Positions 1 to 64,000 of a stretch of DNA of 64,000 nucleotides are shown here, in pieces. Location of the stretch: NCBI RefSeq assembly GCF_024345495.1, contig NZ_JAGQBF010000009.1, positions 1 through 64,000 of the forward strand, in the 5' to 3' direction. The notes under the pieces were generated by a model. The model made no database searches. It was not told the origin of the DNA and saw only the letters and a list, made by a program, of their open reading frames with translations. Position numbers and translations under genes: made by a program. The stretch comes from Synechococcus sp. RedBA-s (GTDB lineage: Bacteria > Cyanobacteriota > Cyanobacteriia > PCC-6307 > Cyanobiaceae). Within the stretch, counting starts at the first letter, position 1, and each line of letters starts with the position of its first letter.

Positions 1-96
1 CTCACGATGGAGCCGGGTCTGGGGATCCACTGGGGATTGGATTGGTTTCGCAGCCCCAAGCTCCCATGGCTCCCTGCCCACCCCATTGACTGAGAC

Positions 97-841
97 GCAT
101 GCTGTTGCAAGGGTTCTCAGACTTGTGTCGGGCAGTCAGCCTGACAACAGTCCTTGAGAAGCTGCAGAATCAGATGGGCTTTGCGTTCATTCTGACAGGT
201 TGATCCCAGCTTCTTCCAGAGGAAGGCGACAGTGTCGAGCCTGAGTACATCCACACCTTGATTAGGCTAGAACAGCACAATCGAAAGGATCTCGATAAAG
301 ACCTCGGGATTGCTGTAATTCAGATTCCACTGGTAGTCGTGAAATGCCGTCATTACCCAGCGCTTCATCTCCTCATTCCAGGTGAAATTGCCTGGATCGG
401 CTTCCGGGAAAACCATCAGCATACCCTGCTCAAACACATCCGGCACGGTCCTGTCCTCGAAGGTGAGGTCGTAGCCCTGGTGGCGGAGATCCCCATCCTT
501 CGCCTTCAAGGCCCATTCATACTCATCTGAAGTGTGCTTCAGTACGATATCCAGAACCAACAAAAACCGTTTTTCCTGAATTGCTCAGAGATGTGCTGAA
601 TGTCGTCAAGACTTCCAGCACGGCTATCGATTTCGCGGAAGTTACTGATGGCATAGCCGCCATCACTCTTGCCCACCGGACACTTCTGGATCGGCATGAT
701 ATGAACTATGTTCGCTCTCAACTCCTGGATGTAACTGATCTTGCTAGTCAAGTCCACCAGGCCATTGGCGAATCCATTGGTGGAAAGGGTCACGCCCGCC
801 CACTTCTGTGAAAGGAGCCAGTGATGATCCTGCTCGTACAT
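97..841 (-). pseudogene. Decayed amylosucrase (GH13) gene fragment
   Basis: The minus strand encodes pieces of an amylosucrase, which makes glucan from sucrose or cleaves it. From 841 downward one frame reads through KCPVGKSDGGYAISNFR, the GH13 block before the first catalytic barrel strands. Near 565, at a run of T, the reading continues in another frame with LDIVLKHTSDEYEWA and NFTWNEEMKRWVMTAFHDYQ. At 267-269 there is an in-frame TAG, after which NQGVDVLRLDTVAFLWKKLG, the catalytic-nucleophile region, still follows before the similarity fades near 100. The N-terminal and C-terminal thirds of a normal gene of about 640 codons are missing. At least one frameshift and one stop make it non-functional. 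It sits just downstream of spp and sps, an arrangement that fits a former sucrose gene cluster. Confidence 0.8.
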
Positions 842-933
842 CAGGACGTCAATGGTGGGAGAGGAGGGCCTCGAAAAGAGAATCGAATCGGCTGGTTCGA
901 GCGCTCCAAGGGCTTGGAGCCGGGGCGGGGGGT

Positions 934-993
934 CTGGATCTTGTCCTGGATCTGGGCCTGGATCTGGGACTGGATCTGGGACTGGGACTGCGA
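934..993. repeat. Five imperfect 12-bp tandem units
   Basis: The unit CTGGATCTGGGA recurs at 934, 946, 958 and 970, with a more diverged fifth copy at 982. It lies in the 238-bp non-coding stretch between the amylosucrase relic and spp. Nothing else is recognisable in that stretch. Confidence 0.8.
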
Positions 994-1056
994 CAGGGAC
1001 TTAGCCCCTGGCTTCTGTCTCGTAAAATCAGCGAGCAATGCCAACCAGTGAACGCG

Positions 1057-1086
1057 ATGCTGGTCTACAGAATGCTGGTCTACAGA
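1057..1086. repeat. Perfect 15-bp tandem duplication over the spp stop codon
   Basis: ATGCTGGTCTACAGA occurs twice head to tail, at 1057-1071 and 1072-1086. The second copy covers the minus-strand stop codon of spp (1080-1082), so the duplication placed a second copy of the end of the gene just downstream. Confidence 0.85.
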
Positions 1087-1919
1087 ATCCAGCCCTCAGT
1101 TTCAGGATGAAAGTGCACCAGACCTTCAAGTATGCCTGCGCTGTAATTACCATTCATGCCTAGGAAGTCGCCCTTGGCCACATACAACGACTGGTCGGTT
1201 CCCCGTTGGCTGGAGCCTTCGTCGGCATCCCGGAGCACATCCGGATGAGCATTGGCCACCAGAACAGAGGGTATGGGGCTCACCAGAATCGGAAGGTCAT
1301 TGCCGCTGTCACCAGCGAACACCGTGCTGGCGGGCCCAAATCCCCTCTGCTGCATCAAGAACTCCACAGCATGCAACTTGGTGGCCCGCTCGGGCAGGAT
1401 GTCGAGAAGGCCCACCTGAGCTTGCTCATCGACACTGTAGATCCAGCTGGATTGGGCCTTCAGCTCTTTGAGCCGGGCCTCCATCACCTGGCGCAGGCTG
1501 GCCAGATCAACGTCCAGGGGCAGAAAGTAGCTGAGCTTGTAGGTGCTCTGGCGATCCTGCCCCTGCAGGGTGAGGTCCTCGATGGTGGGGAAGGCCTTGG
1601 CAATCTGAGCGCTGCTCAGCCCAGGCCAGTCCCTGGCGATTTCATCCTCCCAGGTCTGGGAATAGATCCATTCCGCCGGGGGCTTCAGCCCGTACATGCG
1701 ACTGCCAACATCGCTGATCACCCAATCCGGTGTTGGGATGCCGAACTGCTCGATCGCCTGCTCCACCAGAGCCAGATGACGACCGGAGACGTAGGCCAGC
1801 GTCACCTCAGGCCGGGCCACCAGGGCAGCAAAGCGATCGCGGGCCAACGGCGACTCCAGGGGTTCGCCATTGGGAAGGAGGGTGCGATCAAGGTCCGTGC
1901 AGACAAGGATTCGATCCAT
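1080..1919 (-). CDS. spp: Sucrose-phosphate phosphatase (HAD-IIB)
   Basis: This 279-residue protein is a class IIB HAD hydrolase. Its likely reaction is removal of phosphate from sucrose-6-phosphate, the last step of sucrose synthesis in the cytoplasm. The N-terminal motif CTDLDRTLLPNG carries the nucleophile Asp9 and the acid/base Asp11. The motif FAGDSGNDLPIL near residue 200 supplies the magnesium-binding acidic residues. A cap domain lies between them. It starts 53 bp downstream of sps on the same strand, so the two are probably one operon. Unlike the phosphatase-like domain at the end of the sps product, all catalytic residues are present, so this is the working phosphatase. Family assignment is firm; substrate rests on context. 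Confidence 0.85.
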   Translation of the reverse strand: MDRILVCTDLDRTLLPNGEPLESPLARDRFAALVARPEVTLAYVSGRHLALVEQAIEQFGIPTPDWVISDVGSRMYGLKPPAEWIYSQTWEDEIARDWPGLSSAQIAKAFPTIEDLTLQGQDRQSTYKLSYFLPLDVDLASLRQVMEARLKELKAQSSWIYSVDEQAQVGLLDILPERATKLHAVEFLMQQRGFGPASTVFAGDSGNDLPILVSPIPSVLVANAHPDVLRDADEGSSQRGTDQSLYVAKGDFLGMNGNYSAGILEGLVHFHPETEGWIL

Positions 1920-1972
1920 GGGTCAGGGAGAGAAATGACTTGAGCGAATCGACCGGAGACAACGCTTCGGGA

Positions 1973-4111
1973 TCAGAAGAAGCCGTAGTGCCTGATTGCC
2001 TCGAGAATCCCCCAGCAGTGAGCCCCACTAGCGAAGTAGACCTGCTCGTTCTCACTGAGGATGGAGAGTTCCTCCTGGTGTCGGTTGGAAACCACCACAC
2101 CCAGGGTGTTGCCACTGAGCATGTCAGCGTCCCCTCCGGAGCCGCCGGTCACAAGCGTGCGATTTAGCGGAATATTGTATTGGTTGGCAACATAGCGCAA
2201 AGCCTGACCCTTGGAAGCCCGGGCCGGCACGATATCGAGATATTGGCCGAATGAGAGGGTGGCATTCACCGACAGTTCCTGCTGTCTAAGTAAGGCCTGA
2301 ATGTCTTCGAGGGTCGGTGCAAGTTCGGCGTCGTAGTAGTACGACAGCTTGAAGCGGCTCTGTTCATTCTTGGGCTGGGGGGACAGCCCAGGTAGAGACT
2401 CCAACACCCGGCGCAGCACCTGGGGGGTCCAAGAGTGATCGATGTGATGGCTCCAGGCAATATCTGCGAACAGCTCGGAGGTGTAATAGATTTCCGTTCC
2501 AAGGCTTGTGATCAGCACATCTGGAGTGGGGATGTTGTTGCGCTTGAGGATGGTCAGCACAGAATCCAGGCGCCGGCCTGTGGCGATCCCGAACAGGAAC
2601 TGGCGGCGATGGGTGCGTACCACTTTGGCGAATTGCTCCAGGGCCTCGGCATCGCCCATCAAGGTGTTGTCGATGGCCGTGAACAGGGCTCGGCTCCTGT
2701 AACTGCTGAACTGATGGGTGGCTGGGGGTTGGGCCAGCGGTTTCAGCTTCGACACCACCGGCTGCAGCATGGACAGATAGGCCTTGGCGTGGGCTTCCCA
2801 GGAATAGAAGCGTGCGATGTTGCGCAGTCCGTTGGCGGAAAGCTCATCCCAGCGGCTGGGCTTCTCCAGGATGGAGAGGATGGCCTCAGCGATGGCCTCA
2901 CGGCTGAGGGGATCCACCAGCAAGCCATTGTGGCAATTGCCGATGATGTCGACAGGACCACCATTTTCGGTGGCCACCAGCGGCAATCCGCTGGCGGCGG
3001 CCTCCAGCAGGGTGAGACCGAAGGGCTCGGTCAGGGCGGGATTGACGAACACCCCTTTGGTGGCGGCAGCCAGGCGGTAAATCTCAGGCACTTCATCGGC
3101 AGAGTGATGCTTGGGGAGAGCCACGCGCCCGTAGAGTTCATAGAGATCAATCACGCAGAGCAATTCGGTCAGCACTAACTGGGCCCCATCATTGAGCTCA
3201 CGAATGTCATCACGATTGCCCGCCACGATCACCAGATTGGCCAACTCCTGCAGGCGCTTGCTCTGCCCATAGGCCTCCAGCAGGGACACGATGTTCTTGC
3301 GTTCATCCGGCCGCGACAAGGCCAGAATCATCGGCTTTGTTGAATCACGCAGAAACAGACTGAGGGTGTCCTGGAAGTCTTTGGCGGTTGACGTCTGCCC
3401 CTGCGTAGGCGGGTAGAACTGCTCGAGATCGGTACCCGGCGCGATGACCGCCATCTTTTCAGGCGTGTAGTAATCGTAAAGCTCATACTGGCTCACGATT
3501 TCATTGCGCGTGCTGGTGATGACCAACTCGGCACAGCTGAGCGTGTCTTCCTCGGCACTGATCCGTGCCTGCATATGATAACGCTGCTCGATTTGTTCGA
3601 TGCCCATGCCGATGGCGAGCAAGCGGCGGTATTTGTCTCTGCCGAGGGAGTGACCCGTATGGATCAACGGCAGGCCGGTGAGATTCGCGAGGCGCACCCC
3701 CACATATCCAGCATCGGCGTAGTGGGTGTGAACGACATCAGGCATCTTCGGCTGCTCAGCCAGCCATGTGGAGAGGTGGTCAGCAAAGCTATCCATGTGA
3801 GGCCAGAGCTGCTCCTTGGGTAGGTACTCATTGGGACCTGCCTTGATACGTACAATATGAAGGTTCTCGCCCAGCTTCTCAACGGGAACCGCGTAGTCAG
3901 GACTGACATGATCATCCATGACCAACCGAGTGACCAGATCTACCCGCTCTACGCCATCCTGCTTGGCCAGTGCCTTGGCCAGTTCAACCACATATTTTGT
4001 CTGCCCCCCTGTGTCTGCATCACGCCCGAGCTCGAGATTCTGGCCTCGAATTAATCCATGCACACTGATAAGCAGGATGTAGAGCCCACTGGGGTTGGCC
4101 GCATCAACCAT
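1973..4111 (-). CDS. sps: Sucrose-phosphate synthase with inactive phosphatase-like tail
   Basis: This 712-residue cytoplasmic enzyme joins UDP- or ADP-glucose to fructose-6-phosphate. Residues 1 to about 455 form a GT-B glycosyltransferase: an N-terminal GLIRGQNLELGRDADTGGQ substrate loop, and a GT4 EX7E-type region around EPFGLTLLEAAASGLPLVAT. Residues from about 470 to 712 form a HAD phosphatase-like domain as in bidomain cyanobacterial SPS. In that domain the nucleophile position is Ala479 (AIDNT rather than DxDxT) and motif IV reads GGSGGDADML instead of GDSGND, so it cannot be catalytic. The start is the ATG at 4111. It precedes spp. Sucrose acts as a compatible solute in such organisms; no regulatory site was recognised upstream. 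Confidence 0.93.
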   Translation of the reverse strand: MVDAANPSGLYILLISVHGLIRGQNLELGRDADTGGQTKYVVELAKALAKQDGVERVDLVTRLVMDDHVSPDYAVPVEKLGENLHIVRIKAGPNEYLPKEQLWPHMDSFADHLSTWLAEQPKMPDVVHTHYADAGYVGVRLANLTGLPLIHTGHSLGRDKYRRLLAIGMGIEQIEQRYHMQARISAEEDTLSCAELVITSTRNEIVSQYELYDYYTPEKMAVIAPGTDLEQFYPPTQGQTSTAKDFQDTLSLFLRDSTKPMILALSRPDERKNIVSLLEAYGQSKRLQELANLVIVAGNRDDIRELNDGAQLVLTELLCVIDLYELYGRVALPKHHSADEVPEIYRLAAATKGVFVNPALTEPFGLTLLEAAASGLPLVATENGGPVDIIGNCHNGLLVDPLSREAIAEAILSILEKPSRWDELSANGLRNIARFYSWEAHAKAYLSMLQPVVSKLKPLAQPPATHQFSSYRSRALFTAIDNTLMGDAEALEQFAKVVRTHRRQFLFGIATGRRLDSVLTILKRNNIPTPDVLITSLGTEIYYTSELFADIAWSHHIDHSWTPQVLRRVLESLPGLSPQPKNEQSRFKLSYYYDAELAPTLEDIQALLRQQELSVNATLSFGQYLDIVPARASKGQALRYVANQYNIPLNRTLVTGGSGGDADMLSGNTLGVVVSNRHQEELSILSENEQVYFASGAHCWGILEAIRHYGFF

Positions 4112-4904
4112 GATCGCCTACCGAAAAAGTGATTCAAGAATTCTCGGCAACTGCTTTGGAGTGGCTGAGCGGGAATAGCCGTCCATGCCAATCGCTCGGA
4201 ACGCTGATGCGGAGATAGAAACTCGGAGGAGGAACCACAAAGACAAAACCTGGAGACAGCTGGGCGCGAGAACAGACCTCCCTTAACTTGTTCATCGTTT
4301 GATAATACATATAACTAGGCATTCCGTCAAGTCTTTATTGCAACGCCCGAATTTCCTCCAGAAATAGCGAACTCGAAGGCGTCTGCACAGAGAGGGAGAG
4401 AGGGGCCTCAGTCGCGGTCGCAGTCGCGGTCGGGGGACTTCTGCCGCTCACCCCTCGGGTTGTGGGGCGCCCCTGGCGGGAGCGGTGGTGTGTTGAGGCC
4501 TCCAGCCCTCGAGAACCGAGGCCAGGAGGCTGCGTATTTTCAGAGCCAACAGCACCAGCCTCTGCACCCAGCCCAGCTGGGCGGCTCACTCCATCCCAGG
4601 CTGCCGGCCACCGGTCCCGTGAGCAGGCCCATCAGCAGACGACGCGACAGGGGGTGCAGGGGTGGGCGGGATGTCCGCGATGCCCATCCGGGAGCCAAAC
4701 ACGACCCAGAAGCGAATCGGTTCCGCCACACGGAGGAGTGCACATCAAGGTAGTCGTCGTAGCGCTTGCGGGGGCGGGCCTCGAACTCACCGCTTCGCTG
4801 CAGCAGGTCGGAGATCGAAGGCAGACAGCAGGTTTTCAGTAGAGCCAGCCGCGGGGATCGTGTCATGTCCCAGGGGAAGCTGATCCCCGGCACCGGCGTC
4901 GAGG
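4112..4904. other. Long non-coding stretch upstream of sps
   Basis: Nearly 800 bp separate the sps start from the end of the ClC gene. It presumably holds the sps promoter. An AT-richer part at 4280-4335 is the best promoter candidate, but no clear -35/-10 pair was identified. It also holds a perfect 12-bp tandem pair (CAGTCGCGGTCG at 4409-4432) and a minus-strand open frame at 4540-4866 whose status is doubtful. Confidence 0.6.
4540..4866 (-). CDS. Doubtful small ORF or gene relic
   Basis: A 108-codon minus-strand frame beginning at an ATG at 4866. Its middle (SISDLLQRSGEFEARPRKRY) has a composition more like a real protein than the surrounding sequence, while its last third is Cys/Trp/Gly-rich and looks like read-through of non-coding DNA. 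It ends 38 bp before the ClC stop codon in transcription order on the same strand. No ribosome binding site or known family was recognised. It may be the remnant of a small gene. Confidence 0.22.
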   Translation of the reverse strand: MTRSPRLALLKTCCLPSISDLLQRSGEFEARPRKRYDDYLDVHSSVWRNRFASGSCLAPGWASRTSRPPLHPLSRRLLMGLLTGPVAGSLGWSEPPSWAGCRGWCCWL

Positions 4905-6203
4905 CTATCGAGTCAGGAACGCCTCCACCTGCGCCTCGTTCCAGCTGGGGCCGCCCAGCCAGCGGCCCATGGCCGCCGCGATGGCCGAAGCCGTGAGCAG
5001 CCACGGCAGCAGAGCGGCATTGCCCTGGAGGGTGAACACAAACAGAGCACAGAACAAAGGAGTGCGGCAGGCCCCGCTGAAGAGGGCCGCCGCGGCCACT
5101 CCCGCCAGGGCCGCCTGCTGCTGCTCCGGCAAGGCGCCGAGCCAGGGGGTCACCAGCACAGCCCCGAGGGTCATGGAGTCATGCATCAGCCCTCCGGGGG
5201 CCCCGATCGCAATGCTGAGCAGGGGTCCCAGCAGGCGCGGCAGAGCCGCCCACCACGCTGTTGCGGGTGCGCCCGCCAGGGCCGGTCCCAGGGCGAGCGA
5301 GCCGTCGTTGAGACTGAGGCCTCCGCTGAGCACGGCCAGCAGGGCGAGGCTCAGGCTGATCCCCACAGCGGTGAGCCAGCGGCTGCGGGAGCGCAGCCGC
5401 TGGGCCAGCCAGCCGGAGAGGGGGATGAGCAGGCGCACCAGCAGCACCCCCAGCAGGGCCGTGACCAGGGTGATCAGCAACGCCAGCGGTAGCAACTGCA
5501 ACTCCAGCGCCGCGCCCATGCCCTCTGCCAGGCGGGCCGGCTGACCCAGCCGCGAGTTGAGCGCTCCGCCGAGCCCCCCAAGGATCAGGGTCGGCACCAT
5601 CAGCGGCAAGCCATGGACAGCGCTGAGTTCCTCCAGGGCATAGGCGGCTCCCAGCAGGGGAGAGCGAAAGGCCGCCCCAAGGCCGGCGCCGCCCCCGATG
5701 GCGGCCACCAGGGCCACAGGCAGCTGCCGCAGCAGGAGGAAGCGGTGGCGCAGCGCCAGCAGCACAGAGGCGCCCAGGGCCGCGGACGGGGATTCGGTGC
5801 CCACGCTCAGGCCGGCCAGATGGGTGAGGGCCACCAGCGGCAGGCGTGCCAGCTGGCGCCTCAGCTCGAGGCTGGCGCCAGCCCTGGTTCGCTCTGCTTC
5901 GCCGCTGGCGTTCTGCAGCACCAGCACCCCGGTGATGCCACCACCACGCCCCGGTGCCAGGGGCCCCCAGGCGAGCACCAGGAACAGGGCCGTGCCCAGC
6001 ACCAGGGGCAGCAGCAGCCAGGGCCGCTCCGCCGGCCCGCCCGGAGTCCAGAGCGCCTGCAGGCGGAACCCCAGCTCCGAGAGCCACTGGTACGGAAGCT
6101 CCACCAGGCCAATGGCACAGCCGGCCAGCAGCAGCGTCAGCGACCAGGCCAGGGCCGCGCGCAGGCCGGTGGCAGGGGAAGGAGAAAGGCGTGGACCGTT
6201 CAC
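4905..6203 (-). CDS. ClC-family chloride channel/antiporter
   Basis: A 432-residue integral membrane protein with about ten hydrophobic helices. ClC signatures are present in order: GRGGGI at residues 85-90, GTESPSAALG at 135-144 with the gating glutamate at Glu137, and GAPGGLMHDS in the C-terminal third. There are no C-terminal CBS domains. It likely moves chloride or another anion, possibly exchanged for protons, across the plasma membrane. The GTG start at 6203 overlaps the TGA of the upstream MFS gene (GTGA), so the pair is translationally coupled. Whether it is a channel or an exchanger, and the ion, cannot be read from sequence. Confidence 0.88.
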   Translation of the reverse strand: MNGPRLSPSPATGLRAALAWSLTLLLAGCAIGLVELPYQWLSELGFRLQALWTPGGPAERPWLLLPLVLGTALFLVLAWGPLAPGRGGGITGVLVLQNASGEAERTRAGASLELRRQLARLPLVALTHLAGLSVGTESPSAALGASVLLALRHRFLLLRQLPVALVAAIGGGAGLGAAFRSPLLGAAYALEELSAVHGLPLMVPTLILGGLGGALNSRLGQPARLAEGMGAALELQLLPLALLITLVTALLGVLLVRLLIPLSGWLAQRLRSRSRWLTAVGISLSLALLAVLSGGLSLNDGSLALGPALAGAPATAWWAALPRLLGPLLSIAIGAPGGLMHDSMTLGAVLVTPWLGALPEQQQAALAGVAAAALFSGACRTPLFCALFVFTLQGNAALLPWLLTASAIAAAMGRWLGGPSWNEAQVEAFLTR

Positions 6204-7519
6204 CGGCTGGGAGCGAGGCGGCCGTAGGCGCGCACCAGCAGCACCAGGATCCCGCCAAGGGCCAGCAGGGCCAGGGCCAGGGGCACCTGGGAGCTGACCG
6301 GTATAGCCACCGCCATGGCCACCAGCAGGCCTGTCCCCTCCTGCTGCAGGAAGCCCGTGAGTGCCGTGGCCTGTCCAGCCTGGGCGGGGAAGGCCTGCAT
6401 CGGCATGGCCAGGCCGATCGGCACCAAGAGGCCGGCCCCCAGGGTGACCACGAGCATCGGCAGCAGCAGGGAGGCGGCATCGAAGCGGCCCGCCAACCCC
6501 AGCACCAGCATCAACCCCGCACCGGCCAGCACGGCGCCGAGCCCGCCGCGCAGCAAGCGCTCCTGGCCCAGGCCCACCACCCAGCGGCTCACGATGGCGG
6601 CGCCCAGCAGATAGGGCACGCTCAGGCTGAGGGAGATGGCACCGAACTGAGACGGGCTGAAGCCAAATCCCTGCTCGAAATCAAACGGACTGACCGCCCC
6701 ATAGACCACCATCAGCCCGGTGCCGAAGGTGGCAATCAAGGTGGGCACCAGGAAGCGGGAATCACGGGCCAGGCGGCCATAACCCAAGGCGATCCCGCCC
6801 AGGCCCAAACCTGCTCTCCGCTCTGTCGGGGGCAGTCGGCGGACTTGCTTGAGCCCACGGGAGAGCACCACTGCCGTGGCTGCCCCCAGGAGCGCCAGCA
6901 GCAGGAAATCGACGCGCCACGGGGCCACTCGGGCGATCAATCCGCCCAGGAAGGGCGCCAGGCCGAGGGCAATCGCATAGCTCATGGCCACGAACGACAT
7001 GGCCCGGGTCAGCAGCCGGTCGCTGAAGACATCGCGCAGGCAGGCCCGTGACACCGAGGTGCCACAGCCGGCGCCGATGCCCTGGATCAGGCGCATGATC
7101 AGGAATGGAGCAAAGCCCGTGACCACCACCAGCAGCAGGCTGGCCAGGCTGAACAGAGCAAGACCCGTGAGGGCCGTGGGCCGTCGTCCCCAGCGATCGG
7201 AAAGAGGTCCCCAGACCAACTGCGAGAGGCCGTAGCCCAGCGCATAGGCGGTGATCGACTCCTGACTGCCAGCGGCGCTCACCTGAAAGTCGCGCGCCAA
7301 CAGCGGCAGGGAGGGCAGATCGATGAACAGCCCCGACTGGCCCAGGAACGTGCCGGCGCAGCCGTAGAGAATCTGGCTTCGGTGCGCCGCCGCTGAAGTG
7401 ATGCCGGATCCTGCAGCTTGGCCTTGATCGTATCGGCGGCAACAAGCCGAAACCCTGCGGCAGGGCCTTTCTGGTGGCAGGGCGCGCCATTCTTGAAGGG
7501 TGGCCGCCGCAGCGAGCAT
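6200..7519 (-). CDS. MFS drug-efflux-type transporter (Bcr/CflA-like)
   Basis: A 12-helix major facilitator. The diagnostic loop between helices 2 and 3 reads WGPLSDRWGRRPTAL, and the first helix (GTFLGQSGLFIDLPSLPLLA) resembles Bcr/CflA proton-driven exporters. The frame is open up to 7828, but that would run deep into the divergent gene. The only ATG in a reasonable place is at 7519, giving 439 residues with an unusually long hydrophilic N-terminus of about 40. That start is 1 bp from a GTG at 7521 and inside the gene beginning at GTG 7500, so there is no room for two promoters. The stop overlaps the start of the ClC gene. The substrate is unknown. Confidence 0.82.
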   Translation of the reverse strand: MLAAAATLQEWRALPPERPCRRVSACCRRYDQGQAAGSGITSAAAHRSQILYGCAGTFLGQSGLFIDLPSLPLLARDFQVSAAGSQESITAYALGYGLSQLVWGPLSDRWGRRPTALTGLALFSLASLLLVVVTGFAPFLIMRLIQGIGAGCGTSVSRACLRDVFSDRLLTRAMSFVAMSYAIALGLAPFLGGLIARVAPWRVDFLLLALLGAATAVVLSRGLKQVRRLPPTERRAGLGLGGIALGYGRLARDSRFLVPTLIATFGTGLMVVYGAVSPFDFEQGFGFSPSQFGAISLSLSVPYLLGAAIVSRWVVGLGQERLLRGGLGAVLAGAGLMLVLGLAGRFDAASLLLPMLVVTLGAGLLVPIGLAMPMQAFPAQAGQATALTGFLQQEGTGLLVAMAVAIPVSSQVPLALALLALGGILVLLVRAYGRLAPSR

Positions 7520-9818
7520 TGTGAAGGCAGAACCGCCCGAATCCAGCAGCGCCCCTGAGGTGGGCGGCGGCTGGCCGGTGATCACCGGCTGGGCCAAGGC
7601 CACCCTCTCCCCCAAAGGCCCCCTGCTCTGGCAGACGCTGCTGCACAAGAGCGCCTGCCTTTCCTGCGCCTGGGGCACGGGCGGCCAGAACGGCGGCTTC
7701 GTCGACGAGCTGGGTGAACCGCTGCAGCGCTGCCTAAAGAGCGTGGAGGCGATCGGTGCGGAGCTGCAGGCGGCTGTGCCCGAGTCCGTCTTCGCCGGCC
7801 GCAGTGTCGCCGAGCTGCAGGCCCTCACCTCCCTGGAGGCCGATCGGCTCGGCCGCCTCAGCCATCCCTTGATCCTGCGCGAAGGCGGCAGCCACTACGA
7901 ACGCCTCGGCTGGGACGAGGTGTTCAAGCTGGCCGAAGCGGCTTTCCGGCGCCCACCGCAGCGGGTGGCCTCCTACAGCTCCGGCCGCTCCTCCAACGAA
8001 GCCGCCTACCTCTTGCAGCTGCTGCTGCGGGCCTGGGGCTCCAACAACCTGGCCGACTGCTCCGACCTCTGCCACGCCCCCTCCACCGTGGGGCTGAACG
8101 AGGTGTTCGGCTCAGGCACCTCGATGGTGAGCCTGGAGAGTCTGCAGCAGGCCGACTGCGTGGTGCTGGTGGGCTCCAACGCACCGGCCAACCACCCGCG
8201 GCTGATGAACGAGCTGATCCGCCTGCGCGAGCGCGGCGGCAGCGTGATCGTGATCAACCCTGTGCTGGAGGTGGGCCTGCTGAAGTTCGGCTCGCCCGCC
8301 TTCCCGATCAAGTCGATGCTGCGGGGCTCGGAGATCGCCTCGCTGTTCCTGCAACCGGTGCCGGGCAGCGACACCGCCGTGTTCCTGGGCATCCAGAAGG
8401 CGTTGCTGGAGGCCGGCCAGATCCGTCACGCGTTCCTGGCGGCCCACGCCGAAGGCTCCGACGCGGTGCTGGAGCAGCTGCGCGTCACCAGCTGGGAGGC
8501 GATCAGCGCCTGCTGCGGCCTCAGCCGCGAGGAGCTGGAGCATGCCGCCGCCGTGATCGCCCGCTCCAACGGCGTGGTCTTCGCCTGGGCGATGGGGATC
8601 ACCCACCACGCCAACGGCACCGCCAACGTCCATGCCATCGCCAACACCGCCCTGCTCAGCGGCAATGTGGGCCGGCCGGGGGCGGGCACGATGCCGATCC
8701 GCGGCCACTCCAACGTGCAGGGCTTCGGCTCCATGGGGGTGACGGTGAAGCTGCGCGCCGAGATGCAGCAGGCCCTCGAAGCGCTGCTGGGCCGCCCGCT
8801 CAGCAGCGTGCCCGGCTATGACACCCGCGCCCTGATCGAAGCGGCGGAAGCAGGAGAGGTGGACACCCTGCTCTGCCTGGGAGGCAACCTCTGGGGCGCT
8901 AACCCGGATTCGCAGCAGGCCCGCCGTGCCCTCGGCCGCATCGACACCGTGATGTACCTGGCCACCAAGCCCAACCAGGGGCACTTCCATGGCCTCGGCG
9001 CCCGCCAGACCCTGGTGCTGCCGGTGTTCAACCGCTTCGAAACCCCGCACCGCACCACCACCGAATCGGGCAACAACTTCGTGCGCCTGAACGAACCCGG
9101 CACCACCCACCTCAAGCGCGCCGACCTGATCAGTGAGGTGGGTTTCCTCGCCGAGCTGGCCCGGCGGCTGATGGGCCACGATCCGATCGACTGGGGCCGC
9201 CTGCAGGACCCTGTCTATGTCCGCCAGTTGATCGGCCGCACCGTACCCGGCTATGGCCCGATTGCCGGTATCGATGCCACCAGGCAAGAATTCAGCGTGG
9301 AGGGGCGGGTGTTCGAGCAGCCCAGCTTCCCCACGCCTTCAGGGAAAGCACGGATGGAGCCCACACCCCTGCCGGCGCTGGAGCTGCCCGAGCCGGCCCA
9401 CTTCGGTGGCCTGGCGCCGGGGGAGAGCGGCCTGGTGCTGGCCCTGATCACGGCCCGCAGCTACGGCCAGCACAACACCGTGGTCTACAAGGCGGGCGAT
9501 GCCTACAGGGCCATGCCCCACCGCCAGACGATCCTGATGAACCGCGCCGACCTGGCCCGCACCGGCCTGGCCGCCCACCAGCGGGTGACGGTGCAGGGCG
9601 AGGCCGGAACCCTGGAGGGCATCGAGATCATCCCCGGCGAGATCCGCGAGGGCGCCGCCCTGATGTTTTACCCGGAGGTGAATGCGATCATCCGCGCCCC
9701 GGTGGATCCCCGCAGCGGCACGCCGGCCTTCAAGCGGGTGCCGGTGCTGGTGCGCGGCGGGCTCAGGCCTCTGGCGACAGTGCCAGGCGCCGCGTCAGCT
9801 GGTGCAGGGGCAGGCTGA
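7500..9818 (+). CDS. FdhF/YdeP-type molybdopterin oxidoreductase
   Basis: A 772-residue member of the DMSO-reductase superfamily, of the formate dehydrogenase H/YdeP branch (usual length about 760). The N-terminus has CLSCAWG (Cys53, Cys56) where the branch carries an iron-sulfur or structural Cys pair. Later blocks include YSSGRSSNEAAYLLQLLLRA, GSNAPANHPRLMNEL and GRPGAGTMPIRGHSNVQGFG, which are molybdopterin-binding loops. The C-terminal domain is the usual six-stranded barrel that closes the cofactor site. Its physiological substrate is unknown; some relatives are linked to acid resistance or formate oxidation. It is divergent from the MFS gene and overlaps the end of the convergent APC gene by 56 bp. 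A GTG at 7521 is an alternative start. Confidence 0.88.
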   Translation: MAAAASIVKAEPPESSSAPEVGGGWPVITGWAKATLSPKGPLLWQTLLHKSACLSCAWGTGGQNGGFVDELGEPLQRCLKSVEAIGAELQAAVPESVFAGRSVAELQALTSLEADRLGRLSHPLILREGGSHYERLGWDEVFKLAEAAFRRPPQRVASYSSGRSSNEAAYLLQLLLRAWGSNNLADCSDLCHAPSTVGLNEVFGSGTSMVSLESLQQADCVVLVGSNAPANHPRLMNELIRLRERGGSVIVINPVLEVGLLKFGSPAFPIKSMLRGSEIASLFLQPVPGSDTAVFLGIQKALLEAGQIRHAFLAAHAEGSDAVLEQLRVTSWEAISACCGLSREELEHAAAVIARSNGVVFAWAMGITHHANGTANVHAIANTALLSGNVGRPGAGTMPIRGHSNVQGFGSMGVTVKLRAEMQQALEALLGRPLSSVPGYDTRALIEAAEAGEVDTLLCLGGNLWGANPDSQQARRALGRIDTVMYLATKPNQGHFHGLGARQTLVLPVFNRFETPHRTTTESGNNFVRLNEPGTTHLKRADLISEVGFLAELARRLMGHDPIDWGRLQDPVYVRQLIGRTVPGYGPIAGIDATRQEFSVEGRVFEQPSFPTPSGKARMEPTPLPALELPEPAHFGGLAPGESGLVLALITARSYGQHNTVVYKAGDAYRAMPHRQTILMNRADLARTGLAAHQRVTVQGEAGTLEGIEIIPGEIREGAALMFYPEVNAIIRAPVDPRSGTPAFKRVPVLVRGGLRPLATVPGAASAGAGAG

Positions 9819-11139
9819 GCAGGATCAGGCCGAGGGCAGCGGCGCTGTTGGCGGTGTCGTTGCCGATGGCGGCGATCAGGAAGACCAGGGAGCCCAGCAA
9901 TACGATCAGCGCGCTGATCGGATAGCCCGGATCGCGGAAGGGCCGCTCCAGGCCAGGCTCCCGCCAGCGCAGCAGCAGCAGCGAGGTGATGCCGCTCAGA
10001 TACAGCAGCACGTAGAGGAAGGAGGCGATCCCCAGCAGGATCGTGAAATCACCGAACGCCACCAGCAGTCCGGCCGTGGAGGCGGTCAGCACCAGCGCCA
10101 GCACGGGGGTGCCGCCGGCACTCACGGCCGCGAACTGGGGCAGGAAGAGGCCATCGCGGCTGAGGCCGTAGAGGATGCGCGGCGCACCCATCACCACGGC
10201 ATTCACCAGGCCGAAGGAGGAGATCAGCGCCAGCACCACGATCAGCTGGGAGCTCCACGACCCGAAAATCACTTCGGCGGCATCGGCCAGGGGCAGCACC
10301 GATCCGGCGATGCGCGAGACCGGCAGCAGCCGCAGCAGGGCCAGGTTCACCAGTAGATACAGCCCAGCCACGCTGAGCACGCCGCCCACCAGGGAGCGGG
10401 GCAGATCCTTGCTGGGCTCGGCGAATTCCTCGGCGAAATAAATCGGGCTGTGCCAGCCGTCGTAGGTGGTGATCACGGCCTGCATGGCGAACACCGCGCC
10501 GATGCCGAGGCTGATCCCACCAGCCGCCAGTGGATCAGCGGGGCCCGCGGCCTCCAGCAGCGGTTCGGACACGCCCGCCAGCTCCCTCACCGGAGGGTGC
10601 AGGAAGCAGGCCGTGATCAGGCCGAGGAAGGCGATGGCCTTGCCCAGGCTGAGGATCTTCTGGCTGAGGCTGCCGGCCTCAAGGCCCAGCTGCTGAATCA
10701 GCGCGAAGGCCAGCAGCACCAGCAGGGCCACCACCTTGCTGCCCACGGGCAGGGCCGGCAGCAGACCGATCGTGTAGTCGCCGATGGTGACCGCCACCCA
10801 GGCCAGGCCGGCGCAGTGGCCCACCCAGTCGATCCAGCCCACGGAGAAGCCGGCCTGATCCCCCAGGGCCCGGCGGGCGTAGATGGTCCAGCCGCCGGCC
10901 CGGGGCATGGCCGTGCTTAGTTCGGCCACGGCCAAGGCCCCCAGCAGGGCATAGAGCGCCCCCGCCACCCAGGCGGCCACGATCAGGGGCGCACTGCCGA
11001 GCTGCTCGGCCACCAGCCCCGGGGTGCGCAAAATGCCGGCACCGATCGTGCCGCCCACTGCCCCGGCGATCCCGAAGCTGACCCCGAGGATCTGCAGCAG
11101 CGCCCCCGGCTGGGCCGGTGCTGGTTCGGATCTGGACAT
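9763..11139 (-). CDS. APC-superfamily amino acid permease
   Basis: A membrane protein of about 458 residues with 12 predicted helices. The first helix, FGIAGAVGGTIGAGILRTPG, has the unwound Gly-rich substrate site of APC transporters, and the third starts after PRAGGWTIYARRALG. The frame is open from 11190, but the ATG at 11139 with AGGG upstream fits the family better than the Cys/Gly-rich extension. It probably imports or exchanges an amino acid or amine. It lies downstream of the ligase-transglutaminase-MFS trio on the same strand after about 100 bp, so a shared role in amine or amino acid metabolism is possible but unproven. Confidence 0.88.
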   Translation of the reverse strand: MSRSEPAPAQPGALLQILGVSFGIAGAVGGTIGAGILRTPGLVAEQLGSAPLIVAAWVAGALYALLGALAVAELSTAMPRAGGWTIYARRALGDQAGFSVGWIDWVGHCAGLAWVAVTIGDYTIGLLPALPVGSKVVALLVLLAFALIQQLGLEAGSLSQKILSLGKAIAFLGLITACFLHPPVRELAGVSEPLLEAAGPADPLAAGGISLGIGAVFAMQAVITTYDGWHSPIYFAEEFAEPSKDLPRSLVGGVLSVAGLYLLVNLALLRLLPVSRIAGSVLPLADAAEVIFGSWSSQLIVVLALISSFGLVNAVVMGAPRILYGLSRDGLFLPQFAAVSAGGTPVLALVLTASTAGLLVAFGDFTILLGIASFLYVLLYLSGITSLLLLRWREPGLERPFRDPGYPISALIVLLGSLVFLIAAIGNDTANSAAALGLILLSLPLHQLTRRLALSPEA

Positions 11140-11238
11140 CAGGCACCCTGCGATCGCCGCGGGACCCGAGCAGGCTCCCAACGCTGGCAAGTCTGCTCGG
11201 CGGGCAAGCCTGATCGATGGCCACCGTCGCCGTTCAGG

Positions 11239-12429
11239 TCAATCCTGGCCGCCACGGTGTCCGGCCTGCGACGGCAACCGTTGCCCAACGACCAGTGCCA
11301 GGGCCGTGGCGACAGCCACCACGGCCAGCAACGGACCTGCGGCCACGGGTCCCCCGCCATTGAAGACGAGGCTCAGCAGCGTGCCGGCGACACCCACCCC
11401 CCCCAGCACCAGGCCCGCACCCAGGCCGGTACGGGAGGCGGGCAGGGTGGCCAGGGCCGTTGCGGTGAGGCTGGTGACCACCAGGCTGTGGGCCAGACCC
11501 AACGGCGGCAGCAAGACCGGGAGCAGGACCGCCGGCCCCAGCAGGGCGAGGGTGAGCAGGGCCGCCAAGGCCGTCAGACCGAGCTTCAGGCAGCGCCGCT
11601 TCCCCCAGCGACTCGCCAGCTCTCCTCCCCAGGGGGCCACCAGGGCCGAGACGATCAGCACCACCGCCGCTACGTTTCGCTCGGCCGATGCCGGGGCCCC
11701 AGCCATCGACACCCGGGGCAACAGTGTTAACAGGCTGCCTGTGACCACCCCCACCGCCAGGGCCAGGGACAGCAGATGCAGGGCCTGGCTGGGCGGAACG
11801 CGTTCTGTGGTGGGCGGTTTGCCGCCTGAGGGCGGAAACGGCGGCAAGCGCCGCAGGACGGCAAGCCCCAGGGCCAGCACGGCGGCACCCAGGGCGAAGG
11901 TGAGGGCCGGCCCCAGCCGCAGAGCCGCTGCGGTGAATGGTGATTCCAGAGCTCCCAGCAGCCCCTGAGCGCAGGTGAACAGCGCCGCGACCCGGGGCAG
12001 TTGGTGCAGGGGGGCAGCCTCGCGCAACACCGCCAGGGCCGGGCTGGCCGAGCTCTGAACTGCCACCATCCAGGCCACCATCAGCAGCGGCAGCAGCAGG
12101 CTGCCGGCGGGGATTCCTTGCTGCAGCAGGCCCACCACCCCAAGAAAGATCAGGCCAGCCACCAGCACAGCCACACTCACCGGCAGCAACCGTCCCCGCG
12201 CGCTGGGGTCGCGCCGGTCGGAAAGCCAGCCCGCCAGCGGTTCGATCACCAGCCCAAGCAGTCCCGGCAGCAGGGCGAAGGGCAGCAGCAGCTGGCTGAA
12301 TCCGTGGCTGCTGAGCAGCTCAGGCTGATAAGCCCGATAGATCATCCAACCCAGCAGCAGGGCCATCTGCAGCACCACCACGCCCCAGGCCAGACGCCAG
12401 CGGATGGGAGACGATGGGACCTGGCTCAT
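11239..12429 (-). CDS. MFS transporter
   Basis: A 396-residue major facilitator with 12 hydrophobic segments; the helix 2-3 loop reads EPLAGWLSDRRDPSARGR and the matching loop in the second half is GGELASRWGKRR. The ATG at 12429 overlaps the TGA of the transglutaminase-like gene (ATGA), a stronger choice than the TTG at 12438. It is the third gene of a coupled trio whose first gene is a glutamine-synthetase-like ligase, so it may export or import a substrate or product of that pathway. No close family with a known substrate was recognised. Confidence 0.85.
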   Translation of the reverse strand: MSQVPSSPIRWRLAWGVVVLQMALLLGWMIYRAYQPELLSSHGFSQLLLPFALLPGLLGLVIEPLAGWLSDRRDPSARGRLLPVSVAVLVAGLIFLGVVGLLQQGIPAGSLLLPLLMVAWMVAVQSSASPALAVLREAAPLHQLPRVAALFTCAQGLLGALESPFTAAALRLGPALTFALGAAVLALGLAVLRRLPPFPPSGGKPPTTERVPPSQALHLLSLALAVGVVTGSLLTLLPRVSMAGAPASAERNVAAVVLIVSALVAPWGGELASRWGKRRCLKLGLTALAALLTLALLGPAVLLPVLLPPLGLAHSLVVTSLTATALATLPASRTGLGAGLVLGGVGVAGTLLSLVFNGGGPVAAGPLLAVVAVATALALVVGQRLPSQAGHRGGQD

Positions 12430-13037
12430 GGTCGCCAATCCGGAAGGCTCGCGCGCAGGGCGGCCAGGTCGGGGGCACTCCGCAGGGCCGCCACCACTTC
12501 GGGCAGGGGCTCGGTGAACACCTGTGGATTGGTGTGCTCGCCGGGGAGGTGAGGTGTGTAGGCAAGCACGATGGCGGGGGGCTCGAAGCGGGTCGCCACC
12601 CCCTCACAATCGCCGCGGGCATCGAGCGGATGCCAGCCGAAACCAGGGAGCGCCACCCAGTTGAACCCATGCAGGGCAAAGGGTGGGCCGCTGTCGTCAA
12701 TCGAGAGGCGCTGGTACCCGAATCCTGCCGGAATCCCGTTCGCTCTGAGCAGGGCCGCGAGCAAATGGCTCTTGGCAAAACAGATGCCGCTGCGCTGCTC
12801 CAGCACCTCGGAAGCGGCGCAGGTCACGGATCCGGCGGTGGTGGTGGTGAAGGTTTGGCCTGGGCCCCCATCGTCAAAGCTGTGGCGCACACGGTCACGC
12901 ACCCAGAGGAAGCAACGCTTAACCACCTGGAGTTGGGTGCCAGCGCTGCCCAGTCGTCGCGCCAGGGCACTCACACCGGGTGAGTGCCAGTCGACGACCG
13001 CGCTGCTGGCCAGATGGATTGCGCTCGGGGGGCTCAT
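12426..13037 (-). CDS. Transglutaminase-like cysteine protein
   Basis: A 203-residue protein with a transglutaminase-core papain-like fold. The triad is visible as Cys86 in RSGICFAKSHLLAALLRANG, His123 in ALHGFNWVAL and Asp139 in GWHPLDARGD. No signal peptide is evident, so it is cytoplasmic. Bacterial members cleave or transfer gamma-glutamyl or isopeptide amide bonds, or act as peptidases. It is coupled by ATGA overlaps both to the glutamine-synthetase-like gene before it and the MFS gene after it. That context suggests it handles an amide made by the ligase; this is inference. Confidence 0.85.
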   Translation of the reverse strand: MSPPSAIHLASSAVVDWHSPGVSALARRLGSAGTQLQVVKRCFLWVRDRVRHSFDDGGPGQTFTTTTAGSVTCAASEVLEQRSGICFAKSHLLAALLRANGIPAGFGYQRLSIDDSGPPFALHGFNWVALPGFGWHPLDARGDCEGVATRFEPPAIVLAYTPHLPGEHTNPQVFTEPLPEVVAALRSAPDLAALRASLPDWRP

Positions 13038-14485
13038 GCGGGTCCGGTGGCGAAGGGCCAGGCGCGGGTGGAGGCGATCAAGTCCGCATCCGTAAGTGCG
13101 TCACTGCGACGCACCTCAGCCTGACGTGCTTCCGCCACAGTCCGCTGCAGACCCTCTCCCATGGCCTCCCGCAGCAACGGGCTCGCTGCGAAGGCCAGCA
13201 CCGCCTCGGTGAGGGTCTGGGGAAGCCTTGGGGCCTCGGCCGGGGACGCTGTGGCGGGGTCCCCCGTTAACGGTGGTGGCAGGCACCGGGGACATCGCAG
13301 ACCCTCCTGCACCGCCGCCAGGACCGCACCGACCAGCAGGTAGGGGTTGGCGCTCAGGTCGGCCACCTTCAGCTCCAGATGGGCCGACTCGCCGCCAGCG
13401 GCGGGAACCAGCCGCAACGCCGCCTCCCGGTTCTCCACCCCCCACACCCGGAATGGTGCCGCCCATCGGCCCGGCGCCAGCCGGCGGTACGACACCGCCA
13501 GGGCGCAGGCCAGGGGCATCAGGGCCGGCAGATGCTCCAACAGACCCGCCAGCAGCGCCTCCCCCTTCGGAGTCAGCCCGGCCGGGCCAGCCCCACCACC
13601 CAGCAGCGCCACACCGTGCTCCGCCACGCTCAGGTGCAGGTGGCCGCCATTACCCACCAACTCGGCGGTCACCAGCGGAGCGAAGCTGCAGATCCAGCCG
13701 AAGCGTCGGCTCACCTGCTGGATCACCAGGCGTGCCGCCACCAGGCGATCGGCCGCCCGGAGGGGCTCGGCCGCGGCCAGCGACAGCTCGAACTGGCCGG
13801 CTCCGTATTCCGGGTGCAACTGCAGCCAGGGCAGCTCGGCGGCATCAAGGGCCTCGGCCACAGCCGTGAGGTAATCCAGACCCTGGACCAGACGATCGGC
13901 GCTGTAGGGACCCCCCACCACCGCCGGGATCCATTCCCCATCCGGCTCCGGCAGGCCCACCATCCACTCGATCTCGAAACCGACCTGGGCGCTCAAGCCT
14001 GCAGCGAGCAGGGCCGTCTGCTGCCGGGCACAGAAGCCTCGCTGATCGAGGGAATAGACGTCACCGTTGCGCTCGTGGCGGACGCCGGGGGCCCAGGCCC
14101 AGCCGGACGCAGGGTCGAGCGGACCCAGGGCCGTGAGATCGGGCCTCAGGCGCAGGTCGCCATCGGGCCGCGCCAGAGATTGCTGGGGATCGATCAGCCC
14201 CGTGGCCCCGAAGGCATCCGCCACCGGTGAGAAGCCCACCCCGTGGCGAGCCACCTGCGGCAGCCGCTCCAGCGGCACTCCCTTCACGAGCACGGAGCCG
14301 GCGTGGTTCACGAAGGTGACCGCCAACCGGCGCAGGCCGCGCTCCAGAAGCTCGGCCATCAGCGTGGCGGCGTGCGCATGGACGGAATCATCGGCGTCGT
14401 GGCTGGCGATGGCCCTGGGAAGATCCGTCACTGCAAGGCAGGCACTCACCCCGAAATCATTGCCCGATTCGGCGGCACCGGCCAT
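13034..14485 (-). CDS. Glutamine-synthetase-family amide ligase
   Basis: A 483-residue member of the glutamine synthetase superfamily, close to gamma-glutamyl-polyamine or -ethanolamine ligases rather than to GlnA. Active-site blocks are intact: EIEW at 171-174 (metal), PEYGAGQFE at 225-233, GNGGHLHLS at 278-286 (ATP/metal), a Y-RRLAPGRWAAPFRVWG block with NREA, and a C-terminal LELKVADLSANPYL. There is no adenylylation loop. It should join the gamma-carboxyl of glutamate to ammonia or an amine using ATP. It is the first gene of a trio with a transglutaminase-like protein and an MFS transporter. The amine substrate cannot be told from sequence. Confidence 0.87.
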   Translation of the reverse strand: MAGAAESGNDFGVSACLAVTDLPRAIASHDADDSVHAHAATLMAELLERGLRRLAVTFVNHAGSVLVKGVPLERLPQVARHGVGFSPVADAFGATGLIDPQQSLARPDGDLRLRPDLTALGPLDPASGWAWAPGVRHERNGDVYSLDQRGFCARQQTALLAAGLSAQVGFEIEWMVGLPEPDGEWIPAVVGGPYSADRLVQGLDYLTAVAEALDAAELPWLQLHPEYGAGQFELSLAAAEPLRAADRLVAARLVIQQVSRRFGWICSFAPLVTAELVGNGGHLHLSVAEHGVALLGGGAGPAGLTPKGEALLAGLLEHLPALMPLACALAVSYRRLAPGRWAAPFRVWGVENREAALRLVPAAGGESAHLELKVADLSANPYLLVGAVLAAVQEGLRCPRCLPPPLTGDPATASPAEAPRLPQTLTEAVLAFAASPLLREAMGEGLQRTVAEARQAEVRRSDALTDADLIASTRAWPFATGPA

Positions 14486-14515
14486 CGTGGGGACCGGCGC
14501 CGCTGGTTCCGTTGG

Positions 14516-14712
14516 CTCACGCGGCCCTGCTCATGGTCGATGTCCAGAACGGCACCTGGCGCTGGCGCCCGCCCGCCGGGAGGGCCTGGTGATCAAGCCC
14601 CTGGCCCCCTCGCCGATGAACTGGTGATGGCCGGCCTGGTCGAGGCCTGCATGGCCGAATCTGCCGAGCGCCACCGCTCGGCCCTGACGTGCTTCCGGGG
14701 CTACTGCCGGCA
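14516..14712 (+). pseudogene. Possible isochorismatase-family relic
   Basis: Between the ligase gene and the small exported protein the plus strand reads AALLMVDVQNGTW, the hallmark start of isochorismatase-like hydrolases, and soon hits a stop. A second frame gives EGLVIKPLAPSP, and a third gives ADELVMAGLVEACM, similar to the block around the catalytic cysteine of that family. The pieces are in the right order but in three frames and with most of the gene missing. This looks like a heavily deleted copy; the match is by eye and short. Confidence 0.35.
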
Positions 14713-14729
14713 GCTGAACGTGGCGGCGT

Positions 14730-15185
14730 TCAGCGGGGGGTCAGCGGCTCACCTTCGCCTGCTGCCGAGGTCGGAACGGGGAGAGGTGGACAGGCCAGGT
14801 TCCCCTGCCACAAACCCACGCCATTCGACTTGGCCGTCCAGATGACGCCGGGGCGGCCGTCACGCACCACCGCCTTGCACGATCGCTGCACTCCCGCAGA
14901 GGTGGTGAGCAAAGCGTCAGCCGTCTGGCAGCTGAAGGATTCCTTCATCCCTTTACCGCTGGCCGCACATCCGACCAGGTTGGTGAAGCTCACCCGGGAT
15001 CCGTCTTCCATTGCCTTTTTGCCGAGATAGATGGCAAAGGAGGTGGGATCGGGCTTGAACGGCAGGGCGACGGCGGCTAGGGGCAAGCCGAGCACCGAGA
15101 GGGCGAGCGCAACCTGAAACGTGTGGCGCATGAAAGGCAAGGCGATTGACAGCTGAGCGGAACGCATGGGCGTTGCTTCGATCAT
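14730..15185 (-). CDS. Small exported protein of unknown function
   Basis: About 151 residues. A hydrophobic stretch (QVALALSVLGLPLAAVALP) with an upstream Arg forms a signal peptide, so the mature protein of roughly 110 residues is probably periplasmic. It contains Cys residues at intervals (VGCAASG, SFSCQTADAL, QRSCKAVV, LACPPL), suggesting disulfides. The frame begins immediately at the moaA stop (GTGATG around 15185-15188), and later ATGs at 15167 and 15131 are alternative starts, the last giving the most typical signal peptide. No family was recognised. Confidence 0.65.
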   Translation of the reverse strand: MIEATPMRSAQLSIALPFMRHTFQVALALSVLGLPLAAVALPFKPDPTSFAIYLGKKAMEDGSRVSFTNLVGCAASGKGMKESFSCQTADALLTTSAGVQRSCKAVVRDGRPGVIWTAKSNGVGLWQGNLACPPLPVPTSAAGEGEPLTPR

Positions 15186-16261
15186 CACCCGCCCAGATAA
15201 GCCATCTCCGCATGGGGGCGTTGAGTTGTGACAGTCCCTGAAGATTGCCCTTCGGCGCGCTCCTCGCTGTAACGGTCGTGGCGCCCGCTCCAGAGGCTGC
15301 GCAGGGCCCCGTTCAGGCTCTCGCCCGCGGCGGCAGGCCCGCGCAACCAGGGTTTGAGATCCAGGCCGCTGGAGGCGAACAGGCAGGTGTAGGCCACCCC
15401 GTCGGCGGTGACGCGCAGGCGATCGCAGTCGCCGCAGAAGGGGGCGGAGATCGAGGCCACGACGGCCAGATGGCCGGCCCCATCGCGGTAGCGCCAGCGG
15501 CTGGCCGTGCCGTGGGCCTGGCGACCCAGCGGCACCAGGGGCCAGTGGGCACCGATCCGGCGCACCATCTCAGCGGCGGGAAGCACCAGATCCGGCTGCC
15601 AGCCGTTGCGGTTGCCCACGTCCATGAACTCGATCAGACGCAGCTCGATCTCCCGCTGGCGGGCCAGCTGCGCCAGGGGCAGCAGCTGATCCTCGTTGCG
15701 GCCCCTGGCGATCACGGCGTTGAGCTTGAGGGCGCCGCCGGCGGGATCGAACCCGGCGCCGTGGGCATGGTCGAGGGCGGCCAGCACCTTGTCGAGCACG
15801 GCCTCGCCCGCCGCCACCCCGCCGGCGAGGCCTGCCATGAGCGCCACGCTCTCGCCATCGGTGCCGTCAAGGCTCACGGTGATCCGATCCAGGCCAGCCG
15901 CCCGCAGGGCCTGGGCCCGCTCGGCGCTGAGCAGCACCCCATTGGTGGTGAGGGCGATCTCGCTCAACCCCGGCTCGCCAGGGCTGGCCGGGGTTGAGCG
16001 CAGGGGCTGCAGGGCAGCCACCAGCTCCTCCAGACCCCGGTGCAGCAGGGGTTCCCCGCCGGTGAGCCGCAAGCGACGGAAGCCCAGCGCCGACGCCGCG
16101 CTCACCAGCTGGAGCCGTTCGTCCTGGGTCAGCAGCTCCGGAGGGTCGTGGCTGTCAGGGCAGCAGTAGGGGCAGGCGAGGTTGCATCGGGCGGTGAGGG
16201 AAAGACGCAGCACTCCACCCGGGCGGCCCAGTTGATCAAGGGGTGGGGTCGGAGCTGCCAC
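15185..16261 (-). CDS. moaA: GTP 3',8-cyclase, molybdenum cofactor step 1
   Basis: A radical SAM enzyme that converts GTP to 3',8-cyclo-dihydro-GTP, the precursor of molybdopterin needed by NarB and the FdhF-like enzyme here. The SAM cluster motif is CNLACPYC, followed by LTGGEPLLH. The C-terminal cluster has CGDCDRLR and a further Cys in GVAYTCLF, and the chain ends in Gly-Gly, the tail needed for activity. The frame is open from 16384, overlapping mobA by 89 bp. The GTG at 16261 places the first cluster at residue 27, which is usual for the family, so I chose it; the ATG at 16363 is the alternative. Confidence 0.92.
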   Translation of the reverse strand: MAAPTPPLDQLGRPGGVLRLSLTARCNLACPYCCPDSHDPPELLTQDERLQLVSAASALGFRRLRLTGGEPLLHRGLEELVAALQPLRSTPASPGEPGLSEIALTTNGVLLSAERAQALRAAGLDRITVSLDGTDGESVALMAGLAGGVAAGEAVLDKVLAALDHAHGAGFDPAGGALKLNAVIARGRNEDQLLPLAQLARQREIELRLIEFMDVGNRNGWQPDLVLPAAEMVRRIGAHWPLVPLGRQAHGTASRWRYRDGAGHLAVVASISAPFCGDCDRLRVTADGVAYTCLFASSGLDLKPWLRGPAAAGESLNGALRSLWSGRHDRYSEERAEGQSSGTVTTQRPHAEMAYLGG

Positions 16262-16295
16262 TTCTGCCCGGCCGGGGCGGCCGGCTGCCGGGGCT

Positions 16296-16976
16296 TCAGC
16301 CTGGCGCAGACCTGCTGAAACCGTCGCCTGACGCGGGCGCGCAATCGGCCGGGGTGTTGGCATTGAGCAGCTGCGCGGGATCAAGGTTCACGGCGCAGAC
16401 GCAACGGGTCTGCTCCAGCCAGCGCAGCAGGCTGCGGCCGCCCCGGCCGGTGAAGGCCTCCGCCGCCGCCCGGTTGGAGGGGGTGGCCGGATAGAGGCCC
16501 AGCAGGGGCTGCAGTCGGTGGCCATCATGGGCCAGGTGAATGGTGTCGGGATCGAAGCCGGCTTCGGCAGCGGCCACCAGGGCCCTCAGGCTCTCCAGCT
16601 GCAGGCGGGGCATGTCCACCGGTGCGAGCAGCAGGCGCTGGCCAGGGTGGAGCGCCATCAGCCGGGTGAGTGCCAACAGGGGACCCTCCCGGGGCGGCGG
16701 CTCCAGCAGCACCTCGATCTCCAGCCCGAGCTGCCGGTTCAACTCATGGGCCAGCCGGCCGTGGGAGCGATGGCGGCTCACCAGGGTGAGGGGTGCTCCG
16801 AGGCCAGCGAGCAGCTGCAGGGCCCGCTCCAACCAGGTCCCACCTTGGGGGTGGGGCAGCAGGGCCTTGTCGGTGCCCATGCGACGGCTGTCGCCACCGC
16901 TGAGCAGGCAGGCCCGCAGGGGGGCCGGCTGCGGCCTGGGGTCAAGGCGCAACGGGCCTGCAGCTGCTCCGCTCAT
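16296..16976 (-). CDS. mobA: Molybdenum cofactor guanylyltransferase
   Basis: A 226-residue nucleotidyltransferase that adds GMP to molybdopterin to give the MGD form used by nitrate reductase. The N-terminal motif LLSGGDSRRMGTDKALL is the GTP-binding LxGGxSxRMGxDK signature, and LLAPVDMPRL holds the metal-binding Asp. It lies directly upstream of moaA on the same strand, with overlap or close coupling. The nearest users are NarB (18-20 kb) and the FdhF-like enzyme (7.5-9.8 kb). It is a little longer at the N-terminus than the minimal family, with a Pro-rich lead. Confidence 0.9.
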   Translation of the reverse strand: MSGAAAGPLRLDPRPQPAPLRACLLSGGDSRRMGTDKALLPHPQGGTWLERALQLLAGLGAPLTLVSRHRSHGRLAHELNRQLGLEIEVLLEPPPREGPLLALTRLMALHPGQRLLLAPVDMPRLQLESLRALVAAAEAGFDPDTIHLAHDGHRLQPLLGLYPATPSNRAAAEAFTGRGGRSLLRWLEQTRCVCAVNLDPAQLLNANTPADCAPASGDGFSRSAPG

Positions 16977-17015
16977 CCTGGAACTGAAGCACGCTGGCGA
17001 CCTCCACTTCCGCGC

Positions 17016-17615
17016 TCAGTGGTTGGCGAAGGGACCCTCCTTCATCATCCGCGCCGAGACCTTCTTCTCCGGATCCACACCGGCGAAGGTGGGTGGCAGC
17101 CAGACCCTCACCACCATCAGCAGGGCCATGGTGATCAGGAACATGCAGACCGCCAGGATCTGGTGCCAGTCGGTTTCGAGCACACCATTCACAATCACTT
17201 CCCGCAGCACCGACACGATCGCGATCTCCACCGACACACCGATCGACACCCTCTGCTCCTGCAGATAAATGATCAGCAGGCGGAACAATTCCACCAGGAT
17301 CAGGATGAAGAGGATGTCGGCGGTGATGGCATGGAACTGCGGCGCCATCAGCAGCGTTGAAAAGAGGATGCGCATCTGCAACACCATCACGCAGAACAGG
17401 CCCACGCAGAGAGACACCGCGATCAGGTCCTGAATCGCTTCCAGCGACTGAACGATCTGGACACGGCGGAACTGCTGGTACCAGCGCACCTCGCCGGGTA
17501 ATGGCGTACCTGAACCGATCGAGGCCGGCAACGGTTCGGCGTGGGCGGGTTGCTGATCGACGCTGATCGGCTCAGCGGTGGTGGTGGGAGTGACTGTTGG
17601 GGTGGGTGAACTCAC
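17016..17615 (-). CDS. PsiE-like membrane protein
   Basis: A 199-residue protein with a hydrophilic N-terminus of about 60 residues and four hydrophobic helices in a pattern seen in the phosphate-starvation-inducible PsiE family (LFILILVELFRLLIIYLQEQ in the middle). Members sit in the inner membrane and have no proven function. The GTG at 17615 is the only start that keeps all four helices with a lead. It lies 157 bp from the divergent narB gene, so the two could share a control region, and 39 bp upstream of mobA on the same strand. Confidence 0.75.
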   Translation of the reverse strand: MSSPTPTVTPTTTAEPISVDQQPAHAEPLPASIGSGTPLPGEVRWYQQFRRVQIVQSLEAIQDLIAVSLCVGLFCVMVLQMRILFSTLLMAPQFHAITADILFILILVELFRLLIIYLQEQRVSIGVSVEIAIVSVLREVIVNGVLETDWHQILAVCMFLITMALLMVVRVWLPPTFAGVDPEKKVSARMMKEGPFANH

Positions 17616-17772
17616 GGTGAATCGGGCTCAGCGATCGGGGATCTGTGGGCGAACCTTAGGCGGCACGATTCTTATGGGTCAACCAGTGAATGATGAGATT
17701 TGCTGATTGGCGCCATAGGCTCCTACTCTCGCGTCCGCGTCTAACCCCAGCCAGCACAAGCGATGGGAGAGC

Positions 17773-19974
17773 ATGGAGTTCGGCTCCCCTTGCACCACCT
17801 GCCCAGTGCCCGCTCCCGCCAAGGCTCAGTGCCCCTACTGCGGAGTCGGCTGTGGCCTGGAGCTCAAACCACCGGCGGCGAACACCACCACCAACAGCAA
17901 CAACCAACCAGACAGCCCAGCCGCCAGCGCTGCGATCTGGTCGGTGCGGGGGGACCGGCAGCATCCCTCCTCCCTTGGCCAGGTGTGCGTGAAGGGGGCC
18001 ACGGTGGCCGAGACCCTGGACCGCAATCGCCTGAGCACACCCTTGTGGCGAGAGCAGCGCGACCAGCCCTTTGAGGCCATCAGCTGGGAGCGGGCCTTCA
18101 CGATTCTGGTGGAGAGGATCCAGGCGATCCAGGCGGAGCGGGGATCCAGCGCCATCGCGATGTACGGCTCTGGCCAGTTCCTCACCGAGGACTACTACGT
18201 CGCCAACAAACTGATCAAAGGGGCCCTGGGCACGAACAATTTCGATGCCAATTCACGGCTGTGCATGAGTTCCGCGGTGTCGGGCTACAAGCTCAGCCTG
18301 GGCTCCGATGGCCCCCCCTGCTGCTACGACGACCTCGACCTGGCCGAGACGGTGGTGCTGATCGGCACCAACACGGCCGAGTGCCATCCCGTGCTGTTCC
18401 AGCGGCTGCTCAAGCGCAAGCGCCGCCAGAAAGAGGCGCTGCAACTTGTCGTTATTGATCCCCGTGCCACCGCCACCAGCGATGTGGCCGACCTGCATCT
18501 GGCCATCCGCCCAGGCACCGATCTGGCGCTGCTGCACGGGGTGGGCCATCTGCTGCTGGAACGGGGTGCCGTTGACCCTGAGCGGGTGGCGGCCACGGCC
18601 GACGGCTTCGCGGAGCTGGCGGCCCTCTGGGCCGGCTGGACACCGGAGAAGGTCTGCGCCCTGTGCGGAATCGAGGAGAAGGCGCTGCGACACCTGGCGG
18701 CGCTCTGGGCCGCCAGCTCCGGGGTGCTCAGCCTCTGGTCGATGGGGGTGAACCAGAGTGTGGAGGGCACCGCCACCGTGGCGGGGATCATCAATCTGCA
18801 TCTGGTCAGCGGCCAGATCGGCAGACCCGGCGCCGGACCCTTCTCGCTCACCGGGCAGCCCAATGCCATGGGCGGACGGGAAGCCGGCGGTCTGGCCGCA
18901 CTGCTGCCTGGCTACCGCTCGATCCATGAGGCCAGTCACCGCGCCGCGATCGAGCAGCACTGGGGCTTTCCTGCCGGGGCGATCTCCGAGCGGGATGGCC
19001 TCTCGGTGTGGGAGCAGATCGAGGCGATGGAACGCGGCGAGCTGGACCTGTGGTGGGTGGCGGCCACCAACCCGCTGGTGAGCCTGCCCTGGCTGGATCG
19101 GGTGCGCCAGGCAGTGGCCCGCTGCCCCCTGGTGGTGCTGAGCGAGGCCTACGCGGGCACCGAAACCGAAGCGGTGGCCCACCTCGTGCTGCCGGCCGCC
19201 CAGTGGAGCGAAAAGGAGGGCGTGATGACCAACTCGGAGCGCCGGGTCACCCTGTCCCAGGCGTTCCGGAAGCCCCCGGGCGAAGCCCGTCCCGACTGGT
19301 CCATCTTCGCGGAGCTGGGCCGCCGGCTGGGCTTTGGCCAGCAGTTCGCCTACGGCTCCTCAGCTGAGGTCTACGCCGAGTTCGCTGCGATCACCGCCGG
19401 GCGGGTTTGCGACCACAGCGGACTCAGCCACGGCCTGCTGGCCGAGCACGGGCCCCAGCAATGGCCGTTCCCGGCAGGCACCGCTCCGGGGGGCGGCCAG
19501 GCGCGACTGCACACCCAGGGCGTCTATCCCACCGCCAACGGCAAGGCCCGCCTGGTGGCCCAGCAACCCCTGGGGCTGGGGGAGCCGCCGGATGACAGCT
19601 TCCCTCTGGTGCTGACGGTGGGTCGATACCTCGGCCACTGGCACACCATGACCCGCACCGCCCATGTGGAGCGGGTGTGCCGCAGCCACCCGGAACCCCT
19701 GCTGGAGATCCACCCGGCCGACGCCGAGCGCTGCAACCTCGACGATGGCGGTCTGGCCAGGGTGAGCTCCCGCCGCGGCGGTCTGACCGTGAAGGTGCAG
19801 ATCAGCGATCGGATTCGCCCAGGCACGGTGTTCCTGCCGATGCACTGGGGGGCCGCCCAGGAGCAGGCCTGCGAGGCCAACCGGCTGATGCATGCCCTGG
19901 GCTGCCCGATCTCGAAGCAACCCGAACTCAAGGCGGCAGCCGTACAGGTGGAGCGAGCTGAGAGAGCCGACTGA
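17773..19974 (+). CDS. narB: Assimilatory ferredoxin-nitrate reductase
   Basis: This 733-residue enzyme reduces nitrate to nitrite with electrons from ferredoxin. The N-terminus holds the 4Fe-4S motif with Cys20, Cys23, Cys27 (CPYCGVGC) and Cys72 (QVCVKGA). Mo-bis-MGD blocks follow, including SRLCMSSAVSGYK, where the Cys lies in the position of the NapA/NarB molybdenum ligand, and GRPGAGPFSLTGQPNAMGGR. There is no signal peptide, as expected for a cytoplasmic enzyme. It ends 3 bp from the end of the convergent Crp-type regulator gene. NarM, MoaA and MobA in the same window support its maturation. Confidence 0.95.
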   Translation: MEFGSPCTTCPVPAPAKAQCPYCGVGCGLELKPPAANTTTNSNNQPDSPAASAAIWSVRGDRQHPSSLGQVCVKGATVAETLDRNRLSTPLWREQRDQPFEAISWERAFTILVERIQAIQAERGSSAIAMYGSGQFLTEDYYVANKLIKGALGTNNFDANSRLCMSSAVSGYKLSLGSDGPPCCYDDLDLAETVVLIGTNTAECHPVLFQRLLKRKRRQKEALQLVVIDPRATATSDVADLHLAIRPGTDLALLHGVGHLLLERGAVDPERVAATADGFAELAALWAGWTPEKVCALCGIEEKALRHLAALWAASSGVLSLWSMGVNQSVEGTATVAGIINLHLVSGQIGRPGAGPFSLTGQPNAMGGREAGGLAALLPGYRSIHEASHRAAIEQHWGFPAGAISERDGLSVWEQIEAMERGELDLWWVAATNPLVSLPWLDRVRQAVARCPLVVLSEAYAGTETEAVAHLVLPAAQWSEKEGVMTNSERRVTLSQAFRKPPGEARPDWSIFAELGRRLGFGQQFAYGSSAEVYAEFAAITAGRVCDHSGLSHGLLAEHGPQQWPFPAGTAPGGGQARLHTQGVYPTANGKARLVAQQPLGLGEPPDDSFPLVLTVGRYLGHWHTMTRTAHVERVCRSHPEPLLEIHPADAERCNLDDGGLARVSSRRGGLTVKVQISDRIRPGTVFLPMHWGAAQEQACEANRLMHALGCPISKQPELKAAAVQVERAERAD

Positions 19975-19977
19975 GGC

Positions 19978-20580
19978 TCAGCCGATCGGCAGCATGGCCT
20001 CCACCAGCTCGGGCGAGAGGCGCAGGACGGGGGGGCCACTGCCGGCGGGATGGTCGTCCACCAATCCCGACTGACGCAACCGCGAAAACATTTTAGTGAC
20101 GGTGACGCGGGTGTTGCCGATCAACTCGGCCAGGCGCTCGTGGGTGATCCGGATCGGCAGTTCGTACCAGAGGCCACTGCGCCGCCCCAGCCGCTCCACC
20201 AGCAGGGTGAGCAGCGCCCTCAGGCGCTTTTCCGTGTCCGGGTGGTGGCGGATCATCAGCAACTCCAAGGTCCAGGTGCTGAGGTCTGTGAGATCGTGCA
20301 GAGCCTCGGTTCGCTCCACCCGCTCGATCTGCACCTGGGTGAGGGCTTCAAGGCCCACCCAGTCGCGGCGAAGGGCGAGGGCATCGCAGACATCACCGGG
20401 CTGGAGAAAGCCGATCGTGATCTCCTGGCCCGCGGAGGCCAGCAGAAACACCCGCAGGATGCCGGAGAGGACCCGCATCGGCGAGGTGGCGGCAGCGTGA
20501 CCACCATCAAGCAGCAGGGTCTGACCAACGGCCATCGACAGCTGGCAGAAGGACTGATGAACCGGAAGGGCTGTCCTCAC
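19978..20580 (-). CDS. Crp/Fnr-family regulator of the nrt operon
   Basis: A 200-residue protein with an N-terminal cyclic-nucleotide-binding-like barrel (residues about 15-110) and a C-terminal winged helix-turn-helix (ITHERLAELIGNTRVTVTKM, about 143-162). It is shorter and more diverged than NtcA, and the effector-contact residues of Crp are not evident. The GTG at 20580 overlaps the stop of nrtD (GTGA), so it is the last gene of nrtABCD. That position suggests a local regulator of nitrogen or nitrate genes; the recognised site and ligand are unknown. It is not likely to be NtcA itself. Confidence 0.82.
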   Translation of the reverse strand: MRTALPVHQSFCQLSMAVGQTLLLDGGHAAATSPMRVLSGILRVFLLASAGQEITIGFLQPGDVCDALALRRDWVGLEALTQVQIERVERTEALHDLTDLSTWTLELLMIRHHPDTEKRLRALLTLLVERLGRRSGLWYELPIRITHERLAELIGNTRVTVTKMFSRLRQSGLVDDHPAGSGPPVLRLSPELVEAMLPIG

Positions 20581-21416
20581 GTGTCGTCGTGGGCGAAACG
20601 GCGGTAGAGAAAATCAAGGGCGCGGTTGCGGTAGTCGAAGTATTCGGGAAGCTCCATCAGCCGGGCGCGATCGCGGGGCTGTGGAAAGGGAAGGTCAAGG
20701 ATTTCGCCGATCTTCGCCGCCGGTCCATTGGTCATCATCACCACCCGATCCGCCAGGAACAGGGCCTCATCGATGTCATGGGTGATCATCAAGACGGTGA
20801 CCTTGTGCTCGGCCCAGATCTTGATCAGCTCTTCCTGAAGCTCCTCCCTGGTGATCGGATCAAGGGCGCCGAACGGTTCATCGAGCACCAGCACCTTGGG
20901 TTGCAGGGCCAGGGCCCGGGCGATCGACACCCGCTGCTTCATGCCACCGGAGAGGCTCCCTGGCTTCTTGGCGGCGGCTTCGGTGAGACCCACCATGGCG
21001 AGGTGCTTGTCGACCAGGGCCTTGGCCTGGCCGTTGCGCTTGAGCTCGGGAAAGACGTTATTCACTGCCAGGGCGATGTTGTCGTAGGCCGAGAGCCAGG
21101 GCAGCAGGCAGTAGTTCTGAAACACCACCATGCGATCGGGGCCGGGCTCCACGATCGGCTGCGACTCCAGCCGCACCTGGCCGCTGGTGGGCTCGCGAAA
21201 GCCGGAGACCATATCGAGCAAGGTGGACTTACCGCACCCGGAGTGGCCGATTACGCAGACGAACTCGCCTTCGCGCACCTCCAGGTGCACATCATCGAGA
21301 ACGGTGTAGGGGCCTTTGGGTGTGGGATACACCTTCGAGACGCCATCGATCACCAGGAACGGCTCCGATTCCTGGTTGGTGGCTGCGGCTGAGGTGGTGG
21401 AGGGGAGGGTCTGCAT
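20577..21416 (-). CDS. nrtD: Nitrate ABC transporter ATPase
   Basis: A 279-residue ABC ATPase that powers nitrate/nitrite uptake with NrtB and NrtC. Walker A is [11 protein letters not shown], the signature is LSGGMKQR and Walker B is [12 protein letters not shown], followed by the switch His in MITHDIDEAL. It has no substrate-binding-like extension, unlike NrtC. It begins 20 bp after the stop of nrtC and overlaps the regulator gene at its end. Confidence 0.93.
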   Translation of the reverse strand: MQTLPSTTSAAATNQESEPFLVIDGVSKVYPTPKGPYTVLDDVHLEVREGEFVCVIGHSGCGKSTLLDMVSGFREPTSGQVRLESQPIVEPGPDRMVVFQNYCLLPWLSAYDNIALAVNNVFPELKRNGQAKALVDKHLAMVGLTEAAAKKPGSLSGGMKQRVSIARALALQPKVLVLDEPFGALDPITREELQEELIKIWAEHKVTVLMITHDIDEALFLADRVVMMTNGPAAKIGEILDLPFPQPRDRARLMELPEYFDYRNRALDFLYRRFAHDDT

Positions 21417-21436
21417 CGGTTGGAAGGAGGGGAGTC

Positions 21437-23464
21437 TCAGCGCAGCGGTGCAGCGGGCTCGAGGGTGGTGGGTCGCTCGGGCAGCGCAATCGTTTCGTAG
21501 CGGATGGCCCTGGAGGCCTGCAGATGCCTGAGATAGGCCATCGGATCACTGGGGTCGAGGGGCTGGTTCTCGAACAACGGCACAGGCAGAAGCCGGTGGC
21601 CATTGGCGCTGGGCTCGGGCGCCAGTTCGGCGCTGGCCTGGGCGAAGAGATCGGGGCGTTGAACGCGGCTCAGCACCTCGCTCCAGTTCTCGGGGAACGC
21701 GGTGATGCCCCAGCGGGCCAGCTGGGTGAGGATCCAGAGACCATCGCCGCCATTGGGGGCATTGACCTGGGCACCGTGGAACTGGTTGAAGTCCGGGATC
21801 AGCGCCGGCTCGGCGGTGCCACGGTCGTAGGGATCCACCAGCCCTGGCCGGATCGTGGCCAGCTCGGTGCCCACGTACTCGCGGCGGGCGAGCAGTTCAG
21901 CCACCTCGGCGCGATTGGCGGGGTCCTGGCAGTAGCGGCAGGCTTCCAGCAGTGCCTTGATCAGAGCCTGATGGGTGCGGGGATGGGCTGCGGCCCAGTC
22001 TTCGCGAACCCCCAGCACCTTTTCGCAGTGGCCGGGCCAGAGCTCACTGTCGGTGGCGATCACCGTGCCCAGCTGCAGCTGAACAGCCCGGGTGTTCCAG
22101 GGCTCCCCGACGCAGAAGCCATCGATGGTGCCCGCCTTGAGGGTGGCCACCATCTGGGGCGGGGGGATCACGATCAGGCTGACGTCGCGCTCGGGATCAA
22201 TTCCGGCCGAAGCCAGCCAGGCCCGCAGGATCAGGTTGTGCATCGACGCCAGATGCACCATGGCCAGGACCGGCTTGCGCTCGGGGTGGGCCGCGATCCA
22301 GGCCTTGAAATCGGCGAGGCTGTGCACACCGGCGTCGTGGAAGCGGCGATGCAGGGTGATGGCGTTGCCGTTGCGCGAGAGAGTGAGCGCCGTGACCAAG
22401 GCCAGCGGCGGCTTGCCCTGGGCGCCGAGGGTGATGGCCAAGGGCATGCCGGCCACCATCTGAGCTCCGTCGGTTACCCCCTCGCGCAGGTCGGTCTCCA
22501 GGGTTTTCCAGTTGCTCTCACGCCGCAGACTGACCTGATCCAGGCCGTGCTTGGCGAAGAATCCCTTCTCGCTGGCCACCACCAAAGGGGCACAGTCGGT
22601 GAGGGGGATGAAGCCGAGGCTGAGGTTGACCTTCTCCAGATCGTTGGCGGCGATGGCGGCCGAGGGATTCAGCCGCTGCTTGCGGGCCTGCTTCTGCTGG
22701 GTGAGGAACTGGACCACCTCACCGCGCAGGCTGTAATAGCCCGGATCCTCCACCACAGTGAGGTGGGTGCGCGGGCGTGCCATCGGCACGTCGAGGATCT
22801 GACCGATGTAGGCCTCGGGGCCATTGGTCATCAGCACCACCCGATCGGAGAGCAGCAAGGCTTCATCCACATCGTGGGTGACCATCACCGTAGTGACCTT
22901 GGCCTCCTCGCAGATGCGCATCAGTTGCTCCTGGAGATTGCCCCGGGTGAGGGCATCGAGAGCCCCGAAAGGTTCATCGAGCAACAGCAGCTTGGGGCGC
23001 AGGGCCAGGGCCCGGGCAATCGCCACCCGCTGCTTCATTCCCCCGGAGATCTCACTAGGAAACTTGTCGGCAGCGGCATTGAGACCCACCAACTTGATGT
23101 TGTAGTCGATGATGGATTCGCGCTCCTCTTTGCTGGAGCCCCGCATCACATTATCGACCGCCAGAGCGATGTTCTGACGGACCGTTTTCCAGGGCAGCAG
23201 AGAGTAGTTCTGGAACACCACCATCCGGTCGGGCCCGGGCTCGGTGACCTCACGCCCAGCCATCAGAATCCCGCCTTCGCTGGCTCTGGTGAGGCCAGCG
23301 AGCAGGTTGAGCAGCGTGGACTTGCCGCAACCGGAGTGACCCACCAGGGAGAGAAACTCTCCCTCAGCCACGTTCAGGAAAATGTCCTTGAGCGCCACAT
23401 AGGTACTGCCATCCTGCATGGGAAAGCTCTGTGTGACGTTGTCAACTGTGAACAGAGATGGCAT
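21437..23464 (-). CDS. nrtC: Nitrate ABC transporter ATPase fused to a binding domain
   Basis: A two-domain protein of 675 residues. The N-terminal 250 residues are an ABC ATPase ([31 protein letters not shown]). After a linker, the rest resembles the nitrate-binding protein NrtA ([20 protein letters not shown]) without a signal peptide. In cyanobacteria this cytoplasmic domain is known to down-regulate uptake when ammonium is present. The ATG at 23464 is preferred to the TTG at 23470, which would overlap nrtB. All active-site motifs are intact. Confidence 0.95.
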
Positions 23465-23466
23465 GA

Positions 23467-24300
23467 TCAATGCCCTCCACCACTCATCTTCCAGCCGACA
23501 AAGGCGACCATGCGGTCGAGGGCGAGGCCCACAAGGCCGACATAAACAATCGCCAGGATAATCTGGCTTGAACTGGAGTCGCCGCCAGCATTATAAGCGT
23601 CCCAGATGAAGTAGCCGATCCCGCCATCGGCTTTGAGCATTTCTGCGGCCACGATGGCCAGCCAAGCCAGACCGATTGCAATCCTTAGACCAGTAAAAAC
23701 ATACGGGACCGTGGACGGGATCACGATTTCACGGATGTAGGCACTTTTACTAAGCTTCAATACTCTGGCAACATTCGTATAATCCTGGGGAATTTGGCGG
23801 ATTCCCACAGCCGTATTGATAATGATTGGCCAGATGGCGGTGATGAAGATCACGAAAACAGCTGACGTATTCGCGTCCTGGAACAGCATCAGAGCGATGG
23901 GGAACCAGGCGAGCGGGGGAACTGTCCGCAACACCTGAATGACAGGATCAAAGCCTTTACCGATGAAACGGTTCAGGCCGAGCAACCCACCAATTGCTAT
24001 GCCTACAACAGCTGAAAGAACGTAGCCAATTCCGACACGCTGCAACGAAATCAGGATTTGCCAGCCCAGCCCTTTGCTGGTGCCGCCGTCATCGAAAAAT
24101 GGCTGACTGATGTAGGGATCCCAGGTGTCGATCAGCACATTGATTGGTCCTGGCAATCGCGCGACTCCAAGCAAGCCGGAGAGCAGTTGCCAAAGGAGAA
24201 GGAAGGCACCGATACAGACCAGATAAGGCAGAAAGCCTTTGAGCAGGGCCGATCGGCGTGATCGAGGATGGCGCCTTCCGGCGGCGGCTGTGAGAGTCAT
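23467..24300 (-). CDS. nrtB: Nitrate ABC transporter permease
   Basis: A 277-residue inner-membrane permease with about six helices and the EAA-type loop region (PLAWFPIALMLF) of binding-protein-dependent transporters. It forms the channel for nitrate and nitrite with NrtC and NrtD. It starts 24 bp after nrtA and its stop is 2 bp from the nrtC start. The second half of the gene is AT-richer than its neighbours. Confidence 0.94.
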   Translation of the reverse strand: MTLTAAAGRRHPRSRRSALLKGFLPYLVCIGAFLLLWQLLSGLLGVARLPGPINVLIDTWDPYISQPFFDDGGTSKGLGWQILISLQRVGIGYVLSAVVGIAIGGLLGLNRFIGKGFDPVIQVLRTVPPLAWFPIALMLFQDANTSAVFVIFITAIWPIIINTAVGIRQIPQDYTNVARVLKLSKSAYIREIVIPSTVPYVFTGLRIAIGLAWLAIVAAEMLKADGGIGYFIWDAYNAGGDSSSSQIILAIVYVGLVGLALDRMVAFVGWKMSGGGH

Positions 24301-24324
24301 GGAGTCAGCTCAGGTCAGTTCAGT

Positions 24325-25632
24325 TCAGGCCAGGGCTTTGATCTTCAGGGCGTCGAGGTATGCCTTGGGATTCTCGGGATCGAAGACCACGCCATCGAAG
24401 AAGGTTTCCTTGCCGCGGGAATCACTGGCCGGGATCGCCTTCTCCTGGCCGATGGCCTTAGCGGCCTCCTTCCAGATATCGGCCCGGTTCACCTTGTTCA
24501 CCAGCGCATCGATGTCGGTACTGGCCGGCAGATAGCCCCAGCGGATATCTTCAACCACGAACCACTGGTCGTGGCTCTTGTAGGGGAAGGAGGCGCTATT
24601 CTCCCAGAAGCGCATCTTGAACGGGCTATTCTTCACCACCCGGCCATCGCCGTAGTCCACATCACCTGCCAAGCGGGGACGGATGTCTTTGACAGACGCT
24701 TTGATGTACTTGTCCTTGGCGAGGATCGCGCACATCTCATCAAGGTTGGCGGGATCGTCGCACCACATCTGGGCTTCCAGAACGCCCTGCAGCAGGGCCT
24801 GGGTCGCCTTGGGGTTCTTCTCCACCCAGTCGGCCCGCATCGAGAAGGCCTTCTCCGGATGGAGCTTCCAGAACTCTCCGGTCTGGGCGGCTGTGTAGCC
24901 CAGCTTCTTGTTGACAAGCCGCTGGTTCCAGGGCTCGCCCACGCAGAACGTGTCCATGGTGCCGGTCTGCATGTTCGCCACCATCTGCGGTGGCGGAACC
25001 ACCACCAGGTCGGCTGACTTGTTGGGATCGATGCCGTTGGCCGACAGCCAGTAACGCATCCAAAGGTCATGGTTCCCGCCTGGGAATGTCACCGCTGCCT
25101 TGAACTTCTTGCCTTTCTCAGCAGCAACCGCAACGGCTGCCTCCAGGCCGGCCTTGTTGTCAATCGTGAGTTTGTTGGCCAGAAAGTCCTTGGAGACGGA
25201 GAAGCCCTGGCCCTGCAGGTTCAAGCGCGCCAGGGTCACCATCGGCAACGGCTGGTTGGACTTGGTGATCGTGCCTGCCGTGAGCAGCAGGGGCATCGGC
25301 GAAAGGATATGGGCACCGTCGATGCCACCGCCATCTGAACCCAGCTCCAGGTTGTCTCGGGTGGCCGCCCAGGAGGTCTGCTTCACCACCTTCACATCGG
25401 GCATGCCGTGCTTGGCGAAGAATCCCTTCTCCTTGGCGATGACCAAAGGGGCGCAGTCTGTGAGGGCAATGAACCCCAGGGTGGCCCCTTTCACCTCTGA
25501 ATCACTGGACCCGGAAGCGGCCGGAGCGGAAGTGGTTTCTGGCTTCTTACCACCGCAGGCACTCAACCAAACAGCACCTGCGGCCGTGCCGGCAGCGGTG
25601 ATGAGAAATCTGCGGCGTGAAAGATCTGACAT
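24325..25632 (-). CDS. nrtA: Nitrate/nitrite-binding lipoprotein
   Basis: A 435-residue substrate-binding protein. The ATG at 25632 gives a twin-arginine-like signal (SRRRFLITAAG) ending in a lipobox, LSAC, with the lipid-modified Cys26; the frame open to 25707 adds nothing typical. The mature part begins the family block [20 protein letters not shown], matched in the C-terminal domain of NrtC. It captures nitrate in the periplasm for NrtB. It heads the nrtABCD-regulator operon, with a possible NtcA site about 150 bp upstream. Confidence 0.95.
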   Translation of the reverse strand: MSDLSRRRFLITAAGTAAGAVWLSACGGKKPETTSAPAASGSSDSEVKGATLGFIALTDCAPLVIAKEKGFFAKHGMPDVKVVKQTSWAATRDNLELGSDGGGIDGAHILSPMPLLLTAGTITKSNQPLPMVTLARLNLQGQGFSVSKDFLANKLTIDNKAGLEAAVAVAAEKGKKFKAAVTFPGGNHDLWMRYWLSANGIDPNKSADLVVVPPPQMVANMQTGTMDTFCVGEPWNQRLVNKKLGYTAAQTGEFWKLHPEKAFSMRADWVEKNPKATQALLQGVLEAQMWCDDPANLDEMCAILAKDKYIKASVKDIRPRLAGDVDYGDGRVVKNSPFKMRFWENSASFPYKSHDQWFVVEDIRWGYLPASTDIDALVNKVNRADIWKEAAKAIGQEKAIPASDSRGKETFFDGVVFDPENPKAYLDALKIKALA

Positions 25633-25778
25633 GGAGCCTGGAACGGTTGGGGACAGTGTCGGGCTGCGACGAATCGCAATCCGGACGGGCTCCGCAATCA
25701 AGCGCACCGAACCGGGGGTGACGCTGGCGCTCAGGCTGACCAGCTCGCCTACATCATCACTAATGGCTACCTCTCGGG

Positions 25779-25792
25779 GTGTTTGTTGATAC
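25779..25792 (-). promoter_or_regulatory. Candidate NtcA site upstream of nrtA
   Basis: On the minus strand the sequence is GTATCAACAAACAC, which is GTA-N8-CAC and matches five of six conserved bases of the NtcA consensus GTA-N8-TAC. It lies in the 192-bp gap between narM and nrtA, in the orientation of nrtA. No convincing TAN3T -10 box was found 22-23 bp further on, so the call rests on the palindrome and the context alone. Confidence 0.35.
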
Positions 25793-25824
25793 CAACCAAA
25801 GGGTGTGACGAAGGTTCTCCACCC

Positions 25825-26280
25825 CTAAAGGCCGAACTCCCGCAGGGCCCGGGGAAGATTTCGGTGCTCGTGACCGGGATGGCTGAGCTTGGCCAGGGCA
25901 AAGCGCTGCAGTTCATCCAGCGACTGCCACTGCCTGGGCTCCAGGGACGCGCCCAGCTGGGCGCAGGCGGCCTGCAGCCGCTCGGGAATGTCGTCTCTCT
26001 GCTGCCAGTCGACGCCGGCGGCTGGTTCGATCCTGCTGGCGGGGCCATCGGCAAGCTTGGCGGTACGCCGCTCCAGCCAGCCCCGCAGATCACTGATCGC
26101 TCCAGGGTGATCCGGCCACGCCAGCAGCTCGGCCCGCTCGCTGGGGTCGAGGCCATGCCAATGGCTCAACTTGAGCTTGACGCCGGCGAGATCGAGCTTG
26201 CGGCGCACGGCCATCGGCAGGCAGCGCAGATCAGCCACGAAATCGGCCTCGAAGGCGAAGCAACGGTCGTGCAGGCTCAT
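25825..26280 (-). CDS. narM: Nitrate-reductase-associated protein NarM
   Basis: A 151-residue soluble protein of the nitrate-reductase-associated family, restricted to nitrate-assimilating cyanobacteria and needed for NarB activity in those tested. It has the family features FEADFVADLRCLPMAVRRKL at the N-terminus and a conserved LxHWxGLxxxERxEL-like helix. No signal or membrane segment is present. The ATG at 26280 overlaps the stop of the TrpD2-like gene by 4 bp, so they are co-translated. The mechanism of action on NarB is not known. Confidence 0.8.
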   Translation of the reverse strand: MSLHDRCFAFEADFVADLRCLPMAVRRKLDLAGVKLKLSHWHGLDPSERAELLAWPDHPGAISDLRGWLERRTAKLADGPASRIEPAAGVDWQQRDDIPERLQAACAQLGASLEPRQWQSLDELQRFALAKLSHPGHEHRNLPRALREFGL

Positions 26281-27371
26281 GCCGAAAGCTCCTGGCGCAA
26301 GCGCTCACCACTGCGGGCCGCCAGCAGGGCCCTGGCCTGCTCCAGTCCGGCTTCGAGGCAGTCGCAGCGGTCGGCCTGCCACCAGTACACCGCCAGGTTC
26401 CAGAGCAGGGCATCGGCCAGGGGGCCCACCCCCACCAGGGCCGCCAGGGCCTGATCGCGCCAGATCTCCAGGTTCTGCCAGCCCACCTCCTGGGCGGTGA
26501 TGCCGTGGTCGCGGGGATGCAGCAGGATCCGATGCATGGCCCCGTGGCGGAGACGGGCGGTGATGCCGGCCCTGTTGGTGGGCAGGTCGGTGGAGCCTTC
26601 CAGGCCCTTGACCGTGTACACATCGGTTTCGCCGGCATGACCCAGGGCCTCCCAGGCACGGCTTTCGGTAGGGGGATGCACGAAGCCACTCACCAGCAGG
26701 TGCTCTCCCTGGTGTGGAGTCCAGAGCAACTCCAGGCTGGCCACCGGCGGCCGTTTGCCGATGGCGTCGCGCACGGGCAGCAAGCGCTGAGCGCGGGGAA
26801 AGTGTTCAGGCTGGTGGGTGAGGGCCAGGCCGTGGCGATCCAGCCGCTGCTGCACCGCCTCCAGGCTCAGGCCCCGCCATTCGAGTCCCAGGGCTGCGAA
26901 CAACTCCACCAGGGTGACGCCGTACTTCACGGGCATGGGATCGCCGCCATGCAGCACCACCGGTTGATCCGCCGCCGCCAGCACCAGGGCCAGCAGGGGC
27001 AGCACCGGTGCCGTGCGGTTGCGGCCGTCGTAGGGGACACCGAAGCAGAGGGGCTTGCGCCCCGGGCTCCTGAGGCTGGGGCCCAGCAGCCGGTAGCTGT
27101 CGAGCATGCCGGTGAGCTCGATCGGTGACGGCCGGCGAATGCGGTGGGCGATCAGAAAGGCCCCCAGCTGGGCGTCGCTGATCTCTCCCATTAGCATCAG
27201 ATCCATGGCCTCACGGGCCTCGGCTCGGGTCAGGCCGGTGCTGGTGTGCTCGCCGCTGCCCACCTTGGCCAGCAGCTCCCGGAACCGCAGCGCATCTGGA
27301 GCCAGCGCCGGCCGCCTCGGCACCTCCCCACAGACCCGCTCTTGAACCCTGTTTGGTACCACCTGCAACAC
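26277..27371 (-). CDS. TrpD2-like anthranilate phosphoribosyltransferase homolog
   Basis: A 364-residue protein of the TrpD fold: an N-terminal helical bundle (residues about 25-100) with EAREAMDLMLMGEISDAQLG and a C-terminal nucleotide-handling domain. The diphosphate loop of true TrpD (GTGGD) is replaced by FGVPYDGRNRTAP, so it is unlikely to work in tryptophan synthesis. Relatives of the TrpD2 group bind nucleic acids; its role here is unknown. It is translationally coupled to narM and divergent from nirA by 58 bp, which ties it to nitrate assimilation. The start is a GTG at 27371; TTG 27368 and GTG 27362 are alternatives. Confidence 0.82.
   Translation of the reverse strand: MLQVVPNRVQERVCGEVPRRPALAPDALRFRELLAKVGSGEHTSTGLTRAEAREAMDLMLMGEISDAQLGAFLIAHRIRRPSPIELTGMLDSYRLLGPSLRSPGRKPLCFGVPYDGRNRTAPVLPLLALVLAAADQPVVLHGGDPMPVKYGVTLVELFAALGLEWRGLSLEAVQQRLDRHGLALTHQPEHFPRAQRLLPVRDAIGKRPPVASLELLWTPHQGEHLLVSGFVHPPTESRAWEALGHAGETDVYTVKGLEGSTDLPTNRAGITARLRHGAMHRILLHPRDHGITAQEVGWQNLEIWRDQALAALVGVGPLADALLWNLAVYWWQADRCDCLEAGLEQARALLAARSGERLRQELSA
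27356..27369 (+). promoter_or_regulatory. Candidate NtcA half-match before nirA
   Basis: GTACCACCTGCAAC fits GTA-N8-TAC in five of six positions. It is centred about 67 bp upstream of the nirA start, where an activator site would be expected, but overlaps the first codons proposed for the divergent TrpD2-like gene. No clear -10 box follows at the expected distance. Confidence 0.28.
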
Positions 27372-27429
27372 GAAAAAGCGGCTCTTGCTGAGACGCTAAG
27401 CGCTCAGGCCTCAGTGTTCGGGAGCATCC

Positions 27430-29010
27430 GTGACCTCAACCCAACCATCCTCCGCAGGGCCTGGCAACCAGGCCACCACCGGCGTGAAGCTGAACAAGGT
27501 GGAGAAGGCCAAGGCCGAAGCCTGCGGGTTGGATCTGGCCCCGCGCCTGGCGGAACTGGGAGCGGAAGGATGGGAATCCCTGGATGAGGCCACCCTCACC
27601 ATCCATCTCAAGTGGCTGGGCATCTTCTTCAGGCCCGTGACGCCGGGGCGTTTCATGGTGCGCCTGCGCCTGCCCAACGGCGTGCTCAGCGCCGATCAGC
27701 TGGAGGTGCTGGCCGATGTGGTCGATCGCTGCGGAGAGCACGGCAGCGCCGATATCACCACCCGCCAGAACATCCAGCTGCGGGGCCTGCTGCTGGAGGA
27801 CATGGCTCCACTGATGACCGCCCTGGAGTCGGTGGGGCTCACCAGTCGCCAGTCGGGTCACGACAACCCCCGCAACGTCACCGGCAATCCCCTGGCGGGC
27901 CTCGATCCAGAGGAATTCCTCGACACCCGCCCCCTGGTGGAGGCGATCCAGGAGGCCCTGCTGGGGCCCGAGGGTCCGCGCAACCTGCCCCGCAAGTTCA
28001 ACGTGGCTGTGGGCGGAGCGCCCGACAGCTTCCTGCTGCACAACGATCTGGCCTTCCTGCCGGCCCATCACGGCGATGAGCTGGGATTCACGGTGATGGT
28101 GGGGGGCTTCTTCTCAGCCCAGCGCAACGAACTGGCCATCCCCCTGGGGCTGTGGCTGCGGGGCGAGCAGTTGCCGGCCTTCAGCCTTGCGCTGCTGCGC
28201 CACTACGAGCGGGAGGGCAGCCGCGAGAACCGCAACAAGACCCGCTTGATGTATCTCATCGACGCCCTCGGCCTGGAGGACTACCGCGCCCAGGTGCTGG
28301 ACACCTTCGCGGAGTTCGTGGGCGTCGAGGAGGCCGACGCCACCCCCACCCACGACGGCTCCCATCTGGTGAGTCGGGCCCCACGGGACATCTGCGGGGT
28401 CCACGCTCAGAAACAAGAGGGCCTGCACTGGGTGGGACTGAACGTGCCGATGGGCCGGCTGGAGGCCGGCAGCATGGCTGAACTGGCCCGCCTGGCCAGG
28501 ACCTACGGCACGGGCGAACTGCGGCTGAGCGAGAGCCAGAACGCCCTGATCGCCCATGTGCCCGAAGGCCAGCTGGATGCCCTGCTGGTGGAGCCTCTGC
28601 TGGAGCACTTCCAGGCGACTCCTGGCCCCCTGCAGGCCGAAGCGGTGAGCTGCACCGGCAACCGTTACTGCAGCTTCGCGCTCATTCCCACCAAGAGCAC
28701 CGCCCAGGCGGTGGTCGACGAACTGGAGCGGCGGCTGGAGTTGCCCCATGGGGTGCGCACCCACTGGACCGGCTGCCCCAATGCCTGCGGTCAGCCTTAT
28801 ATGGGCCAGATCGGCCTGATGGGCGCCAAGACCCGGGTGGATGGCCAGATGGTGGAAGCCGTCAAGATCTTTCTCGGTGGCGCCATGGACGCCAATCCGA
28901 AACTGGCGGCCCTGCACGACAAAGGCGTGCCCCTCAGCCAGCTGCCCGACGTGCTGGAGGCGTTGCTGGTGGAGCACTACGGCGCCCGCCAGCGTGCGGC
29001 GGCGTGCTGA
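27430..29010 (+). CDS. nirA: Ferredoxin-nitrite reductase
   Basis: A 526-residue enzyme that reduces nitrite to ammonium using six electrons from ferredoxin. It has two sulfite/nitrite reductase repeats. The siroheme/4Fe-4S cysteines are Cys408 and Cys414 (CTGNRYC) and Cys449 and Cys453 (TGCPNACGQ). The substrate-binding region NIQLRGLLLEDM is present. There is no extra C-terminal ferredoxin domain. The GTG start is preceded by GGGAG at a suitable distance. It is followed on the same strand by genes for siroheme synthesis. Its end overlaps the end of a convergent small gene by 77 bp. Confidence 0.95.
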   Translation: MTSTQPSSAGPGNQATTGVKLNKVEKAKAEACGLDLAPRLAELGAEGWESLDEATLTIHLKWLGIFFRPVTPGRFMVRLRLPNGVLSADQLEVLADVVDRCGEHGSADITTRQNIQLRGLLLEDMAPLMTALESVGLTSRQSGHDNPRNVTGNPLAGLDPEEFLDTRPLVEAIQEALLGPEGPRNLPRKFNVAVGGAPDSFLLHNDLAFLPAHHGDELGFTVMVGGFFSAQRNELAIPLGLWLRGEQLPAFSLALLRHYEREGSRENRNKTRLMYLIDALGLEDYRAQVLDTFAEFVGVEEADATPTHDGSHLVSRAPRDICGVHAQKQEGLHWVGLNVPMGRLEAGSMAELARLARTYGTGELRLSESQNALIAHVPEGQLDALLVEPLLEHFQATPGPLQAEAVSCTGNRYCSFALIPTKSTAQAVVDELERRLELPHGVRTHWTGCPNACGQPYMGQIGLMGAKTRVDGQMVEAVKIFLGGAMDANPKLAALHDKGVPLSQLPDVLEALLVEHYGARQRAAAC

Positions 29011-29389
29011 GGCTGCCCTGGCGGGGCGCGGAGCCACCCCAACCCCAGCGGAAGCCGCGCCGGGGCTCAACGGCAACAGGCTCACTCCAGCTCGCATCCA
29101 GCTCCATCAGGGCCTGGCGGTCGTCGCAGGCCTGACCGCCGTAGAGCAGGGCGGTGACGCGCGCGGGATCGATCTCCAGTGCCGCCACTTCCTGCCAGAG
29201 CCGGCGGGTGAGTTCCCGATCGGCGCGAACGAACTGAGCTTCGGCCAACTGGCCCACCAGGGTGAAGACAAGTTGCTGCTTCTTGACCTCGGCGAAACTG
29301 GAGGGCAACGGAGCCCTGGGCTTGCCACCGCTGCGGGCACAGTCTTCACGATGGGTCGAAGGTTCTGTGCTGGCGTGGGCCTGGTCCAT
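28934..29389 (-). CDS. Small protein of unknown function convergent with nirA
   Basis: A 151-codon frame. Residues 35-100 look like a genuine soluble domain (KKQQLVFTLVGQLAEAQFVR, then helices ending YGGQACDDRQALMELD). The last 45 residues are Arg/Pro/Gly-rich and lie antisense to the end of nirA, so the real protein may originally have ended earlier or lost its stop codon. No family was recognised. The position beside nirA suggests nothing specific. Confidence 0.5.
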   Translation of the reverse strand: MDQAHASTEPSTHREDCARSGGKPRAPLPSSFAEVKKQQLVFTLVGQLAEAQFVRADRELTRRLWQEVAALEIDPARVTALLYGGQACDDRQALMELDASWSEPVAVEPRRGFRWGWGGSAPRQGSLSTPPHAGGRRSAPPATPPARRAAG

Positions 29390-29505
29390 GGCGTCCTCGT
29401 GCTGAAGGCTGTGTCTGATTCCTTGCTAAAGCGAGCGGCGGCAGCGCACCAGCTCCGCCCCATAAAACGTATCAATGGAGACACTTTGTTGCCCAGATCA
29501 GGCCG

Positions 29506-30843
29506 GTGGATCCAGCTGATGGCGCAGGAACGAGCCTTTTGACACCCCTGCCCTCCCAAGTGCCGCCCGAAGGCAGCCCGGAGCGCTGGCCCTGGCTCCA
29601 GCGTCTCAGGCGCTCGGAGGCGGTGGCCACAGATCCCTGGCTGGAGGCCCTTGAGCAGGGCGCGCTGCCTGTCGCCAGCGACCTGATGGCGGTGCTGGTG
29701 GAGAAGCTCGATGGAGCTGGATCGGTCCGGCTGCTGCGCTGGTGGCTGACCCTGCCCCCCTCCAGTGAGCCAGCTGTGCTGGCCCAGCGGCGGGAGCTGC
29801 TGGATCTGATCGGCCGCCGCCGCGATCCCGCCTGCGCCGCCCTGCTGCGCGCAGCCGTGGCCGAGCGGCCTGATCCGGCCCTGCTGCCGCTGATCGGGCA
29901 CCAACGGGACCGGCTTGACTTTGGCCTGCTTGAGCAACAGGCCCGCCAGGCCGGCCCCTCCCCATGGCGTCGCGCGGCCCTGGAGGGCCTGGCGGTGGGG
30001 CTGAGCGTCTGGCCCCAGGCGGCGCTGCAGCAGCTGCTGCAGGAGCTCTGCACCGACCTCGACGCCCCCCTGGCCTCCCAGGCCGTGGATCTGCTCGCCC
30101 GCCTGCCCAACGCCCGCCGGGGGCTGGAGCTGGTGCTGGACCGCCCCCTCGACCCCGGTGCAGAGGCCCGGGCCCGGCGCCGGCTGGCCGCCCTGCCGCG
30201 CTGCCCGCTGCTGCTGGTGGTCCATGGCCGCGCCGGGGGGGTGGTTCCCGAGGAGCTGCAGGCCCTGGCCGGCGAGCTGGAGCAGCGCCGGCGCGCTCCG
30301 GTGCGACTGCAGACCCTCAGCGGCAACCCGGCTCAACCTGAAACCGCCCCTGGGCCGGGGCAGCCCCAGCGGCCGCTCACCCTGGTGCCCCTGCTGCTGC
30401 TGCCCGGCAACCACGTGCGTCACGACATCCCGGCGATCGCGGCGGCCTGCCGCCAGCGCGGCCCCCTGCGGCGGCTTCCCTTCCTGGGGGCCTGGCCCAG
30501 CTGGCAGGGGGCACTCGCCGACGAGCTGGCGGCACTGGCTCAGCAGGCGGCCAGCCACGGCCTCGGGGCCCCGCCGCTGCTGCTGCATCACCCGCTGGAG
30601 GCGGGCGTGGCCGACCGCTATCTGGCCCATCTGGAGCGCTGCTGCGCAGCGACTTGTCAAGCCGCTCCATACACTGCGACAGAACTTGAGGACCTTGCCC
30701 TGGCGATCCGCGGCGCTGCCCTCCCCCTTGCCCTGGCCGCGAACCGGCTCACCGAGAGCCTGCCCGCGGCCCTGGGGGCGCCGCTGCTGCAGCGCCGGCG
30801 CTTCCGCACCCTGCTGCTCGATCAGCTCGGGGCCCTGCCATGA
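29506..30843 (+). CDS. HEAT-like/CbiX fusion, probable sirohydrochlorin chelatase
   Basis: A 445-residue fusion. Residues about 25-215 are short amphipathic Leu/Ala/Arg-rich helices resembling HEAT repeats. Residues about 225-330 match the CbiX/SirB chelatase half: PLLLVVHGRAGG with the metal-binding His, then LTLVPLLLLPGNHVRHDIPA with a second His. The last 110 residues are helical. The likely reaction is insertion of ferrous iron into sirohydrochlorin to form siroheme for NirA. The stop overlaps the ATG of cobA (ATGA), the enzyme for the preceding steps. The GTG at 29506 is a tentative start. Confidence 0.78.
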   Translation: MDPADGAGTSLLTPLPSQVPPEGSPERWPWLQRLRRSEAVATDPWLEALEQGALPVASDLMAVLVEKLDGAGSVRLLRWWLTLPPSSEPAVLAQRRELLDLIGRRRDPACAALLRAAVAERPDPALLPLIGHQRDRLDFGLLEQQARQAGPSPWRRAALEGLAVGLSVWPQAALQQLLQELCTDLDAPLASQAVDLLARLPNARRGLELVLDRPLDPGAEARARRRLAALPRCPLLLVVHGRAGGVVPEELQALAGELEQRRRAPVRLQTLSGNPAQPETAPGPGQPQRPLTLVPLLLLPGNHVRHDIPAIAAACRQRGPLRRLPFLGAWPSWQGALADELAALAQQAASHGLGAPPLLLHHPLEAGVADRYLAHLERCCAATCQAAPYTATELEDLALAIRGAALPLALAANRLTESLPAALGAPLLQRRRFRTLLLDQLGALP

Positions 30844-31655
30844 GTGTCGGCAGTGAGGATCCTGCTCTGCCAGCGGCTGATCTGCTGGGCACGGTCTATC
30901 TGGTGGGCGCCGGCCCGGGTGATCCGGAACTGATCACCCTCAAGGCCCACCGGCTGCTGCAGTGCTGCGATGCCCTCGTCTACGACTCCCTTGTGCCCAC
31001 GGCCCTGCTGGAGCTGACGCCGGTGGACTGTGAGCGCCACTTCGTGGGCAAGCGCCGGGGGCACCATTCCGTGCCCCAACCCAGCACCAATGCCGTGCTG
31101 GTGGACCTGGCCCGGCGCCACCGCACGATCGTGCGCCTCAAGGGTGGCGATCCCTTCCTGTTCGGCCGAGGCGGCGAGGAAGCGGCCCACCTGGCCAGCC
31201 ATGGGGTGCCGGTGCAGGTGGTGCCGGGCGTCACCGCCGGCATCGCCGCGCCGGCCTACGCCGGCATCCCCATCACCCACAGGAAAGCGGGCTCCAGCGT
31301 CACCTTCGTGACCGGCCACGAGGAGATCGACAAGGGTCGCCCCGGGGTCGACTGGCAGGGCCTGGCGCGCAGCAGCGATGGGCTGGTGATTTACATGGGC
31401 CTGCACAACCTCCGCCGCATCTGCGATGAGCTGATCGCCGGTGCGCTGGCGCCAGAGACGCCGGCGGCGGTGATCCAGCAGGGGACGGTCAGCGGCCAGC
31501 GGCTGCTGGTGAGCTGCCTGGGGGAGCTGGCCGATGCGGCCGAAGCCGAGGGCTATGGCTCCCCCTCGATCGTGGTGATCGGCCAGGTGGTGCTGGAGCG
31601 GGTGGAAAGCTGCGCGCCCCCACCAGCGGATGTGGAGATGCCTATCCCATTCTGA
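30840..31655 (+). CDS. cobA: Uroporphyrinogen-III C-methyltransferase
   Basis: A 271-residue SAM-dependent methyltransferase making precorrin-2 from uroporphyrinogen III, toward siroheme and cobalamin. Diagnostic blocks are VYLVGAGPGDPELITLKA at the N-terminus, LKGGDPFLFGRGGEE, and VVPGVTAGIAAPAYAGIPIT. It is the single-domain form, lacking the CysG dehydrogenase/chelatase domain and the uroporphyrinogen synthase domain. It is translationally coupled to the CbiX-like chelatase gene. The precorrin-2 dehydrogenase for the middle step is not in this window. Confidence 0.93.
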   Translation: MSVGSEDPALPAADLLGTVYLVGAGPGDPELITLKAHRLLQCCDALVYDSLVPTALLELTPVDCERHFVGKRRGHHSVPQPSTNAVLVDLARRHRTIVRLKGGDPFLFGRGGEEAAHLASHGVPVQVVPGVTAGIAAPAYAGIPITHRKAGSSVTFVTGHEEIDKGRPGVDWQGLARSSDGLVIYMGLHNLRRICDELIAGALAPETPAAVIQQGTVSGQRLLVSCLGELADAAEAEGYGSPSIVVIGQVVLERVESCAPPPADVEMPIPF

Positions 31656-31735
31656 ACGGGCCTGGGGAGGGGTGGTACGGCAAGCCGCCCCATGGGACGC
31701 CAGTCTCTGTTTGTAATGCAATGTAAAGAGGCGTG

Positions 31736-31918
31736 ATGAACGACCCCCTTTCCCTCTCGCGCCAGTTCTCCATGGCCGTGCACGCCCGCGCCATCGACAA
31801 CTGCGACGACGTTGAAGAGCTGCGCCAAGTGGCTAAGACGCTGTTGCGCGCCTGGCAGCTCCAGGCCGCCTTCACCGCCGATTACGGCGCCCAGCTGCTC
31901 AACATGAAACCCCGCTGA
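31736..31918 (+). CDS. Short conserved cyanobacterial-type protein
   Basis: A 60-residue soluble, helical protein (NDPLSLSRQFSMAVHARAID, then a Leu/Ala helix with RQVAKTLLRAWQLQAAF). The spacing of the N-terminal RQFSMA block resembles small picocyanobacterial proteins of unknown function. AAAGAGG lies 4-5 bases before the ATG at 31736, a clear ribosome binding site that favours this start over the GTG at 31733. It is about 80 bp downstream of cobA on the same strand. Confidence 0.75.
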   Translation: MNDPLSLSRQFSMAVHARAIDNCDDVEELRQVAKTLLRAWQLQAAFTADYGAQLLNMKPR

Positions 31919-31946
31919 GCAGCCCGCTTCAACCCAGGGCCCAGGG

Positions 31947-32771
31947 TCACTCCAGCTGCAACACCCCACGGGTGCGCTCCCGCCGCTGCTGCTCCTGGGC
32001 GTTGAAGTCGGCCATGCAGTTCCCCTTGGGCACCAGCAGGCAGCTCACATAACTGGAGGCATCGATCAGGGCGGCTCGGATCGCCTTGGCGGCCGGAGTG
32101 CGTTGGGCCTCGGAGCTGTTGGAGCCGAAGCGCAGGGTGCCGGCAGCCGCGGTGAGACCCTGACCGGTACGACCCATGTTGGGGGCCAGGAAGAGTGCCA
32201 GACCGGCGGCCGGCAGCAGGTTCACCCCGTCTTCACGGGCGGCGGCGGTGTTGCTGGCCCGCCCCTCCACCGTGCGCTGGCCCACCACCTCACCGGTGGT
32301 GCTGTCCACCACTCGCACGTCGATCGCCACGTAGTCCTTGGTTTCGGCCTGCTGCTTGTCGGTGCCGAAGCCCAGCAGGCCGAAGTTGCTGCCGGAGGTC
32401 TTGCTCTCGACGTTGGTCTCGTAGGAGCTGACCGTACCGAGCACGATGTAGCGGGCCCCGGTCATCTGCCCACGCTGAGCGGAATTGGCGCTCTTGCGCA
32501 CGATGCCCAGTTCAGCGAGCTCCTGTTCGGAAAGTACCGCCTTGATGTTGTTGCGCTCCACCACCTGGATGTCGCCGGTGGCCTGGAGCTCATTGGAGAG
32601 CATCGCCGCCAGATCGGTGGCCACGGGTCCCTGCCACCACCAGGCCTGCTGGGTGACGGTGTTCTTGAAATCAGGCACCGAGACCGTGGGCCGACCGGCG
32701 GGCCGGGACTGTGCCAGGGCCGGTGCCGCCACCGCGACCAGGCCGAGTCCAGCGGCCAGCAGCAGGGGCAT
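31947..32771 (-). CDS. CsgG-family secreted or lipid-face protein
   Basis: About 274 residues. A signal peptide (LLLAAGLGLVAVAAPALAQ) is followed by a CsgG/curli-assembly-type domain: TVSVPDFKNTV, ATDLAAMLSNELQATGDIQV, and ARYIVLGTVSSYE. The Cys for lipidation typical of CsgG is absent after the signal, so this is a CsgG-like domain protein rather than a curli secretion pore. The C-terminus has two Cys (YVSCLLVPKGNCMADF). The ATG at 32771 gives a short signal lacking basic residues; a TTG at 32831 would add a basic lead. Function unknown. Confidence 0.78.
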   Translation of the reverse strand: MPLLLAAGLGLVAVAAPALAQSRPAGRPTVSVPDFKNTVTQQAWWWQGPVATDLAAMLSNELQATGDIQVVERNNIKAVLSEQELAELGIVRKSANSAQRGQMTGARYIVLGTVSSYETNVESKTSGSNFGLLGFGTDKQQAETKDYVAIDVRVVDSTTGEVVGQRTVEGRASNTAAAREDGVNLLPAAGLALFLAPNMGRTGQGLTAAAGTLRFGSNSSEAQRTPAAKAIRAALIDASSYVSCLLVPKGNCMADFNAQEQQRRERTRGVLQLE

Positions 32772-33061
32772 GGGGCGGAGCGACAGCCAGGCCAGGGGCG
32801 CGGTGGGGCAGGAGGTCAGGCGATCGGACAAGGCGTAGAACTCCAGTGCACATCCATTCAAACAATGCTGGCCAGACCTGGCACGACCGGATCGGCTTCT
32901 GTCCGCAGGGACCTGTTCCGTAGCGTCCTGCACGTTGATCGGGACCGCTCTTCTGTTCAATGGAGAGACTTCACATCGCCAGGCCTTCGGTGCCGGCGGT
33001 TGCCGCCATGGCCGCATCCTTGCTCCGTAACAGTGAACAGAAAGGGCCCAGGCCGGCCCCG

Positions 33062-33538
33062 ATGTTCGAACTGATTCCTTACGAGAAATTCCGTGACACC
33101 CCGGCGGTGCGCTTCTTCGACATCACGGTGCCCACCTCCAACGCCCGGGATCTGGTGGTGCACACCGGCCCGGCGGTGAGTCCCCCCGACGACCCGGAAA
33201 CCGGATCCTGGCAGTTCTATCTCCATCCCCACCAGGAGGACAACCTGCTGGCGATGCACGGCGGACGCACCTTTTTTCTGGTCAATCTGGGCTGGAACTA
33301 CCCTTTCCACATCGTCCGCCTCGACACTGGCGGCGACATCCTGCGCATCCCCCCCGGCACCTTCCACCGCTCGGTATCGGATCCCGACGGCTCGCTGGTG
33401 CTCAACCAGGCGGTGCGCGAGGAAGGGACCTCGCTGGTGAGTGAATTCCGCGTTTACAACAGCCATAACATCCCCAGGCTGTTCGCCGTCACCAGCCAGA
33501 CGGCACCACTGCCGAAGCTCCATGGTGTGAGCTGGTGA
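33062..33538 (+). CDS. Cupin-like protein of unknown function
   Basis: A 158-residue soluble protein. The centre has LHPHQEDNLLAMHGGRTFFL and, after about 30 residues, IPPGTFHRSVSDPDG, which together fit the two metal-binding motifs of a cupin barrel (HxH, E, then H). It may bind a metal and a small ligand; no substrate can be assigned. The ATG at 33062 starts a compact domain, while the frame open from 32960 adds only low-complexity sequence overlapping the divergent CsgG-like region. Confidence 0.65.
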   Translation: MFELIPYEKFRDTPAVRFFDITVPTSNARDLVVHTGPAVSPPDDPETGSWQFYLHPHQEDNLLAMHGGRTFFLVNLGWNYPFHIVRLDTGGDILRIPPGTFHRSVSDPDGSLVLNQAVREEGTSLVSEFRVYNSHNIPRLFAVTSQTAPLPKLHGVSW

Positions 33539-33550
33539 TCGTCTGAGCCA

Positions 33551-33623
33551 TGGGGGTCGCGAGGATCGAACTCGCCTTAAGCGGATTATGAGCCCGCTGC
33601 ATTCACCAGATTGCTAGACCCCC
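33551..33623 (-). tRNA. tRNA-Met (CAU)
   Basis: A 73-nt cloverleaf on the minus strand. The acceptor stem GGGGGTC pairs with GACCCCC, discriminator A. The anticodon arm GCGGG-CTCATAA-TCCGC shows anticodon CAT, and the T arm GCGAG-TTCGATC-CTCGC is perfect. CCA is not encoded. A CAU anticodon could also be tRNA-Ile2 if the C is modified; the overall sequence is of elongator-Met type. Confidence 0.88.
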
Positions 33624-33638
33624 GGAAGGCCTCTGGAC

Positions 33639-34271
33639 TTACCAGAGGCCGCGCACGGGAGCACTCTCAACGGGCCATGCCACAGGGAAATCATTCGCCC
33701 CCGGCTGCGCCGCTTCCACAGGCGCCGAGATGGGGGCCGTCTGAAGGCTGGCGGTAAAGATTGAGGGGAGGTCGGCATTGCGCCAGGGCATGGGAGCGCT
33801 CTGCTCCTCCAGCAGGGCTGCTGTGGTGTTGCTGATGGCGGAGGAATCCCAGACGATGGCCTGCTCGGGGAAGCCCAGCCCCATCACACGGTTGCCCTGT
33901 GGACCGCCCATGGCAATGCCGAGGATGTCGGTGATCTGGTTGGTGAGGCTGACCCCACGGGCGAAGGTGGAGCGCCAGGTGTAGGCCCGCTCCTGGAAGA
34001 GTTCGGCAGTGGTCTGAATCTCACCGCAACGGGTGACCTCCACCGGGGCACTGAGCGGCTGGGTGCTGTTGCCGGTGCCGGCTAGGGGAGCCTCGAGGGT
34101 GGTGGTGCAGATCACCGGACCCGCCAGTGCCGGGGCTGCGGGAAGCACTGCCAGCACTCCCGCTGCCAGGACCCCAGATGCCAGAGCAACCATGGCGCCG
34201 ACTGATGCGGCAGCCTCAGGCCTGGTGGCGACAGGTGTGACGCCAGCGGTGGTGACGTGGTGACTGTTCAT
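33639..34271 (-). CDS. Exported protein of unknown function
   Basis: About 210 residues. A long N-terminal lead and the hydrophobic core GVLAAGVLAVLPAAPALA form a signal peptide. The mature part has two Cys (VICTTTLE and TRCGEIQTT) and the blocks QERAYTWRSTFARGVSLTNQ and ITDILGIAMGG, which look conserved and structured. The last 40 residues are Pro/Ala-rich. The ATG at 34271 is preferred over the start at 34307. It lies just downstream of nothing on its strand and 16 bp from the tRNA gene. No family recognised. Confidence 0.65.
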   Translation of the reverse strand: MNSHHVTTAGVTPVATRPEAAASVGAMVALASGVLAAGVLAVLPAAPALAGPVICTTTLEAPLAGTGNSTQPLSAPVEVTRCGEIQTTAELFQERAYTWRSTFARGVSLTNQITDILGIAMGGPQGNRVMGLGFPEQAIVWDSSAISNTTAALLEEQSAPMPWRNADLPSIFTASLQTAPISAPVEAAQPGANDFPVAWPVESAPVRGLW

Positions 34272-34410
34272 GGCACAGGGGACCGACTGGGCAATGGGTG
34301 GAGCCAAGCTCCCTGATCATCGCGCAAACTAGGCCGCCGGGCCGTCTTCTGCCAGGGGCCCTGGCCTGAGCGCTGCCGCCAGCCCCACTCCCTCGCCAGC
34401 CCTCAGCTCC

Positions 34411-34457
34411 GATGACACTGCCCCCCGGATGACACTGCCCCCCCGATGACCCTGCCA
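34411..34457. repeat. 17-bp tandem triplication at the pyrE start
   Basis: GATGACACTGCCCCCC(G/C) repeats with a 17-bp period at 34411, 34428 and 34445. The third copy (GATGACCCTGCC) contains the pyrE ATG at 34446. The two upstream ATGs at 34412 and 34429 are out of frame with pyrE because 17 is not a multiple of three. Confidence 0.85.
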
Positions 34458-35036
34458 CCCATCCCCGCCACCGTCACTGAGCGCCACCAGCTGCTGCTGG
34501 AGCTGTTGGCCACCAGGGCCTACCGCCACGGCCAGTTCACCCTGGCGTCGGGTCGCAGCAGCGACCACTACGTGAACTGCAAGCCGGTGAGCCTCAGCGG
34601 CCACGGGCTGGCTCTGCTGGCCATGGCCCTGCTGGAGCAGGTGGAGGAGGGTGCCGCGGCAGTGGCCGGCCTCACCCTCGGCGCCGATCCCCTGGTGAGT
34701 GGCGTGGCGATGGCGGCTGCCCAGGCGGGGCTGCCCCTCGACGCTCTGATCGTGCGCAAGCAGGCCAAGGGGCACGGCACCGGCGCCTGGCTGGAGGGCC
34801 CCCTGCCCGCCGCAGGGGGCCGCATCACCGTGCTTGAAGACGTGGTGACCACAGGGGGGTCCTCGCTCAAGGCCGTGGAGCAGCTGCGCGAGGCCGGCTA
34901 CGTCGTGGAGCGGGTGGTCACAATCGTTGATCGCCAGGAGGGGGGTCTGGAGGCCATGACAGCGGCGGGCCTGGAGCTGCGCAGCCTCTTCCTGCTGGAG
35001 GAGATTGCCGCCGCGGCTCAGACTTTGCAAGGGTGA
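34446..35036 (+). CDS. pyrE: Orotate phosphoribosyltransferase
   Basis: A 196-residue enzyme that joins orotate and PRPP to form OMP in pyrimidine synthesis. The PRPP-binding motif is [20 protein letters not shown], and the N-terminal [19 protein letters not shown] is typical of PyrE. The catalytic loop Lys cluster lies in [15 protein letters not shown]. It is close upstream of the YgfZ-like gene. The start lies in a 17-bp tandem array with two out-of-frame ATGs. Confidence 0.95.
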
Positions 35037-35055
35037 GTCCATCGCTGAGCCCGCC

Positions 35056-36024
35056 ATGGACCTGAACCGCTCCACCCCCCCAGGCCCCTGGGACTGGCGG
35101 CCTGCCAGCCCCAGCCGCTGGGAGCAGCCCGTGAGCCTGGTGCACCTTGAGGGGCCCGACAGCCTGCGCTTTCTCCATGGCCAGAGCAGCCAGGATCTGG
35201 AGCGGGCCCAGCCCGGCCAGTGCCTGGCCACCTGTTGTCTCACCCCCACCGGCCGGGTGCGCGGCCTGGCCGAGGTGCTGGTGGAGGCCAGCGGGGCCTG
35301 GCTGGTGATCACCGCCGGCGATGGGGCCGCCATCCACCAGGCCCTTGACCGGGTGCTCTTCCCCGCCGATCAGGTGAACCTGGGGCCGCTGTTGGCCGGA
35401 ACGCTGGTCTGTCTGGAAGGGCTGGAAGCAGCTGGATCCCTGGAGGCGCCCGCCGCACCTGCCGCGGGCTGGTCCCTGCCCGGCCAGCGGCTGGTGCTCA
35501 GGGAGGGGGACGAGCTCCCCGCTGAGCTGGAGGCCCTCCCGACCCTGGGGCCGATCGAGAGCGAGCGCTGGCGCCTCAGCCAGGGGCGACCGCTGGCCCC
35601 CAATGAAATCAGCGAAGAGGTAAACCCCTTCGAGCTCGGTCTGGCGGACCGGGTCAGCCTGAGCAAGGGTTGCTACGTGGGCCAGGAAACCCTGGCCAAG
35701 CTGGCCACCTACGACGGCGTCAAGCAACAGCTGCGGCGCTGGTGCTGGGCGGAGCCGGCCGCAGGCAGCGTCAGCGACGGGCCTTCACCGCTGCCGGGGG
35801 CGGTGCTGCGCACTCCCAGTGCTGAGCGGGCCGGACGGATCACCTCCAGCCTGCGGCTGAATGCCGGGCCCGATGGCACCAGCCTGTGGCTGGGGCTGGC
35901 CCTGGTGCGGCGTCAGGCGCTGCTGGAACCGCTGCTGCTGGCCGGCGAAGGGATCGGCCTGGAGATCTCCGAGCCCACGGGGGTGGTGGCTCCACCGGTG
36001 GGGGCAGGCGGCGCGGCGTCCTGA
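35056..36024 (+). CDS. YgfZ-like folate-binding protein
   Basis: A 322-residue aminomethyltransferase-like protein with the YgfZ signature KGCYVGQE. Members bind tetrahydrofolate and help maintain iron-sulfur enzymes. The ATG at 35056 is preferred over the frame start at 35005. It begins 19 bp after pyrE on the same strand, and its last 112 bp overlap the convergent nuclease gene; both frames end normally. Confidence 0.88.
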   Translation: MDLNRSTPPGPWDWRPASPSRWEQPVSLVHLEGPDSLRFLHGQSSQDLERAQPGQCLATCCLTPTGRVRGLAEVLVEASGAWLVITAGDGAAIHQALDRVLFPADQVNLGPLLAGTLVCLEGLEAAGSLEAPAAPAAGWSLPGQRLVLREGDELPAELEALPTLGPIESERWRLSQGRPLAPNEISEEVNPFELGLADRVSLSKGCYVGQETLAKLATYDGVKQQLRRWCWAEPAAGSVSDGPSPLPGAVLRTPSAERAGRITSSLRLNAGPDGTSLWLGLALVRRQALLEPLLLAGEGIGLEISEPTGVVAPPVGAGGAAS

Positions 36025-37505
36025 GTGAGCAGCCAGTGGGCCACCGCCCAGGTGGCCAGGCCGTCGTCGTGGTTGTAGCGGAAGATCCGGCGCAGGCCAT
36101 GGAGGCTGCCTCGGCCCTCCGGTGTGCCATCCCCCCGCCAATGGCGCCACCAGAGCAGGCAGCGAGCGCCATCCACCCCCTTCTGGCTCCAGGCAAAGCC
36201 CAGCCAGCCCGCCACCGCCTTGAGGCCATAGCTGTTGACCGGCAGCAGCCAGTGGCGCCGCAGCCGCTGGTGCAGGTCCACCAGGCGCTTGCGCAGGTCT
36301 GCCAGTTCCCGCTCGCTGGCCCCCTGGCGCTGGGCCAGACGCACCAGCGCAATCGATTCGGTTTCGCCGTAGTGGAGTAGGGGCCAGTCGGAGGGGGTGG
36401 CCGCCAGCAACCGGCGCAGACGCTGCCAGAGCCTGGCCTCGCCGTGCTCGTGCAGGGCCAGCAGCGGCCTGTAGCGGCCGATGTCAGCCGCTTGCCCCTC
36501 GGGCCAGCGGCCATCGGCCCCCCGCTCGATGCGCAGGAAGCCATGCAGGAAGTCGTCGCGGGCGTCTGGGTCGGATTCGATGTCGTAGACGAGCACCCCG
36601 CTGGCGCTGGCCAGCTCGGGCAGGGCGGTGGTCGGCTGGTGGGGCTCCGGCGGCAGGCGCAGGGGTTCCCCCCGCTGCTGCACGCGGGCTTGGGCCACCA
36701 GCCGCGCCGCCACCTCGCGGTGCTGCTCCCCGTGCACCTCCAGGGCATCGGCCAGGGCTTCGGAGTCGGCCGCGGCCAGGGCACTGAGCTGGGGCAGGCC
36801 CAGCTCGATCAGGAGCTCCCGCCGCTTGGCGCCGATGCCGCTCACCTCGCTGAGGTGGCCCTGCAGGGCGGCTTCGCGGTCGCAGAGACCTCGCCAGGAG
36901 CAGAGCACGCACTTCTTGCGGTCGCTCACCAGCGGTGGCGGCTGGGGGCGCGCCAGGTCTGCCGCCACTTTGGGCAGGGCCTCCTCCAGCTGGCGCTGCA
37001 GCCCCTCCCCCAGCGCCAGCCGCTCCCGCTCCAGGCGCCCGGAGCCCATGGCCACCACCAGGCCATGGCTGACCGCCCCCTGCTGCCAGCCCGAGAGCAA
37101 CGTTCCCCAGAGGCCCATCACCAACCGGTGCTCCCGGGTGAGCCTTCGGCCCTGACGGGCCATCACCGGCTGGTAGGCGTAGGCCCCCCAGCGGCTCTCG
37201 CCACTGCAGCGCTGCAACAGCGGTGGATGGGCCTCCAGTTCCAGGCCGGCGGGCCCCCGGCCCCTGAGGCGCACGCCTACCACTGCGGGAGCACCGGCCA
37301 CGCAGGCGGCTTCGCCGGCCAGGGGCTGCTGCTGCAGCAAGCTCACAAAACAGCGCTGCTGATCGTCGAGCTGAAGGGCCCGGTGGGCGCTCCACAGCCG
37401 CTGCCCCGGATCCCCGTGGCGATCGAGCCAGGCACGGCGCCGACAGCGCAGCCAGCTGCGCAGCAACCGGTCGCTCACCAGCCGGTTGGACGGTTCAGCA
37501 GACAT
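35913..37505 (-). CDS. TM0106-type RecB-like/RNase H-like nuclease
   Basis: A 530-residue protein with three parts. Residues about 10-210 resemble a RecB/Cas4-like nuclease with an iron-sulfur Cys cluster: a Cys in LRCRRRAWL and CVLCSWRGLC. Residues about 215-250 hold a helix-hairpin-helix (LSEVSGIGAKRRELLIELGL). Residues about 300-500 form an RNase H-like 3'-5' exonuclease domain (VYDIESDPD). The last 30 residues are Ser/Pro-rich and overlap ygfZ. It probably acts in nucleic acid processing; the exact role is not known. Confidence 0.82.
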   Translation of the reverse strand: MSAEPSNRLVSDRLLRSWLRCRRRAWLDRHGDPGQRLWSAHRALQLDDQQRCFVSLLQQQPLAGEAACVAGAPAVVGVRLRGRGPAGLELEAHPPLLQRCSGESRWGAYAYQPVMARQGRRLTREHRLVMGLWGTLLSGWQQGAVSHGLVVAMGSGRLERERLALGEGLQRQLEEALPKVAADLARPQPPPLVSDRKKCVLCSWRGLCDREAALQGHLSEVSGIGAKRRELLIELGLPQLSALAAADSEALADALEVHGEQHREVAARLVAQARVQQRGEPLRLPPEPHQPTTALPELASASGVLVYDIESDPDARDDFLHGFLRIERGADGRWPEGQAADIGRYRPLLALHEHGEARLWQRLRRLLAATPSDWPLLHYGETESIALVRLAQRQGASERELADLRKRLVDLHQRLRRHWLLPVNSYGLKAVAGWLGFAWSQKGVDGARCLLWWRHWRGDGTPEGRGSLHGLRRIFRYNHDDGLATWAVAHWLLTQDAAPPAPTGGATTPVGSEISRPIPSPASSSGSSSA

Positions 37506-37607
37506 GGCGGCAGACTACGGCGGGCGGTGGCCTGCCGCCAGGCCGGCACCCGCTGAACCCCAGGCCAGCCGGACTGCTGCTACGAGCTACTGAACCCCGC
37601 TGCCCCC

Positions 37608-39116
37608 ATGCCTTCTGCCCCCCTGCCCCTGGAGCCCAGTCCCATCCGTTTCGGCACCGACGGCTGGCGCGGCATCCTCGGCGTCGATGTGACCCTGGAA
37701 CGCCTGTTGGTGGTGGCCGCGGCCGCAGCCCGCGAGCTGGAACGCGCCGCGCCGGCGCAACTCAACAGCCGCGAGGTGGTGATCGGCTACGACCGCCGCT
37801 TCCTGGCACCGGAGCTGGCCGAAGCCATTGCCAGCGCCGTGCGCGGCGCCGATCTCGAGCCGGTGCTCACCGATTCAGCCGTGCCCACACCCGCCTGCAG
37901 CTGGGCGGTGGTGGAGCGGGGCTCCCTCGGGGCTCTGGTGATCACCGCCAGCCACAACCCCCCTGAGTGGATCGGCCTGAAGATCAAGGGTCATTTCGGC
38001 GGCTCGGTGGAGGAGGCCTTCACCGCCGCCGTGGAGAAGCGCCTGGAGGCGGGGGGCATCACCGTGCCGATCCCCGGCGACACCCCACGCTTCGATGGCT
38101 GGAGCGGCTACCTGGCGGGCCTGCGCCAGCTGGTGGATACAGGCGCCCTGCGCCTTGGGCTGGAGTCGATGGGTCTGCGGGTGATCGTGGATCCCATGCA
38201 CGGCTCGGCCGCCGGTGGGCTGCCGGCCCTGCTGGGGACCGGATCACAGAGCGGTGAGGGAAGTGCCGGTGGCGTAGCGGACGGCTCAGGCGACGACTGC
38301 ATCGAGGAGATCCGCTCCTGGCGTGATCCGCTCTTCGGCGGCCACCCGCCCGAGCCCTTGGCGCCCTACCTGCAGGAGCTGATCGCCGCGGTGCGGGCCA
38401 GCGGCGAAGCCGGCCGGCCAGCGGTGGGGATCGTCTTCGACGGCGACGGTGACCGCATCGCCGCCATTGATGAGCGGGGCCGCTACTGCAGCACCCAGCT
38501 GCTGATGCCCCTGTTGATCGATCACCTGGCCCGGGCCCGGGCCCTGCCGGGCGCCGTGGTCAAGACGGTGAGCGGCTCCGACCTGATGCAACTGGTGGCG
38601 GAGGGTCTCGGACGGCCTGTGATCGAGAAGCCGGTGGGCTTCAAGTACATCGCCAGCGAGATGCTCGCCGGTGGGGTGCTGGTGGGCGGCGAGGAATCGG
38701 GCGGGGTCGGCTTCGGCCTGCACCTGCCCGAGCGGGACGCCCTCTTCGCCGCCCTGCTGGTGCTGGAGGCCCTCGTGGAAGGCGGCCTGCCCCTGGGCGA
38801 GCGCCTCGACCGGCTGCAGGCCGACCACGGCGGCGCCAGCGCCTACGACCGGCTCGACCTGCGCCTGCGGGACATGGCCAGCCGGCAGCGGCTGGAGCGC
38901 CAGCTGGCCCAGGAGCCCCCCATCAGCGTGGCCGGCTGGCCGGTGCAGGAGGTGGTGAGCACCGATGGGGTGAAGTTGCGCCTCGGGGCCAGCCACTGGC
39001 TGATGCTGCGCTTCTCCGGCACCGAACCGCTGCTGCGCCTCTACAGCGAAGCCCCGAGCGGGGAGCGGGTGGGTGAGATCCTGGCGTGGGCCCGCCAGTT
39101 TGCCGAAGCGGCATGA
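37608..39116 (+). CDS. Phosphoglucomutase/phosphomannomutase-family enzyme
   Basis: A 502-residue alpha-D-phosphohexomutase. The phosphoserine loop is ITASHNPPE with Ser115, the metal loop is FDGDGDRIAAID, and the sugar-binding and phosphate-binding loops appear as GGEESGGVG and RFSGTEPLLRLY. It interconverts hexose 1- and 6-phosphates; glucose versus mannose cannot be told from sequence. The gene is followed by rdgB, whose ATG overlaps its stop (ATGA). Confidence 0.92.
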   Translation: MPSAPLPLEPSPIRFGTDGWRGILGVDVTLERLLVVAAAAARELERAAPAQLNSREVVIGYDRRFLAPELAEAIASAVRGADLEPVLTDSAVPTPACSWAVVERGSLGALVITASHNPPEWIGLKIKGHFGGSVEEAFTAAVEKRLEAGGITVPIPGDTPRFDGWSGYLAGLRQLVDTGALRLGLESMGLRVIVDPMHGSAAGGLPALLGTGSQSGEGSAGGVADGSGDDCIEEIRSWRDPLFGGHPPEPLAPYLQELIAAVRASGEAGRPAVGIVFDGDGDRIAAIDERGRYCSTQLLMPLLIDHLARARALPGAVVKTVSGSDLMQLVAEGLGRPVIEKPVGFKYIASEMLAGGVLVGGEESGGVGFGLHLPERDALFAALLVLEALVEGGLPLGERLDRLQADHGGASAYDRLDLRLRDMASRQRLERQLAQEPPISVAGWPVQEVVSTDGVKLRLGASHWLMLRFSGTEPLLRLYSEAPSGERVGEILAWARQFAEAA

Positions 39117-39751
39117 GCGACTCCAGCCCCCAGCCGGCGCCGAAGGTGCTGGTGATCGCCAGCGGCAATGCCGGCAAGCTCAGGGAATTCACGGCACTGC
39201 TGGCCACTGAGGGCCCGGAGCTGGATCTGGAGGTGCGCAGCCAGCCCCAGGGCCTGGAGGTGGAGGAAACCGGCGACAGCTTTGCCGCCAACGCCCGCCT
39301 CAAAGCTGAAGCCGTGGCGCGGCTCACGGGGCACTGGGCGCTGGCCGATGATTCGGGTCTGAGTGTGGACGCCCTCGGCGGGGCGCCCGGCATCCACTCC
39401 GCCCGCTATGCCCCCACCGACCCCGAGCGAATCACCCGCTTGCTGGAGGCACTGGCGGGGGAACCCAACCGTCGGGCCCGGTTCACGGCAGCCCTGGCCC
39501 TGGCTGATCCCAGCGGCCAGACGGTGCTGGAGGTGGAGGGCGTCTGCATGGGTGAGATCCTCGACGCCCCCTGCGGGGAGGGCGGCTTCGGCTACGACCC
39601 GGTGTTCCTGGTACCTGAAACGGGCCTGAGCTTTGCCCAGATGACACCAGAGCTCAAGCGCCGTGTAGGCCATCGCGGCCGTGCCCTGGAAGCCCTGCTG
39701 CCGCCCCTGCAGCGGCTGTTCGCGGACGCAGGAAGGGAAACGGTGTGCTGA
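39113..39751 (+). CDS. rdgB: dITP/XTP pyrophosphatase
   Basis: A 212-residue Ham1/RdgB-family enzyme that removes non-canonical purine nucleotides (ITP, XTP) from the pool. Key motifs are VIASGNAGKLREF at the N-terminus, LADDSGLSVDALGGAPGIHS in the middle and GGFGYDPVF. The ATG at 39113 overlaps the mutase stop; the frame open from 39086 is not needed. It overlaps the start of the HAD gene downstream. Confidence 0.93.
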   Translation: MSDSSPQPAPKVLVIASGNAGKLREFTALLATEGPELDLEVRSQPQGLEVEETGDSFAANARLKAEAVARLTGHWALADDSGLSVDALGGAPGIHSARYAPTDPERITRLLEALAGEPNRRARFTAALALADPSGQTVLEVEGVCMGEILDAPCGEGGFGYDPVFLVPETGLSFAQMTPELKRRVGHRGRALEALLPPLQRLFADAGRETVC

Positions 39752-40775
39752 CGCGGGTCCTGGCGGCGGCTGCCGGAAGTCTGCTAAGCCTGGCGATGAT
39801 GTCCCCTTTGGCGTCTGCCATGGCCAGCCAGGCCACCGCCGCAGGGTCCGCTCAGCCCCTCCCTTCCTGGCGCGACGGTGCCACCAGATCGCGGATCCTG
39901 GCCTTCGTCGCCAGCGTCAGCCAGCCGGGGGGAGAGAGCTATCTGCCGCCCGAGGAGCGCATCGCGGTCTTCGACAACGACGGAACGCTCTGGTCGGAGC
40001 AGCCGATGTACGTGCAGCTGGCCTTCGCGATCGAGCGGGCCCGCGCCATGGTGGCCCAGCAGCCCAAGCTCGCCACCAATCCGATCATCGCCGCGGCGGC
40101 TGCAGCCGGTAACGGTGAAGCCGTACTCACCATGGGCATCAAGGATCTGCTGGAACTGGTGGGGATCACCCATGCCGGCATGAGCACCGATGTGTTCCGC
40201 GACCTGGTGCGCGAGTGGCTGGACAGCGCCTGCCACCCGACCCTGCAGCGGCCTTACACCGCCCTGACCTATCAACCGATGCGGGAGCTGCTCGAGCACC
40301 TGCGCGCCCATGGTTTCCGTACCTACATCGTTTCGGCCGGCGGCGTGGAGTTCATGCGGGTGTTCGCCGAGGAGGCGTATGGAATCCCGCCGGAGCAGGT
40401 GATCGGCTCCAGCATCGGCACCACCTACGCCCTGCGCGGCGGGTTGCCGGTGATCCTGCGCCAGAGCGAGGTGCAGACGGTCGCCGATCGGGCCATGAAG
40501 CCGATCCTGATCGAGCAGCTGATCGGCCGCAGGCCGATCAGCTGCCTTCGGCAACTCCGACGGTGATCTGGAGATGCTGGAGTGGACCACCAGCCTGCCG
40601 GGACCACGTCTGGGGGTGATCGTTCACCACGACGATCCCGAGCGGGAGGTGGCCTACGACCGCCAATCCGCCTTCGGCCATCTCGATCGGGCCTTGAGCG
40701 AGGCGCCCCGGCGGGGCTGGACGGTGGTGAGCATGCGCGACGACTGGGCCAGTGTGTTTGCGCCCCCTCCAGCGT
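39745..40775 (+). pseudogene. Frameshifted HAD-type exported phosphatase
   Basis: The gene starts at a GTG with AGGAAGGG eight bases before it and overlaps the rdgB stop. It encodes a signal peptide and motif I (VFDNDGTLW), then motif II (TYIVSAGGVEF). After GRRPIS near 40537 the frame shifts and ends at 40566. The correct continuation, AAFGNSDGDLEMLEW and so on, is in the +1 frame and runs to VFAPP near 40770, with no proper stop until 40939. The loss removes motif IV and the C-terminus. The intact paralog lies at 43683-44699 and reads GRRPIAAFGNSDGDLQML, which shows where the base change sits. Sequencing error is a possible alternative. Confidence 0.8.
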
Positions 40776-41537
40776 CAACCGGACCAGGCGGAGCAGTGGT
40801 CGACCGCTGTGCCGTGCCTCCGGCCAGCGAACCCAGGGCTGCGGGAGAGCGTGGCGCTGGGGAGCTCCCCGAACAAGCGGCGGCAATCCCGGGCGAAGTG
40901 CCCCGGATTGAGGAAGCCCCAGGAGGCCGCCAGCCCTGAGATCGTCGCGGCCCCCGGCTGGGCCTCCAGCAGCCCAGGGCGAACACCATGGAGCCGCTGC
41001 AGCTTGAGAAAGGCCATCGGTCCCATGCCGAGGTGGTCCTGAAAAACCCTGAATCAGGCTGCGCCGGCTGGTGCACACCTCCTGGCAGATCCCATCGAGG
41101 CTGATCACCTGGCCCGGGTGCAGGGCCATCCAGCCCTGGGCCTGCTTGACAATCTCGATCCGCGCTGGAAGCCTCGGCAAGCGGGAGCCGCCCCCTGCTG
41201 AGTGGGCCAGTGTTTCCACCAGCAGGGGGAGCAGATCCTTCTGCAGCCGATCCTGCCTCGAAGGCCAGCTCAGATGCGGGGAGGGCACTTCCGAGAATGC
41301 AAACAGCTGGTGTAAATGGCGGCACAGCCGCTGAAATCCCACCGTCTCGATCGGCAGCCAGTTGGAGCGGAACACCTGCTCATCGAGGCAGGTATGCCCC
41401 AGTCCCATGGCCTCCTGCTGGAAACGGGCCGGATCGATCGCCAGGACCGCCAGCGAGCGCCGGCCCGTGGCGGTGAGAGGCACCTCCCCACGGGTTGCCA
41501 TGCCAAAGAACCGCGGCGGCGGGAAGGGTCTGGCCAT
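40775..41537 (-). pseudogene. Frameshifted AraC-family regulator
   Basis: The minus strand encodes an AraC/XylS regulator. The N-terminal sensor part reads from the ATG at 41537 and is followed by the first helix-turn-helix (ISLDGICQEVCTSRRSLIQG). At a TTTTT run near 41046 the frame breaks; the continuation LGMGPMAFLKLQRLHGVR and the second DNA-binding helix region AATISGLAASWGFLNPGHFA are in another frame, ending at a stop at 40775. One base too many in the T run explains it. It is divergent from the first sulfatase (166 bp), the classic position of a local activator, so that sulfatase may have lost or changed its regulation. Confidence 0.78.
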
Positions 41538-41703
41538 GGGAGTGGAGCAGATCGCTCCGGAGCGCCCCTGGCGCCAACTGGGTCAGCTCGAGGGGGAGCC
41601 GAAGCTGAGCATGGGATTGGGTTGAGAACTGCACTTTTTGTATGGACTGATTTTGCCTTGGTGAGCAGACTGACCCTCAGGCACCCGCTCCCCTCCCCCT
41701 GTC

Positions 41704-43206
41704 ATGCCCAAAGGCCAACCCAACATCCTCATCCTCTGGGGCGACGACGTCGGCCAGAGCAACCTGAGCTGCTACAGCGATGGGCTGATGGGCTATCAGA
41801 CCCCCAACATCGACCGGGTCGCCAAAGAAGGTGGCCGCTTCATCCATTACTACGCCGAGCAGAGCTGCACCGCGGGCCGGGCCGCCTTCATCTCCGGCCA
41901 GAACGTGTTCCGCACCGGCCTCAGCAAGGTGGGCATGCCTGGTGCCCCGCTCGGCTTTCGGCCAGAGGATCCCACCATCGCCGGCCTGCTCAAGCCCCTC
42001 GGCTACCGCACTGGCCAGTTCGGCAAGAACCACTTCGGCGACCAGGACGAACATCTGCCGACGATGCACGGCTTCGATGAGTTCTTCGGCAACCTGTATC
42101 ATCTCAATGCCGAGGAAGAACCGGAGCAACGGGATTATCCCAAGCCGGAAGACTTTCCAAACTTCAAGAAGAACTTTGGCCCCCGCGGTGTATTGCATTG
42201 TTGGGCCAATGAGGATGGCACCCAGCGGATCGAAAATACCGGGCCGCTCACCAAAAAACGGATGGAGAACTGCGACGAAGAGTTCATAACTGAGGCCAAG
42301 CGCTTCATCCGTGATGCGGTGGCATCAGGGGAACCGTTCTTTGTGTGGTTCAACACGACCCACATGCACTTCCGCACCCACGCACGCGCCCAGGACATCG
42401 GCCGTTCCGGGCGCTGGCAGTCGGAGTATCACGACGTGATGATCTATCACGATGAGTGCATCGGCGAGATGCTCAACCTGCTCGATGAGCTGGGCGTCAC
42501 CGACGACACCATCGTGATGTACAGCACCGACAACGGCCCCCACATGAACAGCTGGCCCGATGCCGGCATGACCCCGTTTCGCAGTGAGAAGAACACCAAC
42601 TGGGAAGGGGCCTACCGGGTGCCCGCGCTGGTGCGCTGGCCCGGGCACATCGAGCCCGGCACCCTGTTCACCGGAATCGTCAGCCACCTCGACTGGCTTC
42701 CCACTTTGCTTGCCGCTGCGGGTGAAAGTGATGTCAAGGAAAAACTCCTGGCTGGCTATGCAGCCGGCAATCGCACCTACAAAGTGCATCTCGATGGGTA
42801 CAACATGCTCGACTACTGGACGGGCGAGACCGACAAGAGCCCGCGGCAGGAATTCTTCTACTTCTCCGACGACGGAGACCTCACAGCGCTTCGCTTCGAC
42901 AACTGGAAAATCATCTTCATGGAGCAGCGCTGCCCCGGCACCCTGCAGGTGTGGGCCGAACCCTTAACCGTGCTGCGCTGTCCGAAACTGTTCAACCTGC
43001 TCACCGATCCCTATGAGCGGGCCGACATCACCTCAAACACCTACTACGACTGGTATCTGGATCACTGCTACCTGATGATCCCCGCGCAGCCCTTCGTGGG
43101 CAAGCTGCTTGAAACCTTCAAGGAGTTCCCACCGCGGCAGAAGGCGGCCAGCTTCACGGTTGGCCAGGTGATGGAGAAGATCGCGGCCTCAATCGGCTCC
43201 ACTTGA
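41704..43206 (+). CDS. Sulfatase with CXAXR-type active site
   Basis: A 500-residue alkaline-phosphatase-superfamily sulfatase. The metal Asp pair is WGDDVG (residues 13-18). The formylglycine site is SCTAGRAAFISG with Cys55, giving C-T-A-G-R, the CXAXR variant rather than the common CXPSR. Later blocks GKNHFGDQ and YSTDNGPHMN (second metal site) are intact. There is no signal peptide, so it is probably cytoplasmic. It likely hydrolyses an organic sulfate ester; the substrate is unknown. It is divergent from the broken AraC gene, and its downstream DNA carries a copy of the leader of the formylglycine-generating enzyme gene. Confidence 0.88.
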   Translation: MPKGQPNILILWGDDVGQSNLSCYSDGLMGYQTPNIDRVAKEGGRFIHYYAEQSCTAGRAAFISGQNVFRTGLSKVGMPGAPLGFRPEDPTIAGLLKPLGYRTGQFGKNHFGDQDEHLPTMHGFDEFFGNLYHLNAEEEPEQRDYPKPEDFPNFKKNFGPRGVLHCWANEDGTQRIENTGPLTKKRMENCDEEFITEAKRFIRDAVASGEPFFVWFNTTHMHFRTHARAQDIGRSGRWQSEYHDVMIYHDECIGEMLNLLDELGVTDDTIVMYSTDNGPHMNSWPDAGMTPFRSEKNTNWEGAYRVPALVRWPGHIEPGTLFTGIVSHLDWLPTLLAAAGESDVKEKLLAGYAAGNRTYKVHLDGYNMLDYWTGETDKSPRQEFFYFSDDGDLTALRFDNWKIIFMEQRCPGTLQVWAEPLTVLRCPKLFNLLTDPYERADITSNTYYDWYLDHCYLMIPAQPFVGKLLETFKEFPPRQKAASFTVGQVMEKIAASIGST

Positions 43207-43682
43207 GGCCCATGGGGCGCTGTACTTCCTTTGACAGCCAGCGCCCCTCCTTGCTCCCTGCGCCCGCCCCGGGACCTCCATGGGGCGAGTGTCTTCCAAT
43301 AGCTCGATTCAAAACTCCGTTCCCACCGCTCCGCCAGCCACACGGAACCAGCCCCGTCGCCTACCGGCGCTGGACAGGGCGGGGATACTGGCGGCCATCA
43401 CCCCTCAACCTCAACAGGATCTGCGCAAGATTTAAAGGGAAGTCCCTCTCTTCAGCGGCAACCGCTCAAGCACCGTTGACATGGCATGTGTCGAAGGTGA
43501 TCCATTCGACGGCCAGCATGTCGTTTGTGACAGGAGCCTTCGGGCCTGATCACCTCTCTGGCCGTTGTACTCACAATTCGGACCTTCCAGTTTCTTCCAC
43601 CCATCCGGGAAAACCGCGGCGCCTAGGCCGGAGCGCAGATCAAGCAGGAACGCGGTGATTGGGGGCACAGAGAGACAGTCGT
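43207..43682. other. Intergenic stretch with a duplicated leader and relics
   Basis: About 475 bp between the first sulfatase and the HAD gene. The first part (about 43218-43375) is clearly related to 55433-55580, the leader and first codons of the formylglycine-generating enzyme gene: shared blocks TGACAGCCAGCG, ATGGGGC, TCCAAT and CCGTCGCC/ACCGGCG in the same order. The rest has no recognisable gene; an open minus-strand frame at 43432-43686 is judged chance. Confidence 0.6.
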
Positions 43683-44699
43683 TCATGGCTGGGGAAAGAG
43701 CACGGCCCAGTCCTTGGCCATGTCCACCACCACCCAGCCACGCTCCGGTGCCTGCCGCAGGGCCTCCACGAGCTTGCCGCTGCTGGTCGGATGGGCGTCG
43801 TAGGCGTACTCCCGGCGGGGGTCGGTGTGATGCACGAGCAGGCCGAAGCTGGGCCGCGGATTGGCCATGGTGGTGAATTGCAGCATCTGCAGATCGCCGT
43901 CGGAATTGCCGAAGGCGGCGATCGGCCGGCGGCCGATGAAGGCATGAATGCCCACGGGTTTGCCCGCCTTGTCGTCCACGAACAGGTGGTCGCTGGACTT
44001 CACCAGCACCGGCTGGCCCTGCCGCAGCTCAAAGCGGGTGAGGGCCGTGGAGCCCACCACCTGCTCGGGCGGGATGCCGTAGACCCGCTCGCTCCACACC
44101 CGCATGAAGTCGGCGCCGCCACCCGAAACAATGAACGTGCTGAAGCCTTTGGCACGCAGATGGCGCAACAACTCCAGCATCGGTTGGTAGGCGAGCTGGT
44201 CATAGGGCCTGCCGTAGCGCGGATGGCGGGCGGTGGCGAGCCAGCGTTGCACCGATGTCCGGAATTCCTCGGTGGTCATGCCGGCGTGGGTGAGCGCGAG
44301 CACCCGCAGGAGGCCCTCGTGGCGTGGGCCCTCCAGCAACCTGGCCAGATCGCCGCCCAGGGCCGCCTGCACCATGGGGTCCTCGCGCAGGGCCGGTTCC
44401 TGCTTCACCCGTTCGCGCAGGGTGTCGAGGGCGTAGAACATCTGGAACGGCAGCGGATTCTCGGGCCAGAGGGTGCCGTCGTTGTCAAAGGTGGCGATGC
44501 GCTCAGCGGCGGGAACGTAGTCGGGCGATCCAGGCCGGCTCACCCGCTCCACATAGGAGAGGATCGCCCGTTTGGCGGGCCCTTCCCTCCAGGAGGGAAG
44601 GGCATCGAGGGCCCCCACGGGCAGCGTCGGCGTCGCTGCCACCAAAAGCCCAAGAGCAACGGCCCTGGCGGCGCCGGGGGTGGAAAGGCGGAGGTCCAT
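43683..44699 (-). CDS. HAD-type exported phosphatase
   Basis: A 338-residue HAD hydrolase. A signal peptide (ARAVALGLLVAATPTLPVGA) sends it to the periplasm. Motif I is TFDNDGTLW, motif II FIVSGGGADF, and motif IV FGNSDGDLQML; a Lys lies in the motif III region (FVDDKAGKPVG). It is the intact paralog of the frameshifted gene at 39745. The ATG at 44699 gives the signal peptide; the frame open to 45038 is non-coding. It probably removes phosphate from an organic ester. It lies downstream of the porin gene on the same strand after about 200 bp. Confidence 0.85.
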   Translation of the reverse strand: MDLRLSTPGAARAVALGLLVAATPTLPVGALDALPSWREGPAKRAILSYVERVSRPGSPDYVPAAERIATFDNDGTLWPENPLPFQMFYALDTLRERVKQEPALREDPMVQAALGGDLARLLEGPRHEGLLRVLALTHAGMTTEEFRTSVQRWLATARHPRYGRPYDQLAYQPMLELLRHLRAKGFSTFIVSGGGADFMRVWSERVYGIPPEQVVGSTALTRFELRQGQPVLVKSSDHLFVDDKAGKPVGIHAFIGRRPIAAFGNSDGDLQMLQFTTMANPRPSFGLLVHHTDPRREYAYDAHPTSSGKLVEALRQAPERGWVVVDMAKDWAVLFPQP

Positions 44700-44775
44700 C
44701 GCGATGGGGTGGGTCGAATCCCCCGATGGTGCCAGAACCCCTGGTGCTGTAGATGATGTGCGTATCGGCTCTCCC

Positions 44776-44791
44776 CGCCCCGATGGGGGCG
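44776..44791. terminator. GC-rich hairpin after the porin gene
   Basis: CGCCCC and GGGGCG form a 6-bp stem with a 4-base loop in the 196-bp gap between the end of the porin gene and the HAD gene. There is no T-run, so it would be a weak or processing-type terminator. Confidence 0.3.
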
Positions 44792-44895
44792 ATCCCTGTA
44801 GGCGTAGCGCAAGGCGGGCGGCATCACAGCTTGGTTCACGGCTCCGCCATTTAGGCAGCAACCAGCCTGGCGTCGCGCGTTCGATCCAGCGAGGT

Positions 44896-46383
44896 TCAGA
44901 ACGTGATCTTGCCCCTGAGACCGGCGACGGTTTCGGTGGCGAAGTTGGCCCTGGCTGGATCGATGAGCTGCAGGTCGGCTGTGAGGATGAACCAGGGAGT
45001 GATGGCAAAGCTGTAGTAGATCTCCAGCCCCTTCTCATTATCGAGGGGAAGAAAGGGATCGATTGTGTCCTCTAGAGCTTTGCTCCAGTTGTAGTAGTAA
45101 ACGCCGATACCGAAGCTGTCATAGGGGCGATTGGCGAACATCCCCTCGCCACTGATGCCGCCCACGAACGACCAGCCGATCGGATTGGGGTTGCCACTGG
45201 TTCCAGCCAGCTTCCCGTAGAGCCCGATTCCCTTGCCGGGTCTCACCTTGCTGGGAAAGAGCGTATGCCCGAACTGGAGGCTCAGATTGTTGGGATAGCT
45301 CACACCGCTGTTGTCCTGAAGGCCTGGTGGCAGGAGGATCTGCTCCAGGTCCACCTTCTTCTCCGTACTGAACGTGTAGGTGAGGCCGAGATTGGAGGGC
45401 CGATTCCAGGCCTTTCCGTTCCACTGCGCCGACAGCGAGACATTGGCACCAGTTTCGAACAGATCCTCCACCCAGTAGTTGTTGGTCTGATCGGCCGGAT
45501 CGAACACCATGGCCGAAAGACTGACCTCACCGATCTGCTGGGACAGAATCCCCCCCATGATCACCGGCGGCACCAAACCATCGGGGGGAGCCACGAAGGC
45601 CAGATTCATGAAACGATCGATTCCCCAGCCCCCGAAGAAGGGATCGTTGGCGAGCAGGTCGATCACGTTGATCTTCCCGAGCAGCAGGCTGGTGCCGCCC
45701 CAGCGCTGGCTGTAATAAAGCGAACTCGCCACCAGCTCCTCCTCTGAGCCAAGAGGGAGCACCGCGCTTGTAGTGACGGGCCAGAGGGCGCCGCCGCGGA
45801 ATCCAGGCAGCCGCCCGCCCTCCAGCTCCAGGTGCAGGTGGAAGCCCCCGCCACGCCAGAGGCCCATCCGGCTGGTGTCGAGGTCGAGCAGAGCATCGAT
45901 CCGCCCGCCCGTGAAGAAGTCTTTCCCCTGGCCGTGCTTACTGAGGCTGCCCTGATCCCCAGACCACTGCCCCTGGTAGAAGCCCGTGGCGTAGAGGCGC
46001 AGCGTCCCCCCGTTCTCCGCCAGTTGGCTGCGATCGCCGCCCCAGTCACCGGTGAGGGTGGGGCGGTTCCAGAACGTGGAAGGGGGCTTGTCGGCGCTCT
46101 CCTTTTCAGCTGTGGAGGGGACGGATTCAGGTGAAGGAGTCGGAGTCGAGGCCTGAGAAAGAGTCGAAGACACTGCCGGGGCCGCAACCACGGAAAGGCA
46201 TTCCGGACCTGGGCAAGCAAGGGAGCCGAAGCCAGGATCCTTTGTTGTCCCTGCCGATTGGCCTGCGCCCTCTTCTGCTCGCCCTTCGGGGGGCAGAAGG
46301 GCGAGCGAAGCCGTCAGCGGCAGCATGCCGGCAGCGATCCAACCGATTAAGGCACGAACCATGAGCCAATGGCCTTGTCCCAT
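44896..46383 (-). CDS. OprB-type carbohydrate porin
   Basis: A 495-residue outer membrane porin. A signal peptide (IGWIAAGMLPLTASLALLPP) is followed by a Ser/Thr/Pro-rich linker and then the OprB barrel: FWNRPTLTGDWGGDRSQLAE with the family TGDWGG motif, repeated aromatic strand pairs and a terminal Phe (LRGKITF). It lacks the N-terminal SLH domain usual in cyanobacterial porins. It would let small organic solutes through the outer membrane. The ATG at 46383 (or 46362) is chosen over the frame start at 46524, which overlaps the sulfatase. It follows the sulfatase gene on the same strand. Confidence 0.85.
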   Translation of the reverse strand: MGQGHWLMVRALIGWIAAGMLPLTASLALLPPEGRAEEGAGQSAGTTKDPGFGSLACPGPECLSVVAAPAVSSTLSQASTPTPSPESVPSTAEKESADKPPSTFWNRPTLTGDWGGDRSQLAENGGTLRLYATGFYQGQWSGDQGSLSKHGQGKDFFTGGRIDALLDLDTSRMGLWRGGGFHLHLELEGGRLPGFRGGALWPVTTSAVLPLGSEEELVASSLYYSQRWGGTSLLLGKINVIDLLANDPFFGGWGIDRFMNLAFVAPPDGLVPPVIMGGILSQQIGEVSLSAMVFDPADQTNNYWVEDLFETGANVSLSAQWNGKAWNRPSNLGLTYTFSTEKKVDLEQILLPPGLQDNSGVSYPNNLSLQFGHTLFPSKVRPGKGIGLYGKLAGTSGNPNPIGWSFVGGISGEGMFANRPYDSFGIGVYYYNWSKALEDTIDPFLPLDNEKGLEIYYSFAITPWFILTADLQLIDPARANFATETVAGLRGKITF

Positions 46384-46520
46384 CGGCTTTCGTCCGGCAC
46401 TTCGCAAACCTCTGTGATTGATAGGTGAAGCCGGACCGTGGCCTAGCTCACCGACCAGCAGCTCAACAGGCCTAAGACGCAAGGCTGCCCCGAGCGCAGT
46501 GGCCACCAGAGAGACCAGGC

Positions 46521-48875
46521 TCACTGCCGCGCCAGGATCATGCGCATCTGCTCCTGCAGGTGCTCCACCGGTTCACCGGAGACGTCCACCATCGCCCGCT
46601 TCACCACACCGGCGTAGGCGAAGGGGGGCTTGTAGTCCGGCATGGTGGGGGAACCGGGGTCGGCGCCCACGGCAACCCCGGCCGCCAGGCCGAGGCTCAG
46701 GGGAATCGTGACCGGCAGATCCCCTTCACCCACCGGCTGCCCGTCCACGAACAAGGCAATGTGGGCCGGCGTCCCTTTCCCCTTGGCGATGTCGGCAGGA
46801 CCCGTTGGGGTGAATTCCATACTCAGGATGTGGTGGCCACTCGGGATCTGCGCCGTGGACGTCACCCGGAAGTAGGTGTCGGCCACGTAGTTGTAGCCGT
46901 AGGTGAGCGTTCCGTTCTGCACGTAGAATGAGAAACCGCCATCGTTGCCGCCCATGCTGAACAGCACGCCGTCGGCGCCCGTCTCCGGCACGATCACCTC
47001 CACGGAGATGGAATGGGACCTGTTCAAGACGCGTGGGGCGGCATTGCCTGGCACCACCTGAGTGCCGGGGTAATAGATGTAGCGCTGCCGATCCAGGGCG
47101 ATCTGGGGACGCTCGGTCATGAAACGCTGGGTACCGCGGCTGTCGATCGGCAGCACGTTGTACTTGCCGGCCTCCACGTACCACATGCCGATCATGGCGA
47201 TCAGCCGATCCCGCTCCGTGGCGGCCAGGTTGTTGGTTTCGGCGAAATCCTCCTCAAGGTTGTACAGCTCCCAGCCATGGGCATCGAGTTGGATCAGCTG
47301 GTCGTAGCTGATCGGATCGCCGAAGCTGCGGCCGGATTCGCTGAATGAGGTGCCCGGCCAGGGACAGACCGCCCGCCAGCCCTGGTGATACAGGGAGCGA
47401 TGGCCAAACATCTCGAAGTACTGGGTGAGATGCAGGCTCGGAGCAGCGGCGGCGTCGAAGCAGCTGTGCAGGCTGTAACCCTCGATCGGGCTCTGAGTCA
47501 CACCCCGGATCGCCGTAGGTGCCTCAAGGCCGAGGGCATCGAGCACGGTGGGGACCAAATCGATGGCGTGACAATACTGGCTACGAATCTCACCCTTGGC
47601 CGTCAGGCCCTTCGGCCAGCTCACGATGAAGGGATCGCTGGTGCCACCTCGGTAGGTTTCGCGCTTCCAGCGCCGGAAGGGGGTGTTGCCGGCGTGGGTC
47701 CAGCCCCAGGGATAGTGGTTGAAATACTTCGGACCGCCGATGTCATCGATGGCGGCTAGATTCTGCTCGAGATTGTCGGGAACGTTGTTGAAGAATTTAC
47801 CTTCGTTCACCGAACCGCTGGGCCCTCCCTCGGAGCTGGCCCCGTTGTCGGAGATCAGCATGATCAGGGTGTTGTCGTATTCGCCCAGATCCTTCAGGAA
47901 CTTGATGAGCTCGCCGATGTAATGGTCGGTGTGCTCGAGGAAGCCGGCGAACACCTCCATCATGCGGGCATAGAGGCGCTTCTCATCCGCTGAAAGCCCT
48001 TCCCAAGCCTGCACATCGGGATCGTGGCGCGAGAGCACCGTGTTAGCCGGGATGATGCCGAGTTCTTTCTGGCGAGCAAAGGTATGCTCACGGTAGGCAT
48101 TCCAGCCACCATCAAACTTGCCCTTATATTTATCAGCCCATTCCTTCGGCACATGGTGCGGCGCATGCATGGCGCCGGTGCAGAAGTACATGAAGAATGG
48201 CTTGTTAGGGGCCACCTGCTTGGCGTCGGCAATCATCGCCTTGGCCTTCTCCACTAGATCCGGCGTGAGGTGATAGCCCTGCTCGGGGGTGGCGGGGGGT
48301 TCCACCTGGGTGTTGTCACGCACCAGCTCCGGGTAGTACTGGTGTGTGTCACCCCCGAGGAAGCCGTAGAAACGCTCGAATCCCCGTCCCAGGGGCCAGC
48401 GGTCGTAGGGGCCGGCCGCCGAGGTGGCCTCTGCTGGGGTGAGGTGCCACTTGCCCACGGCATAGGTGTTGTAGCCCTTCTGCAGCAGGATCTCGGAGAG
48501 GAAACCGTTCTCGAAGGGGATGTAGCCGTTGGAGCCGGGATAGCCCATCGAGCCTTCGGTAATGCAGGCCAGTCCGTTGGAGTGGTGGTTACGGCCCGTG
48601 AGCAAGCAGGAGCGCGATGGCGAGCAGAGCGCCGTGGTGTGCATGTTGCTGAAGCGCAGGCCATCGGCCGCCAGGGCATCGATGTTCGGTGTGGCGATCG
48701 GACTGCCGTAGCAACCGAGCTGGCCGAAGCCCATGTCATCGAAGACGATGTACAGCACATTGGGACTGCCGTCCGGGGCGCGGTTCGGCTCGGGCCAGGC
48801 CGGGGTGGACACATCGGCGGTTCGGCCAATTACACCGGGGAAGGCGGCACCGGGCTTGTATTCGTTCAACGCCAT
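46521..48875 (-). CDS. Arylsulfatase, CXPSR type, with C-terminal sandwich domain
   Basis: A 784-residue sulfatase. The Asp metal pair is FDDMGFG, and the formylglycine site CSPSRSCLLTGRNHH has Cys84. GKWHLTP and [12 protein letters not shown] complete the active site. After about residue 560 a beta-sandwich domain resembling LamG/concanavalin folds follows (GGFSFYVQNGTLTYGYNY). There is no signal peptide. It is one of three sulfatases in this region and is followed 138 bp later by the porin gene on the same strand. The substrate is probably an aryl or alkyl sulfate; not determinable from sequence. Confidence 0.92.
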   Translation of the reverse strand: MALNEYKPGAAFPGVIGRTADVSTPAWPEPNRAPDGSPNVLYIVFDDMGFGQLGCYGSPIATPNIDALAADGLRFSNMHTTALCSPSRSCLLTGRNHHSNGLACITEGSMGYPGSNGYIPFENGFLSEILLQKGYNTYAVGKWHLTPAEATSAAGPYDRWPLGRGFERFYGFLGGDTHQYYPELVRDNTQVEPPATPEQGYHLTPDLVEKAKAMIADAKQVAPNKPFFMYFCTGAMHAPHHVPKEWADKYKGKFDGGWNAYREHTFARQKELGIIPANTVLSRHDPDVQAWEGLSADEKRLYARMMEVFAGFLEHTDHYIGELIKFLKDLGEYDNTLIMLISDNGASSEGGPSGSVNEGKFFNNVPDNLEQNLAAIDDIGGPKYFNHYPWGWTHAGNTPFRRWKRETYRGGTSDPFIVSWPKGLTAKGEIRSQYCHAIDLVPTVLDALGLEAPTAIRGVTQSPIEGYSLHSCFDAAAAPSLHLTQYFEMFGHRSLYHQGWRAVCPWPGTSFSESGRSFGDPISYDQLIQLDAHGWELYNLEEDFAETNNLAATERDRLIAMIGMWYVEAGKYNVLPIDSRGTQRFMTERPQIALDRQRYIYYPGTQVVPGNAAPRVLNRSHSISVEVIVPETGADGVLFSMGGNDGGFSFYVQNGTLTYGYNYVADTYFRVTSTAQIPSGHHILSMEFTPTGPADIAKGKGTPAHIALFVDGQPVGEGDLPVTIPLSLGLAAGVAVGADPGSPTMPDYKPPFAYAGVVKRAMVDVSGEPVEHLQEQMRMILARQ

Positions 48876-49177
48876 CGGATCAGCCAGAAGGGAAAGGCAC
48901 TGCTGAGAACTTACCCAGCTGATCCGGAAGCGCCTTCCGGCTGTGGTGAGAACTACACCTGCCGCAACAGGGCGTCAGCCTGAAAGATCGTCAGGGTGCC
49001 GTGGTTTCACACCTTCACCGGCTGCCCCAGCGCGAGGAGAAGGGTGGCGCATGCCAGGCCCATCGGGCCGCCACCCAGAACGGCGATGCTCATTGGGGAT
49101 CTGGGGGCATCCAAACTCCGTTGCAGAAATCGGCTTCAGGCGTGCCCACCATCGCTGGCCGTGCAAGATTCCGGTCC
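48876..49177. other. Intergenic region with hairpin and a flavoprotein fragment
   Basis: About 300 bp between the divergent sulfatase and MarC genes. It contains a perfect hairpin CCGGAAG-CGC-CTTCCGG at 48924-48940, about 50 bp upstream of the sulfatase start, and the short minus-strand relic at 49007-49093. No other gene was recognised. Confidence 0.55.
49007..49093 (-). pseudogene. N-terminal fragment of an FAD/NAD-dependent oxidoreductase
   Basis: A 28-codon frame starting ATG at 49093 reads SIAVLGGGPMGLACATLL, a nucleotide-binding GxGxxG beta-alpha-beta start of flavin-dependent oxidoreductases. After the TGA, the same frame goes on with LTIFQADALL, like the E/D-containing second strand, then a further stop. 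The rest of the gene is gone. This is a truncated gene end, probably left by a rearrangement. Confidence 0.55.
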
Positions 49178-49966
49178 ATGCGCCCACCTTCCCCTCGGTC
49201 CTCCCTGCTGCTGCTGTTTGGCGGCGTTCTGGTGGCCTGCCTTGCGTCCGCGGCGGCGGCTGCCGTGCCAGCCTCGAGGTTCGAGGCCCAGGCCAGCCTG
49301 ATCCCGAAGCTGCGGGAGTTCTACGGCGGGATGGGTGGTTACCGGGCATTGATCCCGATCCTGATCCTCACGATCGGCCCGCTGAAGATCATCCCGGCTT
49401 TCGTGAAGCTCACCGCCCACGCCGATCCCCCCCTGCGCAGGCGCATGGCCTGGCGCGCCTCCCTGATCGCCACGGCCGTGCTGATCGTCCTGGCTCTCTC
49501 GGGCTGGAAGCTGCTGATCAACTACAACATCCCGCTCACGGCGATCCTGTTTTCCGGCGGACTGGTGCTGGTTCTGGTGGCGTTGCGGATGGTGCTGGCC
49601 CAGTACGGCGACGAGGACGATCGCCCCGATCCGCCCCCAGCCGAGCCCTCCATGGCCCAGGTGGTGCAACCGCTGGTGTTCCCCACAATTCTCACGCCCT
49701 ACGGCATCGCCGTGGTGATCACGATGTCGGCCCTTGTGCGACAGCTGGAGGGCACGCCGTTCTGGCTGATGGGTCTGCTGGTGGCCGTTATGGCGGTGAA
49801 CCTCCTGGCGATGCTGTTCGCCCGGCCGATCCTGCGGGTGATCCAGCCTCGCTTCCTCCAGCTGTTGGGATTGGTGCTGAGCGTGATCCAGCTGGCGCTC
49901 GGCTTCTCGATGATCTTCACGTCCATCGAGATTCAGGCGCTCGTGCTGCGCCAGATCCTGAGCTGA
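49178..49966 (+). CDS. MarC-family membrane protein
   Basis: A 262-residue integral membrane protein with an N-terminal hydrophobic lead (SSLLLLFGGVLVACLASAAA) and six later helices. Features of the MarC/UPF0056 family include ALIPILILTIGPLKIIPAF and the duplicated QPLVFPTILTPYGIAVVITM block. The role is unknown despite the name. The ATG at 49178 is preferred over the frame start at 49001. It is divergent from the sulfatase and convergent with the DUF1254 gene. Confidence 0.82.
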   Translation: MRPPSPRSSLLLLFGGVLVACLASAAAAAVPASRFEAQASLIPKLREFYGGMGGYRALIPILILTIGPLKIIPAFVKLTAHADPPLRRRMAWRASLIATAVLIVLALSGWKLLINYNIPLTAILFSGGLVLVLVALRMVLAQYGDEDDRPDPPPAEPSMAQVVQPLVFPTILTPYGIAVVITMSALVRQLEGTPFWLMGLLVAVMAVNLLAMLFARPILRVIQPRFLQLLGLVLSVIQLALGFSMIFTSIEIQALVLRQILS

Positions 49967-50043
49967 TCGGCCTGGCCCTTGGTGTTCAGGTGTCTGGCAC
50001 CAAACCTTGGGCCTGATTCGATCCGCCGGCTTTGGATCAAGGC

Positions 50044-52773
50044 TTATTCCACAGGCTCGATATCGGCGAGCTTCCAGCTGCGATCAAAATAGGGCTCGGT
50101 CGGGGCGTACAAACGGAAGTAGGTGAACCAGCCTTTTCCGGGAATCGTCGGGACCCAGTTCTTCTCCATCCCCGTGGGAGCGGTCGGCCCGAAGGTGATG
50201 TCCGTCGAACCGTCGGCGTTCTTGATCAAATCCATGCGTGACGAGCGATCGGCGATTTCTTCCTTGTTGTCGATGAAGCAGCGGGACTCGTTGTCGTAGG
50301 CGGTCACCGACCAGAACTGCTTGGCGGGCACATGGGCGTCCACGCGCAGGCGATAGGTCTTGCCGCCGTCAAGCCAGTTGCCGTCCCGGTCCTTGGTGGC
50401 TTCGAGGTAGGTCTGTCCCACGCCGGGCACCTTGGTGGCCATGGCCTTGGCGGCGGTCACCGCCTCGTAGAACCACGACGCATATTCATCCAGCGGCGCC
50501 GAAAACTCGGGTTCCGCGCCGGGCTCAAAACCCAGCGAGATCTCCCAGCGCCGGTCCGGCCAGATGGCCGCAGTCGCGAAGCGTTTCTGATAGGCATTGG
50601 CACGTGCCATCGCTTCACCGACCAGCACCGCTTCGCTCAGGAGTTCGGTCTGTCGCGCGTCCGGCTCGAAGGGCTTGCCTTTCTCGATGCCCAGGGGCTT
50701 GAGCATCGCCATCATGAGGCGGTCACGTTCGCGAACAGGCTCCTGGTTGAGTGTGGCGGCAAGTAAGTCCCAATAGGCCATGCCGCGCGGATGGGTGCCG
50801 CTCCAGGGCTTGCCGCCGGGAGAAACGAATCGAGTGGCCTGAGGTGCTGCGCGCTCGCTGTAGGGGTAGATGCGGAACTTCTCGAGCAGCGCCTTGGCGA
50901 CCTGCGGGTCGGGACTGAGCACGCGAAAACCGATGAACACACTGACGGTCGGTGCACGCACCACGCGGTACCCCGCAGCCATCGGATCCTCGTGTACCGG
51001 GCTCAGCACGAGGATCTTGTCGCCCATGGCCTTGTCGGGGCCTGCTTCGCCAAACTCGCCGCCGTCAACGCCGAGTTGCCACATGCTGCTGATGCCCCCG
51101 GCCGTTGGCCCGGCCGGGATTTCGACGACCAGCGGCCCGGTGCGCCCGAGATTGGGGAAGCCGAGGATATAGGGGGTGGTGGCGTTGGCCGTGAGCAGGC
51201 CCAGCTTGTCGCGGTAGCTGTTGTAGATGACCAGGTCGGTGTCCTTCGCCCCGAACACCTGCTCATGCTGTTGCTGCCATCGGGCGAAGCCCATCAACGG
51301 CAGCGACCACAGGTAGGCCTGGGTGGCCCGCTGGAAATCCATCTGATCAAACAGTGTCTTGACGGTGGCTTGCGAGGGGTAGCCGCGCTCGAACTCGAGC
51401 CTGCCGATGCGCGTGTCGATTGTTTCCAGCACAGGGCTGTCCACTCGGTGCATCGCCGGTTGCTGCCAGCGGCCATCGAGCACTTCAGCTTTGGGGAGAT
51501 AGATGCGCAGCACCGCGTAGAACGGACCTGCTGGCGCCGGCAGCCAGTTGGATTCCAGCGCCGCCCCCGGTGAATCCTTCTGGAGATAGATCGTCACCGA
51601 GCCGTCTGGGTCTTGCTTGAACGACTCGGCCATCGGTGAATTGATCAGGTAGCGATTCAGACGGTTTTCCACCAGCGTGCGGGTGTTGCCGTCGTACATC
51701 GTGAGCGACCAGAACGCATGGGCCGGAGGCAACGCCCCCTTCTCGAACCGCAAGGTGTAGCAGTTGGAGGAGGCGTCCAAGGGCTGGCCTTCGCTGTCAT
51801 TGCCGTAGTTCGGATAGACAGCTTCTTCTTTGGAATTTCCATAGATCCCCAGATTGGCCGCCAGGAAGCGGCGCAGGTAGTTGCCCTCCAGGAATGTCCG
51901 ATCGCCAAAGAGATCGATCTTCGAGATCTCTCCCGCGTTCAGTCGCCGTCGTAGCTCCTCCTCGTCCGTCCAGGCGTCAGCGATTCCATCGTCCACTGCC
52001 TTGGCCGTATCGGCCGGCAGTTTCGCCGGATCGAAGGGCAGTCCGGCACCGATGCCCAGGGTGGCGAAGCGCGCGAGTTTCTCCTCTTCCGAAGGATGGG
52101 TCGGGCAGAACTGAAGCAGGACGTTGAGGTACGGAAACAGAGCTGAGGTTTTGGTCATGCCCGCCTCAGGCTTGGGCCAGGTGATGCTCGGTGCCTGGGG
52201 CGTCTGGTTGCCCAGATACCGGCTCAATGGACGCACCTGGTAGCGCGCCTGAATCGCACGCACGTTCTCAAGGTCGGCCGGGTTGAACAGCTGGGTGCGG
52301 ATCAGTGCATAGGCGATCTGGGTTTCCGAGCGAATGATCGCCTTGATGCCCTCCGGCTTCTCGCCCTTCCAATCGGGTCCGGCAATGAGAAAGTCACCAC
52401 CACTGTTACCGTGGGTGCGCGTACCGAGGTAGCCGAAGTTGTGCGTGTAAAGATCAATCAGTTGTGCGCAGTAGTAGCGATTGTCATCGATCTTTGGCAT
52501 CGTGATGACAACAGGTTCGGCGCGCAGATCCATCCAGATATAGGAATACGGCGTATCGGAGTTCGGAGTAATGAACTGCTGATCCTGGGGTGTCGCCACT
52601 CGAGAGGAGTGACCCATGGCGTTGAAAGGCGCCTTGAAGGCGGTGCCTTCAAGGTCCACCGCCTGCTTGTAGAGCGTCTCGTAGCCAGCCACGATCGGAA
52701 AGCCGTAGATGAACGCCTCTTTGGCGACTGCGCCTGCCAGCGGCGATAGTCCCATGAGCTGTTCGAGATTCAT
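50044..52773 (-). CDS. Tandem DUF1254/DUF1214 protein
   Basis: A 909-residue protein made of two family units in one frame. Unit 1 (about 1-440) has DUF1254 (AKEAFIYGFPIVAGYETLYK, TPNSDTPYSYIWMDLRAEPV) and DUF1214 (HAFWSLTMYDGNTRTLVEN). Unit 2 (about 455-909) repeats the order with DUF1254-like QATQAYLWSLP-type helices and DUF1214 (KQFWSVTAYDNESRCFID). Typical members are a single unit of 450-480 residues. No signal peptide is present in this version. GAGG lies eight bases before the ATG at 52773. It sits between two sulfatase-type genes on the same strand. Biochemical function unknown. Confidence 0.88.
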   Translation of the reverse strand: MNLEQLMGLSPLAGAVAKEAFIYGFPIVAGYETLYKQAVDLEGTAFKAPFNAMGHSSRVATPQDQQFITPNSDTPYSYIWMDLRAEPVVITMPKIDDNRYYCAQLIDLYTHNFGYLGTRTHGNSGGDFLIAGPDWKGEKPEGIKAIIRSETQIAYALIRTQLFNPADLENVRAIQARYQVRPLSRYLGNQTPQAPSITWPKPEAGMTKTSALFPYLNVLLQFCPTHPSEEEKLARFATLGIGAGLPFDPAKLPADTAKAVDDGIADAWTDEEELRRRLNAGEISKIDLFGDRTFLEGNYLRRFLAANLGIYGNSKEEAVYPNYGNDSEGQPLDASSNCYTLRFEKGALPPAHAFWSLTMYDGNTRTLVENRLNRYLINSPMAESFKQDPDGSVTIYLQKDSPGAALESNWLPAPAGPFYAVLRIYLPKAEVLDGRWQQPAMHRVDSPVLETIDTRIGRLEFERGYPSQATVKTLFDQMDFQRATQAYLWSLPLMGFARWQQQHEQVFGAKDTDLVIYNSYRDKLGLLTANATTPYILGFPNLGRTGPLVVEIPAGPTAGGISSMWQLGVDGGEFGEAGPDKAMGDKILVLSPVHEDPMAAGYRVVRAPTVSVFIGFRVLSPDPQVAKALLEKFRIYPYSERAAPQATRFVSPGGKPWSGTHPRGMAYWDLLAATLNQEPVRERDRLMMAMLKPLGIEKGKPFEPDARQTELLSEAVLVGEAMARANAYQKRFATAAIWPDRRWEISLGFEPGAEPEFSAPLDEYASWFYEAVTAAKAMATKVPGVGQTYLEATKDRDGNWLDGGKTYRLRVDAHVPAKQFWSVTAYDNESRCFIDNKEEIADRSSRMDLIKNADGSTDITFGPTAPTGMEKNWVPTIPGKGWFTYFRLYAPTEPYFDRSWKLADIEPVE

Positions 52774-52863
52774 GCACATTGCCTCAAGAATTGCCGACCA
52801 AGGGCGGGTTAACTGACGGATCTGCGTTTACCTTATCTTCTGAATGGCCGGTAGCCCCCATGC

Positions 52864-55251
52864 CTAGTCATGGGCGCCAGCGAATGCCGTATGCATGGCG
52901 TGGAGCCTTAGTTCATCCTCCGGACTAAGATTGCGCGGCCCCAATTCGATGTCCAGGCGCTTGATCGTTCCAGTAAATGCAAACGGCTTGCGATAGGTAT
53001 CGCTGACGGGTGAACCCGTGTCCGAGCCCAGGCCGAAGGTATCGATGCCGAAACGGCCAGCGACGGTATTGGCAATCCGGGTTCGGCCCACTTCCTTGCC
53101 GTTGATCCCGATCACGGCTTCGCCACCCTTACCCAACCCACCACCGTCGTAGGCAAACTCCATGGAGACGGTGGACGCCCCTGCGGGGACAGGACAATTC
53201 GAGACGAGGTTGGTGCGCTCACGCTCAAACCAGTTGTAGTGATAAACGAGCTTGCCGTTCTGCACATACAAGGCGAAGCCCGCGGCCTGGCCACCTAACG
53301 CCAGGATCACCCCTTCCCCACCTTCAGGCATGTCGATCTGCGCGGTGATCCGATGGGAAACGTTCTTCGTGTTCGGTGCCGCGTTCTCCGGCAACCGCGA
53401 ACAACCGCTGTAGTACGTGAAGTGCCTGCGATTCGGGTCCGATCCGCCAGGAGATGGCTTCAGCACGGCCAGCCTCCCGGAACCTCGGTCATCGAGTGGG
53501 TAGACGTGGTTCTTCTCGGCCTCTTCGTCGAAAATCGCCTTGAGTTCTGCCAGTTTGTCTGGAAATTGAGCCGCCAGGTCCTTGGCTTCGCTGAAATCCT
53601 CATCGATGTTGTAGAGCTCCCACCGATCATTCTCCCAATGGGCAGGAGCAAGATCCTGCCGCCAGGGCAGCGAGTGCTGGGCGCAGGCAATCCAACCCTT
53701 GTCGTAGATGGCTCGATTGGTGAAAATCTCGAAGTATTGACGCTCGCGCACGGGGCGTGCCTCGGCGTCGTAGAAGGTTGAGGCGATGGAGACGCCATCC
53801 ATCGGCTTCTGCTCCACACCGTTGACGCTTTCCGGGGCTGGGATCTTCGCGACATCCAGGATGGTCGATGCAATGTCGATCAGGTGCGTGAACTGGGAGC
53901 GCATGGTCCCGGTGTCTTTGATCTTTGCCGGCCATGAGACCACCATCGGGTTACGGGTACCACCCAGGTGAGAGGCCACCTGCTTGACCCACTGGAACGG
54001 GGCATTGCCTGCCCAGGCCCACCCGAGCGGATAGTGCGGCTCCGTATGGGGCTCGCCGATCTCATCGAGGATCTTCATGGTGTCCGCCAGGGAGGAGGGA
54101 ACACCGTTGAGGTTCATGACCTCGTTGGCGGTGCCAGAAAAGCCTCCTTCGGAGCTGGCACCGTTGTCGCCGACGATGTAAAAGACCAACGTATTTTCGC
54201 CGTCGGGCAGTTCCTTCACCGCATCGAGCAGGCGGCCGCACTCGTGATCGGTGAAGGCGAGATAGCCGGCGAAGTTCTCCATGAACCGCGCGTACAGGGT
54301 TTTCTCATCGGCAGTGAGGGAATCCCACGGCTGAACCCATTCGGGGCGAGGCGTCAGTTCGGTATCAGGCGGGATGATGCCCATCTCCAACTGTCGCCGG
54401 TAGGTCTCCTCACGCACGGCATCCCAGCCGGCATCAAACTGACCTTTGAATTTTTCACGCCAGTCTCGCGGTGAATGGTGAGGGGCATGGGCCGCACCGG
54501 GGGCAAAGTACATGAAGACAGGCTTGTCCGGCGCCACGGACTTGCTGTACTGCATCCAGTCGATCGCCTTGTCAGTCATGTCCGTCATGAAGTGGTAGCC
54601 CTCTTCTGGCGTCTTCGCAGGTTCCACAGCGACGGTGTTCTCGAACAGCACTGGGTAGTACTGGTGCGTTTCACCACCGATGAAGCCGTAGAAGTAATCG
54701 AATCCCATGCCGGTCGGCCAGCGGTCAAAGGGGCCAACGACGCTGCTCTCCCAGTCGGGCGTGTTGTGGTTCTTGCCGAACCACGACGTGTTGTAGCCGT
54801 TGCCCCTCAGCACCTCGCCGATGGTCGCGGTGCTCTTTGGAATCATGTTGTTGTAGCTGGGGAAGCCCGTGGCCCATTCCGTGAGAAAGCCGGAAGCACA
54901 GTTGTGATGATTGCGTCCTGTGATCAGCGCAGCGCGTGAGGGCGCACAGATCGCCGTGGTGTGAAAACGCGAGTAGCGCAGCCCTTCCGCGGCGAGTTTG
55001 TCCAGTTGTGGCGTCGGTACCGGACCACCGAACGTACTGACCTGGCCGAAGCCCACATCGTCCAGCAGAATGACGACAACATTCGGGGCACCCTCCGGCG
55101 GTGCTGGAAGCCGGGGCCAGTCCCCTTCGGATTCGAGATAGGTCTTGCCGACCTTGCCCCGAAAGGGCAATTCCGGCAGCGGGAGCTTTGAACGATCCCG
55201 ATCGGCCCCGGGATTGTCACCTGCATTCGAGGGGGTCGTTTCAGCCTTCAT
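52864..55251 (-). CDS. Arylsulfatase, CAPSR type, 795 residues
   Basis: The third sulfatase. ILLDDVGFG holds the metal Asp pair, and the formylglycine site reads [16 protein letters not shown] with Cys102. The centre includes GKNHNTPDW and [17 protein letters not shown]-terminal beta-sandwich like that of the 784-residue sulfatase follows ([17 protein letters not shown]). GAGGGA precedes the ATG at 55251, so this is chosen over the TTG at 55263. No signal peptide. It lies upstream of the DUF1254 gene (90 bp) on the same strand and is divergent from the formylglycine-generating enzyme gene. It is distinct in sequence from the other two, suggesting different substrates. Confidence 0.92.
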
Positions 55252-55510
55252 TGGGTCCCTCAAGATTGACTGGATGGTTCTGTTTCACTGGAGTGCTTTT
55301 GTGGTCAGCTGACGCTGCCAGGAGGCATCCCCAGGAGCTTGTTGCCTGTAGCGAACAGCCTCGCCTGCCCATCAAGGATCCGAAGGCCCATTGGCGCCAA
55401 TCGTTAAGTTGTGAGGTGGTTGGCAAGAAGCGTGCCCTGTCTCTGACAGCCAGCGTCCCCCTCCATCCGGCCCATGCGCCCAGGGCCATCGATGGGGCCA
55501 GACTCCTCCA

Positions 55511-56509
55511 ATGGCCCGCTTCAGTTCCGTTTCTAACCCCATGCCGGAATCACGCAACCTCCCCGGTCGCCCGCCGGCGAGGGAGATGGTGTGGATCCCC
55601 GCGGGCAGCTTCCTGATGGGCTCGGATGTCCACTACCCCGAGGAGGCTCCGGCCCATCCGGTGAGCGTGGAGGGGTTCTGGATCGACCGCTCACCGGTCA
55701 CCAATGCCCAGTTCCTGAAGTTCGTGAAGGCCACGGGCTACATCACCTTGGCCGAGCGGCCGGCCGATCCAGCCCTCTATCCCGACGCGCTACCGGAGCT
55801 GCTGGCGCCCGCCTCGATCGTGTTCGTACCCCCGCCGGGGCCCGTGGGAAAGGGGGACCCCTACCAGTGGTGGCAGTACATCCCCGGTGCCGATTGGCGC
55901 CATCCGGAAGGCCGCGGCAGTTCGATCAAGAACCGCCCCAACCATCCAGTGGTGCATGTGGCCCATGAGGATGCGGCGGCCTATGCCGCCTGGAGCGGCA
56001 AGCAGTTGCCCAGTGAGGCCGAATGGGAGCGGGCCGCCTGGGGAGGCCTTGAAGGCGCCGAATTCGCCTGGGGAGATGAACTTCACCCGGAAGGCCGCCC
56101 GGTGGCCAACACGTTCCAGGGCGATTTCCCCCACCACAACAGCCTGCTTGATGGCTACGCGGGCACCTCGCCGGTGGGTGCCTTCCCCGCCAACGGCTTC
56201 GGTCTCCTCGATTGCATCGGCAACGTCTGGGAGTGGACCGACAGCTGGTATGGCGACCATGTCCTGGCGGCCGATGGGGGGCTCCCGGCCGAGGGGAGAA
56301 GCGGCTGTTGCGTTGCGGCAGATGCAGCGCGTGAGGCCAGCATCGACCCCACCAGCCAGCACGGTGCGATGCCCCGCAAGGTGGTGAAGGGTGGCTCGTT
56401 CCTTTGTGCCCCCAGCTACTGCCGCCGCTACAGGCCGGCGGCACGCATGGCCCAGGGCATCGACACCTCAACCTGCCACATGGGTTTCCGTTGTGTCGTG
56501 CGACTCTGA
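55511..56509 (+). CDS. Formylglycine-generating enzyme
   Basis: A 332-residue sulfatase-modifying factor that oxidises the active-site Cys of type I sulfatases to formylglycine. The copper/substrate cysteines are seen in GGSFLCAPSYCRRYR (Cys299, Cys304). The N-terminal block MVWIPAGSFLMGS and the signature EAEWERAAWGG are typical. It starts at the ATG at 55511 or the one at 55541, with no strong ribosome site for either. It is divergent from the CAPSR sulfatase (247 bp) and is the only intact FGE in the window, so it could serve all three sulfatases. No signal peptide. Confidence 0.92.
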   Translation: MARFSSVSNPMPESRNLPGRPPAREMVWIPAGSFLMGSDVHYPEEAPAHPVSVEGFWIDRSPVTNAQFLKFVKATGYITLAERPADPALYPDALPELLAPASIVFVPPPGPVGKGDPYQWWQYIPGADWRHPEGRGSSIKNRPNHPVVHVAHEDAAAYAAWSGKQLPSEAEWERAAWGGLEGAEFAWGDELHPEGRPVANTFQGDFPHHNSLLDGYAGTSPVGAFPANGFGLLDCIGNVWEWTDSWYGDHVLAADGGLPAEGRSGCCVAADAAREASIDPTSQHGAMPRKVVKGGSFLCAPSYCRRYRPAARMAQGIDTSTCHMGFRCVVRL

Positions 56510-56587
56510 AGCCATGGCTTCCGCCTATCGACACATCTGGCCCCTTCCCCCTTCCCTGGCACGTGCCGCACGGCAATCATTTCCCTT

Positions 56588-57298
56588 GTGTCAACTCCAA
56601 AGAGGTTCACCTGGTACACCCGCCAGCAGCGCCGCCGGGCCTCGCCGTTCTTTTTGCTGGTGGATCAATCCTTTGGTTTTAGAATTCTGATCGCAGCGAC
56701 CCTGTTCTTTGTGTTGCTCTCTGCTGTGAATCGTTTCGACAACTGCCAGGGGGCTGAAGCAAGAGAGGACTGCCTAACTAGTAATTATCTGGACGTCATC
56801 AGTATTGGCAATGTGGAATCGTTCAGTATCGTGACGACGGCTTTCGTGTACATCCTGGAGGCTGGTCGGCGCAAGGAGCGAGAACATCAAGAGTTGATGA
56901 AACTAATCATATCGCAGCGAGAAGCGGGAATCCAGGTCAGTATCAGCCGTATCCGTGCCATCGAGGATCTCGCATCGGACGGTGTCTGGCAGGATGGCGT
57001 TGACTTACGAGACACGAACCTTGAGGGAGTGAGGATTCCTTTTAGCCGTTGGCGTGGGGCCAACTTCGCCAACTCCGTCTTGCGGAAGGCGAATTTCCAG
57101 GGTACGGATCTGAAGGGAGCCAACTTCACGGAGGCCGATCTCACCGGAGTCGATCTCACTCAGGCCATTTTCACTCGAGCCATCCTCACCAACGCTGATC
57201 TCACCGCTGCCCTACTCACCGGGGCCGTCTTCCAGGATGCTGATCTCAGGGGAACGGTCCTCGATCCGAGTGCCTCTGTCGTGACTGATCGTCCGTGA
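56588..57298 (+). CDS. Membrane-anchored pentapeptide-repeat protein
   Basis: A 236-residue protein. One clear hydrophobic helix (ILIAATLFFVLLSAV) and a second weaker one (FSIVTTAFVYILEA) precede about 14 pentapeptide repeats of A(D/N)LXX type (ANFANSVLRKANFQGTDLKG, then TEADLTG, TNADLTA, DADLRG). The repeats form a right-handed beta-helix. The start is GTG. The gene is AT-richer than its neighbours, suggesting a different origin. No function can be assigned. Confidence 0.78.
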   Translation: MSTPKRFTWYTRQQRRRASPFFLLVDQSFGFRILIAATLFFVLLSAVNRFDNCQGAEAREDCLTSNYLDVISIGNVESFSIVTTAFVYILEAGRRKEREHQELMKLIISQREAGIQVSISRIRAIEDLASDGVWQDGVDLRDTNLEGVRIPFSRWRGANFANSVLRKANFQGTDLKGANFTEADLTGVDLTQAIFTRAILTNADLTAALLTGAVFQDADLRGTVLDPSASVVTDRP

Positions 57299-57324
57299 TT
57301 CGATAAGACTCCTTGTGGATCCGA

Positions 57325-57930
57325 ATGCTGGCCCATCCCCCGGTTGCTGACGCCAATTCCCCCTCTGCCCAGGCGAGCCGGATCGCCGGTGCCTTCGTCG
57401 GCATTGCCGCGGCCTACGCGATCAGCCGCCATCTGGCCTTTCTGCCTTCCACGCTGTTCAGTTCCCTGGTTCTGGCCGCCACCTCCACGGTCATCGGCCG
57501 TAACCACAGCCCGCTGCGCTGGTGGGCCCTGCTCGGTACCACCTGTGGCGCGGTGCTGGGCTCCGCCGTGATGCTGGCGGAGAAACTCCAGCAGAGCGAA
57601 CCGCAGGGAGATCTCGCCACCAGGGCCCTGCTGCTCGGTTGTCTTGCCCTGGCCGGTTGCGTCGCCGGACACAGTCTCAGCCGCGATGCCGCTGGTGAGT
57701 CTGCCCGCCATCCCAGGGACCTACTGCGTTCGGCCAGTGCGCTCACCACCGGCATCTTCGCGGTGCTGGTTACCTTCACCTTTTTGCATTCCGGCCTGGA
57801 CACGGCTCGCACCTTCTCCAGCCGGCTGAGCACCTCCCTGACCATCCTGGTGGCGACGCTCACCATCCCTGGATGGCTGACCCATCTGCTGAATCGGGCG
57901 CCACCGAAGGGGCCCGGGCGGCGGCCCTGA
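57325..57930 (+). CDS. Predicted membrane protein, unknown family
   Basis: A 201-residue protein with about five hydrophobic segments (GAFVGIAAAYAISRHLA, STLFSSLVLAAT, WALLGTTCGAVLGSAVML, LLLGCLALAGCVAG, SALTTGIFAVLVTFTFL, TSLTILVATLTIPGWL). The ATG at 57325 is chosen over the GTG at 57313. It precedes the BASS-type transporter gene on the same strand. No family recognised. Confidence 0.65.
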   Translation: MLAHPPVADANSPSAQASRIAGAFVGIAAAYAISRHLAFLPSTLFSSLVLAATSTVIGRNHSPLRWWALLGTTCGAVLGSAVMLAEKLQQSEPQGDLATRALLLGCLALAGCVAGHSLSRDAAGESARHPRDLLRSASALTTGIFAVLVTFTFLHSGLDTARTFSSRLSTSLTILVATLTIPGWLTHLLNRAPPKGPGRRP

Positions 57931-57986
57931 TCCGCCTCCATCGTCCAGCCTGAGCTTCAGCCGAAATCACCCCCGACCTCAACGCC

Positions 57987-58865
57987 ATGGACCAGGCAAC
58001 CCTGCTGATCGTCAGCGCCGCCCTGTTCACGATCATGTTCGCTCTGGGAGTTGGCCTGACCGGAGAGGCGATCGTCCTGCTTCGCCGGAGGCCCGCCCTA
58101 GTGATCCGGGTACTTATTGGGTCCTGTGTGCTGGTGCCTCTGGTCGGCCTGGTGCTGCTGAAGCTGCCCCTGAGCCTGGCCCTGACCAAACCGGCCCAGA
58201 TCGGCATCGCCCTGATGGCAGCCTCCCCGAGTGCTCCCCTCACCCTGCGCAAGGCCGGCAAGGTCGGTGGCGACCGCGAGCTGGCGGCGGTGCTCCAGGC
58301 CTGTGTGGCCGTGGCCGCGATCGTTTCGATCCCGCTGATCGCCGATCTGTACCAATCCGCCCTCGGGGTGTCCGGCTGGGACATCACCCCGAGGGCGGTG
58401 GCCCTGCAGGTGAGCCAGACCCAGGTGCTGCCCTTGCTGGCGGGCCTGATGCTCAGGCGCTGGCGGCCTAGATGGGCCCAGCGGCTGTCCGGTCCGCTCG
58501 ACAAGTTGGCGAATGGCCTGCTGCTGCTGCTGATCGTGCTGGTGCTGATCAAGTCGCTGCCACTGCTGCTGCCCTTCGCAGCCAGCAACCTGGCGGCCCT
58601 GGGTTTCATGGCCGTGATGGTGCTGGCGGCCCTGGCTATCGGCTATTGGATCGCTGGCCCTGACCCCCGGGAGCGCACCACGATCGCCCTGGTCACCTCG
58701 ATGCGCAACCCTGGGCTGGCCCTGTTGTTCGCCACGACCTTCGACAATGGCCTACCTGGCCTGAAACTCGCGGTGCTCTCTTACCTGCTGGTCACTGTGC
58801 TTCTCTCGATACCCTTCCTGCGCTGGCAGCGCCAGAAGCAGCAGGTGCCCTTCGTGACCCCTTAG
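57987..58865 (+). CDS. BASS-family (bile acid:sodium symporter-like) transporter
   Basis: A 292-residue membrane protein with about nine helices and the pattern of the bile acid:sodium symporter/arsenite-exporter fold (MFALGVGLTGEAIVLLRRRP at the N-terminus, MAASPSAPLTLRKAG, and TSMRNPGLALLFATTF). It may move an organic or inorganic anion with sodium. The TAG stop directly abuts the GTG of the DUF1622 gene, so they are coupled. Confidence 0.78.
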   Translation: MDQATLLIVSAALFTIMFALGVGLTGEAIVLLRRRPALVIRVLIGSCVLVPLVGLVLLKLPLSLALTKPAQIGIALMAASPSAPLTLRKAGKVGGDRELAAVLQACVAVAAIVSIPLIADLYQSALGVSGWDITPRAVALQVSQTQVLPLLAGLMLRRWRPRWAQRLSGPLDKLANGLLLLLIVLVLIKSLPLLLPFAASNLAALGFMAVMVLAALAIGYWIAGPDPRERTTIALVTSMRNPGLALLFATTFDNGLPGLKLAVLSYLLVTVLLSIPFLRWQRQKQQVPFVTP

Positions 58866-59252
58866 GTGGCCTGGATTGAATCCCCCGAGGCCCTGCTCCA
58901 GGGACTGGCCGGTGCCGTTCGATTTGTCCTGGAAACACTCTCGGTGCTCTGTGTGGTGGCTGGCGTGATCGCCACCTTTCGCCTTGGCTTGCCATTTCTG
59001 CCCGCCGCGGGCCATCACACTCACCGCCCCTCCAGCACAATCCGGATCAGCTTCGGCAGCTGGCTGGCGATGGCTCTGGAATTCCAGCTCGGCTCCGACA
59101 TCGTGGCCACCACCACGTCTCCCTCGGACAGCAACCTGATCCAACTGGCGGCGGTGGCCGTAATCCGCACCTTCCTCAATGTGTTCCTCGCCAGGGAACT
59201 GGAGACGGAACAGCGGTCGGTGCAGGATCGTTCTCTGCGGCCGAAACCCTGA
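58866..59252 (+). CDS. DUF1622 membrane protein
   Basis: A 128-residue protein with three helices and the family pattern SWLAMALEFQLGSDIVATTT followed by LIQLAAVAVIRTFLN, seen in DUF1622 proteins. The GTG start follows the stop of the transporter directly. It is followed 28 bp later by the DUF202 gene. Function unknown. Confidence 0.8.
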   Translation: MAWIESPEALLQGLAGAVRFVLETLSVLCVVAGVIATFRLGLPFLPAAGHHTHRPSSTIRISFGSWLAMALEFQLGSDIVATTTSPSDSNLIQLAAVAVIRTFLNVFLARELETEQRSVQDRSLRPKP

Positions 59253-59280
59253 TCAGCCAGTCCTTGCCTTCGGCAACTCC

Positions 59281-59667
59281 ATGAACCTCACCAACGAACT
59301 GGCCAAGGAGCGCAACCGGGAGGCGGCGGAGCGCACCCTGATGGCTTGGATCCGCACCTGCCTGTCGCTGATCAGCTTCGGCTTCGGTCTCGACAAGATC
59401 ATCGGAGCGATCGAGGCCAGCCGCTTCGAGGGCAGTTCCCACGCGCATTTCAGCGTGCGCTTGATCTCCATCGGATTTGTGCTCACGGGAATCCTGGCCA
59501 TGGCAGCCGCCACCCGCCAACACCGCAAGGTGCTGCGGCGGTTGAAGCAGGATGATTTCGTCTACCTCGATTCGCCCTCGATCTCGATGGCGACGGCCAT
59601 GGCACTCACCATGATCGGCCTGGTGGCCCTGGTGCTGCTGATTGCCGGTGGAGTCAGCACCTCATGA
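59281..59667 (+). CDS. DUF202/YidH-like membrane protein
   Basis: A 128-residue protein with an N-terminal Lys/Arg-Glu-rich stretch (ELAKERNREAAERTLMAWIR) and three helices, as in the YidH/DUF202 family. The ATG at 59281 is preferred over the frame start at 59179. It ends 25 bp before the SulP ATG. Function unknown. Confidence 0.82.
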   Translation: MNLTNELAKERNREAAERTLMAWIRTCLSLISFGFGLDKIIGAIEASRFEGSSHAHFSVRLISIGFVLTGILAMAAATRQHRKVLRRLKQDDFVYLDSPSISMATAMALTMIGLVALVLLIAGGVSTS

Positions 59668-59692
59668 GCGGCCTGATCTCCCATTCCCCGCC

Positions 59693-61366
59693 ATGGCTCG
59701 TTTCCCTGCTTCGCTCCTGCCCAGCGGCTACCACCAAGGGCTGGGGCGGGCGGATCTGGCCGCCGGACTGACCGCCGCGGCAGTGGTGCTGCCCAAGGCG
59801 ATGGCCTACGCCACCATTGCCGGTCTGCCGGTCCAGGTGGGTTTGTACACGGCCCTGGTGCCGATGGCGGTGTATGCCCTGCTGGGCAGCTCCAGACCCC
59901 TGAGCGTCAGCACCACCACCACCCTGGCCATCCTGGTGGGCAGTGAGCTGGAGAGGCTGACGCCGGCCGGCGAACCCAGCGCCCTGATGGCGGCGAGCGC
60001 CACTCTGGCCCTGTTGGTGGGAGCGATGCTGTGCGGCGCGGCCCTGCTGCGGCTGGGCTTCATCGCCAACTTCATCTCCGAATCGGTGCTGGTGGGTTTC
60101 AAATCCGGCATCGGTCTGGTGATCGTGGTGGATCAGCTGCCCAAGTTGCTGGGGCTGCATGTGGAGAAGGCCGGCTTTTTCCGCGACCTGGCCGCCCTGC
60201 TGGGAGACCTCCCCCAGACCTCGATCGCCACGCTGCTGCTCTCGGCCGGGCTGTTCAGCTTGCTGTTCAGCCTGAAGCGGCGGTGGCCGTCGGTGCCGGC
60301 GCCGCTGGTGGTGGTGGCGATCGCCATCGCCAGCTGCGCCCTGCTGGGGCTCGATCGCTTTGGGGTAGAGCTGGTGGGCACCGTGCCCAGGGGCCTGCCC
60401 GCCCTCAGTTTGCCCCGGCTGGATCTGCTTGGCGGGCTCTGGCCAGGCGCGGCAGGCATCGCCATGATGAGTTTCACTGAAAGCATCGCGGCGGCTCGGG
60501 CCTTTCGCGCTGCCGATGAACCCTCCCCGAACCCCGATCGGGAACTGCTGGCCCTTGGGCTGGCCAACATCGGCGGCAGCTTGTTCGGAGCGATGGCGGC
60601 GGGCGGTGGCACCACCCAGACCGCCGTGAACCGCCAGGCCGGTGCCCGCAGCCAGGTGGCCGAACTGGTGACGGCCGGGGCGGCCCTGGCCACGCTGCTG
60701 CTGCTGGCCCCCTGGATTGCCCTGATGCCCCTGGCCGCCCTGGCGGTGGTGGTGATCGTGTATTCCTTCGAGCTGATCGCCCCGGGCGAATTCCTGGCGA
60801 TCCGTCGCGTCCGCCACGCCGAATTTCACTGGGCCGTGGTGGCCTTCCTGGGGGTGGTGTTTCTGGGAACCCTCAAGGGCATCCTGGTGGCCGTGATCCT
60901 CTCCCTGATCGCCCTGGTGCAGCAGGAGGTGAACCCGCCTGTGTATGCCATCGGCCGCAAGCGCAGCACCGATGTGTTCCGGCCGCTCTCAGCTAGGCAT
61001 CCCCGCGATGAAACCTGGCCGGGGCTGCTGCTGCTCCGTGCCGAGGGGCGCCTGTTCTTCGCCAATGCCCATGGGGTGCTCCTGCGGATGCGCGCGGAGA
61101 TCAACCAGCACCAGCCAAGGGTGGTGGTGCTGGATGGCAGCGCCGTGATCGACATCGAATACTCCGCCCTCAAGGTGATCACCGAAGCGGAGCGGCGCCT
61201 GGATCGGGAGGGAATCTCCCTCTGGCTGGCGGGGTTGAACCCCACGGTGCTGGAAGTGATCCGCCGATCGGAGCTGGGCGAGCGTCTGGGCAAGGAGCGG
61301 ATGCACCGCAACATCGAGCGGGCGGTGGAGCACTACCTCGCCGCGGGGCTGGAGGCGAAAGGCTGA
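59693..61366 (+). CDS. SulP-family anion permease with STAS domain
   Basis: A 557-residue membrane protein of the SulP family. The first helix block AAGLTAAAVVLPKAMAYATI is the family signature region, followed by about eleven more helices. The STAS domain at the C-terminus has VVVLDGSAVIDIEYSAL. SulP proteins move sulfate, bicarbonate or other anions; the closeness to three sulfatases favours sulfate, but BicA-type bicarbonate uptake is the main alternative. The ATG at 59693 is preferred over the TTG at 59642. Confidence 0.88.
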   Translation: MARFPASLLPSGYHQGLGRADLAAGLTAAAVVLPKAMAYATIAGLPVQVGLYTALVPMAVYALLGSSRPLSVSTTTTLAILVGSELERLTPAGEPSALMAASATLALLVGAMLCGAALLRLGFIANFISESVLVGFKSGIGLVIVVDQLPKLLGLHVEKAGFFRDLAALLGDLPQTSIATLLLSAGLFSLLFSLKRRWPSVPAPLVVVAIAIASCALLGLDRFGVELVGTVPRGLPALSLPRLDLLGGLWPGAAGIAMMSFTESIAAARAFRAADEPSPNPDRELLALGLANIGGSLFGAMAAGGGTTQTAVNRQAGARSQVAELVTAGAALATLLLLAPWIALMPLAALAVVVIVYSFELIAPGEFLAIRRVRHAEFHWAVVAFLGVVFLGTLKGILVAVILSLIALVQQEVNPPVYAIGRKRSTDVFRPLSARHPRDETWPGLLLLRAEGRLFFANAHGVLLRMRAEINQHQPRVVVLDGSAVIDIEYSALKVITEAERRLDREGISLWLAGLNPTVLEVIRRSELGERLGKERMHRNIERAVEHYLAAGLEAKG

Positions 61367-61392
61367 ACAGCTGAACCGGCTGGGGCGACGGC

Positions 61393-63072
61393 TCAGACCT
61401 TGGGAAGGGTGCTGGCATTGCCGTTGCGGATCGCGTGATAGCCCGGCGAGAGAATCTCCACCTTGGCGGCCGCGAAATGATCCTGCAAAGCCGCCAGCAC
61501 GTCCGAGAGGGTTTCTCGGTAGGTGTCCGCCCCGATCACGAAGGCATTGAGCTCATAGCTGATATGGAAATCATTCAGGGAGGTCTGAATCACGTAAGGC
61601 GCCATCTCATCACTGACCCCCTTGACACTCTTGGCCGCAGCCAGCATCAGTTCGTGCACACGGCGCCAGGGAACGTCGTAACCGATGGTGATCGTGGTGG
61701 CAATGGCAACGGGTTGCTGGATCTCACGACGAGAGAAACTGAAATTCACCACCGAGGCGCCAATCACTATGGCGTTGGGAATACTCACCAGCTCATTCCT
61801 TGGTGTGCGTACCCTGGTTACCAGCAACGCTCGCTCCTGCACCACCCCCACCGTGCCGTTGATGTCCACCCGGTCGCCCAGGCGGAACGCACGGGTGTAG
61901 ATCAGCATCAGGCCACTGATGATGTTGGTGGCGATCGCGCTGGAGCCCAGGGCCGCCAGGGCACCCACGAACAGACCGGCCCCCTGGAAGGCCTTGCTGC
62001 CGGATCCGGGGATGTACGGGTAGGCCAGCACCAGCCCGATCAGGGCAATGAAGATCGTGGCCAGGCGGGCCGTGGGCAGGGCCCATTCCTGGTAGAAGCC
62101 TGGGATGCGCACCCGGCCGCGCTCGAGGGCGGAGAACCAGGCGTTGCTGGCGCGGATCGCCATCACCGTGACCGCTGCAATCAGCAGGATCGAGACCAGG
62201 TTCGGAAGCGCCCCGACTGCCAAGGCAAGGGCATTGCGGATCACCTGCAGAATCTGCTGACGCAGGCCGTCGGCAATGCCCTGGGTGGGCGGGAACAACC
62301 CCAGCAACAACGGAACCAGCAGGTAGCTGATCAGGAGCAGCAGCGACCAGTGGATGACCCGGCGGACCAGCTGCAGGATCTGGCGAATCTGGACTGATTC
62401 GAGCAGCTGATTGGAGCCGACGCGCAGGCCCTGCAGCTGACGGCTCTGATCAAAGGCGATCCACTGGGCTGCCCGGCGGTTCAGCTTCGACTGGATACGT
62501 ATCCAGAACAGGTAGATGACGAGCACCAGCAGGGCCAGGGCTGTTCCCTTGACCCAGGCGATGGGCGTGCGGCTGCGCCTGTAGGCGGTGACGGCGCTGA
62601 CCAGACGGCTGCGGTACTGCTCGGCGAGCACCTGGCGGCTCAGATCGAAACAGGCCGCCACGCGGTCATCGACGGCCATCAGCCGATCGGAGCCACCGTC
62701 GGCGCGGCGGAGAACAAGGAAGGTGTAAGGGGGGGCATCCTCAACGGCGAGGCCTTCGGGCTGGAAGGCCGGGCTCGCGGCCAGGCGGCCCAGCTCATGC
62801 GTCGTCTGGCGGGCGATCTTCACCGGGTCCTGGGCGCCGATCGTCGAGCGGATCTCCAGCACCCGCCGGCCATCGATGGTGACGGACTGGGGAGGATCAA
62901 TGCAGTGCGCCTTGGTGGCGGCCGGCTTCGGCGGCGTCAGCTCCTTCTGGGCGTGAAGCGGCAGCGGCGAAGCCAGCACCGTGGCCAGGGACATCCCCAG
63001 GGCCATCATCACCAGCAGGACAGAGCGGAGCCGAGCCCCCTGACCAGCTGATCTCACCACGGGACCCGTCAC
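61393..63072 (-). CDS. MscS-family mechanosensitive channel
   Basis: A 559-residue protein. A signal peptide (SVLLVMMALGMSLATVLASP) is followed by an extracytoplasmic domain of about 120 residues, four membrane helices, and the MscS pore and beta domain with GLFVGALAALGSSAIATNII and FRLGDRVDINGTVGVVQ. It opens when membrane tension rises. The start is a GTG at 63072; ATGs a few residues further in are alternatives. Convergent with SulP. Confidence 0.88.
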   Translation of the reverse strand: MTGPVVRSAGQGARLRSVLLVMMALGMSLATVLASPLPLHAQKELTPPKPAATKAHCIDPPQSVTIDGRRVLEIRSTIGAQDPVKIARQTTHELGRLAASPAFQPEGLAVEDAPPYTFLVLRRADGGSDRLMAVDDRVAACFDLSRQVLAEQYRSRLVSAVTAYRRSRTPIAWVKGTALALLVLVIYLFWIRIQSKLNRRAAQWIAFDQSRQLQGLRVGSNQLLESVQIRQILQLVRRVIHWSLLLLISYLLVPLLLGLFPPTQGIADGLRQQILQVIRNALALAVGALPNLVSILLIAAVTVMAIRASNAWFSALERGRVRIPGFYQEWALPTARLATIFIALIGLVLAYPYIPGSGSKAFQGAGLFVGALAALGSSAIATNIISGLMLIYTRAFRLGDRVDINGTVGVVQERALLVTRVRTPRNELVSIPNAIVIGASVVNFSFSRREIQQPVAIATTITIGYDVPWRRVHELMLAAAKSVKGVSDEMAPYVIQTSLNDFHISYELNAFVIGADTYRETLSDVLAALQDHFAAAKVEILSPGYHAIRNGNASTLPKV

Positions 63073-63152
63073 GGCTGGCTCAATCGGTCTGGAAGGCGAT
63101 CATGGTGCAGCCCCTGGCTGCCCTCGACCATCGCAAGGTTCGGCCCACAGGC

Positions 63153-63965
63153 TCAACCAGCCTCCACCAACCGTTTGAGTCTCTCGACGGCCAGAGCGAC
63201 AGGCAACAGTGAAACGTTCTCAACTGAGATGGCATGACCTGCCGCGAACGGGTTGTCAAGATCAGCGATCAGCAGCAGCAGCTTGATCAGCAGGAATGAA
63301 ATCACGCCAATGAAGAAAAGAGATTCTCCGAATGGCTCGATGTCGGTCAGAACAAGCCCTCCAGTCAGAAAGCCCGTTCCGGCATAGGCCATCCAGTAAA
63401 CAGCGGGCACGAAAGTGGTTTCACGAATCACCTCGATGCGAACCACGACTCGTCGGATGTTGGCCAGTCCGAGCAGCAGGCGGGCCTGCAGCGGAGCGGC
63501 GTTCCAGATGCCCAGCCGTGAGATCACAAGTTGCAGCTCATCGAGGCGGTTCAGCAGACCTGTGACCAGACCGCCATCGTTCATCCAGGCCAGGAGATCT
63601 TCGCTGAAGCCCGCCAGCAGTGCTAATGCCCCCTTCATCTCGGCTTCCGGATGAAGCTCCCTAACGCTTCTCACCTCCATGGCGAGGCACTCCAGAGCAG
63701 CGGCCAGTTCACCCGGAATCTTCTCGCTTTCCTTGTAATCCATCAGCACCCCATTCAGCAGGAAGCCCAGCAGGAACACCTCAGAAGCCACCAGCGCAGG
63801 GAACAGGGGATTCGGGGCCAGCACCTCCCAACTCATTCGGTGAACCAGGATCTTGCCGGCCACGATGCTCAACAGCACCAGGCTCATCCGGATGAAAAAC
63901 CAGACACGCCGCACCCAGGATCTGCTGTCCGAATCGGTCTCCAATTGTTCAGCACAGGCAATCAT
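63153..63965 (-). CDS. Bestrophin-like/DUF4239-like membrane protein
   Basis: A 270-residue protein with helices at SLVLLSIVAGKILV, FPALVASEVFLLGFLLNGVL, FVPAVYWMAYAGTGFLTG and FFIGVISFLLIKLLLLIA. The phrase LDNPFAAG near the C-terminus and the YKESEKIPGELAAALECLA block resemble bestrophin-like DUF4239 proteins, but this is a weak match by eye. The ATG at 63965 is preferred over a GTG at 63989. The gene start lies 35 bp from the window edge. Confidence 0.6.
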   Translation of the reverse strand: MIACAEQLETDSDSRSWVRRVWFFIRMSLVLLSIVAGKILVHRMSWEVLAPNPLFPALVASEVFLLGFLLNGVLMDYKESEKIPGELAAALECLAMEVRSVRELHPEAEMKGALALLAGFSEDLLAWMNDGGLVTGLLNRLDELQLVISRLGIWNAAPLQARLLLGLANIRRVVVRIEVIRETTFVPAVYWMAYAGTGFLTGGLVLTDIEPFGESLFFIGVISFLLIKLLLLIADLDNPFAAGHAISVENVSLLPVALAVERLKRLVEAG

Positions 63966-64000
63966 TGTTTCGGGTCGCTTTGGCGGCACTTTGGCGCCCC

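Follow-up and report, generated by a model that had tools for sequence, protein, structure and literature searches.

Freshwater picocyanobacteria carry S1 sulfatases and marine strains are without them, according to the part of PMC9361551 available to us. These sulfatases (CK_00006730) probably belong to the same gene class as SUL1, the first of three sulfatases considered here; the available text of that paper describes neither a locus with a formylglycine-generating enzyme (FGE), a BASS carrier and DUF1254, nor the hot spot and the insertion reported below. The other two sulfatases, SUL2 and SUL3, have their core fold and catalytic residues in common with the arylsulfatase AtsA of P. aeruginosa (PAS, PDB 1HDH), a type I formylglycine sulfatase, but they are about 250-260 residues longer, and the SUL3 model has an extra C-terminal beta region; for SUL1, which carries CTAGR, PDB 7AJ0 and human arylsulfatase A are closer than AtsA. 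The Thermomonospora curvata FGE (PDB 6S07) shares the PF03781 domain and both active-site cysteines with the FGE studied here, which differs by extra loop residues in the alignment. The DUF1254-DUF1214 proteins VPA0735 and VPA0106 (PDB 2P3Y, 3VB9, 3U07) have an unexplained function; each half of a 911-aa protein of our locus matches one, but here a single chain joins two such units, and the gene lies in a block with two sulfatases.

The window, i.e. the whole stretch of 64,000 nucleotides of Synechococcus sp. RedBA-s DNA that was analysed, contains all the genes named in the preliminary description at the coordinates given there, and the FGE, the OprB porin, the HAD phosphatases, the DUF1254/DUF1214 protein and SulP are all present with Pfam matches above the cut-offs (Table 1), as are the three sulfatases with their active-site variants, each matching PF00884. 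That description omitted the AraC-type gene, the BASS carrier, DUF1622, DUF202 and MarC. SulP reached 369.1 with the NCBIfam model sulP, against a cut-off of 380.45; a Pfam scan of one piece of the AraC-type gene gave no match, and that of the porin gave no SLH domain. There is a 4-base overlap between the earliest start available to the porin and the stop of SUL2.

Table 1. Features of the SUL1-FGE region, in positions of the window
Feature	Position	Strand	Family and remarks
HAD1 phosphatase	39745..40939	+	PF12710/PF00702; exported type judged by eye
AraC-type regulator	40900..41537	-	helix-turn-helix sequence by eye; beside HAD1
SUL1 sulfatase, CTAGR	41704..43206	+	PF00884; family-locus member
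FGE upstream region and first codons, decayed copy	43229..43397	+	alignment to 55441-55607
HAD2 phosphatase	43683..44756	-	PF12710; exported type by eye; inserted block
OprB-family porin	44896..46524	-	PF04966 only; inserted block
SUL2 sulfatase, CSPSR	46521..48875	-	PF00884; inserted block
MarC-family membrane protein	49001..49966	+	PF01914; inserted block
Fused double DUF1254-DUF1214 protein, 911 aa	50044..52779	-	PF06863 and PF06742, two stretches each; inserted block
SUL3 sulfatase, CAPSR	52864..55263	-	PF00884; horizontally shared type; inserted block
Formylglycine-generating enzyme (FGE)	55511..56509 (start may be 55541)	+	PF03781
Pentapeptide-repeat protein adjoining FGE	56588..57298	+	PF00805; in part of relatives
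Membrane-type protein without known family	57313..57930	+	in part of relatives
BASS carrier (sodium/bile-acid symporter family)	57987..58865	+	PF01758
DUF1622 protein	58866..59252	+	PF07784
DUF202 protein	59269..59667	+	PF02656
SulP-family permease with STAS domain	59642..61366	+	PF00916, PF01740

Comparison with relatives revealed two layers: an outer locus conserved in Cyanobiaceae, and an inner block of 12.3 kb inserted within it. SUL1 is present in 39 of 151 genomes of the family, belonging to 13 genera. FGE lies 7-213 bp downstream of SUL1 in 27 of the 35 relatives having both genes, and 1.1-9.0 kb away in the remaining eight; G109, G133 and G152, where no FGE is close, were left out of the 38 other SUL1 genomes for this count, and the same-genus genomes G001, G005 and G006 stand outside the SUL1 and FGE counts. 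In the stretches fetched from 28 of these 35 relatives the order after FGE is BASS (28/28, merely as a short piece in G078), DUF1622 (24/28) and DUF202 (26/28), while HAD, AraC and SulP (10/28) are less constant. The preliminary description regarded the whole set as not standard in picocyanobacteria; this holds for the inner 12.3 kb, but SUL1-FGE with BASS, DUF1622 and DUF202 constitutes a conserved family locus, and the gene order shared with close relatives was found for the outer genes, not for the inner ones. DUF1622 was rejected as a general marker of sulfatases, since of 20 stretches centred on this gene in organisms from other families, none contains one.

At the outer edge the position of HAD1 is also conserved among relatives, and the gene is split into two ORFs by a frameshift near 40522-40566 relative to them (it is a single frame in the relative stretch L093); the AraC-type gene is frameshifted near 41045, and its 5' half is 71% identical to that of G013, a member of another genus, versus 37-38% to that of the nearest relative, G007. 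The locus may be partly decaying there, or the assembly may be in error.

The inner block (HAD2, the OprB porin, SUL2, MarC, the doubled DUF1254/DUF1214 protein and SUL3) occupies exactly the space between SUL1 and FGE, which is 12,307 bp long in the window. On reading the spacers, a gapped repeat of the start of FGE, missed by the repeat finder, was noticed behind SUL1 (68% identity over 171 columns; alignment score 57, against a highest value of 21 among 200 shuffles), so that the block is flanked by an imperfect repeat of about 170 bp. This decayed copy is a probable relic of the former SUL1-FGE junction. More than 1 kb separates the two genes in the window and in 8 of 35 relatives, with contents differing between genomes: a second sulfatase and DUF1254 genes in G002, G099 and G136, a HAD 74% identical to HAD2 in G061, and elsewhere MscS, a methyltransferase and, in G102, a transposase, the last three having no evident link to sulfate esters. 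The SUL1-FGE junction is thus an insertion hot spot, with variable cargo between conserved genes, and enlargement of the locus there by horizontally acquired cargo is the best reading. No integrase or transposase was found among the large ORFs scanned in the window block, and a scan for promoters and terminators gave no excess over shuffles. Mobile-element ends were not recognised from composition or repeats: GC3 has no sharp edge, and the repeat finder passed over the gapped repeat behind SUL1. An OprB-family porin at E 1e-40 occurs in 3 of 151 family genomes, this one included.

The two inserted sulfatases differ in their distribution. SUL2 has orthologues in 10 other genomes of the family, with 85-90% identity, one of them partial. 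In the tree SUL3 falls among sulfatases of Alphaproteobacteria and Mycobacterium, to which it is 72-81% identical, and its full-length cyanobacterial matches reach at most 54%, in searches listing matches at E 1e-230 or better, outside which fragments fall, like the broken SUL3-type copy of the genus-mate G004 (60-73% identity). These relationships indicate that SUL3 is horizontally shared across phyla. The broken copy of G004, together with the frameshifts in HAD1 and AraC and the finding of the block as a whole unit in 0 of 28 relative stretches, would also suit the view that the block, neutral or in decay, is only carried along and that the part in use is SUL1-FGE with the carriers only; this seems quite unlikely to us, as each of the six genes of the block is covered by a long ORF, their GC3 (0.74-0.84; lowest in SUL3, 0.735, and OprB, 0.738) is near that of most flanking genes (0.76-0.88, except 0.63 in the pentapeptide gene), and neither SUL2 nor SUL3 has lost a catalytic residue.

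By domain, signature and ligands, SUL1-SUL3 fit the type I (S1) formylglycine sulfatases. CSPSR and CAPSR are standard C-x-P-x-R signatures. CTAGR, with Ala for Pro, was read in every one of 35 distinct sequences of SUL1 type, the window included; this departure from the usual CxPxR speaks against the explanation proposed below. Formylglycine-generating enzymes may accept CxAxR; a literature search on CTAGR and CxAxR yielded nothing useful. D68, D69, C106, R110, K164, H166, H259, D366, N367 and K427 are invariant in 21 aligned SUL3/SUL2-type proteins, the metal and sulfate ligands presumably being Asp-Asp, Lys-x-His, His, Asp-Asn and Lys; the catalytic residues of SUL2 align with those of PAS, and the ligand motifs of SUL1 are present as judged by eye. 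The superfamily of sulfatases and phosphonate hydrolases is promiscuous, PF01663 (type I phosphodiesterase) is above its cut-off in SUL2 (31 bits, versus 229 for PF00884), and NCBIfam PehA matches all three proteins, far under its cut-off; these points speak for the possibility raised earlier that they are phosphonate or phosphodiester hydrolases. Phosphonate hydrolases have Asp-His at the Asp-Asn position, however, and in an unaligned pattern scan Asp-Asn-Gly without Asp-His-Gly was seen in 35 of 35 SUL1-type and 76 of 86 SUL2/3-type sequences, and Asp-His-Gly alone in only two of these 86. The Lys and His residues that line the sulfate pocket do not vary in the 21 aligned rows, and the closest folds are the P. 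aeruginosa arylsulfatase, which the SUL3 model matches with a target TM-score of 0.85 for 1HDH, and glycan sulfatases. Active-site residues and fold neighbours are of sulfatase type, and on these grounds a phosphonate or phosphodiester hydrolase identity was rejected as very improbable.

The gene at 55511 was confirmed as a true FGE: PF03781 is over its cut-off and both cysteines of GGSFLCxxSYC align to those of 6S07; matches to the GldK, EgtB, SenA and PvdO models stay under the respective cut-offs. The notion of one FGE for three sulfatases stands locally, but genome-wide two further FGE-like genes exist (C56:81475 and C2:46606), and sulfatase-like sequences occur at five other places in the genome, on C1, C2 and C56. 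A cytosolic FGE would convert the active-site cysteine of SUL1 to formylglycine, and the imported SUL2 and SUL3 would presumably be matured by the same enzyme.

No signal peptide is evident by eye on SUL1-3 or FGE, and because of this hydrolysis is probably cytosolic, in agreement with the preliminary description. Its further proposal, that esters enter by the porin, holds in part: OprB is present and may serve at the outer membrane as proposed, but porins cannot move esters over the inner membrane. BASS appears the likeliest inner-membrane carrier of sulfate esters and a better candidate than the porin; it matches PF01758 above the cut-off (E 1.7e-18) and, distantly, solved bacterial sodium/bile-acid carriers (from E 1e-6). 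That it would carry sulfated organic anions is suggested by its relative SOAT (SLC10A6), which is reported to import sulfated steroids (PMC10298714).

Instead of scavenging sulfur from outside, the sulfatases could act on the cell itself, trimming or recycling its sulfated envelope or exopolysaccharide. PMC9723792, available in part, names mat cyanobacteria as the chief source of sulfated exopolysaccharide and predicts export for their sulfatases, and the region of SUL3 at residues 614-774, mostly beta strands modelled with high confidence, might bind glycans (a single-sequence fold of it had pLDDT 43 and was left out of the evidence). This own-polysaccharide role is nevertheless unlikely in our judgement, since SUL1-3, unlike those exported enzymes, lack an evident signal peptide and BASS is a constant neighbour.

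The explanation that we consider likely is a conserved picocyanobacterial sulfate-ester locus, enlarged by a 12.3-kb insert of more sulfate-ester genes between SUL1 and FGE, and acting as a cytosolic hydrolysis module that may serve ester scavenging. Sulfate esters would cross the outer membrane via porins, here OprB, a BASS-family carrier would take them over the inner membrane, the cytosolic sulfatases would split them to sulfate and alcohol, and SulP would move sulfate or a related anion. The frameshifts of HAD1 and AraC, the sub-cut-off score of SulP and its presence in only 10 of 28 relative stretches, the distance of BASS from solved carriers and the unrelated cargo at the junction speak against it.

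Elsewhere in cyanobacteria a sulfatase is found in 10 of 18 DUF1254 stretches (two of which, L148 and L159, do not match the weak two-sequence DUF1254 profile) versus 0 of 18 control stretches, of which five are not random (L169, L170, L174, L177 and L178 come from contigs of the DUF1622 list, and four of these span the DUF1622 gene); where one genome supplied several stretches, they do not count as independent. The literature search gave no co-mention of DUF1254 with a word beginning with 'sulfatase' (forms like 'arylsulfatase' were outside its scope), DUF1254 itself occurring in just five of the papers searched. We tentatively suggest, at somewhat less than even confidence, that the junction is an acquisition port where sulfatase cassettes common to several genera and phyla repeatedly settle next to the single enzyme required for their maturation, and that in cyanobacteria, proteobacteria, Bacteroidota and Planctomycetota the DUF1254/DUF1214 proteins are dedicated to the metabolism of sulfate esters.

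In this freshwater-type picocyanobacterium the locus is mostly ordinary; of note are the insertion hot spot and the link between DUF1254/DUF1214 and sulfatases. What looked like an odd accessory set proves to be a well-delimited locus for sulfate esters that is conserved in Cyanobiaceae and whose insertion hot spot is mapped; BASS is named as its likely inner-membrane carrier, and a cross-phylum sulfatase gene lies beside FGE. DUF1254/DUF1214 gains a functional lead through its link to sulfatases and, if the broader suggestion is true, these long unexplained domains would gain a testable function.

All the genes named in the preliminary description were found in the window, at the coordinates given there, and further ones could be added (table). 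That description had read them as an accessory sulfate-ester scavenging set not standard in picocyanobacteria; the observation was sound but the interpretation was half right. The region is a sulfatase locus conserved in cyanobacteria that has been extended, at a hot spot, with cargo shared horizontally.

Features of the sulfatase region of the window (positions in nucleotides)
Feature	Position	Strand or orientation	Remark
HAD1 phosphatase	39745	+	outer locus
AraC-type regulator	40900-41537	points away from SUL1	added here
SUL1 sulfatase	41704	+	CTAGR
HAD2 phosphatase	43683-44756	-	inserted block
OprB porin	44896-46524		inserted block
SUL2 sulfatase	46521	-	CSPSR, inserted block
MarC-family protein	49001		added here, inserted block
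DUF1254/DUF1214 protein	50044-52779		inserted block
SUL3 sulfatase	52864	-	CAPSR, inserted block
Formylglycine-generating enzyme (FGE)	55511-56509	+
BASS-family carrier	57987		added here
DUF1622	58866		added here
DUF202	59269		added here
SulP permease	59642-61366	+	outer locus
Pentapeptide protein			added here

SUL1 relatives (E 1e-50 or better) occur in 39 of the 151 Cyanobiaceae genomes, its own included, and in 13 of 59 genera, each of the 39 genomes having a match of at least 76% identity. Close relatives of the window FGE (at least 71%) are present in 36 of the 151 genomes, and FGE-like proteins, more distant ones counted too, in 76. In 35 of the 38 other SUL1 genomes FGE lies downstream on the same contig and strand, the gap being 7-213 bp in 27 and 1,150-9,016 bp in 8 of them, against 12,307 bp in the window. 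From 28 of these 35 loci stretches of 14-20 kb, some ending at contig ends, were fetched. BASS is present in every one, though G078 has no more than a 42-residue piece of it; 26 contain DUF202, 24 DUF1622, 20 the N-terminal half of AraC, 17 a HAD gene and 10 SulP. In some relatives these neighbouring genes stand 5' of SUL1 instead of 3' of FGE, and the upstream GcvT-like, RecB-like, PMM and ITPase genes keep their order in four genus-mates (G003, G004, G007, G008). On these counts of occurrence, gap and order, SUL1 and FGE together with BASS, DUF202 and DUF1622 form an old locus of the family, to which HAD, AraC and SulP belong less constantly. An earlier published survey (PMC9361551) describes S1 sulfatases from freshwater picocyanobacteria and their absence in marine strains.

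When the gene order was compared with relatives, the outer genes around SUL1 and FGE proved conserved, while the block filling the gap in the window (HAD2, OprB, SUL2, MarC, the doubled DUF1254/DUF1214 protein and SUL3) was found as a unit in none of the 28 stretches. The segment 43229-43397, directly behind SUL1, resembles 55441-55607, which comprises the upstream region and first codons of FGE (68% identity across 171 columns; alignment score 57, highest of 200 dinucleotide shuffles 21). The simplest reading is that a decayed FGE start would have remained at the old SUL1-FGE junction; alternatively, the repeat may be a duplicated upstream region. The doubled protein, 911 amino acids long, consists of two fused DUF1254-DUF1214 units, which are separate neighbouring genes in another genome (G005:C9, 827972 and 829725). 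The SLH domain, typical of cyanobacterial porins, was not found in OprB by Pfam scan.

The same junction carries cargo elsewhere: in three of the eight other long-gap genomes (G002, G099, G136) it comprises a SUL1 paralogue and DUF1254/DUF1214 genes, Pfam having been run on four of these proteins. G002 and G099 belong to different genera and have the same arrangement; common to their stretches (L091, L114) are the sulfatase paralogue, DUF1254/1214 genes, DUF1622 and MscS, and L114 has an additional second, degraded FGE. The remaining junctions hold a HAD gene (G061), a transposase with an MscS gene (G102), MscS genes (G149, G128) or a methyltransferase (G155); roughly half of the junctions thus carry sulfatase-related cargo.

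SUL3 is of a type shared horizontally with other bacteria. Proteins of Caulobacter and Phenylobacterium have 80-81% identity with it, those of Bradyrhizobium 79%, of Novosphingobium 74% and of Mycobacterium 72%; the best other full-length match is 50% among the 151 family genomes and 54% among 291 genomes of the class. In a quick tree of 75 proteins (SH-aLRT support without bootstrap, G004 fragments left out) it groups with Caulobacter, Phenylobacterium and Bradyrhizobium (95), and Novosphingobium and Mycobacterium join this clade in a wider group (98). The genus-mate G004 has a broken SUL3-type gene immediately behind a truncated SUL2 orthologue; the pairing of SUL2 with SUL3 therefore also exists outside the window. 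Across residues 295-778 its pieces are 73, 68 and 60% identical to SUL3, compared with 32-57% for eleven other cyanobacterial and 63-83% for alphaproteobacterial copies. The broken gene thus implies at least two entries of the SUL3 type into the genus, or a single entry followed by loss. The copy lies away from the SUL1-FGE locus (L144, G004:C1:1324001-1344000, about 7938-10975). SUL2 orthologues (85-90%) stand at other sites in 10 family genomes, a SUL3-type gene adjoining in 6 of the 10 loci inspected; at one Mycobacterium locus, too, a SUL2-type gene (64%, one stop) precedes SUL3 by 2.4 kb. In the tree SUL2 groups with G102 and G149. Close OprB relatives were found only in G136 and G149 among the 151 genomes, the G149 gene being some 10 kb away from a further FGE-sulfatase-HAD cluster.

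Over 37001-41168 the DNA shares 93% identity with G007, the nearest relative; past 41168 the value is 85% for SUL1, 80% for FGE and 64-74%, or unmatched, for the BASS-DUF1622 part. FGE, BASS and DUF202 are closer to other lineages (G067, G003, G002) than to G007. Within AraC a G013-like part (71%, with 37-38% to G007) gives way to a G007-like one near 40980-41170, not far from the AraC frameshift. The identity drop and this change suggest that the tract with the block was brought in by recombination between conserved genes. HAD1 and AraC have one frameshift each, absent from the relatives compared, which may reflect decay or assembly error; the two frameshifts lie about 0.5 kb apart, near 40550 and 41045, the latter close to a putative recombination joint.

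Residues D68, D69, C106, R110, K164, H166, H259, D366, N367 and K427 are kept in all 21 aligned SUL3/SUL2-type rows and correspond, by alignment to P. aeruginosa arylsulfatase, to the arylsulfatase pocket, in which we take them to have their usual roles. The SUL3 model (pLDDT 84.4) matches entries of that enzyme with target TM-scores of 0.85-0.87. CTAGR is present in all 35 SUL1-type sequences read, and FGE retains GGSFLCxxSYC. By eye, signal peptides were seen on HAD1, HAD2 and OprB and none on FGE or, in agreement with the preliminary description, on the three sulfatases. Sulfate-ester hydrolysis would be cytosolic and would require an inner-membrane carrier; since BASS is the constant neighbour, it is the candidate, and may carry sulfate esters here. 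SOAT, a human relative of BASS, is reported to import sulfated steroids (PMC10298714).

Of 145 genomes in the class, 19 have PF06863 (DUF1254). Among 18 DUF1254 places fetched from 14 genomes outside the family, a sulfatase was present in 10 stretches (9 genomes) versus 0 of 18 controls (Fisher p 0.0003, shared genomes uncorrected and 5 of the 18 controls non-random), and in none of 20 DUF1622-centred stretches. FGE, HAD2 and BASS each occurred in 5 of 18 versus 0 of 18; SulP (6 versus 1), DUF1622 (6 versus 3) and DUF202 (4 versus 2) were without clear difference. One 20-kb stretch of a cyanobacterium of another family (L150, G059:C1:2365501-2385500) holds nearly the whole gene set: a DUF1622 piece, FGE, BASS, SulP, a SUL2-type sulfatase, DUF1254, HAD2 and a SUL1-type sulfatase. 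In the literature searched, 'DUF1254' was not found together with a word beginning 'sulfatase', and DUF1254 itself appeared in five papers. DUF1254 is present in 13 of the 15 non-cyanobacterial genomes reached via SUL3 relatives, which were selected as sulfatase-bearing, and at least 9 of its 47 places there (6 genomes) have, within 10 kb, a sulfatase among the matches listed. It is this link between DUF1254 and sulfatases that is most worth following.
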